Shown piece after piece: positions 1 through 64,000 of a stretch of DNA of 64,000 bases. Made by a program: the position numbers and the translations under genes. The DNA comes from Owenia fusiformis (Eukaryota > Annelida > Polychaeta > Sabellida > Oweniidae), in the NCBI GenBank assembly GCA_903813345.2, contig CAIIXF020000002.1, forward strand, positions 32,258,109 through 32,322,108. Reading direction: 5' to 3'. The first letter of the stretch is position 1. Each line of letters starts with the position of its first letter. The notes beneath the pieces were generated by a model that searched no databases, was not told the origin of the DNA, and saw nothing but the letters and a program-made list of their open reading frames with translations.

Positions 1-126
1 AACTTTAGCAAGCATAAATTGATCCACACTGACAAGAAGCCATTCAAATGTCAAATATGTGGCAAGAATTTCAGGAGGAAGGAGCACATGCAAAGGCATA
101 TTAGACTTGTGCATGACTCCCAATGA
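1..126 (+). CDS. two-finger C2H2 terminal exon, 5' part outside window (+ exon 1)
   Basis: The reading frame is open from the first base to a TGA. It begins inside the helix of a first finger, where the usual Leu is Phe (NFSKHKLIH), and passes a TDKKPFK linker. A complete second finger follows, C-x2-C-x12-H-x4-H, with helix contact residues -1/2/3/6 = R/E/H/R. The protein ends LVHDSQ. The acceptor and spacer lie left of the window. A candidate AATAAA is at 1209-1214, beyond a minisatellite that copies the last codons of this exon. It is taken as the first visible member of the + strand array. Confidence 0.85.
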   Translation, partial: NFSKHKLIHTDKKPFKCQICGKNFRRKEHMQRHIRLVHDSQ

Positions 127-1130
127 CTGCAGAAAACACAGTAAAAGATTGTAGACTTGTGCATGACTCCCATTGACTGCAGAAAACACAGTAAAAGATT
201 GTAGACTTGGATATGACTACTGATGAGTACACAAAACACAGTAAAGCCATCATTGTAGAGTTGTACATGACTACTAATAACTACAGAAAACACAGTAAAA
301 CATTGTAGACTTGTGCATGACTACCAATGACTACAGAAAACACAGTAAAGGCATTGTAGACTTGGGCATTGCTGCCAATGACTACAGAAAACACAGTAAA
401 GGCATTGTAGACTTGTACATGACTACCAATGACTACAGAAAACACAGTAAAGGCATTGTAGACTTGTACATGACTACCAATGACTATACAAAACACAGTA
501 AAGGCATTGTAGACTTGTGCATGACTACCAATGACTTCAGAAAACACAGTTAAGGCATTGTAGACGTGTGCATGATTACCAATGACTACAGAAAACACAG
601 TAAAGGTATTGTAGACTTGTGCATGACTACCAATGACTATACAAAACACAATAAAGGCATTGTAGACTTGTACAAGACTCCCAATGACTACACAAAACAC
701 AGTAAAACATTGTAGACTTGGACATGACTACCAATGACTACAGAAAACACAGTAAAACATTGTAGACTTGTACATGACTACCATTGAGTACACAAAAGAC
801 AGTAAAGCCATTGTAGACTTGTGCATGACTACAAATGACTTCACAAAAGACAGTAAAGCCATTGTAGACTCATGCATGACTACCAATGACTACAAAAACA
901 TGGTAAATGCATTTTAGACTTGTGCATGACTACAAATGACTTCACAAAAGACAGTAAAGCCATTGTAGACTTGGACATGACTACCAATGACATCATAGAC
1001 TTGTACACAACTACCAATAACCACACAAGACACAGTAAACAGGTAAAGGCACTGTAGACTTGTACACAATTACCAATGACCACACAAAAACAGAAAAACA
1101 TTGTAGACTTGTACATGACTACCAAGCAGT
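127..1130 (+). repeat. 51-bp minisatellite seeded by the end of + exon 1
   Basis: About 19 imperfect units share the core gacttgtgcatgactacc followed by aatgactacagaaaacacag. The first unit overlaps the coding end of the exon: its gacttgtgcatgact is the LVHD coding sequence and the next in-frame TGA is the real stop. Units differ by small indels and by g/t changes (cttgtgcat versus cttggacat). Because 51 is a multiple of three, open frames run through the array on both strands, but they encode only repeat and are not genes. Confidence 0.9.
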
Positions 1131-3020
1131 TTGCCATCACTGTATATCATTCTGACTGTTATCTATTGCAGATGTGAATTAGCAGCTTTAACTTGAATAA
1201 CATTGTTTAATAAAATTTACTCATTTCGAGGTCAAGGAATATTATGAGCTTTTGTTGATGTTATTTTTGGGGTATGTAGTGACATTATTGTGGAAATTCA
1301 TGACTCAAATTGTTGAACAACAAAGTGTGACATGCATTTATTATAATAAATAATTTGCAAAAGCTAAAACATTTTTATTGCACACTTGGGTGCTATATTG
1401 TGATCAGTTTGCTGGGTGCGCAGTTGGGTGGGTGTGTGGTTGGCTCAGGACGGGCGTACCGATCAATCTTGTCTACAGGAATAGAGAATGTTGCTAGCAG
1501 TGTTTTCAGAAGTCATGCCAATATATCCCTCACAATTCCAATTTTGATATGTGATAATAGTATACAAATAGTGACTGTCATTGAGGGCAATAGTGTAAAT
1601 TATTTCCCCTGTTAAGTGGAACACCTCTTTAAGTGGAACACCTCCATGAGTGGAACACCTCCATAAGTGGAGCACCTTTTAGATGTACCAAATGTGTTCC
1701 ACTTACACAGGTTTTACCATATTTGGATTATTTTTTTCCATATTAGTAAGTGGTATTCTAGCCTGACAAAAACTTCTACTGCCATCTATATAGCAAATTT
1801 TACAGTACAGTATGAGTATTCATTCAAGAACATATTTTACATTGATAAATCAAAATGTCACTTGATACACTATGTAAGGGCAATGCAAGAACAGAAGTAT
1901 TGATATTAAGATTTATAAATTTGTATTTTAAGTTGGAACAATGTTTACACAAATGTATATTGGGCTTGAAGTGAAGAACAACCAACAAGTGTCATCTATT
2001 ACATTATTATTTTTTTTATATTTATAATTTTTTTATTTCAAAGAATAAGCATTCCTATAGAGGTTTGCTGGCCTGATAGTGCCTTGGCTCATTACCAAAC
2101 TTTGTTTCGTATACAATACATTCATTGTCTCAAACTGTGGATGACAGGGAGGGAAAGATGTCCACAAAGTAGACTGTCCAACAAATGGCTACACTCAGTG
2201 CCCTGAATGTCTAACAATTGCATGCATGAACAACATTGTCTCCATATCCTCTAACATCACGTTAATTTATTTCATATGTGTATACGGGGTTTCATTAGCA
2301 GCAGGCAACAGGCGATTTTCACCGTTTGTTTTCACAAAATCGCCTATTGTTTTTATGGACTTTTCAACTTTTCCATGTTAAATTTATGATTTCCATTTAA
2401 TTTTGCCTTGTTTTCATTTATTTAGCCTGTTGTGAGAAATTCTAGTGAAACCCCCTGTACACTATAGGCTATTTAGGTATTGTATAGTACTCGACAACTA
2501 TGATCCATGGCAGGTAATAATGCCGATATGTTGTTGGGAGTGTCTTTTATGCTATTGAATGCTCCACACTGGAGAAATCCAATAACATAGTCCGTAATTA
2601 TCACACTTTTTCAAAGTGCAATGTTGTAGCCATCTTGTCCTAATGGTGTCTGTCTTAATAAGCAAGCCCCTCAAAAATCTCATCATCAATATTCAAGGAA
2701 AACAGCTGATCTGTTCGACTTAGAAATTTTTACAGAATCAAGAGCAGATTTAAATGCCAAGATTTGATTAAATGTTGGGCATGCTGGGTAAATTACTTGG
2801 TGGTCATTTTGAAATCTTCAACAAAAAGGCGATATTTATCACTATAATTTTGTTCATATAATATATGTTACTATGTCACCACTACAACCTGACAACTGGT
2901 GACATATTGTCATAATCTTTTTGTGAACTGTGTTTCATGTTTGGCATCTATAACAAATGACAGGTGGTGACATTTTGCATGTTAATGCCTTGTATTAATT
3001 TGCTTCCTCTATATTTTCAG
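1131..3020. other. intron or intergenic DNA with dispersed repeats
   Basis: No gene is seen. At 1613-1690 there are about four 18-bp units of the type agtggaacacctcc, a motif also met near 35.27 and 40.87 kb. At 2572-2590 there is a fossil finger linker (ctccacactggagaaatcc, frame HTGEI). 2640-2830 resembles 6410-6500. 2865-2990 belongs to the gtcacca-type dispersed family described separately. Confidence 0.6.
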
Positions 3021-3361
3021 GAAGAGTGTCAATTATACAAAGTATGTTACAAATGAAAGTTTATCCAGACACTGAGGCAAATGAATACGCAGCAGCCCTT
3101 TATGAATCATCCGGTGAAGCGAGTGACAACAATCAAAGGACACAATATAGTTTAAATGAGCCGAATTCCACACCTGGACATTTAGCTTGTGATATTTGTA
3201 GGAAAGTTTTTAAGCATAGGAAAAACCTGACTATGCATAAGAAGATCCATTCTGGTGTAAAACCATATGAATGTACAATATGTGGAAAGAGGTTTAACAG
3301 GAATACAAACAGGATGAGACACCAGAAGGGTCATGATGGCCATGGTAAACCAAACATGTAA
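3021..3361 (+). CDS. two-finger C2H2 terminal exon (+ exon 2)
   Basis: The acceptor is ctctatattttcag, then GAAGAGTG; the first two bases complete a codon (phase 1). The exon encodes about 113 residues. The spacer is rich in acidic and Asn/Gln residues. Finger 1 is at 57-77 (CDICRKVF, contacts H/K/N/M) and finger 2 at 85-105 (CTICGKRF, contacts R/T/N/R, with Arg at the helix position usually held by Leu). The linker is HSGVKPYE. The short tail ends GKPNM. A candidate AATAAA is at 3683-3688. The copy that follows shows that this exon end has been duplicated. Confidence 0.88.
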
Positions 3362-3480
3362 AAAACCTGACTATGCATAAGATCCACACTGGTGTAAAAC
3401 CATATGAATGTACAATATGTGGAAAGAGATTCATTATGAATACAATGGAATGAGACACCAGAAAGGTCATACTGGCAGAC
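3362..3480 (+). pseudogene. decayed duplicate of the end of + exon 2
   Basis: Directly after the stop, the sequence from aaaaacctgactatgcataag through the second finger is repeated. The copy has lost one aag codon near the linker and has indels after aagagattcat, which bring a TGA into frame within the second finger. It also lacks the first CxxC. It is a one-unit example of the exon-end duplication seen across the window. Confidence 0.85.
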
Positions 3481-4411
3481 TGGGTAAACCAATTAATTGA
3501 TTAAACTTCTCAGGATTTTAATATTGACTGTTTTACATACTCAACCTTTAATTGGAAATTATTATTTCAAAGACTATTTTAAAATGAAATTAATGAGCTG
3601 AGATGATGCAATGAGAGATGCAATTGCCACGGGGTTTTAGTAAATAGTTTATTCAAAATTGACAAAAAACAAACAAAGAAGGAATAAATGGAAAACATTA
3701 ACACACACAGATCCTCAATCCATCCATATATAGATATAAATGGGAATATGTGTCACCTGTTTGAATATGTGTCACCTTTTTGAATATGTGTCACCTTTTT
3801 GACCTGTTTGTGTAAATTGTTTATATTAATTAAAAGTAGAAAGTAGAATGAATAAATAGAATTACTTGAAACATGATCAGTTATAGTTTAGAAATATGTG
3901 CCATTAATGTTATACAGCAAAACTGTTCGGAACAGTACCAAAATGTGGTACTGCAGACCTAAACAGTGCTGTATATTGTATAACAACTTTATGTACCATC
4001 CATTTATTGTATTAAGGGTGTGCTATCAATTTACGCTATTACTGACATGAGTAGTACTGTATAGAGCCATACCTTTACACTGCCTGGTAGTGATAATACA
4101 TACAAGTACCTGTCAGTATTGTGATTTCAGAGTAAAAGTATGTAGTGTAGGGCAGTAGGAGTAGTCAAGATTTATTTAATGATGTTCACAATTTGTATAA
4201 GTTGTTAATTCCAAGTGCAATGAATTGGCAAGATGTAATGAATCAACTTTTGTTATTATATGATTTTATAAAGATTTTCTGTGGATGAGATGATGTATTT
4301 ACAATGATCACCAAATAACCCTTTTTACCACATTTCAACTACAATAATGAGTTCGAGATTTTATACTTTTGTTTCAAGACAATAGTAATAAAATGTTTTT
4401 TTTAATTGCAG
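3481..4411. other. intron or 3' flank, no gene seen
   Basis: Holds three copies of tatgtgtcacctttttga around 3745-3800 and AATAAA words including 3683-3688. Nothing else is recognised. Confidence 0.5.
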
Positions 4412-4920
4412 ATATGCCAAAGGAGAAACTGAGAGAAAAACACAGTAAACCTGAAGACACCAGGACTAATGACCTAGACCCTCATAACACGGAGTCTCAT
4501 GACACAAAGCCAAATGAGCTGAGGTCTGAAGAGCCAAGGTCCTCTGAAGCCAGTGCTGCCAGTCCCATGTCTGGAAAAGCAGATACATGTAACCCTTCAT
4601 CAAGCAACCCCAGCATCGGACAGAACAAAGATACAAGTCCATCTCCTAAATTGATTGGCAAGAAGAAAAGGATAAAGACAACCAAAAAGATAAAGATGAA
4701 CAAAGACTCAAAGTCTCAAAAACAAAATTCTAAGTTTAGATTATATTGTGACCAATGCGATGCATCGTTCACAATTAGAGGTAACCTAACACGTCATCAG
4801 AAACTTCATCTTGGGGAAGAGGCCAAGAGGTACACATGTGGACTTTGTGATAAAAAATATCATCGTAAAGAACACTTGAGGCTTCACATTACTGGTACTC
4901 ATGGCATTGCCCTTCAGTGA
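4412..4920 (+). CDS. two-finger C2H2 terminal exon with long basic spacer (+ exon 3)
   Basis: The acceptor is tttttaattgcag, then ATATGCC, phase 1. At about 169 residues this is the longest two-finger exon here. The spacer is polar, rich in Ser, Pro, Asp and Glu, and ends in a Lys-rich stretch (GKKKRIKTTKKIKMNK) that may be a nuclear localisation signal. Finger 1 is at 113-133 (CDQCDASF, contacts I/G/N/R) and finger 2 at 143-164 (CGLCDKKY, contacts R/E/H/L). The linker LGEEAKRYT is nine residues instead of seven, so finger spacing on DNA may differ. A candidate AATAAA is at 6162-6167. Confidence 0.87.
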
Positions 4921-7271
4921 TAAAATTCCATACTGGAGAGAACACTCATGATATAATGATATATGTATGAAATATCTCACAATAGAGAACACTTGAAGTC
5001 AAACAACTTCTGAAGCCACAGCCATGTCTTCAAGTCCTTCATACTGGAGAGATTGTATTTATATATGTAATATAAGGCTTGATCAGAGAAATAGCTGAAA
5101 GTTATAGCCATGTCCTTGGAGAGACTGTAGGGAAATAGTAAATATTACTAAGAGAATTTTATTACGAAGACAAAGGCAAATACTCACTGCAATCATTCAT
5201 GTGATTGCACTGGAGAGATTAAGGCGACACATGAAAATATGACTGGAGAGATATACAGGGTGTCCTGAAAGTATGGGGCCCCTCTAGGCAGACATATACC
5301 AATGCCCCCACAGTATGTGTCACATATCATTTTAAAGCTCACCCAAAGTTACATTGATTTGCCAAGCATCATGGTTCAACTCACAAATGGGAAAAAGTTA
5401 CAGGCATTTTAAAATTCAGTGTTTGGCCAAAATTGAAGTCAGTTTTACACCAAAATAATAGCCAGTGTATCTCCCTAGCCACCATGTTAACAGCAGTAAT
5501 GCTTTCCATATATGACACGCTTTAAATAGGGATGTGGCAATTTGTAATCCTCATAAAACCTTTTTAAGGCATTTTAGAAGAGTTTCCTTGGAGTATCTAC
5601 CCTCAACGTCATCTTTTAGAATTCAATATCCATCCTATTTTGCACAATAGCATTTTCGGTCACATTCAGGTCAGGGCTGTTTCCAGGATACTAAAATGAA
5701 CTATATTTTTGGCCAAACACTAAGTTGTGAAATGCCTGTAACTTTTTACCATTTGTGAGTTGAACCATAATACTTTGCAAATCAATGTAACTTTGGATAA
5801 GCTTTAAAATGATATGTGACACATACCATGGGGAAATTGGTATATGTATATACTTTCGGGACGCCCTGTACATAGTTGCACAGGATTTTTAGAAAAGTAG
5901 TTCTATTTTTTATGTTGATACAATGACTTTGAACAGAAGCTGAAGAGTTTGATAGGTAGATTTAGGCACATGGATTACCAATGATTTAGGCACATAAATT
6001 ATTGTAGATTTAGGCACGTGAGTTACCAATAGTTTATGCACATATTTTAATGTATATTTAGGCACATGAATTAATGTAGATTAAGGCACATGAATTACTG
6101 TAGATTTAGTTTTTATTCTTTAGTTAATTCACCAAAAATGTATCCTAAAAGTATATTTTTCAATAAACACATATTGTAATGATATACATTACACAGGCCC
6201 ATAGCCAGGATTTGCCAATGGGGGGGGGTTCAGTTTTCAAAAATTTCCAGGGGGGTTCACATTTGACAATGTTGGCCCAAATATGGCTTAAATCACTTGG
6301 TGTAATACTGCATGATACTGCATGCCCCCATCACCTTGTGTGGTTGGGCATGCATCTGCCTAGGTGGGTATCACATAAATATTGTCATCAAAATTCTAGA
6401 AAAACCGCTCATCCATTAAGCTTCAAATTTTTACAGATGTAAGTGCAGACCAGTTCCAAGGTTTGATTAGGTTTTTTGCATGCTGGGAAAATTACATAAT
6501 AGCTGTTTTGCTCTTCAATGTAAGATAATTATGATTGTGTGTCTTGTTAATAGTTGTTGATAAGTAAGCATAATTTTTGCAACAGATTATGTATATAAGG
6601 ACTAAGATGTTGTTATTAGATGTAAGTTGGGGAAAAAGAAATATTTAAACATTGTAAATATAATCATTTCTTAACTTTTAATTACTTTTAATAATGGCTT
6701 TTAATAACTTTATTCTTCAAAGTGTAATAATTATCATTGTTTTTCTGTTTAGAAAGACTTGTTAATAATTAAGCATAATTTTTATAATTGATAATACAAA
6801 AAGCGTTGTTCTTAGTTTGTTAGATGTAAGTTACATCTAAAAAGAAAAAAAAATACTTAGAACATTGTTACTAACATTTCATGACTTTTAATTACTTATA
6901 ATTACTAAATGTTAATTTTGTCTAAATCACCAGAACTATTGAAGAATTAATAAATGCTGTACTTAAGTCATGTGTTAGTTTGTGTGGATGTTAATAAAGT
7001 TACAATTCTTCCAAAAATGAACCCCTGGATAGGAACATTTGAAATCGTAATCTTCAAATAATTTGAAGATTTAGAAAATGATTTCATTTTATTTTACATC
7101 ATGAGAAGCACTGTAAAGTACAGTACAGGACAGGACAGGATAGGACAGTGGGTAATGATTTTTAAACACTATGCTCATTTATACACATTGTGTGAGCAGC
7201 CTTTCACATTCTTCCTTCATATTTATCTACCACTCATTTGTCTATTAAATAAAAACATTTTTTGTTTTTAG
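4921..7271. other. intron or 3' flank with several transposon remnants
   Basis: 4925-5250 has scattered catactggagag words that look like decayed finger linkers. The MITE at 5256-5868 is listed separately. 5950-6110 holds short repeats of the type tttaggcacatgaatta. 6196-6260 (ccatagccaggatt then a G run) resembles the element at 20.13 kb. At 7125-7145 there are four ggacaggaca-type units. No gene is seen. Confidence 0.5.
5256..5868. mobile_element. MITE with about 160-bp inverted termini and TA target duplication
   Basis: The ends read CAGGGTGTCCTGAAAGTAT and its inverse ATACTTTCGGGACGCCCTG, each flanked by TA. The arms (about 5256-5416 and 5710-5868) share long blocks such as gtgacacata and ttacattgattt. 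No coding capacity is seen. The TA flank and terminal bases fit a Tc1/mariner-mobilised element. Confidence 0.85.
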
Positions 7272-7564
7272 GTCCGAGCAGAATTCCCGAGTTGTCTGGG
7301 CATCAGTCCATCATTGGAATTAAGTGTAAGATTGGACAAAGAAGGAAAGCCTCAAACAGACAAGAATCTGGACAAGGCACTGCTAGTGATCCACACTATA
7401 AGAGATACACATGCACACTTTGCTGTAAAGCATTCAATTCAAGTTCAAACCTATCACGACATTGGCAGATCCATACTGGTGTAAAACCATTTGTTTGCCC
7501 ACATTGTAACAAATTATTTCGCCAAAAGACTCATCTTCAGACTCATATAAGAACCAAACACTGA
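7272..7564 (+). CDS. two-finger C2H2 terminal exon (+ exon 4)
   Basis: The acceptor is tttgtttttag, then GTCCGAGC, phase 1; a Gly codon results if the upstream base is G. It encodes about 97 residues with no methionine anywhere, so it depends on an upstream exon for its start. Finger 1 is at 48-68 (CTLCCKAF, contacts S/S/N/R) and finger 2 at 76-97 (CPHCNKLF, contacts Q/T/H/T). The protein stops right at the last His (TKH). It is almost identical to + exon 6 in finger 1. AATAAA is at 7581-7586, 17 bases past the stop. Confidence 0.92.
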
Positions 7565-8469
7565 ACTTGAAAGACAGATAAATAAATCATGATTAGTTAT
7601 AGTATAGTTATAGTAATTTGAAACATAGGATCAAATTCTATGCTCAGAGCTGATGTGAAAAAGTCACTCCACCTAGGTGTGAATTGAACCCACAACCTCC
7701 CGATTACATTTCGAGTGCTCTGTTGCCTGTTGTAAAAGGAAAATAACATAACTTCTAGATCTAATAATTGAATTGACTCGCATAAAAGCAGATTGATGTT
7801 AATTTTCAATATGATTTATGATATGAGTCTTACCTAAGTGAAAGGCAATGTGTATTCGTTATTTGTGTACTGAATAAATATTTTATTTTGAAAATATACA
7901 AACTATTAATTAGAACTGTTTCATTTAGTTTTTTGCTTCTTCAAAAGAAAGTTTCATTTGCACAAGTAATGATAATTATTTTACCTTACCTTAGTAGAAA
8001 CCATGAATAGATCAGTCAAAATCCAGCCAATCAATCAGGATTTCAGTCAAAGAATCATATGCTTTAATCCCACTTAAGGCCATGACATGGGTCATTGGGT
8101 CATCAACACAGATTCTCCTATTCAGAGTACATTTAATAAAGTTTTGTTTCTCATGGTCTTTCAATTAAGTTTAGAATTTGAAAAATGCACTAGCATTAGT
8201 TTTTAAATAGATACATGTACAGTAAAACAGAGAAAGGATTCTATACAGGTTTCAGTGTAAAATGCATCCTGAGGTGGTGTTAATTAAACACAGGTGTTTA
8301 CTAGAGAGAGGTATTCACTAAGACAGGTTTTACAGTACTTCATTAAAAGATAAAGTACTTGAAGGAATTTGATAATAGGCCCTAAGGCCTAATATGGAAT
8401 ATCATGTTCCCTCACATATCTTATCAATTCAAAATTGAGAAAATATCAATCAAGCTTTTCTGATTGCAG
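7565..8469. other. 3' flank and intron, no gene seen
   Basis: Contains AATAAA at 7581 and 7873 and a SINE-like block (listed separately). Around 8266-8335 is a relic of the acaggttttacagta family found repeatedly in the window. Confidence 0.5.
7625..7740 (-). mobile_element. tRNA-derived SINE fragment
   Basis: Read on the - strand it has tRNA-like features: gcactcgaaatgtaatc, then gggaggttgtgggttcaatt, a B-box-like ggttcaattc. The tail ggtggagtgactttttcaca is shared with the copy at 58.05 kb. It is short and degenerate and is not a functional tRNA. Confidence 0.6.
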
Positions 8470-8777
8470 GTCAAATAAGAGGTCAAGCAGGAGTTTTATC
8501 TGGGCATCACACACTAATTAGAGAATTGATGGGGGCAAGTACTACAATGCGCTACAGTGGAAAGGCGCACCATACTGGCAGCAATACATCACAATGTGAC
8601 TCACAAACAACTAGGAAATACACATGCATGCTGTGCTGTAAATCATTTAATTCAGGTTCAAGTCTATCCAGGCATAAAAAGATCCATACTGGCGAAAAGC
8701 CATTTATTTGCCCATATTGCAATAAATCATTTCGCCAAAAACCACATCTTCAATATCACATTAAAGGCAAACATTGA
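8470..8777 (+). CDS. two-finger C2H2 terminal exon (+ exon 5)
   Basis: The acceptor is ttctgattgcag, then GTCAAATA, phase 1. It encodes about 102 residues with a Ser/Thr/His-rich spacer. Finger 1 is at 53-73 (CMLCCKSF, contacts S/S/S/R) and finger 2 at 81-102 (CPYCNKSF, contacts Q/P/H/Y). A Pro inside the second recognition helix (RQKPHL) is unusual and may weaken it. The protein ends GKH. It belongs with + exons 4, 6, 7 and 8 to the FRQKxHL subgroup. AATAAA is at 8884-8889. Confidence 0.9.
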
Positions 8778-9756
8778 TGCATAAAAAACTGAAAACTAAA
8801 AAACTATACAGACTAGGTGGATATGACTATGACTAGTATATAATGATTCATCAATTCCTTTTTTGATCTACTATCATAATAACAATAAATGTAAACAAAA
8901 AAGTAAAATAAATGCTCATATAAAAATAATCAACACGACTTGTACATAAAATTGAGGGAAACTTCTGACTGGGTTAATCACTTTTATATGTGCAGAGGTG
9001 GAGCAAGACACATCAACAATAATAGGATGATCTGATCTCTTAACATGCTTAAGAGAGAATAATATTTCTATGTCATCACCAAAATGGTGACATATTGCTT
9101 AGTCTCCAACTTTTTGTGGAAGGTGTTCGGCAGTCAGCATCTGTAACAAAGGGCATTTGGCAGCCGGGGTCTGTTACAAATGGCAGGGAGTGATATTTTG
9201 CGTGTTCATACTCTTTTTTACACGATGCCCACATTGCAAGCTTAGATGTAAAATTTAAAATTCAGTTTCGGATTATTAATTATACTCTGCCCACCTTAAT
9301 TCAATGGGCAACATTTAACAGAAGACAGATACATTGAAATAAATGTGTCATTCTTGAGAATTAAGAAAACATTTTGTAATTCTTGTAAAGTGGATGTTAA
9401 AAAAATCTACTCGCTAAAAAAATATGTTATTGTATTGTTTATGTGTATTCACCAGGTATTTTATATCTCATGACAATTGGTTATATTGGTTAGACGAATT
9501 AGAAGGGAGAGAGAGGGTAAAATGTTCAAATCTTTCTGAAAGAAAGAATAGAATTGAGATGGTTTTATGTGTCCCTCTTTTCACTTGTTTGCCAGATAAC
9601 ATTAAAAATAGAAGGATTATTCTGAATTTAGTCAGAACTGTTGGACTGTTGAAAAATAGGCATGAAATGGAATGAGTGTGAAAATATTGTAATTTTAATC
9701 CCAATTTATCTCCATCCCTTTCATTTAAGATAATAGTGAATAACTTCTGGTTTCAG
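8778..9756. other. intron or 3' flank with dispersed repeat
   Basis: 9061-9210 is a copy of the dispersed family with tggtgacata and cagtcagcatctgtaacaa. Open frames at 9424-9704 on both strands look like chance. No gene is seen. Confidence 0.5.
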
Positions 9757-10019
9757 GTCAAGCAAGTAATGTAATGAGACCCTATAGAACAGACCTAATT
9801 GCAAGAGACCTTTGCCAAGTTGGACATGTTACTGGTGTTGTTGCAGCATCTCCAAGGAAACACATATGTGACCTTTGTTGTAAAGCATTCAATTCAAGTT
9901 CAAACCTATCAAGACATTGGCAGATCCATACTGGTGTTAAACCATTTGTTTGCCCCAATTGTAGTCAAACATTCCGCCAAAAGGCACATCTGAAAAATCA
10001 CATGAAACGCAAGCACTGA
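9757..10019 (+). CDS. two-finger C2H2 terminal exon (+ exon 6)
   Basis: The acceptor is ttctggtttcag, then GTCAAGCA, phase 1. It encodes about 87 residues with a short spacer. Finger 1 is at 38-58 (CDLCCKAF, contacts S/S/N/R, same helix as + exon 4) and finger 2 at 66-87 (CPNCSQTF, contacts Q/A/H/N). The stop follows KRKH directly. The coding DNA tcaagttcaaacctatca is shared with exon 4, which points to recent duplication with change limited mainly to finger 2. A candidate AATAAA is at 10336-10341. Confidence 0.92.
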
Positions 10020-11682
10020 CTTCAAAACATTGGAATCTAGAACAGGATACGGGTGTTCCAAAAGTAATATGACTTGTGCTGGCATTATATTTCATTTATT
10101 ATAATGATATTTATAGAGATTGTGCAAATTCATATAATTCTTATACCAAATCTGGTATTTATAATATCCACTTAAAAAATGCCAGACAAATTGAAATATG
10201 ATTTTATAATAAATTTTTAGAAAACTTAGACACAAGGTATTCCACTCAGACAGGTTTAACAGGGGTATACCAGAATACGATGAGTGTATTTATAAAAAAA
10301 AGATATAAGTCAACTGTAATGACTCTTCATTTACAAATAAAAAAATGTTGATGTATATATAACAGTTTTATTAACCTTTGCATTTATGCGACTTGCATTG
10401 TCCCGCCATAGATTTATCCAAGTTCAATTGTGTTAAAGATGGAACCCTATGATTCTACCTTTTTGATACATTATCAAACAAATATAAGACTGTTATATAC
10501 TCAAGGCAACATTATGACAATTAGAGCCATGGGCATTAAAATAAAATGTGGTTGAATGTAGAAACAAATGATCAGAAAATAGTTTGTTTGAACTATCTTG
10601 CCTTCATTACTTTGCTAAAGTGGCCAATATTGCAAGAACACATGATTATCTCACAGTAATAATATTATTATTAAGGCCTCCTAGACTTCCAACAACGCCA
10701 ACATTAGTTCAGACCTTGCGAACTATGTTCCTTGCGCTCATTAAAATCTCTGTTCATGAGTGGAGAAATATGTTCGGGAAAGAGGAAATGGTGGTGCAGT
10801 GGTGCATGACATAAGATTTTGTAAGAATCGTGGTTCGAGTGCTAAGAACGTAGTTGGCGAGGTCAGAACTGATGTTCAGAAGTCTAGGATGCCTGATATT
10901 TCTCCATCCTCCGATCACAGGGCTTCAAAATCCAGAATATCTTCTTTCTTTTTACCCCCTGCTATAACCAAGTTGGACGCGCCCGATTAAACTAAATCAC
11001 GTGATCTTATTATGCGCCGATGACGTATACATGATTTCTGTCGCAGTGTTGCGACAGCCAATCAAATTGCAAGTTCTTAATCGGGAAAATGCTAACTGCT
11101 TATAGCAGGGGGAAGAAGGAGGTACGGATTCTGGACACCTGCTTAGGAGGATGGATATTTCTCATGGGGTATTCTCATTAAGAACTATTTCGCTTTACAA
11201 TGTCTCATGGGAATTATTGATTTTTTTGTCCCCAAGTGTGTTTAGCAAGGTAACTGGATTTAGTTTTGTAGCCTATGGGCAGTCATCCTCCTAAGCAGGT
11301 GTCCAGAATCCGTAGCGATATTCTGGATTTTGAAGCCCTGCCTACGGAGGATGATGAGCAGTACATGTACATCATATTTATATTGGTTTAGCATATGGCG
11401 GATAGTCCCATAAAATGTCCCACTGTTTACATGGAAATGTGTGTTTTTGTTATACATGGATCTTTAGTAAGAGGGAAGAATAACCATAATTAGATATATA
11501 ATTTCCTTAAGGCTTTAAGCATTTTGTTATGAGTAAATCCTGCATGATAATTTGACTTTGTGTGTTAACCTTTGTCTTGTTTTGGAAAAAAAACATTTCA
11601 ATGTGATACACACTTCTGAAAAACAAGCTGTACCAATATGAGTTTCATATCATTAGATAATGAACGTGTTTTCTTGTTTCAG
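10020..11682. other. intron with foldback element
   Basis: Holds the foldback at 10902-11358 (listed separately) and, near 10225-10275, a relic with cactcagacaggtttaac. Around 11585 there is a short A run. No gene is seen; open frames near 10.6-11.0 kb show no domain. Confidence 0.5.
10902..11358. mobile_element. nested inverted-repeat (foldback/MITE-like) element
   Basis: The outer arms share cagggcttcaaaatccagaa (10902-10941 against 11317-11358). A second inner pair shares ggattctggacacctgctta (about 11125-11152 against 11285-11312). There is no coding capacity. It is locally more GC-rich than the flanks. The target duplication is not resolved. Confidence 0.7.
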
Positions 11683-11999
11683 GTCGTCACAGAATTCAAC
11701 AATTTCCTGAGTTGTATGAGCTACCAGCTGGAAATGATGCAGGTCAAAGTTACAATTCAAGCAAAGGACAAACTATACATTTCAAACCAAATCAATCTCA
11801 AGTAGTCTCTAGAAGTTTTACATGTGAGCTGTGCTGTAAGACATTCAACTGTAATTCAAATCTGTCAAAACACAGAAAGATCCACACTGGTGTAAAACCA
11901 TTTATTTGCCCACATTGCAACAAACCATTTCGCCAAAAGGCACATCTCAAAACTCACCTGCAAAGAAAGCATGGATGTGTTTTTTACAATACTCGTTAA
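11683..11999 (+). CDS. two-finger C2H2 terminal exon (+ exon 7)
   Basis: The acceptor is tttcttgtttcag, then GTCGTCAC, phase 1. It encodes about 105 residues with no Met, so an upstream exon is needed. Finger 1 is at 48-68 (CELCCKTF, contacts C/S/N/K) and finger 2 at 76-97 (CPHCNKPF, contacts Q/A/H/T). Unlike exons 4-6 it has an eight-residue tail (GCVFYNTR). A candidate AATAAA is at 12658-12663. Confidence 0.92.
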
Positions 12000-12986
12000 C
12001 AGCAAAACCTGTATACCCTATATACTGAACATTGTATGTGCTGAGAAAACCTGTTCCTTATACAGTGCATCGCTGCATAGACAGACTGATACAAAATGAT
12101 CTGGTTTCATAGCATTTTGCCCTATTTCATCTGAACTTTTGGTTAATCATTAAACTGTCTCGGGGTAACCAATTAGCTCTAATAAGGCACCTGCAGAAAT
12201 TGTGTAGGAACTAATAGTTCATTTCTAATTCAATATTTGACTTGACTTATACGTGAATTCTGACTGTTCACAATATGGTGTTGAATACAAACTCAAGTTA
12301 ATTTACATGAGAGTCAATGGAAGAATATGTTATTGCCATATTACATCATTCACTGTAGGCATGTGTTCCTTATTAGAAATACTGTACTTCTACCTAATTT
12401 GATGGCTGTTTTAATTTGGCAGATCTGCCAAATTGTTAAAATTAAGTAGAAGTACAGTAAGTGTTCCCGATTGTACTGTACATGACATTATTTTACTGAT
12501 GGATCAATGGTGTATTTTAATAGCATCAAGACTGAGATTTGAACCAATTATTTTTTTAGGTTATTGAAATATAAGAGGGTTACATTTCTGTTTTACTCTA
12601 TATTTCTAAGTAATTAAATGTGTTTATAACTAGTACCTATTTTATATACCTGTATATAATAAATGATGATGCAGAATAAAATAGCCTAGAAATAAAATCA
12701 CATTTTAGAAATCATCACTTTTTGTTTATGGTTACACGTTTTTGTGTTTGACACCTTTGCCATTAGATGTGACTATTTTAAATGATGTTGAACTACTTTG
12801 TGTATATATGTCAATTTTCTAACCTAAAAATGAGTTCCCATTGATTAGCATTAGAACCAATTGCCCTATGTTTACTCCAAATACAGCTTTTTAAAGGTGA
12901 CCCACACTGGAGAAATTCAACTTAATGAAATTAAATAATTAAACTTCAACTTTAAGGAATTTGATATTAATTACTTCTGATTTCAG
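12000..12986. other. intron or 3' flank, no gene seen
   Basis: Contains the small MITE at 12382-12457. At 12897-12920 there is a fossil linker (cccacactggagaaattcaa, frame THTGEIQ) in + orientation, the remnant of a lost finger exon. Confidence 0.55.
12382..12457. mobile_element. 76-bp palindromic MITE (ACTGTACTTCTAC family), TA flanks
   Basis: The ends ctgtacttctacctaattt and aaattaagtagaagtacag are inverse, with TA on both sides. Longer relatives with the same ends are at 25940-26133 and 37764-37965, so this is a small family in this genome. Confidence 0.8.
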
Positions 12987-13342
12987 GCATTAGACATCCA
13001 TTTAAAGGCTTCAATGTTAGTTCCATATTCCCATATGATGGTGTCGAGACTGGAACAGGCGTAACAACAAAACTTAACAGAGACATGGATTTTCAAATTG
13101 AGGGACATAATCAGATTAAATATAGTGACACACCTGGAAGATTGATGGCTGAATCAAAATCTAACAAGTTCATTTGTAACCTTTGTTGTAAAACATTCAC
13201 ATTGAAATCAAATCTGTCTATGCATATAAAGATCCACACTGGGGAGAGGCCGTTTGTATGCACATATTGTGATAAATCATTTAGACAGAAGGCTCACCTC
13301 CAACGTCATTTGAAAAGCCAGCATGGAGAATATAATGGATAA
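12987..13342 (+). CDS. two-finger C2H2 terminal exon (+ exon 8)
   Basis: The acceptor is acttctgatttcag, then GCATTAGA, phase 1. It encodes about 118 residues. Finger 1 is at 64-84 (CNLCCKTF, contacts L/S/N/M) and finger 2 at 92-113 (CTYCDKSF, contacts Q/A/H/R), with linker TGERPFV and tail GEYNG. The FRQKAHL second helix ties it to exons 6 and 7, while the spacer is unrelated in sequence. A candidate AATAAA is at 13556-13561. Confidence 0.92.
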
Positions 13343-13993
13343 TAGAAAATGGGCTTTCATTTCTCTTTGCACACATGCTGTATTGATATGAAGTTGCATT
13401 TCTAAACATGCTGCTTCTGTATTTTATATTATGTTTAAATCAATTCTGTATGTTTGCACTTCTGTCATTTTTTTCTATAATTCAGCCTAGTTAGGCCTGT
13501 GGAAGTTCAGTTATTCTTGTTACCAGTACAGTTTGAAATACAATTGTAAAAAAACAATAAAAAATGTCTAGTAGTGTATTATATTATTAGAGTTTATGAT
13601 TTAATTTTAGTAAAGGATTGGTATTGATGTGGTGAACTGAATTCAACATTGTTTTTTTTCTTAAACCAATAATTGAAAATATTCTGTAAGCAAACAGTCC
13701 TTTATGTACAAAGGAAAGTTAAGTTCATTTAACAAAAAATATTCAAAAAGTTAAAACAACAAAAAAATATGAAAATAAAGTAAACCTTTTTATTAAGGTC
13801 TATGTTTGATTACAAAATAGATGTTAGATAAATTGAGAAAATCATTTTAATTTTAGTTAGTTAGTTATTTTTTCTCCAGTAAGGATCCTGATACCATATT
13901 CAAAATATTATTCCAACTACCTGCAAACAAATAATAGTTATTAAAAATACGACTAGTATAAAATAATTTTTAATCTTGATTTTTTACTTTCAG
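13343..13993. other. 3' flank and intron, nothing recognised
   Basis: AT-rich sequence with AATAAA at 13556-13561 and several short A and T runs. No gene or repeat is recognised. Confidence 0.5.
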
Positions 13994-14304
13994 GCAGTAC
14001 AAACAGATACTGGAACAGCAGTGGTGACACCCATGTATATGGTGGGGACAACCCATACATGAGCCGTGCCATCAATCAAACACCCCCGAACCTAAGAACT
14101 CAAAAACCTCGAGTGAAGTGTCCTATATGTTTGAAAACATTCATGAGAAAGCAGGCACTGGGCTACCACATGAATATCCATACTGGAGAGAAGCCATTCA
14201 AATGTAAGCTCTGTCCAAAGAGTTTCCCAAACCCTGGCACATTGAATAAGCACACTAAGAGGCACCAGCTTGGTTTACTGGTACACGAAGGGCAACATAT
14301 GTAG
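13994..14304 (+). CDS. two-finger C2H2 terminal exon (+ exon 9)
   Basis: The acceptor is ttttttactttcag, then GCAGTACA, phase 1. It encodes about 103 residues. Finger 1 is at 43-63 (CPICLKTF, contacts R/Q/A/Y) and finger 2 at 71-91 (CKLCPKSF, contacts N/G/T/K, spacing H-x3-H). The 12-residue tail ends EGQHM. CxxCLK in finger 1 is the form common in the - array, so this exon lies outside the CCK subgroup of + exons 4-8. AATAAA is at 15381-15386, far downstream. Confidence 0.9.
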
Positions 14305-15776
14305 GTAAAGAAACTTTGATGTTGTTCTTCGGGAGTCACATTGAGATATTGTATGTAACAACGTGTTGGTAAAGGAGGAACACTGTGATATTTTGTCCTT
14401 TGGGGTCTTCAGAGACACTTTCTGATGTATGTTGAATAACCCTGTGTTTTTTAGAAAACCTATATTCTATTTGAAAACAAACATTACACTTGACATTCCA
14501 TCTGATTTAGACATTGAGACTCACATTTGCAATTTGTCTTAAGGTGCTATGAAAGTTAACAGGAAATGACAAAACAAAAAATGTCAAAACCTGCTGGATT
14601 TTGAAATTTTTTTGAACCAAGATAACAGAGTTCTGTTTGGACCTCCAGTCAGTTTAACTAGTTCCATATATCATTTACATGACCGGGAACACAATGAAAA
14701 AGGTCAGAATGACCATAAACATGATGAAATAACCTTTTCAGCCCTCTAAAAATGTGACTGAAAAATAGCTAAAAGTATGTGCTCAGGAAAGGTCAATGAA
14801 CAGAATCTTTTGTTTTTTCAGAAAATGTGTCTAATATATTGCTCTAAATGATACAATCTTTGAAATGTGAAAAAATCGTCTGAAACAATAATGGCTGTAG
14901 TTAAAAGGAAAATAGATCGATTCTTTTTCTAAGAATGATATGAAATTTTTCAAAATTGTATCATCTGGAGCAATATATTGGGCACATTTCCTGAAAAAGG
15001 CAAAACTTTACTTTATACAAGTGTTGCTCAAAAAGTTTTTTGATTTCTGCTCTTGTATGCTTGCTAAAACTGAGTAAACATGTTGAACACTCAATCACCA
15101 TTTTTTTTTATCAAATATCATTATACTCTGTAATAATGGGGATATTGTATGATTGCTATAGTAGAATAGGGATAATAAGGTGAGGAGGATGTGTAAATCT
15201 TTTAACCCCATCGTTATACAGATGTCACATAGAAAACGAGTAGTGTTTCTGACCATGGGTTTTCAGGATAACTCTCACGTTTCTCACATAGCCAAGAAAA
15301 TGCAAAGGTTGTTGGTTCAAATCCCATGTCTCACCACATTTTCTGATTCATATCTAATGTGTACACGCTTATTTATATGCAATAAAGTTCATGTTCAATT
15401 GGAATAACAGGCTTACTGTTTATAGCTTGAAAGCCCATGTTCTGACTTATTGAAAGAACAACAGTAATGTCATTTGTAAGTCAGGGAGTTTGAGTCATAT
15501 GTTTTTTTCAAAAATAACACATCAGAGAATTAGAAGCACCCCAGAGCTATACAACCTCACAGAAGACATTTTTGAAGGATATATCTTTTGAGACTGGGAG
15601 ATCATTGGTGATATATGAGGGTTTGTTACGGGAAGTTTGGATATGGTGTATATCCTGAGGGAAATATAGACATCCTCACTTGTCATAGGGTAAACATGTA
15701 TATTTGTCTTATTTTGCACCATCATGCTCCATCCTATTCATCGCCATATAAATATTGCTTTATTGTGTATTTTCAG
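14305..15776. other. intron or 3' flank with inverted repeat and dispersed repeats
   Basis: Contains the inverted repeat at 14815-14998. A block at 15295-15345 (ggttgttggttcaaatccca) looks SINE-like. 15480-15625 is a dispersed repeat also seen at 24758-24935 (shared gactgggagatcatt). No gene is seen. Confidence 0.5.
14815..14998. repeat. imperfect inverted repeat, about 50-bp arms
   Basis: The left arm carries taatatattgctctaaatga followed by tacaatctttgaaa, and the right arm carries its near inverse, tgtatcatctggagcaatat. The loop is about 80 bp. It could be a MITE remnant. Confidence 0.75.
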
Positions 15777-16129
15777 GTGATGTGATAAGGGATCTGTTCA
15801 GGTACCAGCATGCTTCACTCACTCCACTCCTGATGCATTCTGGGAAACACCATCCACTGCAACCAGCCCCTCACATGAACAAATCAACATCACCTAGTTC
15901 ATACCAGAGACAAAATAGAAAAGTAAAAAATAAGGTCCAGTGTACATTGTGCCTAAAGGCCTTCAGGAGCCAGGCTCACCTTTCTATTCATATGAATTCA
16001 CACACTGGGGATAAACCATTTAAATGCAATATTTGTTTCTGTGCCTTTGGACATCCATTTGCATTGACGAGGCATAATAGAAAATTTCATGCATCAACTT
16101 CTGCCACACAAATGTCTTTACCTCAGTAA
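15777..16129 (+). CDS. two-finger C2H2 terminal exon (+ exon 10, last on this strand)
   Basis: The acceptor is attgtgtattttcag, then GTGATGTG, phase 1. It encodes about 117 residues. Finger 1 is at 56-76 (CTLCLKAF, contacts S/A/H/I) and finger 2 at 84-105 (CNICFCAF, contacts H/F/A/R). The tail is ASTSATQMSLPQ. In finger 2 the extra Cys (CFCAF) and the Phe-Ala helix are atypical. No further + strand finger exon is visible beyond this point. Confidence 0.9.
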
Positions 16130-18991
16130 TCTTTGTTATAAATTTTCCATTAAAAAACATGTAGAAATTTATTTTAACAGCTGGACCCAGATGTCATTTT
16201 TATGAAATATATACATCAAACAAGTTAATTGTTGCTTGCTTTAAACCAAGACAAAATGTCAAGTTTAAACGTTGGCATATAATAAGCAAGTGGTATACGG
16301 CACACATAAAGCACTGAGCCTGATGCTTGAATAATTTTCGCACATGGAAAATAATTATAAAAAAGGAAAAAGAATTCAACTGCAGGCATGCAGGGTATTG
16401 ACATCTTGCAATTCCAATCAAGATGGCTGTTCTGAAAATGTACATTCATCCTTTCAATCTTATTATCCTACCGAACCAAGTTCAAGGGGATAGAGAAAAA
16501 CCGTCCCTCTTACTCAAATACCAGGTGACAGATTTCATTCAAGTTTTATAGGCTTATGCCCTCAGGACCTCTGTTTGAGAAGGAATTTTCAATATGGCCT
16601 CTCAATTCAAAATGGCCACAATTTTTCATTAAAAATGAAATTTTTGACAATTAAAAAACTAGTTGACAGAGTTCAAATTTTATATGCTGATGCCTAGGGA
16701 CAAGGGAGCTTTGCTCAAGAAGACATTTTTCATAAGAATGTTATCTCTGATAACTCAAATTCCAGTAGACAGATTGCTGTTTTCTAGTTTTAATTTGTCT
16801 GTGCTTAAATGTTCCATTCTTAGAAAGACTGTAAATTGGAAAGATAAACAATTTTATTTAAACTTAACAAATGTGTTAATATTCAGTATGAAAAATATAG
16901 CATATAACTAAAAGTTGAATCTTATTTTGATCATATTGTTGATGAATATGCTACCAGGGGATGAGAGAAGAACGGCCATCTTGAAATTATGAAATTGACA
17001 AGGATAATCAATTTCACTGAATCTAAATGTAAGCTTTACTACCTACATCCCATGACATCATAAGTTTAGCCAATATATTTCTTGCTTAAGTTTATGGGCA
17101 GGTGTAGCAGAAGGTACCCAGGGGTTCATTGGAAAGTTCTATTGAATCCATAAAGGTATGTGTCTTGAGTTTCAATGCTCAGGTATAGTCTATATTTCTC
17201 AAATATGATCATTTTTGCCCACAATCACTTGAAAAATCCTTGAAATGGTGGAAAACTGCATGATTTTGAAATGTGTTTTAGCCAGGCCTGGCTATGGAAC
17301 TGTGCTTTATCTCTTTGAGGGAATACCAGCCATTGAGCAGTTCTGTTGCCAACCAAGCCGGGCAATCAAGTTCCTCAGGCAAACTATCAAATCCATACAT
17401 TCATACTATGTCACATTGTGGTCCTTTCATGTATGTTCCAGATGGGCTCTTAATTCAATTTATTCCAATCAAATATTGTTCAAGTCAAAATAATTTATTC
17501 AAAATTGGTATATTGCTACATCATTTAATCAAGGTCATATGGATTGTATTATCATATTTACATTTTAAGGTAGTTCCATATCATGAGAATTTTCGTGATT
17601 TACAATAACCATTTATTAATAAAATGTGTAATATTTTCAAAACTGTGTGAATATTAACACATTTTTATTGTATGATACATTATTTCAAAATCAAAATAAT
17701 TTGGTTAACCCGATATATATTAGATACTTTCGAAAGTGTGATCTAGAATAAAAATTAATTGTAAAAGCCTTTATAAGAATGCATATACCACGCGTGTATA
17801 CGGTTAAATGTGTTACATATGCACTAAGGTCTCCTTGACATAATAACTACAAAGGGGTTAATTTATCTGTAACATGTCTTCATGGAGTTCATCCTAATCC
17901 ATCTGTCATCCCTGTTGGCTAAGAAATAACTGTCAAACATAGACACAAACAATAAAAAATATGAATAACTGTTTCTCTTCAGGCTTAAGACAAAGGTACA
18001 GGGTGACCGGAAAAAAGAGACCATTGGAGTAGGCAATATCTCCTAAACTAGACAAGTGACTTTGATGAAATTTTGCACACATCAGAACAGTACCATGGAT
18101 ATTTGTTCCTGAAAGTTTCAATAGAACCAGTCAACTGGTTCATTAATCATTTACATTACATGCTCCAAATGGGCGCAATTGAGCAAAAGGCAGCGCTCGA
18201 TTCATATGGCAAAATTGTCAATTACCCTTACCCCATTCAACCCTTATTATGGCATAACATTTAGCAGGAATTGCCTTCTTTGGGTCAGCCATTTTCTAAG
18301 GATTGGTATACATTGTCTTTCAAATGGCCCTACAAAAAAGGTGGATTCAAGTTCGGGGTGTATGGAAATGAAGGATTATCTTACTTTAGGAGATATTGCC
18401 TACTTCAATGGTCTCCTTCTTTTCCGGTCACCTTGTATATAAACAAGTAAATGATGACCTCAGTTATCTGGGATTTTTGAATTCAAGAGTATAATGTTTG
18501 ATTCATAATTTGAATCAATTTTTGGCAATCTACTTACGAATATTTTAATGTATCCGGGAAATCATAGTTGATTTGTAAGTTTTCTCATCATGTAAATGAA
18601 TTTTGCTTCATCAGTTCGTGCGGTGTACAAAATGCAGAATTTAATTATTATATGTATAAATCTCCCTATTCTACCTCAAAACTTAGTACCCAAGGACATA
18701 TTTGATAAGTCTTGCTAGAATTATAATTTTATTTCCCAATGTAAGATACAGTAGAAGGAATGATCCATGTGGTTGTTTCTGTTCTTCAGTCACATTTTCA
18801 ACGCCGTCTACTGAAATATTAGCCGTTTGCTATTAATTAACGCAACTTCCTGTTGGACGATTTCAATATTTCATTCGTTAAACTTTTACATACTTGCACA
18901 TATACAGATATACTAAGATATAGACTCAAATAGTTAATTCAACATGAACGACCAAATCAGCAAGGATGAAGTTTTTAATACCTTATCTTAC
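16130..18991. other. region between the + finger array and the secreted-protein gene
   Basis: No finger exon is found. 16500-16800 (agttgacagagttcaaattt, gctgatgcctagggacaa) is a dispersed repeat related to 23300-23700. A MITE is at 17999-18435. Near 18.82 kb on the - strand an acceptor-like ctaatatttcag is followed at once by TAG; it could end the secreted gene but is weak evidence. Confidence 0.5.
17999..18435. mobile_element. MITE, about 50-bp inverted termini, TA flanks
   Basis: The ends CAGGGTGACCGGAAAA and TTTTCCGGTCACCTTG are inverse, and the arms continue through gagaccattg and aggcaatatctcctaaa. TA lies at both borders. No coding capacity is seen in its 437 bp. Confidence 0.85.
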
Positions 18992-19125
18992 TGGACAACA
19001 TACGCCATACTCCTGACCATCGATGAATTTACACGATGTATTTTCCGGACACTGCTGTCTCCGTTCTCCCCCACACCATATTATAGCGCCAGACGGGTTC
19101 GTTGAGGGCCTATTACATGGCAAGC
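18992..19125 (-). CDS. secreted cysteine-rich gene, exon 6 (GVCCP module)
   Basis: The acceptor is ggaatctacag, then GCTTGCCA, and the donor is CCAgtaag. The exon enters in phase 2 completion (A+GC = Ser) from the EGF exon and leaves in phase 0. It encodes SLPCNRP, then IIWCGGERRQQCPENTSC, then GQEYGVCCP. The CP-x-N-x-SC-x(n)-GVCCP pattern resembles lustrin-type or other small extracellular cysteine-rich modules. The next exon is not resolved; an acceptor near 18.82 kb would give an immediate stop. Confidence 0.7.
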
Positions 19126-19320
19126 CTGTAGATTCCAACGTTCATGTTAATGGAATACTAATCAAAGTCATATGAACACAAATATTTTAAGTAGTAAGTA
19201 TAAGTAAGCAATAATTTATATTTTGGAAAAATGCATTTCCCACTTTTTAAGAAATTTCTGTTGAACTTTAATTGTAGTTTGTAAATACATGTACAAATGT
19301 GTGATAACATGAATCCTTAC

Positions 19321-19436
19321 TATATTGAGACTTTGGCAGCTCACATCGAGCTCCAGTGAACCCTTTTTGACATTTACAATCCACCCTTAGTCCAATTTCA
19401 TCACGTACACACTCTCCACGATTTTTACATAGACAT
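19321..19436 (-). CDS. secreted cysteine-rich gene, exon 5 (EGF-like domain)
   Basis: The acceptor is tgctttcattcag, then ATGTCTAT, and the donor is ATAgtaagg. Reading CC+A = Pro from exon 4, it gives CLCKNRGECVRDEIG, then CKCQKGFTGARCELPK. The C-x3-NRGxC and CxCxxGFTGxxC spacing is that of an EGF-like domain. Its length of 116 nt fits the phases of both neighbours exactly. Confidence 0.82.
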
Positions 19437-20130
19437 CTGAATGAAAGCAATGTGATACGATTATGATAATTGACCAAGAGTCGCAATAATAAGCGGATAA
19501 ATAAGGCCATTCAGTTAAATACATGTTTAACGGCACCTCCCTTTCTATGACTTAGGCAGACCATCGTGGGGTTTGGAGGGAAAATGGAGATGATGTTTCA
19601 ATTAGTTTGGGCTATACGGATCAAAAATCATATAAATGATAGAACAGTTAATATACAATTCCTGTTTAGCTCTACATCAACAATGCCTCGAAATTATAAA
19701 TATTTCCTGGATTAAACGGTGGTAATAATACAAGTAACGTCATTTCTGCGGGCAAATAAGTGAAGTATTGGACCTTGGGTCTTCATATGTGGCTATTGTC
19801 AAAAAATCGATAATATTCTTTCCAATTTCCAAAGACCTCAGTCGTATCATCGCTTTTCAATTCATGTGATGGATAAACAATGAGTCATTGGAAAAATAAT
19901 GTCCAAGAGGCTTGCCCCGAGACCATTATTTTTCCAAAGGCCCAAGGCGAATTGTCTATTTGAAAGCCCATGATCTAACTTAAACCACAAAAAATAATTT
20001 ATGCGATCATCTTTGTTATTGCTGGGAATTCTTAAAAATAAAATACAATTCATTCTATTGTGTTGCTACCCAAGTTTGGTTTAAGGTGAAATAAAAATTG
20101 GCGGCCCATATACCTGTATATGCACCCTTT

Positions 20131-20305
20131 GGCGTAGCCAGTCAGGCGATCTCCTCGTAGAATGGCATTAATTGCCATTTTCTACTTTTTTATTTTTCTC
20201 GCCGTTTGAGATCCTATGGGCTCGTTTTTGAGCCGATCGTAACTTACGACCAAATGTTAAGGTTGAACGGGTCAGCGGTTCCAAAAACGGACCCCTGGCT
20301 ACGCC
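20131..20305. mobile_element. short element with GGCGTAGCCAG inverted ends
   Basis: Inverse 11-bp ends, ggcgtagccag and ctggctacgcc, bracket 175 bp with no coding capacity. A decayed relative lies at 6196 (ccatagccaggatt). The family is not identified. Confidence 0.55.
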
Positions 20306-20377
20306 CATATGAAGTACGATCATAGCGATGTGGTTTTAGGAAACAATCAACATTAAATTGATATATTAAATGTTTAC

Positions 20378-20517
20378 GGATCAAATGGTAACGCCTCATC
20401 AAATGGTCTTGCCAAGAATGACATGCGCTCAGCACTTCTACGACATGGAAGCACGCGGAATCGTATCCTCCCTATACTGGGTGCCGTTGCCACGACAACT
20501 GTTTCTTCTACATCAGC
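20378..20517 (-). CDS. secreted cysteine-rich gene, exon 4 (predicted)
   Basis: The acceptor is catcattctag, then GCTGATGT, and the donor is GATCCgtaaac, a weaker site. The frame is open for 46 codons plus two bases: ADVEETVVVATAPSIG, then LPCRRSAERMSFLARPF. It is accepted because it enters in phase 0, as exon 3 requires, and leaves in phase 2, as the EGF exon requires. No domain is recognised; the first part may complete a beta-rich fold begun in exon 3. Confidence 0.62.
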
Positions 20518-20661
20518 CTAGAATGATGTTTGCAAAGCGAACAAAAATCATAAAAGTCTGAAAATGATATCCAGGGAAATTTTACTAATATACGAATATT
20601 ATAATTACTATTTTTACTATTACTATTTATCTGACACAATTAAAAACAAAAACACTTAATA

Positions 20662-21743
20662 CGAGGGGTGATCAATAAGTAATGGACGCTTTTTTACACA
20701 GATGGTTTTTATGGACCAATCCTTTCAATTTTCTTACCAGTGATACATCATTCAATTATCTATCAACTCTGAAGATTTGAAGACAAAATATACAATACAT
20801 GTTGATATATCCTCATTTCCGTGAAGGAGGTATGGGTACCCCGGGACCGACATTTACGTCACATTTTCTGAAGCTATTTTAGCTTGCTTAACATGCAATG
20901 CAGTTGAATGCAGGCTGAACAAAACAAACCATTATGGTCATGAATTACCCCATTTTGTTATCCCATAGTTGATTTTGAATATTTATTATCACTATGTGGT
21001 ATTCATGCCGCATTCATTCCACAGGGCCCTCTAAATAGGTTCCATCAAGTGCTACATGTACACAATTCCTCATCCTCTTAACTCAAGATTGTGAGACAAG
21101 GCTGAATCCATTCTCTGACATGGTAGCAAGATACAGTTGCATGGGTTCTTTTATTTCAGCAATGTCAAAACCTACATCCTTTTTCTATAGAATAAGTAGT
21201 ATAGGAATAAATAAGTCACATGTGGGCAGATCTGGACAATGTGGTGCATTGGCCAAGGGCTCGATTTTGAGGTCAAGGAATATTGTTTTCTGAACATTTA
21301 GGGATCTGTGGCCAAGTGCATTGTCCATATGGAGTAGGGTGTTTTCTTCTCTCACCACCCCTTTCTTCCACAATGCTTTCTCAAATTGACCTGCAAACCC
21401 TTTCCATACAAGACTCTGACATTACAATACTTTCTGTTAATGTGTTACCAGTCGGCAAAAAATTTCAAACAATACAACACTTCTTGCATACAAAAAGTTT
21501 AAATCTAACTCAAATTTACCAAACAGGCTAATAACTGAACATGTGACGTAAATGTAAGTCCCGGGGTACCTGTACCTCCTTCACGGAAATAAGGATATAT
21601 CAACATGTATTATATAATTTGTCTTCAAATCTTCAGGATTGATAGATAATTGAATGATGTATCACTGGTAGGGAAATATAAGGTATTGGTCAATAAAAAT
21701 TATCTGTGTAAAAAAGCGTCCATTACTTATTGATCACCCCTCG
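20662..21743 (-). mobile_element. decayed mariner-family transposon with about 210-bp inverted repeats
   Basis: The ends CGAGGGGTGATCAATAAGTA and its inverse are each flanked by TA. The arms are unusually long for mariner (about 20662-20870 and 21540-21743). A - strand fragment at 21185-21373 keeps LLHMDNALGHRS and HCPDLPTCDLF, matching the second and third catalytic Asp regions (DNAxxH and PDLxxCDxF), with about 35 residues between the two Asp. The rest of the transposase is missing or broken by stops, so the copy is dead. Confidence 0.82.
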
Positions 21744-22042
21744 TATATTTATACAAGTCTCGGTTCAAAAATTTTGTTAAAATATTTTGACTAGCCTAAA
21801 TTGTCGAAAAATAGTTTTTCTTCTCAATTACCATTTGAATCAGTTCGACTTCACTTCTTCAAAGAGAGCTTCCTCTTTAGTTTATTACTAGACTCTGCGC
21901 GCAGGGTAAACCCCAGTCTACGAAAATTACACCACCGAACACAAATACGTTTCCTTGTTAAGTTTTACTTTCAGCCTTAATTATGATGTTCTACGAAGCT
22001 TTTTTACCCAAAATTGTATGAAATCACATTGACAAATCTTAC

Positions 22043-22272
22043 TTTTATTTGACATTTGTCGGCATTACCCCGTCCTCGTGCATATGTTGCTTCCATTTTG
22101 ACGTAATACTCTCCATCCTCGCTTACACCGGAGGTTGGAATGGATCCCTCCGGAATTATGCATCTCTCGTTGGAACCAGTTTCAAATCCAAATTGTACAC
22201 TTTCCGGAGCGATTAGCTTTGCAGACAACTCGCAGTCAAATATTATTGTTTCTCCATCACATGTGAAAATGG
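22043..22272 (-). CDS. secreted cysteine-rich gene, exon 3
   Basis: The acceptor is ctattcctctttag, then CCATTTTC, and the donor is AAAgtaaga. It enters in phase 1 (G+CC = Ala) and leaves in phase 0. It encodes about 77 residues with four Cys: AIFTCDGETIIFDCEL, then FGFETGSNERC, then GEYYVKMEATYARG, then DKCQIK. The alternating hydrophobic pattern and GEYYV suggest a beta-rich extracellular domain. I do not recognise the family. Confidence 0.78.
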
Positions 22273-23136
22273 CTAAAGAGGAATAGTACAGCAATGTTAA
22301 AACGTTTTTAATGTAAAAACGTTTGTAGATGCTTATAAAATTCAATTCATGCATCATGCAAGATTGTAACTACATCACTACAACGAACACACCTCTTCTC
22401 TTGAAAATACTAATATGAGACTGTGCAGTATAAGACTCACAATCCTTGATTTTTAAACAATTGGTAGGTCTAAAATTCAAATTAACGATCGTAGTTGGGA
22501 CCCCGTGGCATAAGTTATGATTCGAGTCTAACGCCTCGTGAAATATAGATTTTCTCGGGCAAAATATTTTCTGTATTTCACGAGAAATCATTGAATTACG
22601 TTTTTTCGACTAATATGTCATTGTAATGACATCAGGGAGTCAAAAAAAGATATATACTATATATCAAGGAAAACTCCAAAATCTCGTGTTTATACTCAAG
22701 TGAGTATATGATATATTCACGAGTGACTGAAGGGAACGAGTGAATATATCATATACTCACGATAGTAGGCTATAACGATATACAGAATCTACCATTATAT
22801 GATCTTATTATCCCAACCTAATCTTTAATCAACAAAAGGTTAATTTAAATTCAGCAGTATATCAAGTCGAAGAGTTGTATACGCTGCCAAGGAGTTGTAT
22901 ATGCTATCCAGGAGTTGTATATCGTTCTCAAGAGTTGTATTATACAACTTGTATACGATGAGTGTTGGTTTTATACTGCAGTTATACAATGGTATTATAC
23001 AATCATATAAAGCACTTAGGGTGGGATAATACTGTTATATTAGAGTATGCATCCTTTTATATTATGATTTCATAGATTCTATAAACAAATCACGAAAGTA
23101 AATTTTTTTTTATAAATTATAACTTTAATTTCTTAC
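22273..23136. other. intron 2 of the secreted gene
   Basis: Holds the perfect inverted repeat at 22700-22760. At 22870-22950 there are four units of the type ggagttgtatat. No exon is recognised. Confidence 0.5.
22700..22760. repeat. perfect 21-bp inverted repeat
   Basis: gtgagtatatgatatattca plus c at 22700-22720 is exactly inverse to 22740-22760, with a 19-bp spacer. Short flanking words (ctcgtgtttatac) suggest a decayed foldback element. Confidence 0.85.
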
Positions 23137-23176
23137 CAAATGGACATGTGTTGTTACGACGACATGCAGTAATCAA
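23137..23176 (-). CDS. secreted cysteine-rich gene, exon 2 (40-nt microexon)
   Basis: The acceptor is ctttatttacag, then TTGATTAC, and the donor is TTTGgtaaga. It encodes LITACRRNNTCPF plus one base, joining exon 1 in phase 0 and exon 3 in phase 1. The predicted signal-peptide cleavage site would fall after LITA. Confidence 0.75.
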
Positions 23177-24184
23177 CTGTAAATAAAGTTAGTATTCGAA
23201 TAATTTAAAACAATTAAGGGCCTCGGCACTGCCTCATTAAAAAACTAACGTCCTTTTACTTTCACCATCAAACAACTATGATAAGACCCTATTTTTGCCA
23301 CAAAACCTAAACTACCTAACTAGTTGACGGATTTGTTGCTGATGTCTAGGGACGAAGGAGCTTTGTCAGAGAAGAGATTTTTCAGATGGCCACGGAATTC
23401 AAAATGGTCGCTATTTTTTTGTGAAAATGTAATCTTTGATTACTCAAATACCAGTGAATGGATTTGGTTCAAATTTTATAATGCTGATGCTCAACGACAC
23501 AATTAGCTCTGATCGATAAAGAATCTTCAAGATGGCAGCTGACTTTCAAAATGACCGCCATTAATGCTTGGGAAGATATTTCCAAGACGACAGCTGAATT
23601 TCAAAATAACCGTCATTTTCGTAAAAAATTCCAGTGGACAGGTTTGGTTCAAATTTTATATACTAATGCCTAATGCCGCCATTAGATGTTAAAAATGAAA
23701 TCTCTGTTAAACCAACTGTTGACATTTGACGTCATTATGTGTTGGTTGTATTATTATATTATTTGGTGGTTATAAGCAATTCAAACATGACTGTATTCAC
23801 GCTTTCTAAACTGTAAACAAAGTCAAGATTTCACCCGGGGTATATTCGCGAAGAGTACCCCTGGTAATACGTGTAATGTGTGACGTCATAACGGCGGATC
23901 GTAGTAATGGCGGACCATATGAATATTCGAAACATTTTGGCGAGTGTTCATGTTCGAATCATAATATGGACCTCAGAGCAGGGGTAATATCGTCGAATAC
24001 ACCCCATAGGGCTAGGCACAAACGTTTTCTGTACCCCGAACGACCGAAAGCTTTTGTGCCTAGCCCTAAGGGGTTTTTCGACAATACTAGTATTACCCCT
24101 GCTCTTCGCTCTATATTTCTTAAATAAATGTTCATATAAATTAAAATAATTATAGTGTGATCCTTTTTTGAAAACTAGTATTAC
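23177..24184. other. intron 1 of the secreted gene
   Basis: 23300-23700 is a dispersed repeat related to 16500-16800 (caaattttata, atgctgatg). The hairpin at 23976-24104 is listed separately. No exon is recognised. Confidence 0.5.
23976..24104. repeat. long hairpin with about 50-bp arms
   Basis: gagcaggggtaatat and gggctaggcacaaacg on the left are matched inversely on the right by cttttgtgcctagcccta and attacccctgctc. The loop is about 25 bp. It looks like a small foldback or MITE inside the intron. Confidence 0.85.
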
Positions 24185-24232
24185 CTTGCATCCCATGACA
24201 AGCAGCAAAATGCATTTATACGGCAGATCCAT
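24185..24232 (-). CDS. secreted cysteine-rich gene, exon 1 (start codon and signal peptide)
   Basis: ATG opens MDLPYKCILLLVMGCK before the donor TGCAAGgtaata. Joined to exon 2 (LITAC) this makes a typical signal peptide with hydrophobic core CILLLVMG. The six exons then encode about 236 residues of a secreted or extracellular protein. The 5' UTR and promoter should lie between 24.23 and 25 kb. This gene is unrelated to the zinc-finger arrays that flank it. Confidence 0.75.
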
Positions 24233-25000
24233 CTTCCAGTCAAAGATTCACAAACTTGAAAGTAAAAATTATTCATTGAAATTGATCTTCATAGAAATAT
24301 TTTGGGATTTCTATAACTCAATTGTAAATAAATAATTTGTTTAGTAAATCTTACCTTCTCAGCAAAGTACGTTTACGACTTATGAGCTTAACAATGAAGT
24401 GGATGGTTTTATTGTGGATCTTAATGGCACTTTGCATAATAGGAGTCATAAATCACGAAACGGCAACAACACGCCTGGTAATCGGATAAAATGAATGGAT
24501 GGGTGAGTAGGCGATTTCTTCAAGAATACATAACAAATGATCGAAAATATTAAAATTGAATGGAGGGGAGGGAACGAACATGTTTAATGTGTTTATATTC
24601 TGTTTAATGTTGATATCAATTCAGTATGTTTGATCATTTTTATAATTAGGCTAGGTAATTATTTACATGTACATGATGTAGTTATTTTTATTATACAATT
24701 TAATTGTTTATAGAATCGATTTCGTACCCAAATGTAATTTAAATGAAATTTGTAATTAAGGGAGTTTCAGCCATATGTAATTCAAAAATAATACATGAAG
24801 AATTAAAAGCACCATAATACAAAAAGTCACGCAGTTCTCACTCGAACCACAAGCAAAGAATGATTGAACCTCGCATCATAACTTTTTAAAGGATATAACT
24901 CTTTTAAGACTGGGAGATCATTTATTGGCGATATACAGGGTGGTCAAAAAAATGGAACCCTGCATTTTCCTCATATCTTCGTCATTTTGGATAATTATTC
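24233..25000. other. 5' flank of the secreted gene, then gap edge
   Basis: 24758-24935 is a dispersed repeat shared with 15480-15625. At 24937 tacagggtggtcaaaaaaat looks like the terminus of another TA-flanked element that runs into the gap. No gene is seen. Confidence 0.5.
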
Positions 25001-25500
25001 NNNNNNNNNNNNNNNNNNNNNNNNNNNNNNNNNNNNNNNNNNNNNNNNNNNNNNNNNNNNNNNNNNNNNNNNNNNNNNNNNNNNNNNNNNNNNNNNNNNN
25101 NNNNNNNNNNNNNNNNNNNNNNNNNNNNNNNNNNNNNNNNNNNNNNNNNNNNNNNNNNNNNNNNNNNNNNNNNNNNNNNNNNNNNNNNNNNNNNNNNNNN
25201 NNNNNNNNNNNNNNNNNNNNNNNNNNNNNNNNNNNNNNNNNNNNNNNNNNNNNNNNNNNNNNNNNNNNNNNNNNNNNNNNNNNNNNNNNNNNNNNNNNNN
25301 NNNNNNNNNNNNNNNNNNNNNNNNNNNNNNNNNNNNNNNNNNNNNNNNNNNNNNNNNNNNNNNNNNNNNNNNNNNNNNNNNNNNNNNNNNNNNNNNNNNN
25401 NNNNNNNNNNNNNNNNNNNNNNNNNNNNNNNNNNNNNNNNNNNNNNNNNNNNNNNNNNNNNNNNNNNNNNNNNNNNNNNNNNNNNNNNNNNNNNNNNNNN
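25001..25500. other. assembly gap of exactly 500 N
   Basis: A run of N from 25001 to 25500. It removes the end of the adjacent - strand finger exon and may be a placeholder of arbitrary size. The join between the secreted gene and the - array therefore depends on scaffolding. Confidence 0.98.
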
Positions 25501-25745
25501 GCTACTACAAGAGAAATACTTTAGACAGAGTTCACATTTGTATTTCTTGTTTCTGTCAATATTGAAGTATACTTTGGCCTGTTTGCTAGACATATGGGGT
25601 TGGTTGTCCTTTTTGCCTGGACCCTGTGGCCTGGTGAATTGGGTCCCACTCATCGAGAATGTCCCAGGAATGTAAGCCCCTGTGAAACTTGTTCCAGTAG
25701 TATTGGAGGCTTGATACTTGGAATAGGTCAAATCCACAAATTCCT
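25501..25745 (-). CDS. C2H2 terminal exon cut by the assembly gap (- exon a)
   Basis: The acceptor is aatttctaattccag, then AGGAATTT, phase 1. The spacer has the Thr/Gly motif of this subgroup (TTGTSFTGAYIPGTF). The first finger starts KCELCLKYFSCSS and then enters the gap, which must hold the rest of finger 1, finger 2 and the stop. Transcriptionally this is the most distal visible exon of the - array. Confidence 0.85.
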
Positions 25746-25939
25746 CTGGAATTAGAAATTTCAGAGTAAACATTTTTCTAAAAGCAACTGCATCAGATAG
25801 TAACAATACCACCACTTTATTCATAAAGAAACGAAACATTTGGACTAGTCTTTATCTAATGGATTGGGCGTATGAAGGATGAGAGTGTAAGGTTAAGAAT
25901 GTATGGTGTGAAAGGTGGGAAAGGTTGCTGAATCATATA

Positions 25940-26133
25940 CTGTAATTCTATCTAATTTGCGCTATTATTTTGGCGGATTTTCTGTTTCAAACATTTGGTG
26001 GCTCCTTAATTTTGCTAGCAATATTACAATGTACTAATGGTACCAATTTACATGGTACTAAAATTACTGGGGAATTTGGCAGCAACTTAATGTGGCCAAA
26101 TTAAAATGGCCACCAAATTAAGTAGAAGTACAG
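25940..26133. mobile_element. 194-bp MITE (ACTGTACTTCTAC family), TA flanks
   Basis: The right end aaattaagtagaagtacag and a diverged left end ctgtaattctatctaattt are inverse. TA lies on both sides. Related copies are at 12382-12457 and 37764-37965. Confidence 0.7.
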
Positions 26134-26479
26134 TACAATGTTAAACTGAAATTAAATAAATATCATAGTAATGAAATATATAGAAATAAAATGTTGATAA
26201 TATATGCATACCATTTTTGTGGATAGATAAAAAAAATACAGTCCAATACCTCCCCTAATATTCTAATAATAATGAAAATTGATTTTGTACAGGATAAAAC
26301 AACAAACAAAAACATTTATTTTGATAACCAACTTTACACAGACTTTATTATTTCAAAGAATTTTTTCTTCACCTTATATTAAAAAATAGAAATGTGAACA
26401 CTTGCTAATCTTTTGCCTTTTGGCCGCAGTCCTAATGGCATTTAAAACAAGGTTTTACTGTATATGTATAAGAGATCAT

Positions 26480-26750
26480 AATTTATGGACAAGTTTGCAG
26501 TGTCTTTGCATGTGGTATTTTCTCCTGAATATCATCTCACATATCAGACATTTAAATGGTTTTACACCAGTATGGATTGCATAATGCATTTTCAAGTTGT
26601 GTTTGTATGAACAAGAGAGGTTTTACTGTATATGTATAAGAGATCATAATTTATGGACAAATCTGCAGTGTCTTTGCATGTGGTCCTTTCTCCTGAATGT
26701 CATCTCACATATCAGACATTTGAATGGTTTTTCACCAGTGTGGGTCAATT
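26480..26750 (-). pseudogene. two partial copies of the end of - exon b
   Basis: Two stretches repeat tgtctttgcatgtggt and atctcacatatcagacattt, the inverse of the exon b second finger (CLICEMTFRRKDHMQRH), each with a linker HTG and part of the first helix. Neither has a first-finger CxxC. Each is preceded by tatgtataagagatcataat, so a unit of about 190 bp was duplicated. Confidence 0.8.
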
Positions 26751-27262
26751 TACAGAGTATTGTATTGTATTGTTTTGTATTGTATATCTTTATTGCCCAT
26801 AATAAAATGGAGATACAATTTGTATGTACAGTAATGTAAAATAAAAGTACAAAATTATATACATGTTAGACGTATAAAAAACTATTCAATGAGAAATTGA
26901 AATGTTCAACCGTCTCTAACTGGAATGAGTTACACAGTTTACATCGTTTACACTGATCTTCACCTCCTCTATACTTATAGTTCAAGTTGTGCTCACCTAT
27001 CAATAGTCTGAACATTGATTAGTTTACAAGAGTCTGTTGCACGCTGAAAATGTTAAGCAATGGACTGGATCCTTCGCCCAATTTTACATTGTGTTTTATT
27101 AATAGTTTCAATGTCCTTCTGCTTGATAATTCACAACTGGGGCAGCATAGGTCATACATGGAATTGAATAAGTATTGTACAGTTTAGATGCAGAAATTGG
27201 AGTTAAACCTCCACATTCATTTCCAATACCAAGTAATAATGAGTAAAATTGCTTTCTTCCCT

Positions 27263-27690
27263 TTAGAACAGTGGTTTCTGATTATGGACTTTACTATAGT
27301 GTCTTTGCATGTGGTCCTTTCTCCTGAATGTCATCTCACATATCAGACATTTAAATGGTTTTACACCAGTATGGATTGCATAATGCATTTTCAAGTTATG
27401 TTTATACGTGAAATATTTCAAACAGATTTCACACTTCCAATTTCCTTTATTGTCAGGAAACACCGTAACACATGTTCCTGTATTGCCTTGATTTTGTGGC
27501 CCAGTATTTTGTGTTCCAGTATTTTGTGGCCCAGTATTTTGTGTTCCAGTATTTTGTGTTGCAGTATTTTGTATTCCAGTATTTTGTGTTCCAGAGTAGA
27601 CTGTCCCAGTGGGTAGACTCCCAGTATAATACGTTCCAAAGTTAGTGCTGATGATGTTACAACTGTTGTAGGCTGTATTTATAACTTCAA
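27263..27690 (-). CDS. two-finger C2H2 terminal exon with QNTG repeats (- exon b)
   Basis: The acceptor is ctatatttccag, then TTGAAGTT, phase 1. It encodes about 142 residues with no Met. The spacer carries seven tandem five-residue units of the type QNTGT or QNTGP (15-bp DNA repeat ccagtattttgtgtt, inverse). Finger 1 is at 87-107 (CEICLKYF, contacts Y/H/N/M) and finger 2 at 115-136 (CLICEMTF, contacts R/D/H/R). The tail is NQKPLF. The repeat is probably polymorphic. Confidence 0.92.
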
Positions 27691-28900
27691 CTGGAAATAT
27701 AGTCAAACTAAAGTTATAGGTGACGATTGTGATATTTGGCACAGACACTAATGGTTAAAATTGCAATATGCAAATAAATCAGCTTTACTTATAGCCTAAT
27801 CAATACATATCAAAACCAATCAAATCAATTTCTCACAGACCAAGAATTGAATTTCTTTACATCAATGGTTAGCAAGTCTGGTATTTGGACCTAAATCTAA
27901 GTTTATAAGTTTGTCGGAGGGGGGGGGATTAAACAAAAACTGTGTGGAATAAGGAATTAATGAAGTCATTTTTTCTCTAACTGTGACATCATAAGCTATC
28001 TAAGATTATCTTTCTATCTAATTGATTAACATACATAACTTCAAAAAGTTCTCTTAATGACACTGAGGAGGTGCATAATTATCACCATAAAATAAAACTT
28101 AAGTTAATTTTCAATTTGTAAGAGATATTTTATCATTATAAGAAGCTGGACTTTCTTTAAAGAAAATGTCACAAGAATTATTCACACCTGAATGCTATTA
28201 AAATTGAGACAAAACAAGGTTAAAATTTAATTTATTTTAATCTTAATTAAAATCTAACTAAACCTTAAGTTATGTACAAATTACTTAACAGTTATTGCTT
28301 TTTCTAATATCAATTTTTTCTATACATGTACATTCAATAGTTTTGCAATGTATCAATACAATATACATTGAATTTGATTTTCTAAAGATCAATCCTGGAA
28401 CATACAATTAAATGGTATTTTCGATGTAATGAAACAATGTACGAAGTAACATCTGCTGGAAGTTAAAGAGTCTGCAATGGTCGACAAAAATTCTGAGAAA
28501 AAATTCTATAATGTCTAGTGTCTGAATCAAGTAAAAGTACACAGCCAATATATTTCGACGCCGTTTCGGCATCGAACAAATTCGGCACTGTTCCGGCACC
28601 GTTTCGACACCGAAACCTTTCAACACCAAAATTTGCTACTAGACTAGTCAGTCCATTTGGTGCCGAAACGGCACCGAAATTTGGCACCGAAAATCAGATT
28701 GCATTTTAGGGGTGTAGAGGACTCCAATATCAAAACTATAGTATATTTCAAACTAGTCTACAACCAAGTCATCTGATTCATGGGAGAAAAACATACTTAA
28801 AAAAGACAACTTTAATATCAAAACAACAGTTCTCATTTTAATGGCATTTCAAAGTATTCTACAATGGTCAGCAAGTCATTTGATTCATGGAGTTTGAACC
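27691..28900. other. intron, with a GC-richer repeat block
   Basis: 28550-28700 is a local island of ggcaccgaaac and its inverse (listed separately). The rest is AT-rich with nothing recognised. Confidence 0.5.
28550..28700. repeat. short palindromic repeat cluster (TTCGGCACCG type)
   Basis: Several copies of ttcggcaccgttt and its inverse aaacggcaccgaa occur within 150 bp of otherwise AT-rich DNA. It may be part of a transposon terminus with subterminal repeats. Confidence 0.6.
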
Positions 28901-29271
28901 CTATTCATAGTCAGTTTTATGCATTTGTTTACAATGTCTCTTCACACAGTCTTTTCTGTTGAACATCTTCTTACATACGGGGCATGAAAATGCTCTCTCG
29001 CCAGTGTGGGTCAAATAATGCCTCCTCAAGTTAGGTTTAGTCGAGGAATACTTAAAGCAAATTTCACATTTATATTTTGTCTTTCCTTCATTATTCGAAG
29101 ATGTTGAGGCCTGTTTTATATGGGATGGTTTGTACTTTTTGCCTTTATAGTTTATTCCAGTGTTTTGCGTCCTAGTATTATCATCTCCCACAGATTGAGT
29201 CCTAGGAACATCTGCCCCATAGCTGTAGTTCAAGGTGTTACTAAAGTTGTAGTTGCTTTTAACATCTTCAA
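28901..29271 (-). CDS. two-finger C2H2 terminal exon (- exon c)
   Basis: The acceptor is attatcttttcag, then TTGAAGAT, phase 1. It encodes about 123 residues with no Met ahead of the fingers. Finger 1 is at 69-89 (CEICFKYS, contacts T/P/N/R); the core Phe is replaced by Ser, which should loosen the fold. Finger 2 is at 97-118 (CPVCKKMF, contacts R/D/C/R). The linker is TGERAFS and the tail KTDYE. Closest to - exon f, which shares NRKDCVxRHC and the tail. Confidence 0.9.
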
Positions 29272-30420
29272 CTGAAAAGATAATAAAACTCAGGTTAACT
29301 GCTTGAACATGTTTTTCATCAGCCTTAAAGTTTCAACAATCTTATGAACATATACAAGTTATTAACGTGCAAAATGTCACCACCTGTTATTTGTTACATA
29401 TTTTATACAAACACTGACAGCCAAACATTAACCATCTAACAATGTTCACTAAAATGTCACCACTTCATGTGGGGACATAAAAAGACTGTAAATCTGAATC
29501 AACTGTTTATTGAGACTGAAGACAGTCAACAGTATATTAATAGAGGTCCACAGTGCATCAGTCAAGGTCAACAGTTACCAGTTTTAATGAACCAATCAAA
29601 ATCAAGTATTAAGACTGGGGCGGTATCCCATTTTTATGGGTATAAACTCTCATCATTTGAATTGCAGTATGAATGTAATGAAACTAAATGAGTTCACCCT
29701 AACAAATATTTTTATATCTCAAAACAATAACTACTCTTACCTAGTTTGTGAATGATAATTTTCATGATAATTTACCAGTGTTCTAAAATGTCCCACTGAC
29801 AAACAGTTTAATAATTAACATTCTAATATGATACATGGCGTTAAAAAAGCAAGAACAATTGATTTACTGGTCTATATTGGACTATGTATGACCGCTAAAA
29901 TTCATAATGCAAATAGTTGTTTTCTTGTCTGTTTATCATATTAGAATCGTAACAAAGACCTCGATTTTATGATTTATGTCAAATATATGACCTCAATTTT
30001 TACTTGGGCCATTGCCAAAGACCTCAATTGCTACGCGATTTCAGTCTTTTAACAATGAAAATAATAAAATTTTCGGTCATATATTATGCCATAAATCATA
30101 ACACCTCAGTCTTTATTCCTTAAATAAAGCTATTTTTCTATCTTTTATTATTTCAAAAAAGTTTTTAACTAAAGTTAAATGTTCAAAAATGTCAAATTCG
30201 TTTCATATTTGAGTAACTAAAACAAAGCAGAAGTTATGTTTAAATCGGTTAATAAAAAGTGACAGTTATATCTGGATTCTTTCTATATGCATGATATACT
30301 ACAACTTTATAAACACTATTGGGCAGGCAATCTCATTACTAAAATCTTTTTCAACAGGGACTCTGAAGTTGAATCTGAATGGTAATATTTATTTCTCACA
30401 TAGCTTGAATTTATTTACAA
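29272..30420. other. intron or 3' flank, no gene seen
   Basis: 29360-29465 is a copy of the dispersed family with aaaatgtcaccacctg. Around 29940-30120 are several tgacctcaattt/aagacctcaatt words in direct and inverted order. No gene is seen. Confidence 0.5.
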
Positions 30421-30690
30421 CAGTGTCTTTGCCCACTGCTCTTTCTTAAGAATGTCATCTCACAAATTGGACATTTGTATGGCTTTTCCCCAATGTGGGT
30501 CAATTTATGCATAATCAAGTTGCCTTTAAGGCAAACATTTACAGTGGTTTCTTATTATGGACTTTACTACAGTGTCTGCATACTGCTCTTTCTTAAGAAT
30601 GTCCTCTCACATATTGGACATTTGTATGACTTTTCCCCAGTGTGGGTCAATTTAGGCATGATCAAGATGCCTTTAAGGTAAACACTTATA
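30421..30690 (-). pseudogene. two tandem copies of the end of - exon d
   Basis: Each unit repeats ctgctctttcttaagaatgt and cattggacatttgtat, the inverse of the second finger of exon d, plus the HTGEK linker and the start of the first helix. A spacer, gtggtttcttattatggact, joins units. The copies end in ttgccttta and lack the first CxxC, so they cannot form two fingers. Confidence 0.82.
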
Positions 30691-31053
30691 GTGGTTTCTT
30701 ATTATGGACTTTACTACAGTGTCTTTGCATACTGCTCTTTCTTAAGAATGTCCTCTCACATATTGGACATTTGTATGACTTTTCCCCAGTGTGGGTCAAT
30801 TTATGCATGATCAAGTTGCCTTTCGATGAGAACCTTTTCAAACAAAGTTCACATCTTTCTTCATTATAAGAGGAAATTGCAGCTTGATTTCTTGGTATAT
30901 GCGTCACTTTGTCCTTGTCGCTTTGATTGTGTGCCCAAGAGCTTTGCGTCCCAGGGTAGAGTGTCCCAGTGGGAAGAGTCTCAGTGAAATCTTTGCCAGA
31001 GCTTGTGCTGAAGGATTTACTTATATAGTAGACAGTCGAATTAACCTCCTCAT
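30691..31053 (-). CDS. two-finger C2H2 terminal exon (- exon d)
   Basis: The acceptor is tgattttatttccag, then ATGAGGAG, phase 1; ATG at the junction is out of frame (G+AT = Asp). The stop lies at about 30686-30688. It encodes about 122 residues with no in-frame Met before finger 2. Finger 1 is at 68-88 (CELCLKRF, contacts S/G/N/M) and finger 2 at 96-117 (CPICERTF, contacts R/S/S/R). The spacer keeps TLPTGTLYPGT, like exon b. The tail is NKKPL. Confidence 0.9.
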
Positions 31054-32399
31054 CTGGAAATAAAATCAAACATGAATTACACCTGATTTTTTCATTCCTA
31101 TTTCAGCAATTAAACTGAATCTCTCAAACCATTTTTCTGTTATTAAACCCCAGTAAAATGAATCATATGCATAAAATAAAATTGAAAATAAAAGAATGTA
31201 CTTTATCACGAATAACAATTTTATTATCTATAGAATAACTTTTTCAGAAAAGGTCATAATTGTAGAACAATTTAAATTTTTTTTGGGAATATACACTTTT
31301 ATATCAATGGCACTCATTTTAACATTTTGTGCATTCACATTATTAATTAGTACATTTTGTACATGCACTCGTACAATTCTAAGAATTAGAGACTAATTAC
31401 TTGCTCAAAAATATCCACTTTTTAGAATTAATTTCCTGGTATATCAAACTTTTTTAGAACACAATTTTTGTATCAATGTCTGCTACAAGACTTATTTGCC
31501 TCATCTCTGTTTATCCAACTATGCAATATATAAGCACAAGTGCCAAAGGGAAAGGACCAAAAGTTGTAATGGAACTTTGCAAAAAGCAAACTCTGAGTGC
31601 GTACCAGTCAAGAAAAACATATAGCCCAAAACCATGATCTAACGTGAAAAGAAACAATGTCTAATACCCCCTTTCCCCCCACCATTCAAGAAACCAATAT
31701 CACAATCCAGGACCAGAAGACCAAGGGACATTTCATTCATACTGAAGTCATTACAATACATTTTGAAGAAAAATTAGATATTGATAGCCAATTGATAGCC
31801 AATACTCATAACTTCAAAAATAGTTGTAGATACAAGTACTCAAACAAGATAGAGCATTCAGTCTCAAATGATGTGGGATAGATAATATCCAGTCTCCAAG
31901 TCCATAGGTGTTTCAAAGGGTCAACATCCATTCACAACACACTGAGAGAGGATTTTAAGAGAATATGATGCTTTATGTGGTAAATATCTTCTCTAACTTT
32001 TGAGAAGTATTTGTGTTTATCATAGTGACATGTGTGGAAATTAAGATCTTCTGGTGTTTCAACTATTGTAAGGCACAACTCCGGGAATAAATAGTTTTTA
32101 TTACATTTGCTTTGCTCATAATTTAGCCCAAATTTCCCAATGCATCTAGAGATTTTTTTTCATATAGAAACAATATTCATTGTTCAGATATAACAAGAGG
32201 TTTTATTATGGGATACTAAATAAAGGTTTGTACATAAACTTAGTTAGTATGTGATACAGTATTAATTCAAAACTAGCTCAAGGTATTTACAAATTGGCAA
32301 AATGTCATGCAGAAACTCTACAGATATCTAAGACTGTTGAACTATTCTACAATGTTTGCACGATATCTTCAGGATTTACTAGATTTTACCTAAACCAAA
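31054..32399. other. intron or 3' flank, nothing recognised
   Basis: AT-rich sequence without domains, clear repeats or splice-supported exons. Open frames at 31.2 and 31.7 kb look like chance. Confidence 0.45.
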
Positions 32400-32569
32400 C
32401 ATCTTACAGATTTAAGACAAGACTATAGTTTCTCTCCAGTATATTTTCTATATGGTGGACAGTTTTGAAATGTCTGCATATTTGATTTTCTCAAGAATGT
32501 CATTGCACATATTGGACATGAGTATGGTTTCTCTCCAGTATGGAACAAATTATGTAAAGTATAAATCAA
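32400..32569 (-). pseudogene. partial copies of the end of - exon e
   Basis: tatatggtggacagttttga and tttgattttctcaagaatgt, then cacatattggacatgag and ttctctccagtatgg, repeat the second finger and linker of exon e in inverse. A further short fragment (tttctctccagtat) at 32430 suggests a second, mostly lost, unit. Confidence 0.78.
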
Positions 32570-32925
32570 TTACAGCTTTTCTATATGGTGAACAGTTTTG
32601 CAATGTCTGTGCATATTTGATTTCCTCAAGAACGTCATAGCACAAATGGGACATGAGTATGGTTTATCTCCAGTATGGGACAAATTATGTCTAGACAAGG
32701 TGCCTTTTGATGAGAATGTTTTCAAACAAAGTTCACATTTGTGCACTGGACTGGGTGGACTATCATCATTTCCAATTGCATTAGATGCTTTGTTCTGTTT
32801 GCCTTGATTGTATATTCCAGTGCCAGTATAGATGGTCCCAGTAAGGCTAGTCCAAGGGTATATTATTCCCGAGTGAGAGTTGACACTTTCAGAAACGTAG
32901 TAAGAGCTCATATCAATAAGTCCAT
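32570..32925 (-). CDS. two-finger C2H2 terminal exon (- exon e)
   Basis: The acceptor is atttctatttccag, then ATGGACTT, phase 1 (the ATG is out of frame). It encodes about 118 residues. Finger 1 is at 64-84 (CELCLKTF, contacts S/G/T/R) and finger 2 at 92-113 (CPICAMTF, contacts R/S/N/R), with linker TGDKPYS and tail HIEKL. The spacer has SLTGTIYTGTGIYN, the subgroup motif. Closest relatives are exons d and h. Confidence 0.92.
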
Positions 32926-33464
32926 CTGGAAATAGAAATAATATAAGATCAGTTGACTTGAACTCATGTTCAGCCATACACCATTAGTATAGATCTTAAA
33001 CAAATTAACAAAAAATTGATGAGTAAAATTATTCATTTTTATTATTGTGTACCACAAATATTCCGGTGAACAATTCCAAGCAATTATTTACAATTATAAA
33101 GATATTAAAAGTTTAAAATAACATGTGAATTACAGAATAAAATGTGTTCATAGACAATGATAAAAATTACATTTTGGCAACATTTGCTTCTGTGTAACAA
33201 AACGATTAAAATGTAAACTTAAGGTTTGTTATCTTGATATCTGTAAAAAGGGGAGCTTCCTAAAAGTACAATGCTCGACACAATTTCAGATTTATTGAAT
33301 TTCAAAAACTAATTAGAAAAACTCTATGTCTATCCTACATCTTATGGCCCATCTTATTAATATAAGGCAGTTAATGAGTCCACATATCCAAACTACAGTT
33401 AACATATTCATATCAATCTACAATCACAAGTCCTCTATCGATCTGAACCATCGATTACAAAAAC
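32926..33464. other. intron, nothing recognised
   Basis: AT-rich, with no repeat or gene recognised. Confidence 0.45.
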
Positions 33465-33817
33465 TCACTCATATTCAGTTTTATGGACATGTCTACAATG
33501 CCTTTGCACGCAGTCTTTCCGATTAAACATCTTCTCACATACTGGACATGTGAATCGCTTCTCGCCAGTGTGGGTCAAATAATGCCTGTTTAATTTATTC
33601 TTTGATGATAAAATTTTTAAACAAAGTTCACATTGTTGGTAGGGGGGCCGAACAGTTTGTTTAGTTGTTGTATTGAATACTTTGTTGGTATTAATTCGAG
33701 TCTCAGTGTTAATTGCTCCAGTGTGGAATGTCCTAGAGGAGAGTGTCCCAGTGTAGTTTGTTCCAGATTCCAGATTGGACGATTGAGAAATGTAGTAGGT
33801 TGAGTCCAAATGTCCAA
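33465..33817 (-). CDS. two-finger C2H2 terminal exon (- exon f)
   Basis: The acceptor is gattttacttccag, then TTGGACAT, phase 1. It encodes about 117 residues with no Met. Finger 1 is at 63-83 (CELCLKIL, contacts S/N/K/R; core Phe replaced by Leu) and finger 2 at 91-112 (CPVCEKMF, contacts R/D/C/R). The linker is TGEKRFT and the tail KTEYE. A sister of exon c by finger 2 and tail. A minisatellite lies in its 5' flanking intron. Confidence 0.92.
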
Positions 33818-33856
33818 CTGGAAGTAAAATCAATTGAAAATTAATTGACAGCTGAA

Positions 33857-34330
33857 CAATAGTACCTCAAGAAGTGGGCAATAGTACCTCAACAATTGTA
33901 CAATAGTACCTCAACAAGTGGACAATAGTACCTCAACAATTGTACAATAGTACCTCAACAAGTGGGCAATAGTACCTCAACAATTGTACAATAGTACCTC
34001 AAGAAGTGGGCAATAGTACCTCAACAATTGCACAATAGTACCTCAAGAAGTGGACAATAGTACCTCAACAATTGTACAATAGTACCTCAAGAAGTGGGCA
34101 ATAGTACCTCAACAATTGTACAATAGTACCTCAACAATTGTACAATAGTACCTCAACAATTGTACAATAGTACCTCAAGAAGTGGGCAATAGTACCTTAA
34201 CAATTGTACAAAAGTACCTCAACAAGTGGGCAATAGTACCTCAACAATTGTACAATGGTACCTCAACAAGTGGGTAATAGTACCTCAACAATTGCACAAT
34301 TAATAGTACCTCAACAAGTGGACAAAAGTT
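33857..34330. repeat. 22-bp minisatellite, two alternating unit types
   Basis: About 21 units of caatagtacctcaa followed by either caattgta or gaagtggg/caagtggg. The two types often alternate, giving a 44-bp higher-order unit. It decays through about 34510. It lies within 60 bp of the exon f acceptor, on its intron side. Unlike the other arrays it does not copy finger coding sequence. The 12-base stretch tacaattgttga in some units is partly self-complementary. Confidence 0.88.
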
Positions 34331-35340
34331 CTTCATAAACTAAACAATATTACTTCAACAACTGGCCAATAGTACCTAAACAATTGTATATCAGTAAATC
34401 AACATCTGTTCAAAAGTACATCAACATCTGTTCAAAAGTACCTCAATATCTGTTCATAATTACATACCTCAACAGCTTGACCATAGTATCTCAACAACTG
34501 GATGATAGAATTGCCAACAACTGGACAACAGTGCCCAAAATATAGAAGTTGTAGGTCAGTAGATCCAAAATAGCACAAAACATGACAAAATACTATTCTA
34601 TTCTAACATATTCTATTACAGTCTATAATATCAGGAGTTTTGAACATTATAAGCCTTAAATGAGAAAGAGAAACTTGAACACAGGTTAAACTTAGATATA
34701 CATGTGGTCATGATCCCCTGTTGAAACTTAGTATTTAAAAAATTCTATAGTTTTCATTTTAGTACAATTTATTGAGCATGGATAAAATGTAGAATGTCAC
34801 TTGACTTTCCGGAGATTTTGAAGTCAGTTCTGCACTTCACAGTTCAAAATCAACTTGTGTAGTAATTTGAGTACACCTTCTAATTTGCCTCACTGGCATT
34901 TTATAGTTTCTCAGAACATATTCTCTCAGAATCAGGAAATTAGGATGATGAGCAGGGAAAGTTTGTAGGGGATTCCAGTCACAAAAAATAATGAGTGACA
35001 ACTTACACTTCCTCCAGGATAACTGTACAACTTTCTCATTTACAGCAAAATGTTATATTTCAGTTCACATTTACCTATAGCTACAAACACAAAGATGCAT
35101 AGTTGAACATCTATCCATTGCTTGTCATATCTAATATATGAGAACACTATTACTCTTGTGCAGACATATACTCGTCTAAGTTGTCTGTGGAATTCATTTG
35201 GTCCATGGAAAATGTCCCACTTGGTTTGTTCATTTTGCATTGTACATGTACATTGTTAATAGGTAACAGATGTTGAAGTGTTCCACTTATGGAGGTGTTC
35301 AATTTTCAGATCTGTTCCACTATACAGGTTTACTGTAATA
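34331..35340. other. intron between - exons f and h, nothing recognised
   Basis: Contains decayed ends of the minisatellite and, at 35265-35335, a relic with gaagtgttccacttatgg and ctatacaggtttactgtaa. No gene is seen. Confidence 0.5.
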
Positions 35341-37245
35341 TATCTACTATTGCCCCATATAATGAACAGTTCTACAATTTCTGCATATCTGACTTCTTCC
35401 TGAACATCATAGCACATACATGACATATGGGACATGTAAAGGGTTTCTCTCCAGTATGAGTCAGGTGATGTATAGTCAAGTTGTCTTCCTGTAATATCTA
35501 CTGTTGTCCCATTTGATGAACAGTTCTACAATGTCTGTGCATGTTTGACTTCTTCCTGAACATCAAAGTACATATGGGACAAGTGAAGGACATCTCCCCA
35601 GTATGGGTCAGGTGGTGTATAGTCAAGTTGTCTTCCTGTAATATCTACTGTTGTCCCATTTGATGAACAGTTCTACAATGTCTGTGCATGTTTGACTTCT
35701 TCCTGAACATCAAAGCACATATGGGACAAGTGAAGGACATCTCCCCAGTATGGGTCAGGTGGTGTATAGTCAAGTTGTCTTCCTGTAATATCTACTGTTG
35801 TCCCATTTGATGAACAGTTCTACAATGTCTGTGCATGTTTGACTTCTTCCTGAACATCAAAGCACATATGGGACAAGTGAAGGACATCTCTCCAGTATGG
35901 ATTAGGTGGTGTATAGTCAAGTTGTCTTCCTGTAATACCTACTGTTGTCCCATTTGATGAACACAGTTCTACAATGTCTGTGCATGTTTGACTTCTTCCT
36001 GAACATCAAAGCACATATGGGACAAGTGAAGGACATCTCCCCAGTATGGGTCAGGTGGTGTATAGTCAAGTTGTCTTCCTGTAATATCTACTGTTGTCCC
36101 ATTTGATGAACAGTTATACAATGTCTGCATGTTTGACTTCTTCAAGAACATCATAGCACATATGGGACAAGTGAAGGACATCTCTCCAGTATGGGTCAGG
36201 TGATGTATAGTCAAGTTGTCTTCCTGTAATATCTACTGTTGTCCCATTTGATGAACAGTTCTACAATGTCTGTGCATGTTTGACTTCTTCCTGAACATCA
36301 TAGCACATATGGGACAAGTGAAGGACATCTCCCCAGTATGGGTCAGGTGATGTATAGTCAAGTTGTCTTCCTGTAATATCTACTGTTGTCCCATTTGATG
36401 AACAGTTCTACAATGTCTGTGCATGTTTGACTTCTTCCTGGGACAAGTGAAGGGCATCTCCCCAGTATGGGTCAGGTGGTGTATAGTCAAGTTGTCTTCC
36501 TGTAATATCTACTGTTGTCCCATTTGATGAACAGTTCTACAATGTCTGTGCATGTTTGACTTCTTCCTGAACATCATAGCACATATGGGACAAGTGAAGG
36601 ACATCTCCCCAGTATGGGTCAGGTGGTGTATAGTGAAGTTGTCTTCCTGTAATATCTACTGTTGTCCTATTTGATGAACAGTTCTACAATGTCTGTGCAT
36701 GTTTGACTTCTTCCTGAACATCAAAGCACATATGGGACAAGTGAAGGGCATCTCCCCAGTATGGGTCAGGTGGTGTATAGTCAAGTTGTCTTCCTGTAAT
36801 ATCTACTGTTGTCCCATTTGATGAACAGTTCTACAATGTCTGTGCATGTTTGACTTCTTCCTGAACATCAAAGCACATATGGGACAAGTGAAGGGCATCT
36901 CCCCAGTATGGGTCAGGTGGTGTATAGTCAAGTTGTCTTCCTGTAATATTTATTGTTGTCCCATTTGATGAACAGTTCTACAATGTCTGTGCATGTTTGA
37001 CTTTTTCCTGAACATCAAAGCACATATGGGACAAGTGAAGGACATCTCCCCAGTATGGGTCAGGTCAGGTGTATAGTCAAGTTGTCTTCCTATAATATCT
37101 ACTGTTGTCCCATTTGATGAACAGTTCTACAATGTCTGTGCATGTTTGACTTCTTCCTGAACATCAAAGCACATATGGGACAAGTGAAGGACATCTCCCG
37201 AGTATGGGTCAGGTGGTGTATAGTCAAGTTGTCTTCCTGTAATAT
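35341..37245 (-). repeat. 147-bp tandem array of finger-2 copies (13 units) downstream of - exon h
   Basis: Units start near 35347, 35501, 35648, 35795, 35942, 36091, 36236, 36383, 36512, 36659, 36806, 36953 and 37102; most are exactly 147 bp (49 codons). On the - strand each encodes the end of a first-finger helix, linker HTGEMSFT, a whole second finger (CPICALMFRKKSNMHRH) and VHQMGQQ with a stop, then joins the next unit. No unit has a first-finger CxxC. The copies are more alike to each other than to exon h. One unit has an 18-bp deletion. Confidence 0.93.
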
Positions 37246-37613
37246 CTACTGTTGTCCCATTTGATGAACAGTTCTACAATGTCTGTGCATGTTTGACTTT
37301 TTCCTAAACATCATAGCACATATGGGACAAGTGAAGGGCTTCTCTCCAGTATGGGTCAGGTGATGAACAGCCAAGTTACCTTTAGATGAAAATAATTTCA
37401 AACAAACTTCACATTTATATTTCTTGTTTATATAATCATTGCCAGTCATTTCATTACTGAGAGACATTATGGTTTGTTGTCTTGGTGACCCATTGTTTAT
37501 TGTGTCAAGACGGTGGGTCATAGTGCTTTGTGTCCCAGATATGTGAGTTCCAGTACATTTTGTCTCAGGGCTACTGCCAAAAGTAACATAGTAGGTCGGA
37601 TCCAGCAGTTCGA
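37246..37613 (-). CDS. two-finger C2H2 terminal exon (- exon h), parent of the 147-bp array
   Basis: The acceptor is gtttctacttccag, then TCGAACTG, phase 1. It encodes about 122 residues. Finger 1 is at 68-88 (CEVCLKLF, contacts S/G/N/V) and finger 2 at 96-117 (CPICAMMF, contacts K/S/N/R), with linker TGEKPFT and tail QMGQQ. It differs from the array consensus at GNLAVHH (DNLTIHH in copies), EKPF (EMSF) and AMMF (ALMF). It is therefore either the original or a copy kept under selection. Confidence 0.92.
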
Positions 37614-38021
37614 CTGGAAGTAGAAACCATACATTGAGTTTCAATTAATTCAACACAATCAAAAATCAAAGGTATTTAAGTTCTCCAATTGTGGTCCTTC
37701 TCAAGTAAGATGTGTGACTGAATAACCCTGATATTCTACAACTAAAACTACTTATTCAGTATACTGTACTTCTACTTAATTTGGTGCTACTTAATTTGGC
37801 TGTTTTGAAGATTTGGTGACTACTTTTTAACAGACTTGCAATATTGAAATGTACAAGTATATGCCATATGAATTTCAATTGAAATATGAAATATTGAATT
37901 GGGGGCTACTTAAATGCTGACTTTAACAATTTGACAAACTAAAATAGCCACCAAATTAAGCACAGTAACATGTAAATGCAATTATGCGATCAATTAAACA
38001 CACCTTTATTTGATTTTTTCA
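37614..38021. other. intron with MITE
   Basis: Mostly occupied by the MITE at 37764-37965. No gene is seen. Confidence 0.5.
37764..37965. mobile_element. 202-bp MITE (ACTGTACTTCTAC family), TA flanks
   Basis: The left end ctgtacttctacttaatttg and right end caaattaagcacag are inverse, with TA at both borders. It belongs with the elements at 12382 and 25940. Confidence 0.8.
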
Positions 38022-39027
<1,006 letters not shown>

Positions 39028-39446
39028 TCAAATCTTATGTGCAGACTTTTTGTGTGAGACCACTTGAGTTTTCTGTGAGAATTTCCTCCCACAAACATCA
39101 CAGACATAAGGCTTCTCGCCAGTATGGAGCAACATGTGCCTGTTAAGTGTGAATTTACGGGAAAACCCTTTCAAGCATACTTCACATTTGTGGTCACTAT
39201 CATCACGTTTTCCAAGTGTCCCACTTGTTGAATATTCAGGATAATATTTTTCAGAATCAAGTGTCCTAATCCCAAATGTTCCAGAGTTAATTGCCTCCAT
39301 ATCAATCATTCCAGGGTTAAATTCCCCAGTATCAAGATTCCCCATATTAGCTCTCTCAGTGTTTGGTCTCCCAGCAACAAAAGTCCAATCATTATCTCTC
39401 CCTCTCAACTGTAGATCTTCTGCACCATGTGAGCTTGACAAAGCAC
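39028..39446 (-). CDS. two-finger C2H2 terminal exon (- exon j)
   Basis: The acceptor is tatgatattttcag, then GTGCTTTG, phase 1. It encodes about 139 residues. The spacer has repeated short motifs around TG/SG (NLDTGEFNPGMID, AINSGTFG, STSGTLG). Finger 1 is at 88-108 (CEVCLKGF, contacts R/F/T/R) and finger 2 at 116-137 (CDVCGRKF, contacts Q/T/Q/S). The tail is only KI. Gln at -1 in finger 2 is unusual in this array, where Arg is usual. Confidence 0.92.
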
Positions 39447-40194
39447 CTGAAAATATCATAATAATGGTTTATTTGTGATATGTTTAAGGTAACCACACTG
39501 TGCAATGACTGAGCACTGCTTATTTACACGATGCAAGAATATGTTTATTAAAGTAGTTATAGCGATTATCCTTCCTGGCCTCCTTAATATAAACTAATAA
39601 ATGAAAAATAATAATACACTTCATCATATCATTCCTGATCTCAATTCAATTTTGCATAAGTAATAGTTAAATAATAGATTTTCTTTTATACAATTTGGTC
39701 CTTTCTAACAAGAACAAGTTGATAATAATAATTGTTACCATGTAGTAAACTTTTTTCCAAAAATAGGCGATAATTGCCAACATTCTCTCTTAAAGGCTCA
39801 CTCTGTACATCTCGTCTCCTAGACCAATAACTTCATTCCTAATTCATAATCTCACAATATAAACTACAAAATTAAACTGAAACAAATTTATTTTCATTCA
39901 ACTTTTATTTCCACTAACAAGTTCATTTCTTGATTTTCATCAGACACATTGAAATTGCTCATCCAATGAATTACTAAGGATTTGAAAATGATCTAAAAGT
40001 CATTCAAAATATATTGACATCACTAAATATGCAGATGTATGTGTTTTGTAACCTTATTAATTTTTCATCCTTAGAACTTGTTTTCCTACATTTTGAAGCC
40101 ACACACAAATCATCCAATCATGTTTCGCCCATTAAAACTGAAAGTATGGATTCCATAAGGGTGTTGCAAGGTTTTGGCCACTTTCTCTGTAACC
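39447..40194. other. intron, nothing recognised
   Basis: AT-rich sequence without recognisable gene or repeat. Confidence 0.45.
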
Positions 40195-40565
40195 TTATTT
40201 TCCAACATGTGTACTTCTAATATGTCTATCCAAGTTAGCTTTTTGAGTGAACTGTCTGCCACAAATCTTGCAGTGAAATGGCTTTTCTCCAGTATGGATC
40301 TTTAGATGCTTAGTCAAGTTACATTTTTTGGTGAAAACTTTCAAACATATGTTACACTGAGGGAGAGATGGGCTATCATTGCTCATATGTTGGTTTGATG
40401 TAAATTCTTTATTAAAAGAATGATTCCATTGATTGTATTCTTGAGGTTGTTTGTATTCATGTGGTTGATTATACCCCCGGGGTTGCTTGTATTCCTGGAG
40501 TTGCTCGTAATCTTGAGGTTGTTTGGATACTTGATGCTGAAATTGGAATAATCCGATGGTCATTT
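40195..40565 (-). CDS. two-finger C2H2 terminal exon with QPxEY repeats (- exon k)
   Basis: The acceptor is attttcttttttcag, then AAATGACC, phase 1. It encodes about 123 residues. The spacer has about six tandem units of Gln-Pro-x-Glu/Asp/Gly-Tyr (KQPQDYEQLQEYKQPRGY), a low-complexity Gln/Tyr tract. Finger 1 is at 71-91 (CNICLKVF, contacts K/C/N/K) and finger 2 at 99-120 (CKICGRQF, contacts Q/A/N/R). The tail is VGK. Confidence 0.92.
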
Positions 40566-41555
40566 CTGAAAAAAGAAAATAAATATAGAGTTGAAATTAT
40601 GCCTGTTTGAGGTTATATTCATGTCTCTGGGAAATGAAACTGAATTAATCAAATGTTTACTTGTACGCATTCATAAGAATTGAACCCAATTGAAATATTT
40701 TTATCATGAATTCTAAGATTATCTAAGGTGTATTTACATCTACAATCTGAGTAAGAGATTATCTTTTGATCATGTCTACTCTTATGGTCCATCAAAATCA
40801 AGATACTCAATCACAAAAGTATTCACTGAATCTATGCTTTTTCAAGTGAAACCTTAGTGGAACAACTTTGGTACCTCTAAATGTTCCACTTGAAGGTTTG
40901 TTTAACATAAACCATTCAGTCAGTTGGTATTAAGATTCTGAAGTGTTTAGTGGGAGGTGTTCTATTCCCTCACTGAGGGTCATTAAACATTAAGTCGGTT
41001 GTTCAACTTCTAGGTGTTCCACTTTACAGGTTTCACTTTACTTGGCATTTAATGCATATAGAAACTTCCATAATACAGTAATAGGACATTAAGCTACTTT
41101 TGAGAATATTCAGATCTTGGCATCTAAACTATATCTTTTAGTGTCCTAATTAAGAGTCTAATTTAAGAGAAACCAAATTTAATTTCATAATAAATTTATT
41201 GTTTTAAATACAAGTACAATCATTTTATGGAACTTAAGTAATCTAGATTATAACATGTTAATATATATATGAATTTGATTTAGTGTGTTCTACCATACAT
41301 ACAAGGTATTTGAATAATGCTGTTGCACAAGGAACTAAGAATTTTCACGTAATTTTTATTTTTATCATTGCAATGACCAATAGTTAAAAAAATGAGTTAT
41401 ATACTTCAAAAAAAAAAGGTTTATGCACATTGTGCAGAATCATATTTCAAAATCAAAATATTTTGTTAAAATCACAGCATGTTGAACCCAATTGAATCAT
41501 TTCTCCAGTATGAAACTTACATATTCAACACATAAGATATTATTAAAGTAGGTGA
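40566..41555. other. intron or 3' flank with a dispersed repeat
   Basis: 40850-41045 belongs to the gtgttccac/acaggttt family. Near 41495-41510 ttctccagtatgaaactta may be a fossil linker on the - strand. No gene is seen. Confidence 0.5.
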
Positions 41556-41947
41556 TTAATGTTGTTTCAAATAACATGTCTTCCTGTGTTTGACAAGTGC
41601 AACTTTCTGTCTGAACTGTTTGCCACAAAGGTCGCAACTAAATGGCTTTTCTCCAGTATGTACTGACATATGCTGGTTCAAGTTATTTGGCTTTGAAAAT
41701 ACTTTCAAACATATTTCACATGTAGCTTGACGGTAGCGGCCTCTAGTTTCAGTACTGTTTGTTTTCTGCTTATATATTTGACCTAAAGGCTGCTTCGATC
41801 CTTCGAGTCGTTGAGTCATTTGATAGTTCTGTATGGGAAAGTATTGTTCATTTGGTAATACAGTTCTAGTTGGATACACTTCTGCTGGATTGGATGCATG
41901 GTGTATGTTGTCCGTATGGAGCTGCTCGTAAACATTTAGGAGCATTT
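41556..41947 (-). CDS. C2H2 plus C2HC two-finger terminal exon (- exon l)
   Basis: The acceptor is atttgtttttcag, then AAATGCTC, phase 1. It encodes about 130 residues with a Gln/Asn-rich spacer. Finger 1 is at 77-97 (CEICLKVF, contacts K/N/N/Q). Finger 2 at 105-125 (CDLCGKQF, contacts Q/A... helix RQKVAL, i.e. Q/V/A/K) ends H-RKT-C, so the last ligand is Cys. This C2HC variant can still bind zinc. The tail is YLKQH, whose His is an alternative but distant ligand. Confidence 0.9.
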
Positions 41948-43205
41948 CTGAAAAACAAAATATTTTTGTTATTTCAATATGGAAAGAAGTTTGCATTTCG
42001 CTATGAAGAATATCAGCACTGCCATTAGTTATGAAAGATATTTAGAAAGAAATATGTCCCTTAAGAATATTTGGGTATTAAAAATATAATTGACATTTAT
42101 GTGCGTTTGAGCGCAGCGACATAAGCTCATAAATGATTTCTTTAGGCGTCGTGTTAATAGAACAGGTGTTCGAGTTGATGTTGAGTTGTTTTGCATGAGT
42201 GTATGTTGGAACGGAGTGTGACTTCATTCTGAGCTTTACCACACACGAGACAGTTCATTTTAATTAAATAAATCAAGATTTGGAACATTTACATGTCTCT
42301 GATTGATCGCGTACCTTTTCCGCATTGATTTGAGGTTTTTAATGGCCGGGATCAATCAATTTCGATAAATGTTAATTTATATTTATTCAAGTCTTAACGA
42401 TTTCATTCAGCGCTCTTTCATGCTATTAGGTGAATCATGTAATTTAGGTCTACGTTTAGATCTTCAGTATCCTTACCTGCGTTTTTTACTTATTGTGACT
42501 TGTATTTTCCATGTTCATAATACCATTCTGTACTTTTTGCAATAAACGAAAGTGGCAAGCTCACTTCCTTATAATTTGATATCGTTGTTCTGTTGCATCG
42601 AGCAAAGCAAAGAAGGTCATTTCTTTTTATAATGCTCATTTTAGAAATACTGGAAGTCACAATAATAAATAGTGCAACAAAAGTCAAAGTTATGGTACAA
42701 GTAGAATAAACTGTAGTTTATTGCAAACATCTTGTATTGTAAAGTACATTATTACTCAGTAACTGTAAATTGCCCACACATCTGAGGATGCATTTTACCA
42801 TGTATTATCCATAGCACAGTAAATATGTCACAATAAGACATTGTCTGAGAAACACTTACAAATCAGGAAATGGAGAGATGTGTACACAGTTGTAAGGTAT
42901 CATCTTGCACTTTCTCATCAACATCCAGCTTGGATCATCAACATCCAGCGTGGACGACTTCAAAATAACTAATTGTGTTGCTCTAAATAGAGTATTAATT
43001 ATATATTGATAGATGTAGATCATACTGGATGTTGATGAGAAAGTTGATTATGCAGCGTGCATATTATATTTTGCCATTTTACAATAACGCACTACACATT
43101 CCGAATATCTTTTATCAACATGTCTCTCTGGCAAGTGTTACACCTTACCATATAGTCATTGAAACAAGTTGACAAATATGTTATAGAAACATTAGGTAAT
43201 GTTGC
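41948..43205. other. intron, with a local inverted repeat
   Basis: At 42905-43045 actttctcatcaacatccag occurs twice in part and once inverted (actggatgttgatgagaaag). Around 42.1-42.4 kb the sequence is less AT-rich but holds no recognised gene. It passes into the 62-bp array. Confidence 0.5.
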
Positions 43206-44330
43206 AAACTTCATTTTGATTGCTACTTTGCAATTGAAACATTAGATGATGTGAACTTTTTATGTACATTTAAATTACTGCTTTGCTATAAAAACATTAG
43301 GTGATGTTTTGAACTTTTCTTTTATGCACACTCAAATTGCTACTTTGCTGTAGAAACATTAGACGATATTGTGAACTTTTCTTTTATGCACACTCAAATT
43401 GCTACTTTGCTATAGAAACATTAGATGATATTGTGAACTTTTCTTTTATGCACACTCAAATTGCTACTTTGCTATAGAAACATTAGACGATATTGTGAAC
43501 TTTTCTTTTATGCACACTCAAATTGCTACTTTGCTATAGAAACATTAGATGATATTGTGAACTTTTCTTTTATGCACACTCAAATTGCTACTTTGCTATA
43601 GAAACATTAGATGATATTGTGAAATTTTCTTTTATGCACACTCAAATTGCTACTTTGCTGTAGAAACATTAGATGATATTGTGAACTTTTCTTTTATGCA
43701 CACTCAAATTGCTACTTTGCTGTAGAAACATTAGACGATATTGTGAACTTTTCTTTTATGCACACTCAAATTGCTACTTTGCTATAGAAACATTAGATGA
43801 TATTGTGAACTTTTCTTTTATGCACACTCAAATTGCTACTTTGCTATAGAAACATTAGACGATATTGTGAACTTTTCTTTTATGCACACTCAAATTGCTA
43901 CTTTGCTATAGAAACATTAGATGATATTGTGAACTTTTCTTTTATGCACACTCAAATTGCTACTTTGCTATAGAAACATTAGATGATATTGTGAAATTTT
44001 CTTTTATGCACACTCAAATTGCTACTTTGCTGTAGAAACATTAGATGATATTGTGAACTTTTCTTTTATGCACACTCAAATTGCTACTTTGCTGTAGAAA
44101 CATTAGACGATATTGTGAACTTTTCTTTTATGCACACTCAAATTGCTACTTTGCTAGAGAAACATTAGACGATATTGTGAACTTTTCTTTTATGCACACT
44201 CAAATTGCTACTTTGCTTTAGAAACATTAGACGATATTGTGAACTTTTCTTTTATGCACACTCAAATTGCTACTTTGCTATAGAAACATTAGACAATATT
44301 GTGAACTTTTCTTTTATGCACACTCAAATT
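43206..44330 (-). repeat. 62-bp minisatellite seeded by the end of - exon m
   Basis: About 18 units contain gaacttttcttttatgcaca then ctcaaattgctactttgct, and the last one merges into exon m, where the same bases encode [14 protein letters not shown] with its stop (inverse). Point variants (gacgat/gatgat, gtag/atag, gaaattt at 43621 and 43993) recur every six units, so a 372-bp higher-order unit has itself been duplicated. The array starts with two or three more diverged units. Confidence 0.93.
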
Positions 44331-44557
44331 GCTGCCTCGGTTGAATCCTCTATTACATATTTCACACACATGAGGTCTCTCGCCAGTATGTATAAACATG
44401 TGTCTTTGTAAATTGCCTTTAGCAGTGAAGCTTTTCCGACAGAGAGTACATGTATATCTCATTGCAGGTTGTTCTACCATCTCGACATACTGTAGATTTG
44501 GTGCATTTTCTCTCTTTACCTGTTGAGCCATTCGTATCATTATGGTTTCTTGGATAT
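44289..44557 (-). CDS. two-finger C2H2 terminal exon (- exon m)
   Basis: The acceptor is attgatattttccag, then ATATCCAA, phase 1. It encodes about 89 residues with a short spacer. Finger 1 is at 37-57 (CTLCRKSF, contacts A/G/N/R) and finger 2 at 65-86 (CEICNRGF, contacts R/S/N/V), with linker TGERPHV and tail NIV. Its coding end is inside the 62-bp repeat, so array growth and coding sequence are in direct contact. Exon n is its closest relative. Confidence 0.92.
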
Positions 44558-45273
44558 CTGGAAAATATCAATTATCAATAAAATTATAGGACACTAATAT
44601 GCATTTGTTATACAGGAGATGTTTCTATTCTGCTGGAAAATAAATCCTACAATGGTTGTTTGGTTTCTTTCATCATCTACCCCCTAGCCCAATGATCTTA
44701 ACTTTCCCCTTTAGCTAGATGCTTGTCCTTATCTCCCAGGCTGATCACTTTCTTTCTTGTTATCCATAATTGAAACTTCAAATAAACTTATTTGCATCTA
44801 GTCAAAAAACATGAGAATCATAACAAAGAATATGTTGGGACTATGTAATTTATTTATGTTACTATTTTACTACATTCCTAGTTTAATACACCATTTCTTA
44901 ATATTTAGCTACACTTCTTCATGTTTTCCTTTTGAGTTGTATTAAACACAATATATAGGAGTTTATTATTTATTAAATGTTAAGTTGCTTTTAAACACAG
45001 TAATGGTTTCATTGTGAAGTTGCTGGCACATGATTATGTCTTTCCATAAGTTTTACATCGGTGTTGATTTCCTTCCAGTGTGGATTCCCATGTTGAGTTT
45101 CTTTTTGCAAAGCGAGGGAAACTTGAGACTGGAACAGGAGCATTAATGACAGACAGTCATGGGCATTGTAATTATTGGAACCGAGTTAGTTGCTCCATAT
45201 TTTTTATTAGATCAAAGTAGCCATCAGTCCTACTAATGTCTTAAGTATATATGAACATGTGTCTTTGTGTCTG
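44558..45273. other. intron with a fossil finger exon
   Basis: Nothing is recognised apart from the zinc-finger remnant at 45045-45125. Confidence 0.5.
45045..45125 (-). pseudogene. fossil C2H2 exon fragment
   Basis: Read on the - strand, ctttgcaaaaagaaactcaa then catgggaatccacactgg gives LCKKKLNMGIHTGRK, then a stop. This is a first finger with most of the CxxC-to-helix region deleted, plus the linker. It lies between exons m and n and in their orientation. Confidence 0.65.
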
Positions 45274-45554
45274 TTAAATGACATCAAAAATGTTGTGAAC
45301 TTGTTTTAAATGTACTTTCAGATTGCTCCCTCTGTTAAATGCCCTGTTGCATATTTTACATACATGAGGTCTCTCGCCAGTATGTATATACATGTGACGT
45401 TGTAAACTGCACTTAGCAGATAACGTTTTCCCACAAAGTTTGCAAATAAATCTCATATTAGTTTGTTGATCAATCATGGAATTCTCGAAGTTTTTAATGT
45501 TGTTCCTATATGCCGGCTGGACTCCTTTCTGTATCAATGTCTCTGGGAAGTTAC
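45274..45554 (-). CDS. two-finger C2H2 terminal exon (- exon n)
   Basis: The acceptor is atcagttttgctatttttcag type (tatttttcag), then GTAACTTC, phase 1. It encodes about 93 residues. Finger 1 is at 38-58 (CKLCGKTL, contacts A/C/S/R; core Phe replaced by Leu) and finger 2 at 66-87 (CKICNRAF, contacts R/S/N/V). The tail is NIFDVI. Finger 2 has the same contacts as exon m, so the pair would differ mainly by finger 1. Confidence 0.9.
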
Positions 45555-46249
45555 CTGAAAAATAGCAAAACTGATATTACATTTTTCGCAAACTGTATTG
45601 AAATTGGACCAAATAACAATGCAAGTTCACTTTTTATGATGTTTAAAAGGTCAAGTTTTTATTTCCATATAATTCATAGAGTCCATATAAATACATACAA
45701 GACATTAATTGTGTAGAAGGCAAAATTATTATTGGTCCGAATAGTATAATAATCATAATTAACACCTCAAACACAATGGCTGAATGAAGATATTAAAATA
45801 AATCAAAATTCAGAAATATTTTCAAATCTATATTGCCTTTTTGGAATAAGAGTATTGACAGAGGTTTCTGAGGATTTTATAAATGCTGAATTCATGGACC
45901 TAGAGCTTAATTTCTCCTTAGTATAATTGTTTGTTTGTCTAGCTGTTTGTTCTTGTTAATAAAAATACTATTGTATAATGTTCATAATTGTCTTTGTTTT
46001 AAATGAAGCAATAGTCTCAACAGTAATAATTCTTACATAATCTTAAATATTTATTCAATGTTTTCAAATACAGTAATATTCGGTATATCTGAATAAGTAA
46101 CCTGTCAACTATCTCTCAATGTGAATGCTTTTTGATCATATTTCTCCCATAGGCTTCGAGTTAAAAAAAACCTTGAAATGTGGACACCTGCCACTCCAAA
46201 CACTTTAGACCAGTCCCAGTAGCATTCGGATTAGACAGGTTTATCTGTC
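45555..46249. other. intron, nothing recognised
   Basis: AT-rich, with a relic of the ttagacaggttta family at 46163-46245. No gene is seen. Confidence 0.45.
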
Positions 46250-46566
46250 TTATTTACACACTATATTGTGCATGGTCTTTGAGTGAACTCTTAGGTAGCT
46301 AGCACGTGAAAATCCCTTTTTGCAAACACTACAAACATATGGTTTTACACCAGTGTGGATTTGCATATGTTGGCTCAAATTATTTTTTGATTTAAATGTC
46401 TTTTTACAGATTTTGCAAGGGAATCTATTTTCATCTTGAGACAGGAATGGGCGAGTGTTGGTTCCATACATTGGGTGATTCATGGCTGATGGAGAATATG
46501 TATGTGGTGTGTCGATTCTTGGGTTTCCTGCTTTGTAATTCTGTGGTATCCAACTTTTCCCGAGAC
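46250..46566 (-). CDS. two-finger C2H2 terminal exon (- exon o)
   Basis: The acceptor is cttctggtttttccag, then GTCTCGGG, phase 1. It encodes about 105 residues with a Pro/Asn/Tyr-rich spacer. Finger 1 is at 51-71 (CKICKKTF, contacts S/N/N/Q) and finger 2 at 79-100 (CSVCKKGF, contacts R/S/Y/V), with linker TGVKPYV. The tail NIVCK shares HNIV with exon m, so m, n and o form one subgroup. Confidence 0.92.
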
Positions 46567-47972
46567 CTGGAAAAACCAGAAGAAGTTAAGGTAATAATAT
46601 ATACATGTATGTATTTTGTTCACCTCTACTGATCAGTCTCTTTGAATGCAATATGAACAACAATAAGTCATCCAAAAGCTTCAAATATTTATGGTCAATG
46701 GTGGGTAAAGATAACTTAAATATTTACATTTGATGGGCCATTTGCTTTGGCAACATTTTGGATATACAGTGTACATGTACATAATCAAGTATTGATGTAT
46801 CAGGTTTAAATCTCATACAACTGTTTCAGTGTATCGTATAAATATGTACCCTTTGCATTCGTTCAACTTCACTTCTTAAACGAGAGCTTCGCCTTCACTC
46901 TCAGTTTACAATAAATCTTTGATCTCATCGAGACAATCAGAGCTCATCGTCAAAAAACAGGCGACCTTCTACATGTGGTCATTTCCCCACATCATCGCAT
47001 AATTAATGAGCATGTATTCAACATGTGTTCTAACCTGTTCACTGATTGGTAGAGAAAAGGTCAGCGTGATAGTTTTGAAATGATTTATGACAGGGGCTGT
47101 CACAGGCACCGCTTGTGGGGTTGCTTAACTGTAATATAGTCTATACTAGCCAGAGGGTAGTTTATAAGTAGACTCTGCATGCAGGGTAATATATATGATT
47201 TATATTACTTCTCAATGATTGATTTGAGATTTTTCATTATCATATTATGTTTAAAATTCAGCCTCTTAATATACGTAATATCTAAAAACTCTTCTAATTT
47301 GTTTAAATAAAATATGAATTTATTCATGATGGATATGTTCATACATGTAATAACATTGCACATGCTAAAATCTTAAAATAAATAATTGTAAGTAATATTA
47401 AAACAATATTTGCTGAATAGAATCAAATATATGGAGTTAAGATAAATATTGCTACTATCATTCCCAGTATTGTAGAATGTACAATGTGTATCACTTGGTT
47501 CATTGAAATGCTTGGCCATATGTTCTCAAATTGGCAAGAGATTGCTTTTGACTAAATATTATTTGATTCGGTAGCATTTACTTGACAGCAAGATAAGCTG
47601 CTTTAATGTTCTATGCATATATATTCTGTCAAGCACCCAAAATGTCTCACGTATGCACCCTTTCTCCAGTATGGATCTTCATATACTCATACTAGTTATG
47701 TTGCTCAAGGTTTGGATTATATTCATTTTTAAAGTCGGAAGCCTTCACCTATTCTCAGTTTAAGCTCCATTTATGCTTTTAATCATATTCTCCTTTACAT
47801 ATGTGAATTAACTCTCCACACCTTGCCCTGCTATGGATCTCTTTTAATTATGGTACAATGAATTATTGCAGGATGGTGGTTTACAGTAAGAACCACAAAA
47901 TATCCTTCTAGCAATGTCAGTATAAAGTTATTTTTATGTTTTTGCAGGATAATGGCACACACTATATATTAT
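46567..47972. other. intron or 3' flank with a fossil linker
   Basis: 46860-47195 includes gagagcttcgcc and agactctgcatgcagggta, also found near 21.85 kb. A finger remnant lies at 47650-47710. No gene is seen. Confidence 0.5.
47650..47710 (-). pseudogene. fossil finger linker
   Basis: On the - strand tatgaagatccatactgga then gaaagggtgcatacgtga gives MKIHTGERVHT and a stop. The surrounding finger sequence is too decayed to follow. Orientation agrees with neighbouring exons. Confidence 0.6.
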
Positions 47973-48292
47973 TCAAGGCATGACATTAGACGACTTTCTA
48001 TGCAAGCTCTTATGCTCCCTCAAATGTGAGTTCCTAATGAAAGTTTTGTTGCAGACATCACATTTATGTGGTCTTGCACCAGTATGGATCTTCAGATGTT
48101 GAACCAAATTGCCTTTACGACTGAAGACCTTCATACAGAGGTGGCACTGGAGACTGGATGAGTCTTTAGGTTCCATGTGAAAAGAACTACTCCGAGGGTA
48201 AACAGTCTCCAAGTAATCTGCGGTGAGACTTGAATCTGAACTTACAAATTGTGGTGTGTGGATATAGGATTGCGCCATAAAGCCAAAATGGT
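47973..48292 (-). CDS. two-finger C2H2 terminal exon (- exon p)
   Basis: The acceptor is tttatttaatttcag, then ACCATTTT, phase 1. It encodes about 106 residues with a Ser-rich spacer. Finger 1 is at 50-70 (CHLCMKVF, contacts R/G/N/Q) and finger 2 at 78-98 (CDVCNKTF, contacts R/S/H/E, H-x3-H). The linker is TGARPHK and the tail RKSSNVMP. Confidence 0.92.
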
Positions 48293-48928
48293 CTGAAATT
48301 AAATAAAACAGTCATATTAGTAGTGCAGAAAAATTGAGGAAAAATTTAAAACTGGCATTTGTTCCTGATACTTTTGAAGTATCTTGTTACACAAAATACC
48401 ATTTCATCAAATGTTATTTTTGAATTACACTTGGATTTAATGACCATTTATATTTTCAAAACCTATCAAAAAAAGATGGCATACTGCATAATTTTTTAGA
48501 TTTGTTTCAAGAAAATGAACAAAACAAGCAAATTTCTGAAGATATATTCTACAACTTAATATTTATTACATTTATGATGGTGAAAAATAGAACATAATGA
48601 GTTTTAAAAATTGATTAAAAAGGAATTTATATTAATACATAAATACAAGTAGCTTTAAAAGCATTAACATGTTAAAACCGTGAGCTGAGGAAATGTTCTG
48701 CATGAGATTTATACATCTTGACATTTGGTTATCACATTAAAATATTATATTGTTAGAAGTCTCCATCCATTTTGTTATATCCCTTACTATGATTGGAATG
48801 TTTTCGGTTTATCAATTGCGTTATTATTTATGAGCATACTATCAAATACTCCATCACCACCATATATGGACAATTAATTAATCCTGTTATCCTTACCATA
48901 TAAGGACAGATATGTACGTTAATCCATA
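48293..48928. other. intron, nothing recognised
   Basis: AT-rich sequence with no gene or clear repeat. Confidence 0.45.
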
Positions 48929-49212
48929 TCATTTAGTGTTAACAACATGTATTCTTAATTCATGGCTCTTAGCATGACTATTCCTTTTAAAAGATTTATT
49001 ACAGAATCCACATTTAAATGGTTTCTCGCCAGTGTGGATCCTCATATGTTGTTTCAAGTTACGTCTTTCTGTGAATTGTTTACAGCACATATTGCATACA
49101 TATTTCCCATCCTGCATCTGCACTCTTTGTATATCATGATCCACGTATATTCCTCTCATATCAGCTACTTCACCTGGTAAACTGTAATTCAGGTAGCTTC
49201 TGTTAAAACTTC
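48929..49212 (-). CDS. two-finger C2H2 terminal exon (- exon q)
   Basis: The acceptor is tttttattctttcag, then GAAGTTTT, phase 1. It encodes about 94 residues. Finger 1 is at 40-60 (CNMCCKQF, contacts E/R/N/Q; CCK as in the + array) and finger 2 at 68-89 (CGFCNKSF, contacts R/S/H/S; Ala in place of the helix Leu). The linker is TGEKPFK and the tail VVNTK. Confidence 0.92.
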
Positions 49213-50587
49213 CTGAAAGAATAAAAAATGTTCATCAATAGTGAGGCATTAACATGCAAATGTCATTACCTGCCATTTGTTTAGACACAAAATGCCAATC
49301 ACTTACCATCCTAACAAAAACTTTGAGACCATAGCATGTTGATTGATATTTTTCTCCAAATCTTTTCATTGATGATTGACCAGAAGGGATAATCTGATGT
49401 GCATCATTAGCATTTTTCATGTTGTACAAGGATTATTCATGATATGTAACATTGATATCATAAGAATACGTGAATGTTTTTTCATTTCCTTTTCATTTTC
49501 TTTATTTTCTTGATGATAAATATCTCACTAATATTTATCAGCTTTTTCACCTTTGCCATTTTTTATTCCAATCTAAGTTCATTCTTCAGGATTTATCAAT
49601 ATCCTTTTCAGAAATACATCAAAATTAGTAAAGGTGCTACAAAGTTTCAGTCAGCATGTACACGATTCATTATTAAAAAAATCAAGAAGCAATTCATTTG
49701 AATTCATTTCTTTATTCATTATCATTATAATTAATTTAATGTACATAGTGAATGTGGGATACTGAGCTAAAATTCAATGTTTACAAGCAAAAAGCACTTG
49801 ATTTTATCATTCTGAGGATACAAGGTTTATCCAATAAAAACATTGAAATGTTGGATATTAAGCTGCTAAAAATTCAATGTTTAAAAGCAAAAAGCACTTG
49901 ATTTTATCATTCTGAGGATACAAGGTTTATCCAATAAAAAAACATTAAAATGTTGGATATTAAGCTGCTAAAAATTCAATGATTAAAAGCAAAAAGCACT
50001 TGATTTCATCATTCTGAGGATACAAGGTTTATCCAATAAAAAAAACATTGAAATGTTGGATATCAATGTTTGTTACATAGCTCTTGATTTCATCAGACTG
50101 AGTGTGAAACAGCATTTAACTAATATACTTTTACGAATCTGCAAATATTAAAACAACAGGCCGCGGCAGATTTTACACATGTCCATATTGCAACTAAAAT
50201 TGTAAGTGGTGCTGCTATTAAACATAATCAGTTTTAGTGCCTGTGTTATTTCTGCTAATATCTATCAAAGTGGACGGTGCATATCTAAAGTGAGTGGTGT
50301 AACTTGTATCATCAGGGTGGTGGTATCATCGCTCCATTTCCAGCCTCATGTAGAAACACTCCTGTTCTCTGGACTACTAGCCTATTCCTCTAAAACGGTC
50401 AGATAATATTTTGAAATCTCATAACGTTGTTGTTATTACATAAGGAATGTCTAGAGGCATTTATAATCATTAAAATCTCATACTTTTCACCATTTGGTGA
50501 TTTCAATTTTATTGCACTAAGACTAAAATGTTTAAAATGTGTTGCTCTTTGAGGTAAAGCAGATCACACATGTTCAACACTGTTTTA
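49213..50587. other. intron with tandem repeat, no gene seen
   Basis: 49240-49330 is a copy of the aaatgtcattacctgcca dispersed family. The 100-bp repeat at 49755-50075 is listed separately. No gene is seen. Confidence 0.5.
49755..50075. repeat. three tandem units of about 100 bp
   Basis: Each unit contains agcaaaaagcacttgatttt and tctgaggatacaaggttta, then a short A run and cattgaaatgttggatat. Spacings are 100 and 102 bp. No link to finger coding sequence is seen. Confidence 0.88.
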
Positions 50588-51282
50588 GTCCATCAATTCA
50601 TTTCTCCATTTCACCCTAAGGTTTAACATATGTTGCCCTGTATGAGTTACACCCAATATGATAGGACCAATGACACATAACACTGTTGCCCATTAGTCTA
50701 TTTGTTCATATCAGTCTTTAAAATGAGTCCATCAATTCATTTCTCCATTTCACCCTAAGGTTTAACATATGTTGCCCTGTATGAGTTACACCCAATATGA
50801 TAGAACCAATGACACATAACACTGTTGCCCATTAGTCTATTTGTTCATATCAGTCTTTAAAATGAGTCCATCAATTCATTTCTCCATTTCACCCTAAGGT
50901 TTAACATATGTTGCCCTGTATGAGTTACACCCAATATGATAGGACCAATGACACATAACACTGTTGCCCATTAGTCTATTTGTTCATATCAGTCTTTAAA
51001 ATGAGTCCATCAATTCATTTCTCCATTTCACCCTAAGGTTTAACATATGTTGCCCTGTATGAGTTACACCCAATATGATAGGACCAATGACACATAACAC
51101 TGTTGCCCATTAGTCTATTTGTTCATATCAGTCTTTAAAATGAGTCCATCAATTCATTTCTCCATTTCACCCTAAGGTTTAACATATGTTGCCCTGTATG
51201 AGTTACACCCAATATGATAGAACCAATGACACATAACACTGTTGCCCATTAGTCTATTTGTTCATCTCAGTCTTTAAAATGA
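50588..51282 (-). repeat. 139-bp tandem repeat (5 units) seeded by the end of - exon r
   Basis: Units start at 50588, 50727, 50866, 51005 and 51144, each exactly 139 bp and nearly identical. Each ends in tcagtctttaaaatgagt, which in exon r encodes THFKD and its stop (inverse). Only the last few codons are copied; the rest of the unit is 3' flank. Units differ by single changes such as aggacc/agaacc. Confidence 0.95.
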
Positions 51283-51646
51283 GTTGCTCTATGAGTGGTC
51301 ATCTGTAGTTTACGTATGAATGCCTTTGAACATATATCACACTTGTGAGGTCTATCACCAGTATGAAGAAACATATGTCTGTCTAGGCTTCTCTTTGCAG
51401 TAAATTCCTTCAAACAGATCTTACACTTAACCTTTGGCTTGGGTACTGAGCCAGTGGGCCCTTGGCCTTGGTAAGGCACTGAAGCCATGGTCATTTGCGG
51501 TTGATTAATTACAAAAGACACACGGGGGTTAACCTCCAGTGGTTCAGCCCCAAAGGATGTCAGAAGGCTAGCATCTTCTGGATAAGAATCTGTGGTTGAC
51601 TCTGGGGGTGTTCCATTGGGGTTCTGGTTGAGATGCATCCAATAAT
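51267..51646 (-). CDS. two-finger C2H2 terminal exon (- exon r)
   Basis: The acceptor is catctatctttcag, then ATTATTGG, phase 1. It encodes about 126 residues with a Pro/Ser/Thr-rich spacer. Finger 1 is at 75-95 (CKICLKEF, contacts A/R/S/R) and finger 2 at 103-123 (CDICSKAF, contacts R/L/Q/T, H-x3-H). The linker is TGDRPHK and the tail FKD lies in the repeat. Confidence 0.92.
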
Positions 51647-52224
51647 CTGAAAGATAGATGAAAGATGGTTAATGAAATATTAAGACTGATACGATAACTT
51701 TACCAATAAAGTGAATGTAAAATAAAGATACACATCTACCAAATGTACCCCAAAATCTTTCCAGTTATACTTATTTATCTTCATACATGTAATTATATTC
51801 CTTGAACTCGTTTGGCTTGCTTCATTTACCAAGATAACACAGTTAGTTGGTTGTTAGTTTCACAACATGATGAGACTTATTGGGAGGGTGGTTAACATGT
51901 ACATCAGCTGCTCTCTCTTGCACTCACACACTTAACTCTTCATGTATCTCTATAGCCAGAATTAGTTTTACTAAACTATCAAATTTTAGATAATATGACC
52001 AATGTTTTATTCATTGCAATGGGCAGAGTATGATAACTCTGAAAATCTACATGCTACAGAATATTTCAATACACCACTTAATTATTGTATCTCTATTGGA
52101 TGTACAGTTTATATGGTTCTAGACTATTATGTATGACTACTTCTAAATGTCCATTCAGATTAATTTGGTTTATAGTCCTCTAGCCAAGCAGATTGGGTGT
52201 TACCCTTGTAAGGATAATGCTGCA
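51647..52224. other. intron, nothing recognised
   Basis: AT-rich sequence with no gene or clear repeat. Confidence 0.45.
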
Positions 52225-52592
52225 TTAGGGGGGTGCATGTTCAACACTTGGTTTTGGCAGTTCTTGTTCTGTAGCCAGTTGAGGCAGTGGATGTTTATTA
52301 AGTTTATGATTTTTCAGATTGCTGGCTCTTACAAACTTCTTCTCACATTGGTCGCACTGAAAACGTCGCTGTTTGTTGGCGCCAACCCCCGAATGCACCT
52401 CCTGGGTATGACGCCAAAGATTGCGCCTCAATGTGAACGTTTTGAGACATATGTGACAGAAATGTTTCTCCTTGGATTTGATTAGTTCAGACACAACTGG
52501 TGCCCGTGCCTCCTGCGATTTCATGAACTCATCTGATTGGCCAGGGAAATGGAGAAGATACGCCTGCGACTCAGCCTGCAGGAGGTTGAGTG
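52225..52592 (-). CDS. two-finger C2H2 terminal exon with long linker and tail (- exon s)
   Basis: The acceptor is attttaatttcag, then CACTCAAC, phase 1. It encodes about 122 residues. Finger 1 is at 46-67 (CHICLKTF, contacts L/R/N/R, H-x4-H). The linker SGVGANKQRRFQ is 12 residues instead of seven. Finger 2 is at 80-101 (CDQCEKKF, contacts R/S/N/N). A 21-residue tail rich in Pro and Glu ends EHAPP. The coding DNA is more GC-rich than its neighbours. Confidence 0.92.
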
Positions 52593-53020
52593 CTGAAATT
52601 AAAATCAAAACAGATTAGAATTCATGATTTTACACAAATCATTATGTTTTAACAATGTAATCTAATACAATGCTTTACTCCCATTACTCCGCTTTCTACA
52701 AGAAATAGAAAGTCAGCTTTTGTGGCTGGCACATGCAAATTATCTTGATAAATCTGATATACTGCGGAATCCTTGAAAGCAAAATAATATAATATCTCCA
52801 GATAATAGTGGTGTTCATCGTATGTGTCAAAAAGTTAAGGAAGCTAGCTGGTTGAATTAAGACAATTTTCCATTAATTTTGTCCCACTGAACCATTTTGA
52901 GGTTCAAAAATATAAGGTTTTGTACTTTTGATTTCAAATGATCATAATTCTTAAGAAATCATCACTTCATCATACAGCAAATTATGGAAATCATTTAATT
53001 ACATTTTTATGTTGTTTTTT
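52593..53020. other. intron, nothing recognised
   Basis: AT-rich sequence with no gene or clear repeat. Confidence 0.45.
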
Positions 53021-53295
53021 TTAGTTTGGATCAGATGGTCTAAAATGTTTCAGCTGCATATGATCTCGCATTGAATGATGTCTCGTGAATGATTTATAGC
53101 AAATATCACATTTGTATGGTTTCTCTCCAGTGTGGGTCTTTATATGCCTTAACATGTTCCTGCGTAGAGTAAATCCACGCTTACAGGTCTCACATTCAAA
53201 TTTGTGACCTGGTGATTTCTGAATTCTCTGTGTAGTTTGGCTGAATTGGTTTGATCCATATGTAGAATATGTACTTGAGGGAAGTCTCAGTTGAC
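53021..53295 (-). CDS. two-finger C2H2 terminal exon (- exon t)
   Basis: The acceptor is gtattcatttcag, then GTCAACTG, phase 1. It encodes about 91 residues with a Ser/Thr/Gln spacer. Finger 1 is at 35-55 (CETCKRGF, contacts L/R/N/R, as in exon s) and finger 2 at 63-84 (CDICYKSF, contacts R/H/S/D). The linker is canonical, TGEKPYK. The tail is FRPSDPN. Confidence 0.92.
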
Positions 53296-55037
53296 CTGAA
53301 ATGAATACAAAAATATTAGTCCTTTGTTTAATTAAAAAGAGAAGCCTGATACTAATCAAATAAAATAATAACTAACAGGCAGCCACGGCAGGTCAGGGGA
53401 AGCCATCAAATTGAAAACAGGACACCCTCACAAAAGAATGGTTAGGAAGAAATGCAAAAATAATTTAGGAGACATATATGTTTTGATCAACAAATACTCA
53501 TATTTTTGACCAGCTAATTCCCTCAATGCTTAAACAATATAATGGTCTCAGGAATATTTTTAAACGTATTTATAAACTGATAACGGGACCAAACTGTTAA
53601 TATAAGGTGGGTAAAGGTAGGCAGGGTGAGCTGAGTAATATGGCTAGATATTAAAGCTATATAAGACTCTGGTAATATAAAAAGATCATCCTCATAAGTT
53701 CTTAATAACAAGTAATAAGAATCATGATATTGATTTCTCTTCTTTTTCAATTTCAAACAATATCTCTATAAATTTATCATTTTGGTTTATTAATGACTAG
53801 GAACCACATTAGATTCTGACAATGTAAGCAGGGATCTCGCCAGGCTTTTAGAGTCCGGCGCCCCGCCGATCTCTCTCATGTTCAGACCTGATAGCGCCAG
53901 TGTCTAATGCTAAAAATGAATGCCGCCGGTCTCTAATTTTTTGGGATTTTTTTTTCAATGCCACTTTTCATCCTCTTTAACTTCAGTTTTTGAGTTACAA
54001 CTTCTCAAAACATAAGATAAAGTGTTCACTTACCGTACAGATTCTAATTTTCCAATATAAGGTCTTAAAAACAGGTGATTTTCAATTGAAATCATCGTAT
54101 AATCAAGACATTTTTGTTTCCTTCATGTGGTATGAAGGGAGACATCTATTGAGTAAATAGGAGTAATTGATTCCAATAAACATACTCCCTCCGATAAAAT
54201 TTGGCAATTCCATCTTATCATGTAGATTTAAATAATTAAATCACGGGGAGGAACCTCTTAAACGAAACAGCCACTATATTAGCTTCATTTAGGAATGTGT
54301 TTAGTGGGAAATTTAAATTTGAATGTTTATGATAACATGATTGGTCAATTTATAACTTGATCTCATCACATGACTCATCACATGATCAGAAGTTAGGATG
54401 TAAATATTGAACCACATGGTCTGGTACAGAAATGATAATGTTTATACTCTCATAAAAACAGCAATTTTTCTCTGAAATGTTTGATTAGAAAACATATTTT
54501 AAGATCTTCTAAAGCGAACGTTGAATTTTTTTCCGGGTTCTAAAAATTTCCTGGTGAGAACCCTGGTAAGTGTACAAATAGATGTGAATTACAAATCTTC
54601 TTCAAATCTAATCCTCGTTGATTTTCAAGAATTCTTATGTATGAGAAGAAGAACTACTGGTAATCATCCATTCTAATAAGTATCTTAGTCCAATGTCTAT
54701 TGATATTAATATATTTCACATTAAATTCTTTTCTAATAAGGTTTAAACTGATATGTCTGTCTCGAAATACTGCTCTACAAATTATGTATCTCCCAAATAT
54801 TGTCATCTTTATACTCTTCCAAACAATGTCATTTTTATATCCTTAATATTAGATATCTTCCAAATATTGCCATATTTGTAACCTACAAATCGTATTATCT
54901 TCCAAACATTGTCATCTTTATATATCCTATATATTAGATATCTTTCATTTTGTCATATACATATCTTACAAATTGTGTATCTTCCAAACATTGCCATCTT
55001 TATATGCGACATATTGTATCTCTAAAACAAAATGTCT
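53296..55037. other. intron or 3' flank with a DNA element
   Basis: The element at 53829-54559 is listed separately. 54690-55020 holds several copies of tatcttccaaacattgtcat-type words in a loose repeat. No gene is seen. Confidence 0.5.
53829..54559. mobile_element. DNA element with CAGGGATCTCGCCAGG-type inverted ends
   Basis: The left end cagggatctcgccagg and right end cctggtgagaaccctg are roughly inverse, and gtaag lies directly outside each. Inner motifs (ttttagagtcc, gttctaaaaatt) also match inversely. It is a longer relative of the element at 62019-62193. Confidence 0.65.
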
Positions 55038-55324
55038 TCATTTCGCCAAATCATGTATCTTCCATACATGTCGTCTCAATGTTGTAGCTCTAACAAATGT
55101 CTTTAAACAGACATGGCACTGGTGTGGCCTTTCGCCAGTGTGGATCTTCATGTGCTGACCAAGGTTGTGACTCATTGTGAAATGCTTCAAGCACACTTTA
55201 CATTGAAACTTCTTAGGGGTGTTAGCATTGGAGACTTTAGATTGTATTAGGCATCCAGATGAGGATATCATATCGGGGTCCTGATGTAGACGAGATATAA
55301 ATCCTTTAGGGAGCCAATTGATAC
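55038..55324 (-). CDS. two-finger C2H2 terminal exon (- exon u)
   Basis: The acceptor is ttttatgaatttcag, then GTATCAAT, phase 1. It encodes about 95 residues. Finger 1 is at 42-62 (CKVCLKHF, contacts M/H/N/Q) and finger 2 at 70-91 (CHVCLKTF, contacts R/T/T/R), with linker TGERPHQ and tail DLAK. Its second finger (CLKTFxRATT) is shared with exon v, which marks them as sisters. Confidence 0.92.
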
Positions 55325-55914
55325 CTGAAATTCATAAAAAGTGAAGATTTAGTAAGAATACATATGTATATGTTTTTGATTCCCCGTTTACCTAAAGGCT
55401 AAAATGGAAAATCATTCTTATAAACATGAGGAATCCTTTGCATCGTATTTCCCTTTGGTCTTATATTTTTGTGAAAATAGCTTTTTGTTGTTGGTGGGAT
55501 GAGATCTAGACAGTATCTTTTATGAACCGATACATATTTGTACACAGATTGCTATAAAACTTTTGGTCTTCGCTATTTAACAAGTAAGATTATAAACATG
55601 CTATAAACATCGTCCACCAAGGGATGACTGAAGGAATATGCGTGTGAAAATACTATTGGATAACAATATGCCACATACAAGACATCAAAAGCTTTGTAGA
55701 CCTAGTTTTCTTACAATAAAATAACAATAAACTTGCATAAAAGTCATGTTTATTTTTTCTTATAGTTGAACATGTCCCTTGTGAAAGCATCACTTTTTAG
55801 ATAGTACACATGTCACATTTAACAAGGTACATTAATATTCAAGATAAATGATATTGCATCTACTTTAGAAGCCAAACAGATCATGTCGAGGCATATGTCA
55901 AAAGCAAATCAAAG
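55325..55914. other. intron, nothing recognised
   Basis: AT-rich sequence with no gene or clear repeat. Confidence 0.45.
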
Positions 55915-56206
55915 TTTACACCAGTATGGAGCTTTACATCGGTATGGAGATTCAGCATAACACATGATGTACAATACGCTTATGTTGCATCATTGTGGTA
56001 GCTCTACAGAATGTCTTAGGGCATATATCATACTCAAATTTACCCCAGTATGGAGCTTTAGCATGGCACATGATGTACAATACGCTTATGTTGCATCATT
56101 GTGGTAGCTCTACAGAATGTCTTAGGGCATATATCATACTCAGATTTACCCCAGTATGGAGCTTTAGCATGGCACATGATGTACAATACGCTTATGTTGC
56201 CTCATT
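55915..56206 (-). repeat. 106-bp tandem copies of the end of - exon v
   Basis: Units with gtggtagctctacagaatgt start at 55995 and 56101, and the matching sequence in exon v is at 56207, giving a 106-bp period; a more decayed unit lies before. Each unit repeats, in inverse, part of the second finger through RIVHHVPC with its stop and a linker remnant (ccccagtatgga). The CxxC pairs are damaged, so none is functional. Confidence 0.88.
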
Positions 56207-56468
56207 GTGGTAGCTCTACAGAAAGTCTTGAGGCATATATCACACTTATGTGGCTTTTCACCAGTATGAGTCTGCATGTGCTGTTTCATGTTCCATTTCA
56301 AAGAGAACTCCTTAGAGCAGACTTCACATCGGTGTTTCTCTCCAGTTGGGTTATAATTTCTTTTTCTCCCCTTAGAAGCATGGGGCTGAGATTCAAAGTC
56401 AGAATTAACTTGGGGGTTTTCTCTGTTCTCTCTTGAATAACCGTCAAACAGATCATACATAGTGAAAC
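56164..56468 (-). CDS. two-finger C2H2 terminal exon (- exon v)
   Basis: The acceptor is tatattattttcag, then GTTTCACT, phase 1. It encodes about 101 residues with a basic stretch (KGRKRNYNPTGEKHR) ahead of the fingers. Finger 1 is at 48-68 (CEVCSKEF, contacts L/W/N/Q) and finger 2 at 76-97 (CDICLKTF, contacts R/T/T/Q), with linker TGEKPHK and tail HVPC, which lies within the repeated segment. Confidence 0.92.
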
Positions 56469-57665
56469 CTGAAAATAATATAATCAAAATTAGTATAGGC
56501 TCCAGATAAGAGTTTTATCTAAAGAGTTAAATACTGCTGAAATGTTGCATCCTTTAGAAAGAAATCCCATGTGTCCTTTAGATGCTGAACTTTTAAAAAT
56601 ATTTGACTGAGAAAAATACCATTGTCTCATTAACACATATATGAACATAAAAACCTATTAATTTGCTTGATATTTTCTATTATAGCAGACTCTAGCAATT
56701 TACAACACCATCATTGGTCCATCAAAACGATGACTACCAAGTCTTCCACATCAATGTTTTGGCCACTCTCTAAATATTTAGGATGATATCATTTATTAAA
56801 CTTTAATTTCACAACCATCACAGTCACTGAAATGTTATACACTAGTGAAGTACTCAATTCTTAGAACATTCAAATGAAATCCTGGACCATGAAATTCCTA
56901 ATAATTTATATTATTATGCACCTCATTAAAATACTCAAATCTGATTGGTTAAGAGCTGCAGGCCCGCAGGGTCTATTGCCATACGTGGCAGCAAGATCTC
57001 GTTCTATCCAGTATTGAAGCAACGAGATCTCCAACCATCCCGTATGCCAGAATACCTATCCTCGAAAAAATTACTTTCGACGAGTCCATTTGTCGATGAC
57101 GTCATTTTCTTAGAATCTCTTCCATGTTGAATTTGAGACGAATGCGAGGGAGAAATGATTTGATGATATGAGAGAAGGGGATTTCTATTCAATTTCATGT
57201 AATTAATTGACAAAGGGTAGGTGGCGCTAGATAAGGCATCGGCCAAACTTATTATATATGGAGGGAATACTTAAGAATAAGGCCAAATGAAAGAATAAAT
57301 GGAATTTTTGATTGTCGAACACCAGGGTTTTTATAGGCTCGGCTTCTGTTTTAGTAGACCCATTCTTTAAAATAGCCTAAAGTATTTCTCGAAAAGAAAT
57401 ACTAAGCTCGGCTTCGCCTCGCCTAGTATTTTTTTTCTCGGATAGGTATTCTGGCATATCCACCTCATGGTCATCCAGTATTTGTTTAACATCACATTGA
57501 AATTAATATACAAGACTATGGCTTAAAACTGCATATAGCAATGCTGCACTTCACCTTTTTGAATTGTTTTTCAATCCTATCTGTAGTATTATAATTTCTG
57601 AAGTTTTCCTTATTATTTTATGCAAGCGTATTCCAAGTACCATGTGGGTTTATTTAAAGAATATA
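56469..57665. other. intron with a TA-flanked element
   Basis: The element at 57045-57456 is listed separately. 56935-57000 is a local block with catctgattggttaag type words and a ggcccgcaggg stretch. No gene is seen. Confidence 0.5.
57045..57456. mobile_element. 412-bp MITE, about 28-bp inverted termini, TA flanks
   Basis: The ends TGCCAGAATACCTATCC and GGATAGGTATTCTGGCA are inverse and continue into tcgaaaaaa/ttttttctcg. TA lies on both sides. A second internal palindrome has tttctcgaaaagaaa. There is no coding capacity. Confidence 0.82.
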
Positions 57666-57997
57666 TCAATGCATTTTGTTCCTATGGTAACGCATATTAA
57701 ATGCTCTTTGGAATGCCTTGTTGCAGATGTCACACTTGTAAAGTTTCTCTCCAGTGTGGATCTGCAAATGTTGATTCAAATTGCCTTTCAGTTTGAATTC
57801 TTTAAGGCATAACTTGCACTGATGAAATTCATTGTATGTACTTTCTTTATGGAATACTCCCTCATTTATATAACGAACTGTCGGAATTTCTCCTGCATTG
57901 CTTCTCATTATTTGTGTGTGTTCTCGGTTGGTATTTGTTGGATGCGTTGAGATGAAACTCAAGTCATAATCTGCTGCACTCAATAACTGTTTGACAC
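57666..57997 (-). CDS. two-finger C2H2 terminal exon (- exon w)
   Basis: The acceptor is tgtattaatttcag, then GTGTCAAA, phase 1. It encodes about 110 residues. Finger 1 is at 61-81 (CKLCLKEF, contacts L/G/N/Q) and finger 2 at 89-110 (CDICNKAF, contacts R/F/N/Y), with linker TGEKLYK. The stop follows the last ligand (NKMH). The LKGNL helix recurs as LMGNL in exon x. Confidence 0.92.
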
Positions 57998-58550
57998 CTG
58001 AAATTAATACATGACCAATTCATTATTACGTCAATAAATAGAGCAATCCCCTTGTGAGGGGTCGTGGGTTCCACTGGGGTGGACTAACTTTTTCACATCA
58101 GCCCCAAGCACAGGAATTCATTCTGTGTTTTCATTAACTAATGAATTGGAGATTCCTATTTCAACATGTTTAGTCTTCCTATTCATATTACCATAGAGTC
58201 TGGTTTTCTTTTAAATGGAGCAAAATGGAGACAAAGTCAAATAAAACAATATCTATGTCAATGGACAAAGATTCAGCCATCTTGAAAAGTTTAAGTTAAT
58301 GCTCTTGCCATATTTGATTTGACACCTTTTTATAGAACTTGTCTGTTAATTCCTCACATCCTTTATAAATTAAAAATTAAATTGAAAACAAAAATCAGTA
58401 AGTCTTACTTCTATTAAATCTAAAGGGTTTATTCGCAAGGCAGATGTTCCCTAAATGTTTTTTATGTGTGTTTAAGATAGCTCACTACCATTTTCTGCAT
58501 CTTGGTTATTATAATAAGACAATCCTTTTTCACAATGATCACATACTATA
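57998..58550. other. intron with SINE fragment
   Basis: A SINE-like block at 58050-58135 is listed separately. Nothing else is recognised. Confidence 0.5.
58050..58135 (+). mobile_element. tRNA-derived SINE fragment
   Basis: gaggggtcgtgggttccact then ggggtggactaactttttca and catcagccccaagcac match the SINE at 7625-7740 read on its - strand. The gggttcca part is a decayed B box. Confidence 0.6.
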
Positions 58551-58906
58551 CTAATGCAATGGTCCTTTTGTATGAATCTTCATATGTCTTTCCAGATTAA
58601 ACTTGGCAGTAAACTCCTTAAGGCAGATCTGACACTGCTGTTTCACAAGAGTTCCTGTATGGAGCTTCATGTGTCTTGACAAGTTCCCCATGAGTGTGAA
58701 CTCCCTCATGCACACATTGCACTTGAATTTTGACTTATTTTTGTCGTCAGCTTTGACGTCATGTTTCGGGAGGTTTTGCCATGTGTTATAAAGAGCAGCT
58801 GTGGTTACGTTCTCACTTGGTTGTGACATATATCGGAGCTTATTTTCATATGTTATTTGTTGCAGTCTTGCGGAATCGTAGTCTTGGAACAAGTTTTTGT
58901 TATATT
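58551..58906 (-). CDS. two-finger C2H2 terminal exon (- exon x)
   Basis: The acceptor is ttcgttccatttcag, then AATATAAC, phase 1. It encodes about 118 residues. Finger 1 is at 63-83 (CNVCMREF, contacts L/G/N/R) and finger 2 at 92-112 (CQICLKEF, contacts A/F/N/R, H-x3-H). The linker TGTLVKQQ is eight residues and has lost the EKP core. Finger 2 looks like a first finger of this family (CLKEFTAK), so the exon may have arisen by doubling finger 1. Confidence 0.92.
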
Positions 58907-59546
58907 CTGAAATGGAACGAATATGGTCTCGATAAATATTTCATTTTTGATTAAAGGTAGTAAGAAGTAAGTGAATAAATTGTAATTACATTCTTAAATA
59001 AATTGAAGTTAACATTCTGTATAAGATAAATTCCTATAATACGATGTCAGTGTATAAGAGTATCCTTTAATATGATATCGGGATCTTGTAATATCAGCCC
59101 GTCGGGGTGTAAGTTGTAACATCTAGATGATATAACCACTTGACAGAATAGAATGAACTTGTCTAAAGTCCGGATAACTGTTGTTCAATATACTGTATAT
59201 TGAGATATATTTTTGACTTTGTAAAATAATAGATGTATGAACAATATTAAGCAATAGTTTACTAACTTCAATGATAAATTTTATTAAATATGATGAATAA
59301 AACAATATCAAACACAATAATCACTATCTATATGTCCTTCCTAATTCCTATAGCAACTAATAATAATAATAACAACATGCATATTTTAATTGATCATAAC
59401 CAATGTTGCAACTAAAACGTATTAAATACAAGTTGTTAAAATCATTTTCTTGATTTAAATTGTTTTTCATGGATACCCAAGATAATGTATAAACCTCATG
59501 TTATGAAGATTTATCCGTTCATTAACTGTTAATACTTGATTTCCTC
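58907..59546. other. intron, nothing recognised
   Basis: AT-rich sequence with no gene or clear repeat. Confidence 0.45.
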
Positions 59547-59848
59547 TCAATGTGCCAAATAGTGTTCAACCACATTTTGTTCACTCGAATGTTTATTCTT
59601 CATATGAGTCCTCTTTCCCGACAATCTGGCAAATGTCATTTCACAAAAATCACATTTATGCGGTTTCACACCAAAATGAATCTTCAGATGACGATTCCTA
59701 CTACACGGCAGTGTAAATTCCTTCAGACATATATTACATTGATACAACTTTTTGACACCTTCGGTTCCAGGGATTGTCGCTAGATGGGGCTCTTGGTGTG
59801 TTTGCTGTAACATGGGCACGTTGAGAAGTTGCCATGGCAATTGGTTAC
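59547..59848 (-). CDS. two-finger C2H2 terminal exon (- exon y)
   Basis: The acceptor is tgttatgttaatttcag, then GTAACCAA, phase 1. It encodes about 100 residues. Finger 1 is at 38-58 (CNICLKEF, contacts L/C/S/R; Arg in place of the core helix Leu) and finger 2 at 66-87 (CDFCEMTF, contacts R/S/G/T; Lys in place of Leu). The linker HFGVKPHK has Phe for Thr. The tail SSEQNVVEHYLAH is 13 residues. Exon z shares all these oddities. Confidence 0.9.
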
Positions 59849-60781
59849 CTGAAATTAACATAACACCAATGTTTAAATATTTTTTCATTTTTATTTTTGT
59901 ATGATTATAATATACAGTTCAACATTATTGTTCAAGTAAAATGTTATACAATGAAATCTCTATATGTCTGACCACACCTCAATAGCAATACAATGAAATC
60001 TCTATATGTCTGACCACACCTCAATAGCAATACAATGAAATCTCTATATGTCTGACCACACCTCAATAGCAATACAATGAAATCTCTATACATCTGACCA
60101 CACCTCAATAGAAACACTTTTTCTTGTTCCCCTATTTATCATCCACCATTGACTTAGGCCTACAGGTCTAAGACCTTGAAATGTGAACACGTCCTGCTAA
60201 AGTGAACACTTTTGACTGGTCACAGAAATGTTTGGAATAGACAGGTTTTACTGTACATTTTTAGAGTTTGATTCCATCCTTCAAATGTGTTCAATCCTTA
60301 CATCAAATAACTGAATGAATCTTCATCCTGGAAAAGTGCTACAAAAAGGCTTCATCTTCTAATTAACAAATCTCTAAAGTAAAAAAAAACAATTCTACTC
60401 AAGCAGTGACATGACTATATTGAATAATCCTAAATGTGCTGAACATGCTTCACCAATTATCAAATCATCTTGACAAGTCTGTGGAGTGGAAGATGCAACT
60501 ATTTTATTAAAGAAAAAATACATACTACACAAAACTGTTGCGAAGTAGCTTCAAAAGTGTTGAATTTTGCAGAGTGATAGAGTGAAAATTCCCCTTGTGT
60601 CATCTCAGACAAAATTGTCCAAGACAATATCATAGATTCATGTTTCCATATAAATGTAATCATTAAACCTGGTCATGAGTTATTTTTAAAATTCTTTCAC
60701 GCAATAATCACATTTATAAATGCAGTGTGAATACATCCAGTATTACATTTATAAATCAGAAGTAACCAACAAAGATGGTCC
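59849..60781. other. intron with a 42-bp tandem repeat
   Basis: The repeat at 59947-60112 is listed separately. 60165-60255 belongs to the agacaggttttactgta family. No gene is seen. Confidence 0.5.
59947..60112. repeat. 42-bp tandem repeat, four units
   Basis: Units of acaatgaaatctctatatgt followed by ctgaccacacctcaatagca and at. The last unit differs (ctatacatctgacc). It lies in the intron 5' of exon y and has no link to finger coding sequence. Confidence 0.92.
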
Positions 60782-60880
60782 TATATATTTCAATGTTTTC
60801 TCATATATTTCAATGTTTTCTCATATATTTCAATGTTTCTCATATATTTCAATGTTTTCTCATATATTTCAATGTTTTCT
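60782..60880 (-). repeat. 20-bp tandem repeat seeded by the end of - exon z
   Basis: Five units of catatatttcaatgttttct, the last ones overlapping the exon end: in exon z, tcaatgttttctcttcatat is the inverse of HMKRKH with its stop. One unit has lost a base. It is the shortest-period example of exon-end duplication here. Confidence 0.88.
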
Positions 60881-61131
60881 CTTCATATGTTGTTTCTTTG
60901 CAGTAAGTCGTGCAAATTTCATCTCGCAATAATCACATTTATGTGGTTTCACACCCCAGTGAATTTTCATATGGCGCGTTCTACTATTCCGCAATGTAAA
61001 TTGCTTTAGACATATTGCGCATTGGTACAATATTCGACCTTGACCTTGACCTGGAGTTGCTATGACACCAGCTTTGTTTGTTGTCAGAATGTCCTGATTG
61101 CTAGGGTTCAGATGCCAATGCCTCAGGTGTT
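60869..61131 (-). CDS. two-finger C2H2 terminal exon (- exon z)
   Basis: The acceptor is tggtgttgtgttaatttcag type (gttaatttcag), then AACACCTG, phase 1. It encodes about 87 residues. Finger 1 is at 38-58 (CAICLKQF, contacts L/N/S/R; Arg for the core Leu) and finger 2 at 66-87 (CDYCEMKF, contacts R/T/A/Q; Lys for Leu). The linker is HWGVKPHK. The stop follows KRKH. The intron flank aaattaacacaacacca also matches exon y, so the duplication included non-coding DNA. Confidence 0.92.
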
Positions 61132-61420
61132 CTGAAATTAACACAACACCATAGATTCAAATTTATATTTATATTTTCTCTTTCTAGTCCCTTACAGGTG
61201 CACAATTAAAATAGGTGACAAACATGCATCATTTCTTGAATCTGAAAAAATCAATTACATAGTTTTTGAGAACTACAGTAAACATAAACACCTCAAAAAT
61301 GAGCACCTTTTAATATGAACACAATTTCCAGTTTTGGATATTCTCGAGACTCAATGATATAAGAAGCTCTTGATGTGAACAAAACAATCCAATCTTAGCT
61401 GTTATCCCTTCAGTCACCTT

Positions 61421-61770
61421 TCACTGTATGTAATTTTGGAAACTGTCTCCAGTTTTATTTCTATTAGAGATTTTAATATGTTTGCTCTCTATGTGACTTC
61501 TCAAACATGTTGAACGCAGAAATGTTTTTTGACAGAACTGGCATTCGTGTTTCCGCTGTCCGCTATGAATCTTCATATGACGTGAAAGATTGTTCTTCAG
61601 GGTGAATTCCTTTAGGCAAACAGGACAGACAACCTTCTGTCTCTTGTTTGAATCCATTGTAATATTTCCATGATCGGCATGATTTATAACATTGTGTTGC
61701 ATCTTTGTGGCGAAATCTTGATTGAGTTGACATAAGGCAACTTCAGCTTGCTGTGAGTAACCAAGACCAA
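61421..61770 (-). CDS. two-finger C2H2 terminal exon (- exon aa)
   Basis: The acceptor is ttgtctttcttgcag, then TTGGTCTT, phase 1. It encodes about 116 residues. Finger 1 is at 49-69 (CPVCLKEF, contacts L/N/N/R) and finger 2 at 77-98 (CQFCQKTF, contacts R/T/C/S). The linker SGQRKHE departs from TGEKP. An 18-residue polar tail ends QNYIQ. Confidence 0.92.
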
Positions 61771-62339
61771 CTGCAAGAAAGACAATTTGTATATAAGCTC
61801 AGTTTATCTTGTTATGTGGAAGTTGATTTATATACTCTTATTACTCAAGACTTGCCAGATATATGAAAGACACATTTTAGACACCTCTGAAATTTTATTT
61901 ATAGATCATCATTATCACACCATATCAAATTAGATAGCATCAGTCAATACCGTAAAATAGCTAAAGGGACTTTTTTATTTATAATTTCCCCGAGCAATTG
62001 AAGCTCTTAAGTAATACCCAGGGCTCTCGCTAGGTTTTTAGATCACAGTCTATTTCGCTCCTACCACAACCTATTGGCAAATATTGATTGTCACAGTCTA
62101 AACTCTACTGAATACACAATATTAGCATGTAAAAAGGATTGAACCATTAAGACGTTTCTACCACACCCTAAATATTTCCTGGTGAGAGCCCTGAATACCT
62201 TATCAATGCTCAGTTGTTTTATACAATCAGTCTCTTTGAATTTCAATTGATTGTTTCTTAATCAATCCACCATTGTATTATAATTCTCACTGCTGATTCT
62301 TTTGATATTGTTCTACTCTTTTGTTTTATTGTCAAAACT
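61771..62339. other. intron with a short DNA element
   Basis: The element at 62019-62193 is listed separately. A possible AATAAA for exon bb (inverse tttatt) lies at 62325-62330. Confidence 0.5.
62019..62193. mobile_element. 175-bp DNA element, CAGGGCTCTC ends, 6-bp target duplication
   Basis: The ends cagggctctcgctagg and cctggtgagagccctg are inverse with few mismatches. The direct repeat aatacc lies immediately outside both ends (62013-62018 and 62194-62199). There is no coding capacity. The longer element at 53829-54559 has the same ends. Confidence 0.82.
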
Positions 62340-63268
62340 TTAAATGTCCAGTTCATCCTGATTATTATTATCTCCATCATCAAATGTGCCATCTTTTTCT
62401 GGTATTTCATCATCATCATCAACAATGTTATCTTTCTCCACTACTGCAGCCTCAACACCAATGCCCATATCTTCCACTGGTTCAATTTCACCATCATCTA
62501 TTTCAACTTTTTCTTTCTTAATGTTTGGGAATTTCTTATGGCCCATGGCTCTCCTATGCTTAGTCAGTGATGATCTATATGGGTAAGACTTTGAACATAC
62601 GTTACATATGTGCTGTTTGTTGGTATGCATAGCTGCTATATGGTCAATCTTGCCTCCATTTGACAAGAACGTTAGCCCACACCCGTCAAAATCACATGTT
62701 ATAATAGTTGGTTTTCCTTTAGGTCCAACACAGAATTTCAAGTGATTTTTAAGTGATCGTTTATGGTAGTATGATCTTGCGCATTTTTCACAAATGTAGG
62801 GTGCTTTCAATGTGTGAACTGAATTCATGTGTCCATCCATCGCTTCCCCACTTCTGAATTTCATGTCACAAATTTTACAGACAAATCTGAATCTTCCCTC
62901 ATGTATTTCTCTCTTGTGGTGTCTCAAACCACCTTTTGTTCCTAACTTTTTTCCACACAGATCACACATATAGCCAGCCTGATGTTTCCCATGTATATGC
63001 TCATTCAAAAGATAAGCAGTCCTGCATTTTTTAGGGCACTGATCACAATGAAAAACACCAGAGTTTTTCTTATCGCCATGCATGACATCAACATGACGTG
63101 TTATACTTGTTTTATGTGCAGTCGTAAACATACATTTGTCACATTTATAAAGTTTTTCATCATCGTCAAAATATTGCGAAGGGTTTCTCTGTTTCATTTG
63201 AACAGTGCGCCATCTATTGTTGATGATGACGTGTCTTTTCCGTAATTCTGGCCCATGTGAGACAAAGC
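62340..63268 (-). CDS. seven-finger C2H2 terminal exon with acidic tail (- exon bb)
   Basis: The acceptor is tttcttcattgcag, then GCTTTGTC, phase 1, as in all other exons. It encodes about 309 residues. Fingers begin at CDKCMF, CDQCPK, CDLCGK, CKICDM, CEKCAR, CDFDGCG and CNVCSK; the fifth ends H-x3-C, the sixth has C-x4-C, and the last ends H-x5-H. They are separated by irregular linkers without TGEKP. The last 60 or so residues are acidic (VDDDDEIPEKDGTFDDGD). It may be a further alternative terminal exon, or the last exon of a separate zinc-finger gene whose 5' part is right of the window. Confidence 0.85.
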
Positions 63269-64000
63269 CTGCAATGAAGAAATGACCATGTAGAAAACAT
63301 ACACATTCAGCAATATGCAAATCCATACTTGCTTTCCATAAAATGTTCCTTTAATGCATTAAAAATTGTTTTTATTTGAAATATGTCTCATCTGTGTTTG
63401 TTTCAGCATATTGCAAATGTGTATATGTGCATCAAAAAGTACAAGAAGGGAAATATCTTATATCTCCTGCATGCAATGAATAGTTCTTGTTTCCTTATGT
63501 CTTGCAGTACTACAGTGCCAACTGTTTAAAATTCTGTAAAAATATACATCAGATATCTAATTTGTACTGTATCATTTACCTTGTACTTGGAAATCATGTC
63601 TGGATATAAAATATCAGCATTTGCTATTTACAAGTCAGGCAAGTAGTGAACTCCTGTATATAAACTGTACAAATTTTATAATAAGAATACATAAGTGCAG
63701 CAAGTAGTCTGTAATCACTGGCATTAATGTAACTTTTACCTACTGTGGTGTAACGCATAGATCACGGCACATGTATCCAATGGGGTTTTATTAAATCCTT
63801 TTGTTTTTATTCATTGATTAATTTTTTTCAAGCACAAACGATGTGACTTTAATCAATATACCGATGGTTCAATGAACAGGCTATAAATTAGTATACATGT
63901 TGGTCAGTGAGTGAGTAACTTTGATTATTGAAAGATTGTCAGTTCACACCATGTATTTCTTATGGACAACTTTCAGTAAGTTATATTCATTTACATTCCT
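63269..64000. other. upstream intron of exon bb, nothing recognised
   Basis: AT-rich sequence with no exon recognised. The shared 5' exons of the - array, if they are in cis, must lie beyond 64 kb. Confidence 0.45.

Follow-up and report, generated by a model that had tools for sequence, protein, structure and literature searches.

Many alternative two-finger ends for one shared N-terminal part: a candidate lola-like locus in the annelid Owenia fusiformis

What would bring three dozen zinc-finger exons of one design together in a single stretch of annelid DNA? The stretch analysed, hereafter called the window, comprises 64,000 nucleotides of Owenia fusiformis (GCA_903813345.2, contig CAIIXF020000002.1, positions 32,258,109-32,322,108 of the forward strand). 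As far as the available part of PMC11426971 goes, Drosophila lola has a shared N-terminal part and alternative terminal exons, with C2H2 fingers in 17 of its 20 isoforms. The available parts of PMC11426971 and PMC12692577 describe at least 30 isoforms of Drosophila mod(mdg4), mostly with FLYWCH domains, in which one shared part is combined with alternative terminal exons; these exons come from both strands and are joined by trans-splicing. The reading that we prefer for the Owenia exons, and consider very probable on the sequence evidence, is that of one minus-strand gene, in which two shared exons, A and B, would be spliced in cis to one of 35 two-finger terminal exons.

Six-frame scans of the window, with single-finger minisatellite copies and spurious finger matches removed before counting, gave 36 exons after one exon (E27) had been re-joined: 35 with exactly two C2H2 fingers by a strict pattern, and the poly-finger exon E01. 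All 36 are closed by their own stop, and their frames stay open between it and the assigned acceptor. An earlier note on this DNA had described exons that carry their own stop and, but for one, two C2H2 fingers, and the independent scans found the same. Its count of at least 37 exons was too high, two of them being the halves of E27, and its figure of 36 exons with a visible start is revised together with it, 36 now being the total. The features are as follows.

62340..63268, minus, E01, poly-finger exon, probably the last exon of a 12-finger chain
61421..61770, minus, E02, two-finger terminal exon
60869..61131, minus, E03, two-finger terminal exon
59547..59848, minus, E04, two-finger terminal exon
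58551..58906, minus, E05, two-finger terminal exon
57666..57997, minus, E06, two-finger terminal exon
56164..56468, minus, E07, two-finger terminal exon
55038..55324, minus, E08, two-finger terminal exon
53021..53295, minus, E09, two-finger terminal exon
52225..52592, minus, E10, two-finger terminal exon
51267..51646, minus, E11, two-finger terminal exon
48929..49212, minus, E12, two-finger terminal exon
47973..48292, minus, E13, two-finger terminal exon
46250..46566, minus, E14, two-finger terminal exon
45274..45554, minus, E15, two-finger terminal exon
44289..44557, minus, E16, two-finger terminal exon
41556..41947, minus, E17, two-finger terminal exon; top acceptor phase 0, phase-1 site second
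40195..40565, minus, E18, two-finger terminal exon
39028..39446, minus, E19, two-finger terminal exon
38022..38326, minus, E20, two-finger terminal exon
37246..37613, minus, E21, two-finger terminal exon, then a 147-bp minisatellite of its last finger (35340-37377)
33465..33817, minus, E22, two-finger terminal exon; top acceptor phase 2, phase-1 site second
32570..32925, minus, E23, two-finger terminal exon
30686..31053, minus, E24, two-finger terminal exon
28901..29271, minus, E25, two-finger terminal exon
27263..27690, minus, E26, two-finger terminal exon
25501..25745, minus, E27, 5' part, cut by the gap; assigned acceptor ranks fifth, best-ranking site also phase 1
25001..25500, no strand, 500-N scaffold gap, cuts E27; the piece 1-25000 to its left appears inverted
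1..126, plus, E27, 3' part (second finger and stop), inverted piece
3021..3361, plus, E28, two-finger terminal exon, inverted piece
4379..4920, plus, E29, two-finger terminal exon, inverted piece; second phase-1 acceptor possible at 4412
7272..7564, plus, E30, two-finger terminal exon, inverted piece
8470..8777, plus, E31, two-finger terminal exon, inverted piece
9757..10019, plus, E32, two-finger terminal exon, inverted piece
11683..11999, plus, E33, two-finger terminal exon, inverted piece
12987..13342, plus, E34, two-finger terminal exon, inverted piece
13994..14304, plus, E35, two-finger terminal exon, inverted piece
15777..16129, plus, E36, two-finger terminal exon, inverted piece, last of the array

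The two-strand layout of these exons is an assembly artefact. The assembly was built with 3d-dna, according to the available part of PMC9977687, and bases 1-25,000 appear to have been inverted by scaffolding; once this is corrected, all exons lie on one strand. When the fragment 1-126 and the truncated exon 25,501-25,745 are joined, a canonical finger pair, E27, is obtained with zero bases lost. Only eight of the 49,600 junctions tried yield such a pair: base 1, and seven positions within other intact finger exons. We therefore rejected the opposite-strand exons as a sign of trans-splicing. After correction the Owenia array lies on one strand, whereas the terminal exons of mod(mdg4) lie on both.

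According to the earlier note, phase 1 is the entry phase of all exons. In 36/36 window exons a phase-1 acceptor could be assigned; no other AG of the open frame scores higher in 31 of them, the remaining five being E17, E22, E27, E29 and E32. In a blind test, where each AG in each open frame was scored with textbook acceptor weights, the best acceptor was in phase 1 in 34/36; the claim thus holds apart from E17 and E22, whose best sites are in other phases. Phase 1 accounts for 190 of the 447 AGs in the open frames, giving P = 5e-11 for 34/36. As related exons inherit their phase, four paralogue groups were collapsed, leaving 24 units; the chance that all 24 are in phase 1 is 1e-9, a figure that rests on the assigned acceptors. 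In stretches sampled from other arrays, the best acceptor was in phase 1 in 30/35 finger exons (24/28 of the two-finger ones), and the five in another phase count against the preferred reading.

The shared 5' part was found 6-7 kb beyond the window, as two constitutive exons (window numbering continued):

71091-70602, minus, exon A, coding
70278-69931, minus, exon B

Exon A contains an N-terminal domain of about 55 residues (the N-domain) and a proline-rich stretch, and exon B an acidic linker. The exon A donor (AAG/GTGTGA) and the exon B acceptor (CAG/AT) and donor (CAG/GTGAAT) are all in phase 1, with G as the last base, and A+B joined to a window exon gives a single open frame in 36/36 cases. 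Taken by themselves, prior to the discovery of A and B, the window exons had ruled out no last base of the donor exon but T, which would create stops in 7/36. The donor scores are moderate (3.8 for A, 4.6 for B), which weighs against the preferred reading.

To judge from its sequence, the exon A domain is of an undescribed kind and is not a BTB domain. A Pfam scan at E up to 1 assigned neither exon A nor exon B to a family, and neither matched KRAB, SCAN or ZAD. In the paralogue N2 there was one Pfam match below the cut-off, to BshC (E 0.035, 13.9 bits vs 27); NCBIfam gave the N-domain sub-cut-off matches only, the best again being BshC for N2 (E 0.0022, 17 bits vs 265.8). A PDB sequence search with the N-domain returned nothing up to E 10, and a five-sequence profile gave two chance matches to fimbrial protein (E 1.9 and 2.5). 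The earlier note had called for a search of the flanks for BTB or another shared N-terminal domain, with BTB as its expectation. The search did lead to shared exons, but neither has a Pfam family above cut-off, and a BTB shared part was rejected: four of at least 146 BTB matches in the genome are on this chromosome, and the nearest among those listed lies about 2 Mb away (30.35 Mb vs 32.33 Mb for the locus). That search scored 150 of 196 candidates exon by exon, so that an intron-split BTB domain could be missed.

A genome search with the N-domain gave 50 matches at E up to 0.001, of which 45 lie on this chromosome. Outside the window, 117 short finger exons were collected; 116 of them (all but C2:24,258,550) are preceded on their own strand by an N-domain at most 100 kb away, and 0/117 are followed by one within that distance on that strand; with the N-domains rotated by at least 300 kb, a mean of 8.0 and a maximum of 61 exons had one upstream. 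The 117 exons are the C2 matches with an open frame of up to 185 residues plus 14 exons from sampled stretches; longer frames and other chromosomes were left out, and some of the finger matches carry internal stops. Exon B has ten matches, of which eight are strong. Every strong one adjoins an exon A, and the arrays of at least five exons are headed by precisely these eight loci; the two weak matches (E 0.004 and 0.009) adjoin N-domains with two and with no finger exons found. The eight A+B loci, this one and seven more on the same chromosome, head arrays of 5-35 exons, at least 141 in all, the numbers at the other loci being lower bounds from searches that scored up to 150 candidates. At 34.40 Mb two head-to-head genes, read by eye, retain exons A and B with identical splice positions and phases. 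In N2 (202 residues) an N-domain exon is followed by a two-finger exon, and in N3, read by eye, by a longer finger exon, phase 1 to phase 1 in both. A finger-exon tree covered 60 exons with strict spacing, including 33 of the 35 from the window.

The claim of one shared N-terminal part with many phase-matched ends was thus borne out at the level of sequence, by A and B outside the window, by a second locus and by the chromosome-wide link of N-domain and array. The best reading of these loci would be eight convergent lola-like genes, each choosing one terminal exon in cis. We further think it rather probable that the N-domain is a previously undescribed domain associated with zinc fingers, on a par with KRAB or ZAD, with about 45 copies on one annelid chromosome; that the eight loci came to carry terminal-exon arrays (5-35 found so far, at least 141) independently or by locus duplication; and that the resulting protein set is larger than that of the terminal-exon loci known to us and arose apart from the insect BTB genes.

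In the proposed gene, a non-coding start would be followed by exon A and exon B; one 3' splice site would then be chosen in the same pre-mRNA, joining them to one of the 35 terminal exons with its own 3' end, and this exon would supply a linker, two C2H2 fingers and the stop. The predicted products have about 370-460 residues (395 for A-B-E02), with a common N-terminal module and a differing DNA-binding pair. Exons, frames, phases, shared exons and the repeated architecture are read directly from the sequence; from them we infer that the junctions are in use. The choice of exon would presumably operate via cis splicing and alternative polyadenylation, the finger pairs may bind different DNA sites, and the N-domain may have a role common to all products, for instance in forming oligomers or recruiting cofactors.

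Across all pairs of two-finger exons, codon positions 1, 2 and 3 differ at 0.44, 0.42 and 0.61, respectively. The contact residues form 35 distinct sets in the 35 two-finger exons; against the preferred reading, the contact positions are variable, yet no more so than some other exposed positions. Poly(A) hexamers lie within 400 nt of the stop in 29/36 exons (null mean 22.9, maximum 31 in 500 draws), an enrichment so mild that it too counts against that reading. The exons do not match the mutually exclusive internal exons of the Dscam type, which have a 5' splice site: 36/36 frames end in stops, and the strict donor GTRAGT occurs in E13 only, being absent from the other 35. Stops fall within tandem repeats in 8/36 exons and acceptors in 0/36 (rotation P 0.037), which is most readily explained by duplications that do no harm downstream of a stop. 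Last-finger copies sit behind several stops, and frameshifted E36-like relics occur in the flank. A coding score, which 26/36 known exons passed and by which a weak exon could be missed, found no further segment in the re-joined window except the last-finger copies and one stretch at 23.9 kb. Searches for branch-point and k-mer enrichment near the acceptors gave nothing convincing. A sense sequence of about 50 nt before E12, E20, E25, E28 and E32 was considered as a shared cis element and rejected as a dispersed repeat, present in both orientations in the flanks.

Four other explanations were weighed; they overlap, and their probabilities and that of the preferred reading do not sum to one. 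The first differs from it in the last step only: terminal exons made from their own promoters would be joined to a separate A-B transcript by trans-splicing, as in mod(mdg4). Trans-splicing is known for mod(mdg4) and lola in Drosophila (available parts of PMC12692577 and PMC11426971), and the assembly as given has exons on both strands. The strand switch is an artefact, however, and every one of the eight arrays is preceded on its strand by an N-domain of its own; with one N-domain per array, trans-splicing is not required, and we regard it as unlikely.

If the exons belonged instead to some 35 small genes in tandem, independent and each equipped with a promoter and first exon, there would be room for short promoters (the median gap is about 1 kb), and N2 is an existing example of a simple two-exon gene. 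Such an arrangement is quite unlikely, as eight two-finger exons (E03, E09, E22, E24, E25, E26, E30 and E33) have no ATG before the first finger or just upstream of the acceptor, and a single N-domain exon precedes each array. Moreover, the upstream open fragments of neighbours are dissimilar in 5/6 groups compared; the sixth, E21-E27, has 78 upstream matches, and the eight listed are last-finger copies.

Between exon B and the array sits a poly-finger chain (65.3-62.3 kb), a further point against the preferred reading. Its 12 fingers are encoded on the minus strand by exons 65321-65197, 64830-64503 and 63268-62340, so that E01 probably comes third in a chain of exons starting at 65,321 and is not a direct alternative. 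The chain may be a separate gene, and the splice from B to the array would then have to skip it. A-B also joins in frame to the chain exon at 65.3 kb, as would be expected if A-B belonged only to the chain and another, unseen upstream exon were the shared donor. There is little likelihood of this: in N2 and N3 an N-domain exon is followed by a finger exon, strong exon-B matches are confined to the eight array loci, and T is the final base at the last donor of the chain, so that stops would arise with 7/36 window exons.

Finally, that the exons are decaying relics of a formerly active array is highly improbable, for despite the relics in the flank, the finger copies behind stops and the internal stops in some finger matches at other loci, all 36 window frames are open and third codon positions differ most.

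The insect genes broad, tramtrack and fruitless place alternative C2H2 pairs on a shared N-terminal BTB domain, with few alternatives only, and have in common with the Owenia locus alternative C2H2 pairs on a common N-terminal domain. The KRAB, SCAN and ZAD families are lineage-specific expansions of finger genes with a shared N-terminal module, clustered on chromosomes; they expand as separate genes, whereas the eight Owenia loci expand by terminal exons. Like lola, the Owenia locus would have a common N-terminal part and many alternative C2H2 terminal exons; unlike lola, its shared domain is not BTB, its host is an annelid, it has 35 two-finger exons (vs 17 finger isoforms in lola), its design recurs at eight array loci on one chromosome, and trans-splicing is not needed. 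With mod(mdg4) it would share the joining of alternative terminal exons to one shared part, its ends carrying two C2H2 fingers where, in the sources available, mod(mdg4) isoforms mostly carry FLYWCH. The TTK-type BTB group, including lola and mod(mdg4), is reported from arthropods only and not found in annelids, according to the available part of PMC11426971. Among the matches listed in the open-licence literature, searched by title and beginning of abstract, no comparable annelid locus is described. That a non-arthropod host may mean an independent case had been anticipated, and the annelid host supports this. An annelid would thus show the lola/mod(mdg4) type of design at eight loci, combined with a front domain that is unrelated, and what the design needs becomes testable: a multimerising front part, phase-1 exons and a single strand, or trans-splicing.

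Searched against protein databases, chimaeric or profile queries mainly hit generic finger proteins, and a PDB sequence search with E16 gave such proteins too. Genes with many alternative ends are easily overlooked; the annotated Owenia protein P0209 looks like one terminal exon whose reading was extended backwards into a dispersed repeat.

Six-frame C2H2 scans and exon models gave 36 finger exons in the window (E01 to E36); every one has a 3' splice site and an open frame that ends in a stop of its own. Exactly two fingers are present in 35 of them, which are 86-179 codons long, and many fingers in the most upstream one, E01. The earlier note had proposed that the exons are all entered in phase 1. 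A blind acceptor score bears this out, choosing the phase-1 site in 34 of the 36 exons (P = 5e-11, against a background of 190 phase-1 sites among 447 AGs); in E17 and E22 the top-scoring acceptor lies in another phase and the phase-1 site ranks second.

The note had counted at least 37 such exons; in the assembly as given they lie on both strands. The sole gap within the window, 500 N at 25,001-25,500, follows after exactly 25,000 bases, and 500 N is the gap size set by 3d-dna. The genome paper reports the use of 3d-dna for scaffolding the Owenia assembly (PMC9977687). Directly before window base 1 stand exactly 15,000 N (-14999 to 0; C2:32243109-32258108, C2 being contig CAIIXF020000002.1), which may be a gap or a withheld stretch. 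When the minus-strand edge of the piece right of the 500-N gap (base 25,501) is joined to plus-strand base 1, a complete two-finger exon with its stop, E27, appears and no base is lost. Such a finger pair is restored by 8 of 49,600 junctions: one is base 1, and the other seven fall within finger exons that are themselves intact. Past the 15,000-N run, the flank holds two decayed E36 relics on the minus strand, which is how they should lie if bases 1-25,000 had been turned round. The two-strand layout is an artefact. With one exon rejoined at base 1, the 37 exons of the note therefore become 36 on one strand, with E02 to E36 in order; its observation that the finger exons carry their own stops stands.

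On the upstream side of E01 the window extends for another 0.7 kb. The shared N-terminal part, which the note proposed to look for in the flanking scaffold as a BTB or other domain, was found there as two exons, A and B, and is not a BTB. The features upstream of the array, in continued window numbering, are as follows.

71,091-70,602, minus strand, 6-7 kb past the window: exon A, coding
70,278-69,931, minus strand, 6-7 kb past the window: exon B, with its donor at 69,931 (C2:32,328,039)
65,321-65,197: finger exon between B and the array
64,830-64,503: second finger exon between B and the array

Exon A starts with an ATG in the context AAAATGG (sequence LTQMIQDAVLKLCTQNVVFNKALEIDGIICVSPGDESKEIVVKMHRTI) and encodes a domain of about 55 residues, here called the N-domain. 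Exon B is an acidic linker containing VKQE, a match to a sumoylation consensus. The donor of A and the acceptor and donor of B are all phase 1, and the last base of both exons is G. Joined to each of the window exons, A and B give a frame that is open through to that exon's stop in 36/36 cases; as derived from the window alone, a donor with a final T would create stops in 7/36.

The N-domain exon has no match in Pfam, where its flanking paralogue N2 gives a single sub-cut-off match, to BshC (E 0.035). NCBIfam returned nothing above cut-off, the best value being again BshC for N2 (E 0.0022), and a PDB sequence search with the N-domain yielded two chance matches and nothing else. A BTB identity was rejected: the nearest BTB match on the chromosome, one of at least four among the matches listed (150 of 196 candidates scored), is about 2 Mb off.

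Together with E01, the two finger exons between B and the array form a chain with 12 fingers (loose pattern), whose joins restore one split finger and one split cysteine codon. This chain could represent an additional isoform or else a gene of its own. The last donor in the chain has a final T and is unable to serve the array. E01, one of the alternatives in the note, is therefore not to be counted as a direct alternative.

We propose that transcription would start from a promoter probably lying between the exon A locus (N1) and N2, that A would be spliced to B and B to one of 35 acceptors, and that the transcript would end at the chosen exon's own 3' end. Every protein would then carry the constant N-domain and linker plus one finger pair. 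Two fingers alone read little DNA; the N-domain may therefore gather several proteins, a role that BTB has in lola and related genes. Trans-splicing is possible and is needed to explain nothing seen.

The same design recurs elsewhere on C2. N2 lies on the plus strand and faces exon A head to head at a distance of about 4 kb; its N-domain exon leaves in phase 1 and is followed by just one two-finger exon, likewise with a phase-1 entry, giving 202 residues. The left flank holds a third copy, N3, whose N-domain exon is followed by a longer finger exon; read by eye, this join too is phase 1 to phase 1. With E35 as query, short two-finger frames cluster at other places on C2, among the matches listed. 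At 34.40 Mb, two head-to-head genes have exons A and B with identical splice positions and phases (by eye), and both have finger exons downstream on their own strand. The best acceptor is phase 1 in 18/20 exons there, and in 30/35 over array stretches at three places.

A search of the whole genome with exon A gives 50 matches at E <= 0.001, of which 45 are on C2. Outside the window we gathered at least 117 distinct short finger exons on C2. An N-domain lies within 100 kb upstream on the same strand for 116/117 of these (the exception is at 24.26 Mb), and 0/117 have one on that strand in the 100 kb downstream; in 1,000 rotations of the N-domains by at least 300 kb, the mean was 8.0 and the maximum 61. 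An opposite-strand N-domain lies within 100 kb on either side of 51 of the 117, in part because eight head-to-head pairs of N-domain exons exist. These pairs are less than 20 kb apart and include C2:32328711 with 32333169, which suggests shared bidirectional promoters.

Exon B has ten matches, two weak (E 0.004 and 0.009) and eight strong (E <= 1.6e-11), the latter each beside an exon A.

Strong exon B loci on C2 and the finger exons they head (lower bounds outside the window)
1.37 Mb: 16
14.43 Mb: 5
19.14 Mb: 12
19.80 Mb: 16
32.33 Mb: 35
34.398 Mb: 32
34.405 Mb: 8
34.67 Mb: 17

Together these loci head at least 141 finger exons. They coincide with the arrays of five or more exons; the remaining C2 N-domains have 0-2 each within the gathered set (lower bounds). 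A profile built from E30-E34 hit, alongside the window's own frames, the annotated Owenia fusiformis protein P0209, which is probably the frame at C2:9.712 Mb, with an N-domain 7.9 kb upstream on the same strand. P0209 resembles a terminal exon with three fingers whose reading frame was extended backwards past the acceptor into a repeat, and one repeat-like segment is common to it and the window (77% over 31 residues). On another chromosome, at C8:12067640-12119264, the matches listed include a cluster of finger frames some 135-250 residues long; the genome search with exon A gave no N-domain match there, and the cluster seems to represent another finger family.

A tree was built from 60 two-finger exons. 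For 48 of them the closest leaf comes from their own array (shuffled mean 21.4, maximum 32), and 13/33 window exons have as their closest window leaf the exon next to them on the DNA (shuffled mean 2.0, maximum 8), indicating that arrays grow mainly via tandem duplication, with a few types common to several arrays, such as E35 and E36, which cluster with exons from 34.32 Mb. Over all two-finger exon pairs, differences at codon positions 1, 2 and 3 are 0.44, 0.42 and 0.61. The four classical contact residues per finger form 35 distinct sets in 35 exons, and some framework positions are near-invariant. From these comparisons, diversification directed at DNA contact is no more than plausible, since other exposed positions are as variable as the contact residues.

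Copies of the last finger lie 3' of the stop codon in six exons, and are a possible source of additional fingers upon stop loss.

35340-37377: behind E21, a long 147-bp minisatellite
30414-30823: behind E24
32444-32690: behind E23
55942-56246: behind E07
26476-26865: behind E26
3382-3432: behind E28

In its working, the locus is closest to lola, with a shared part, many ends and fingers. The lola/mod(mdg4)-like design suggested by the note is borne out, by sequence, in the shared part A/B and the many phase-matched ends, but not in a BTB, which the shared part lacks; without one, and in an annelid instead of an arthropod, the gene falls by membership outside lola and mod(mdg4). TTK-type BTB domains are reported as not found in annelids; of the 20 lola isoforms 17 carry fingers, and for mod(mdg4) 30 or more isoforms are given (PMC11426971). 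No such annelid locus is described among the literature matches listed, and the terms 'zinc finger', 'BTB' and 'alternative splicing' do not occur in the main text of the paper on the Owenia genome (PMC9977687).

A dispersed repeat of about 50 nt lies close to several acceptors (2938-3010, 29338-29408 and 49232-49301), in both orientations in the flanks, and before the N2 finger exon. In continued numbering, the right flank holds a long open frame resembling an LTR retrotransposon gag-pol (108059-113047, plus strand) and two duplicate pairs, 84287-86260 with 89334-91304 (minus) and 121215-123221 with 154338-156335 (plus), named by eye as leucine-rich-repeat-like proteins and cysteine-rich proteins.
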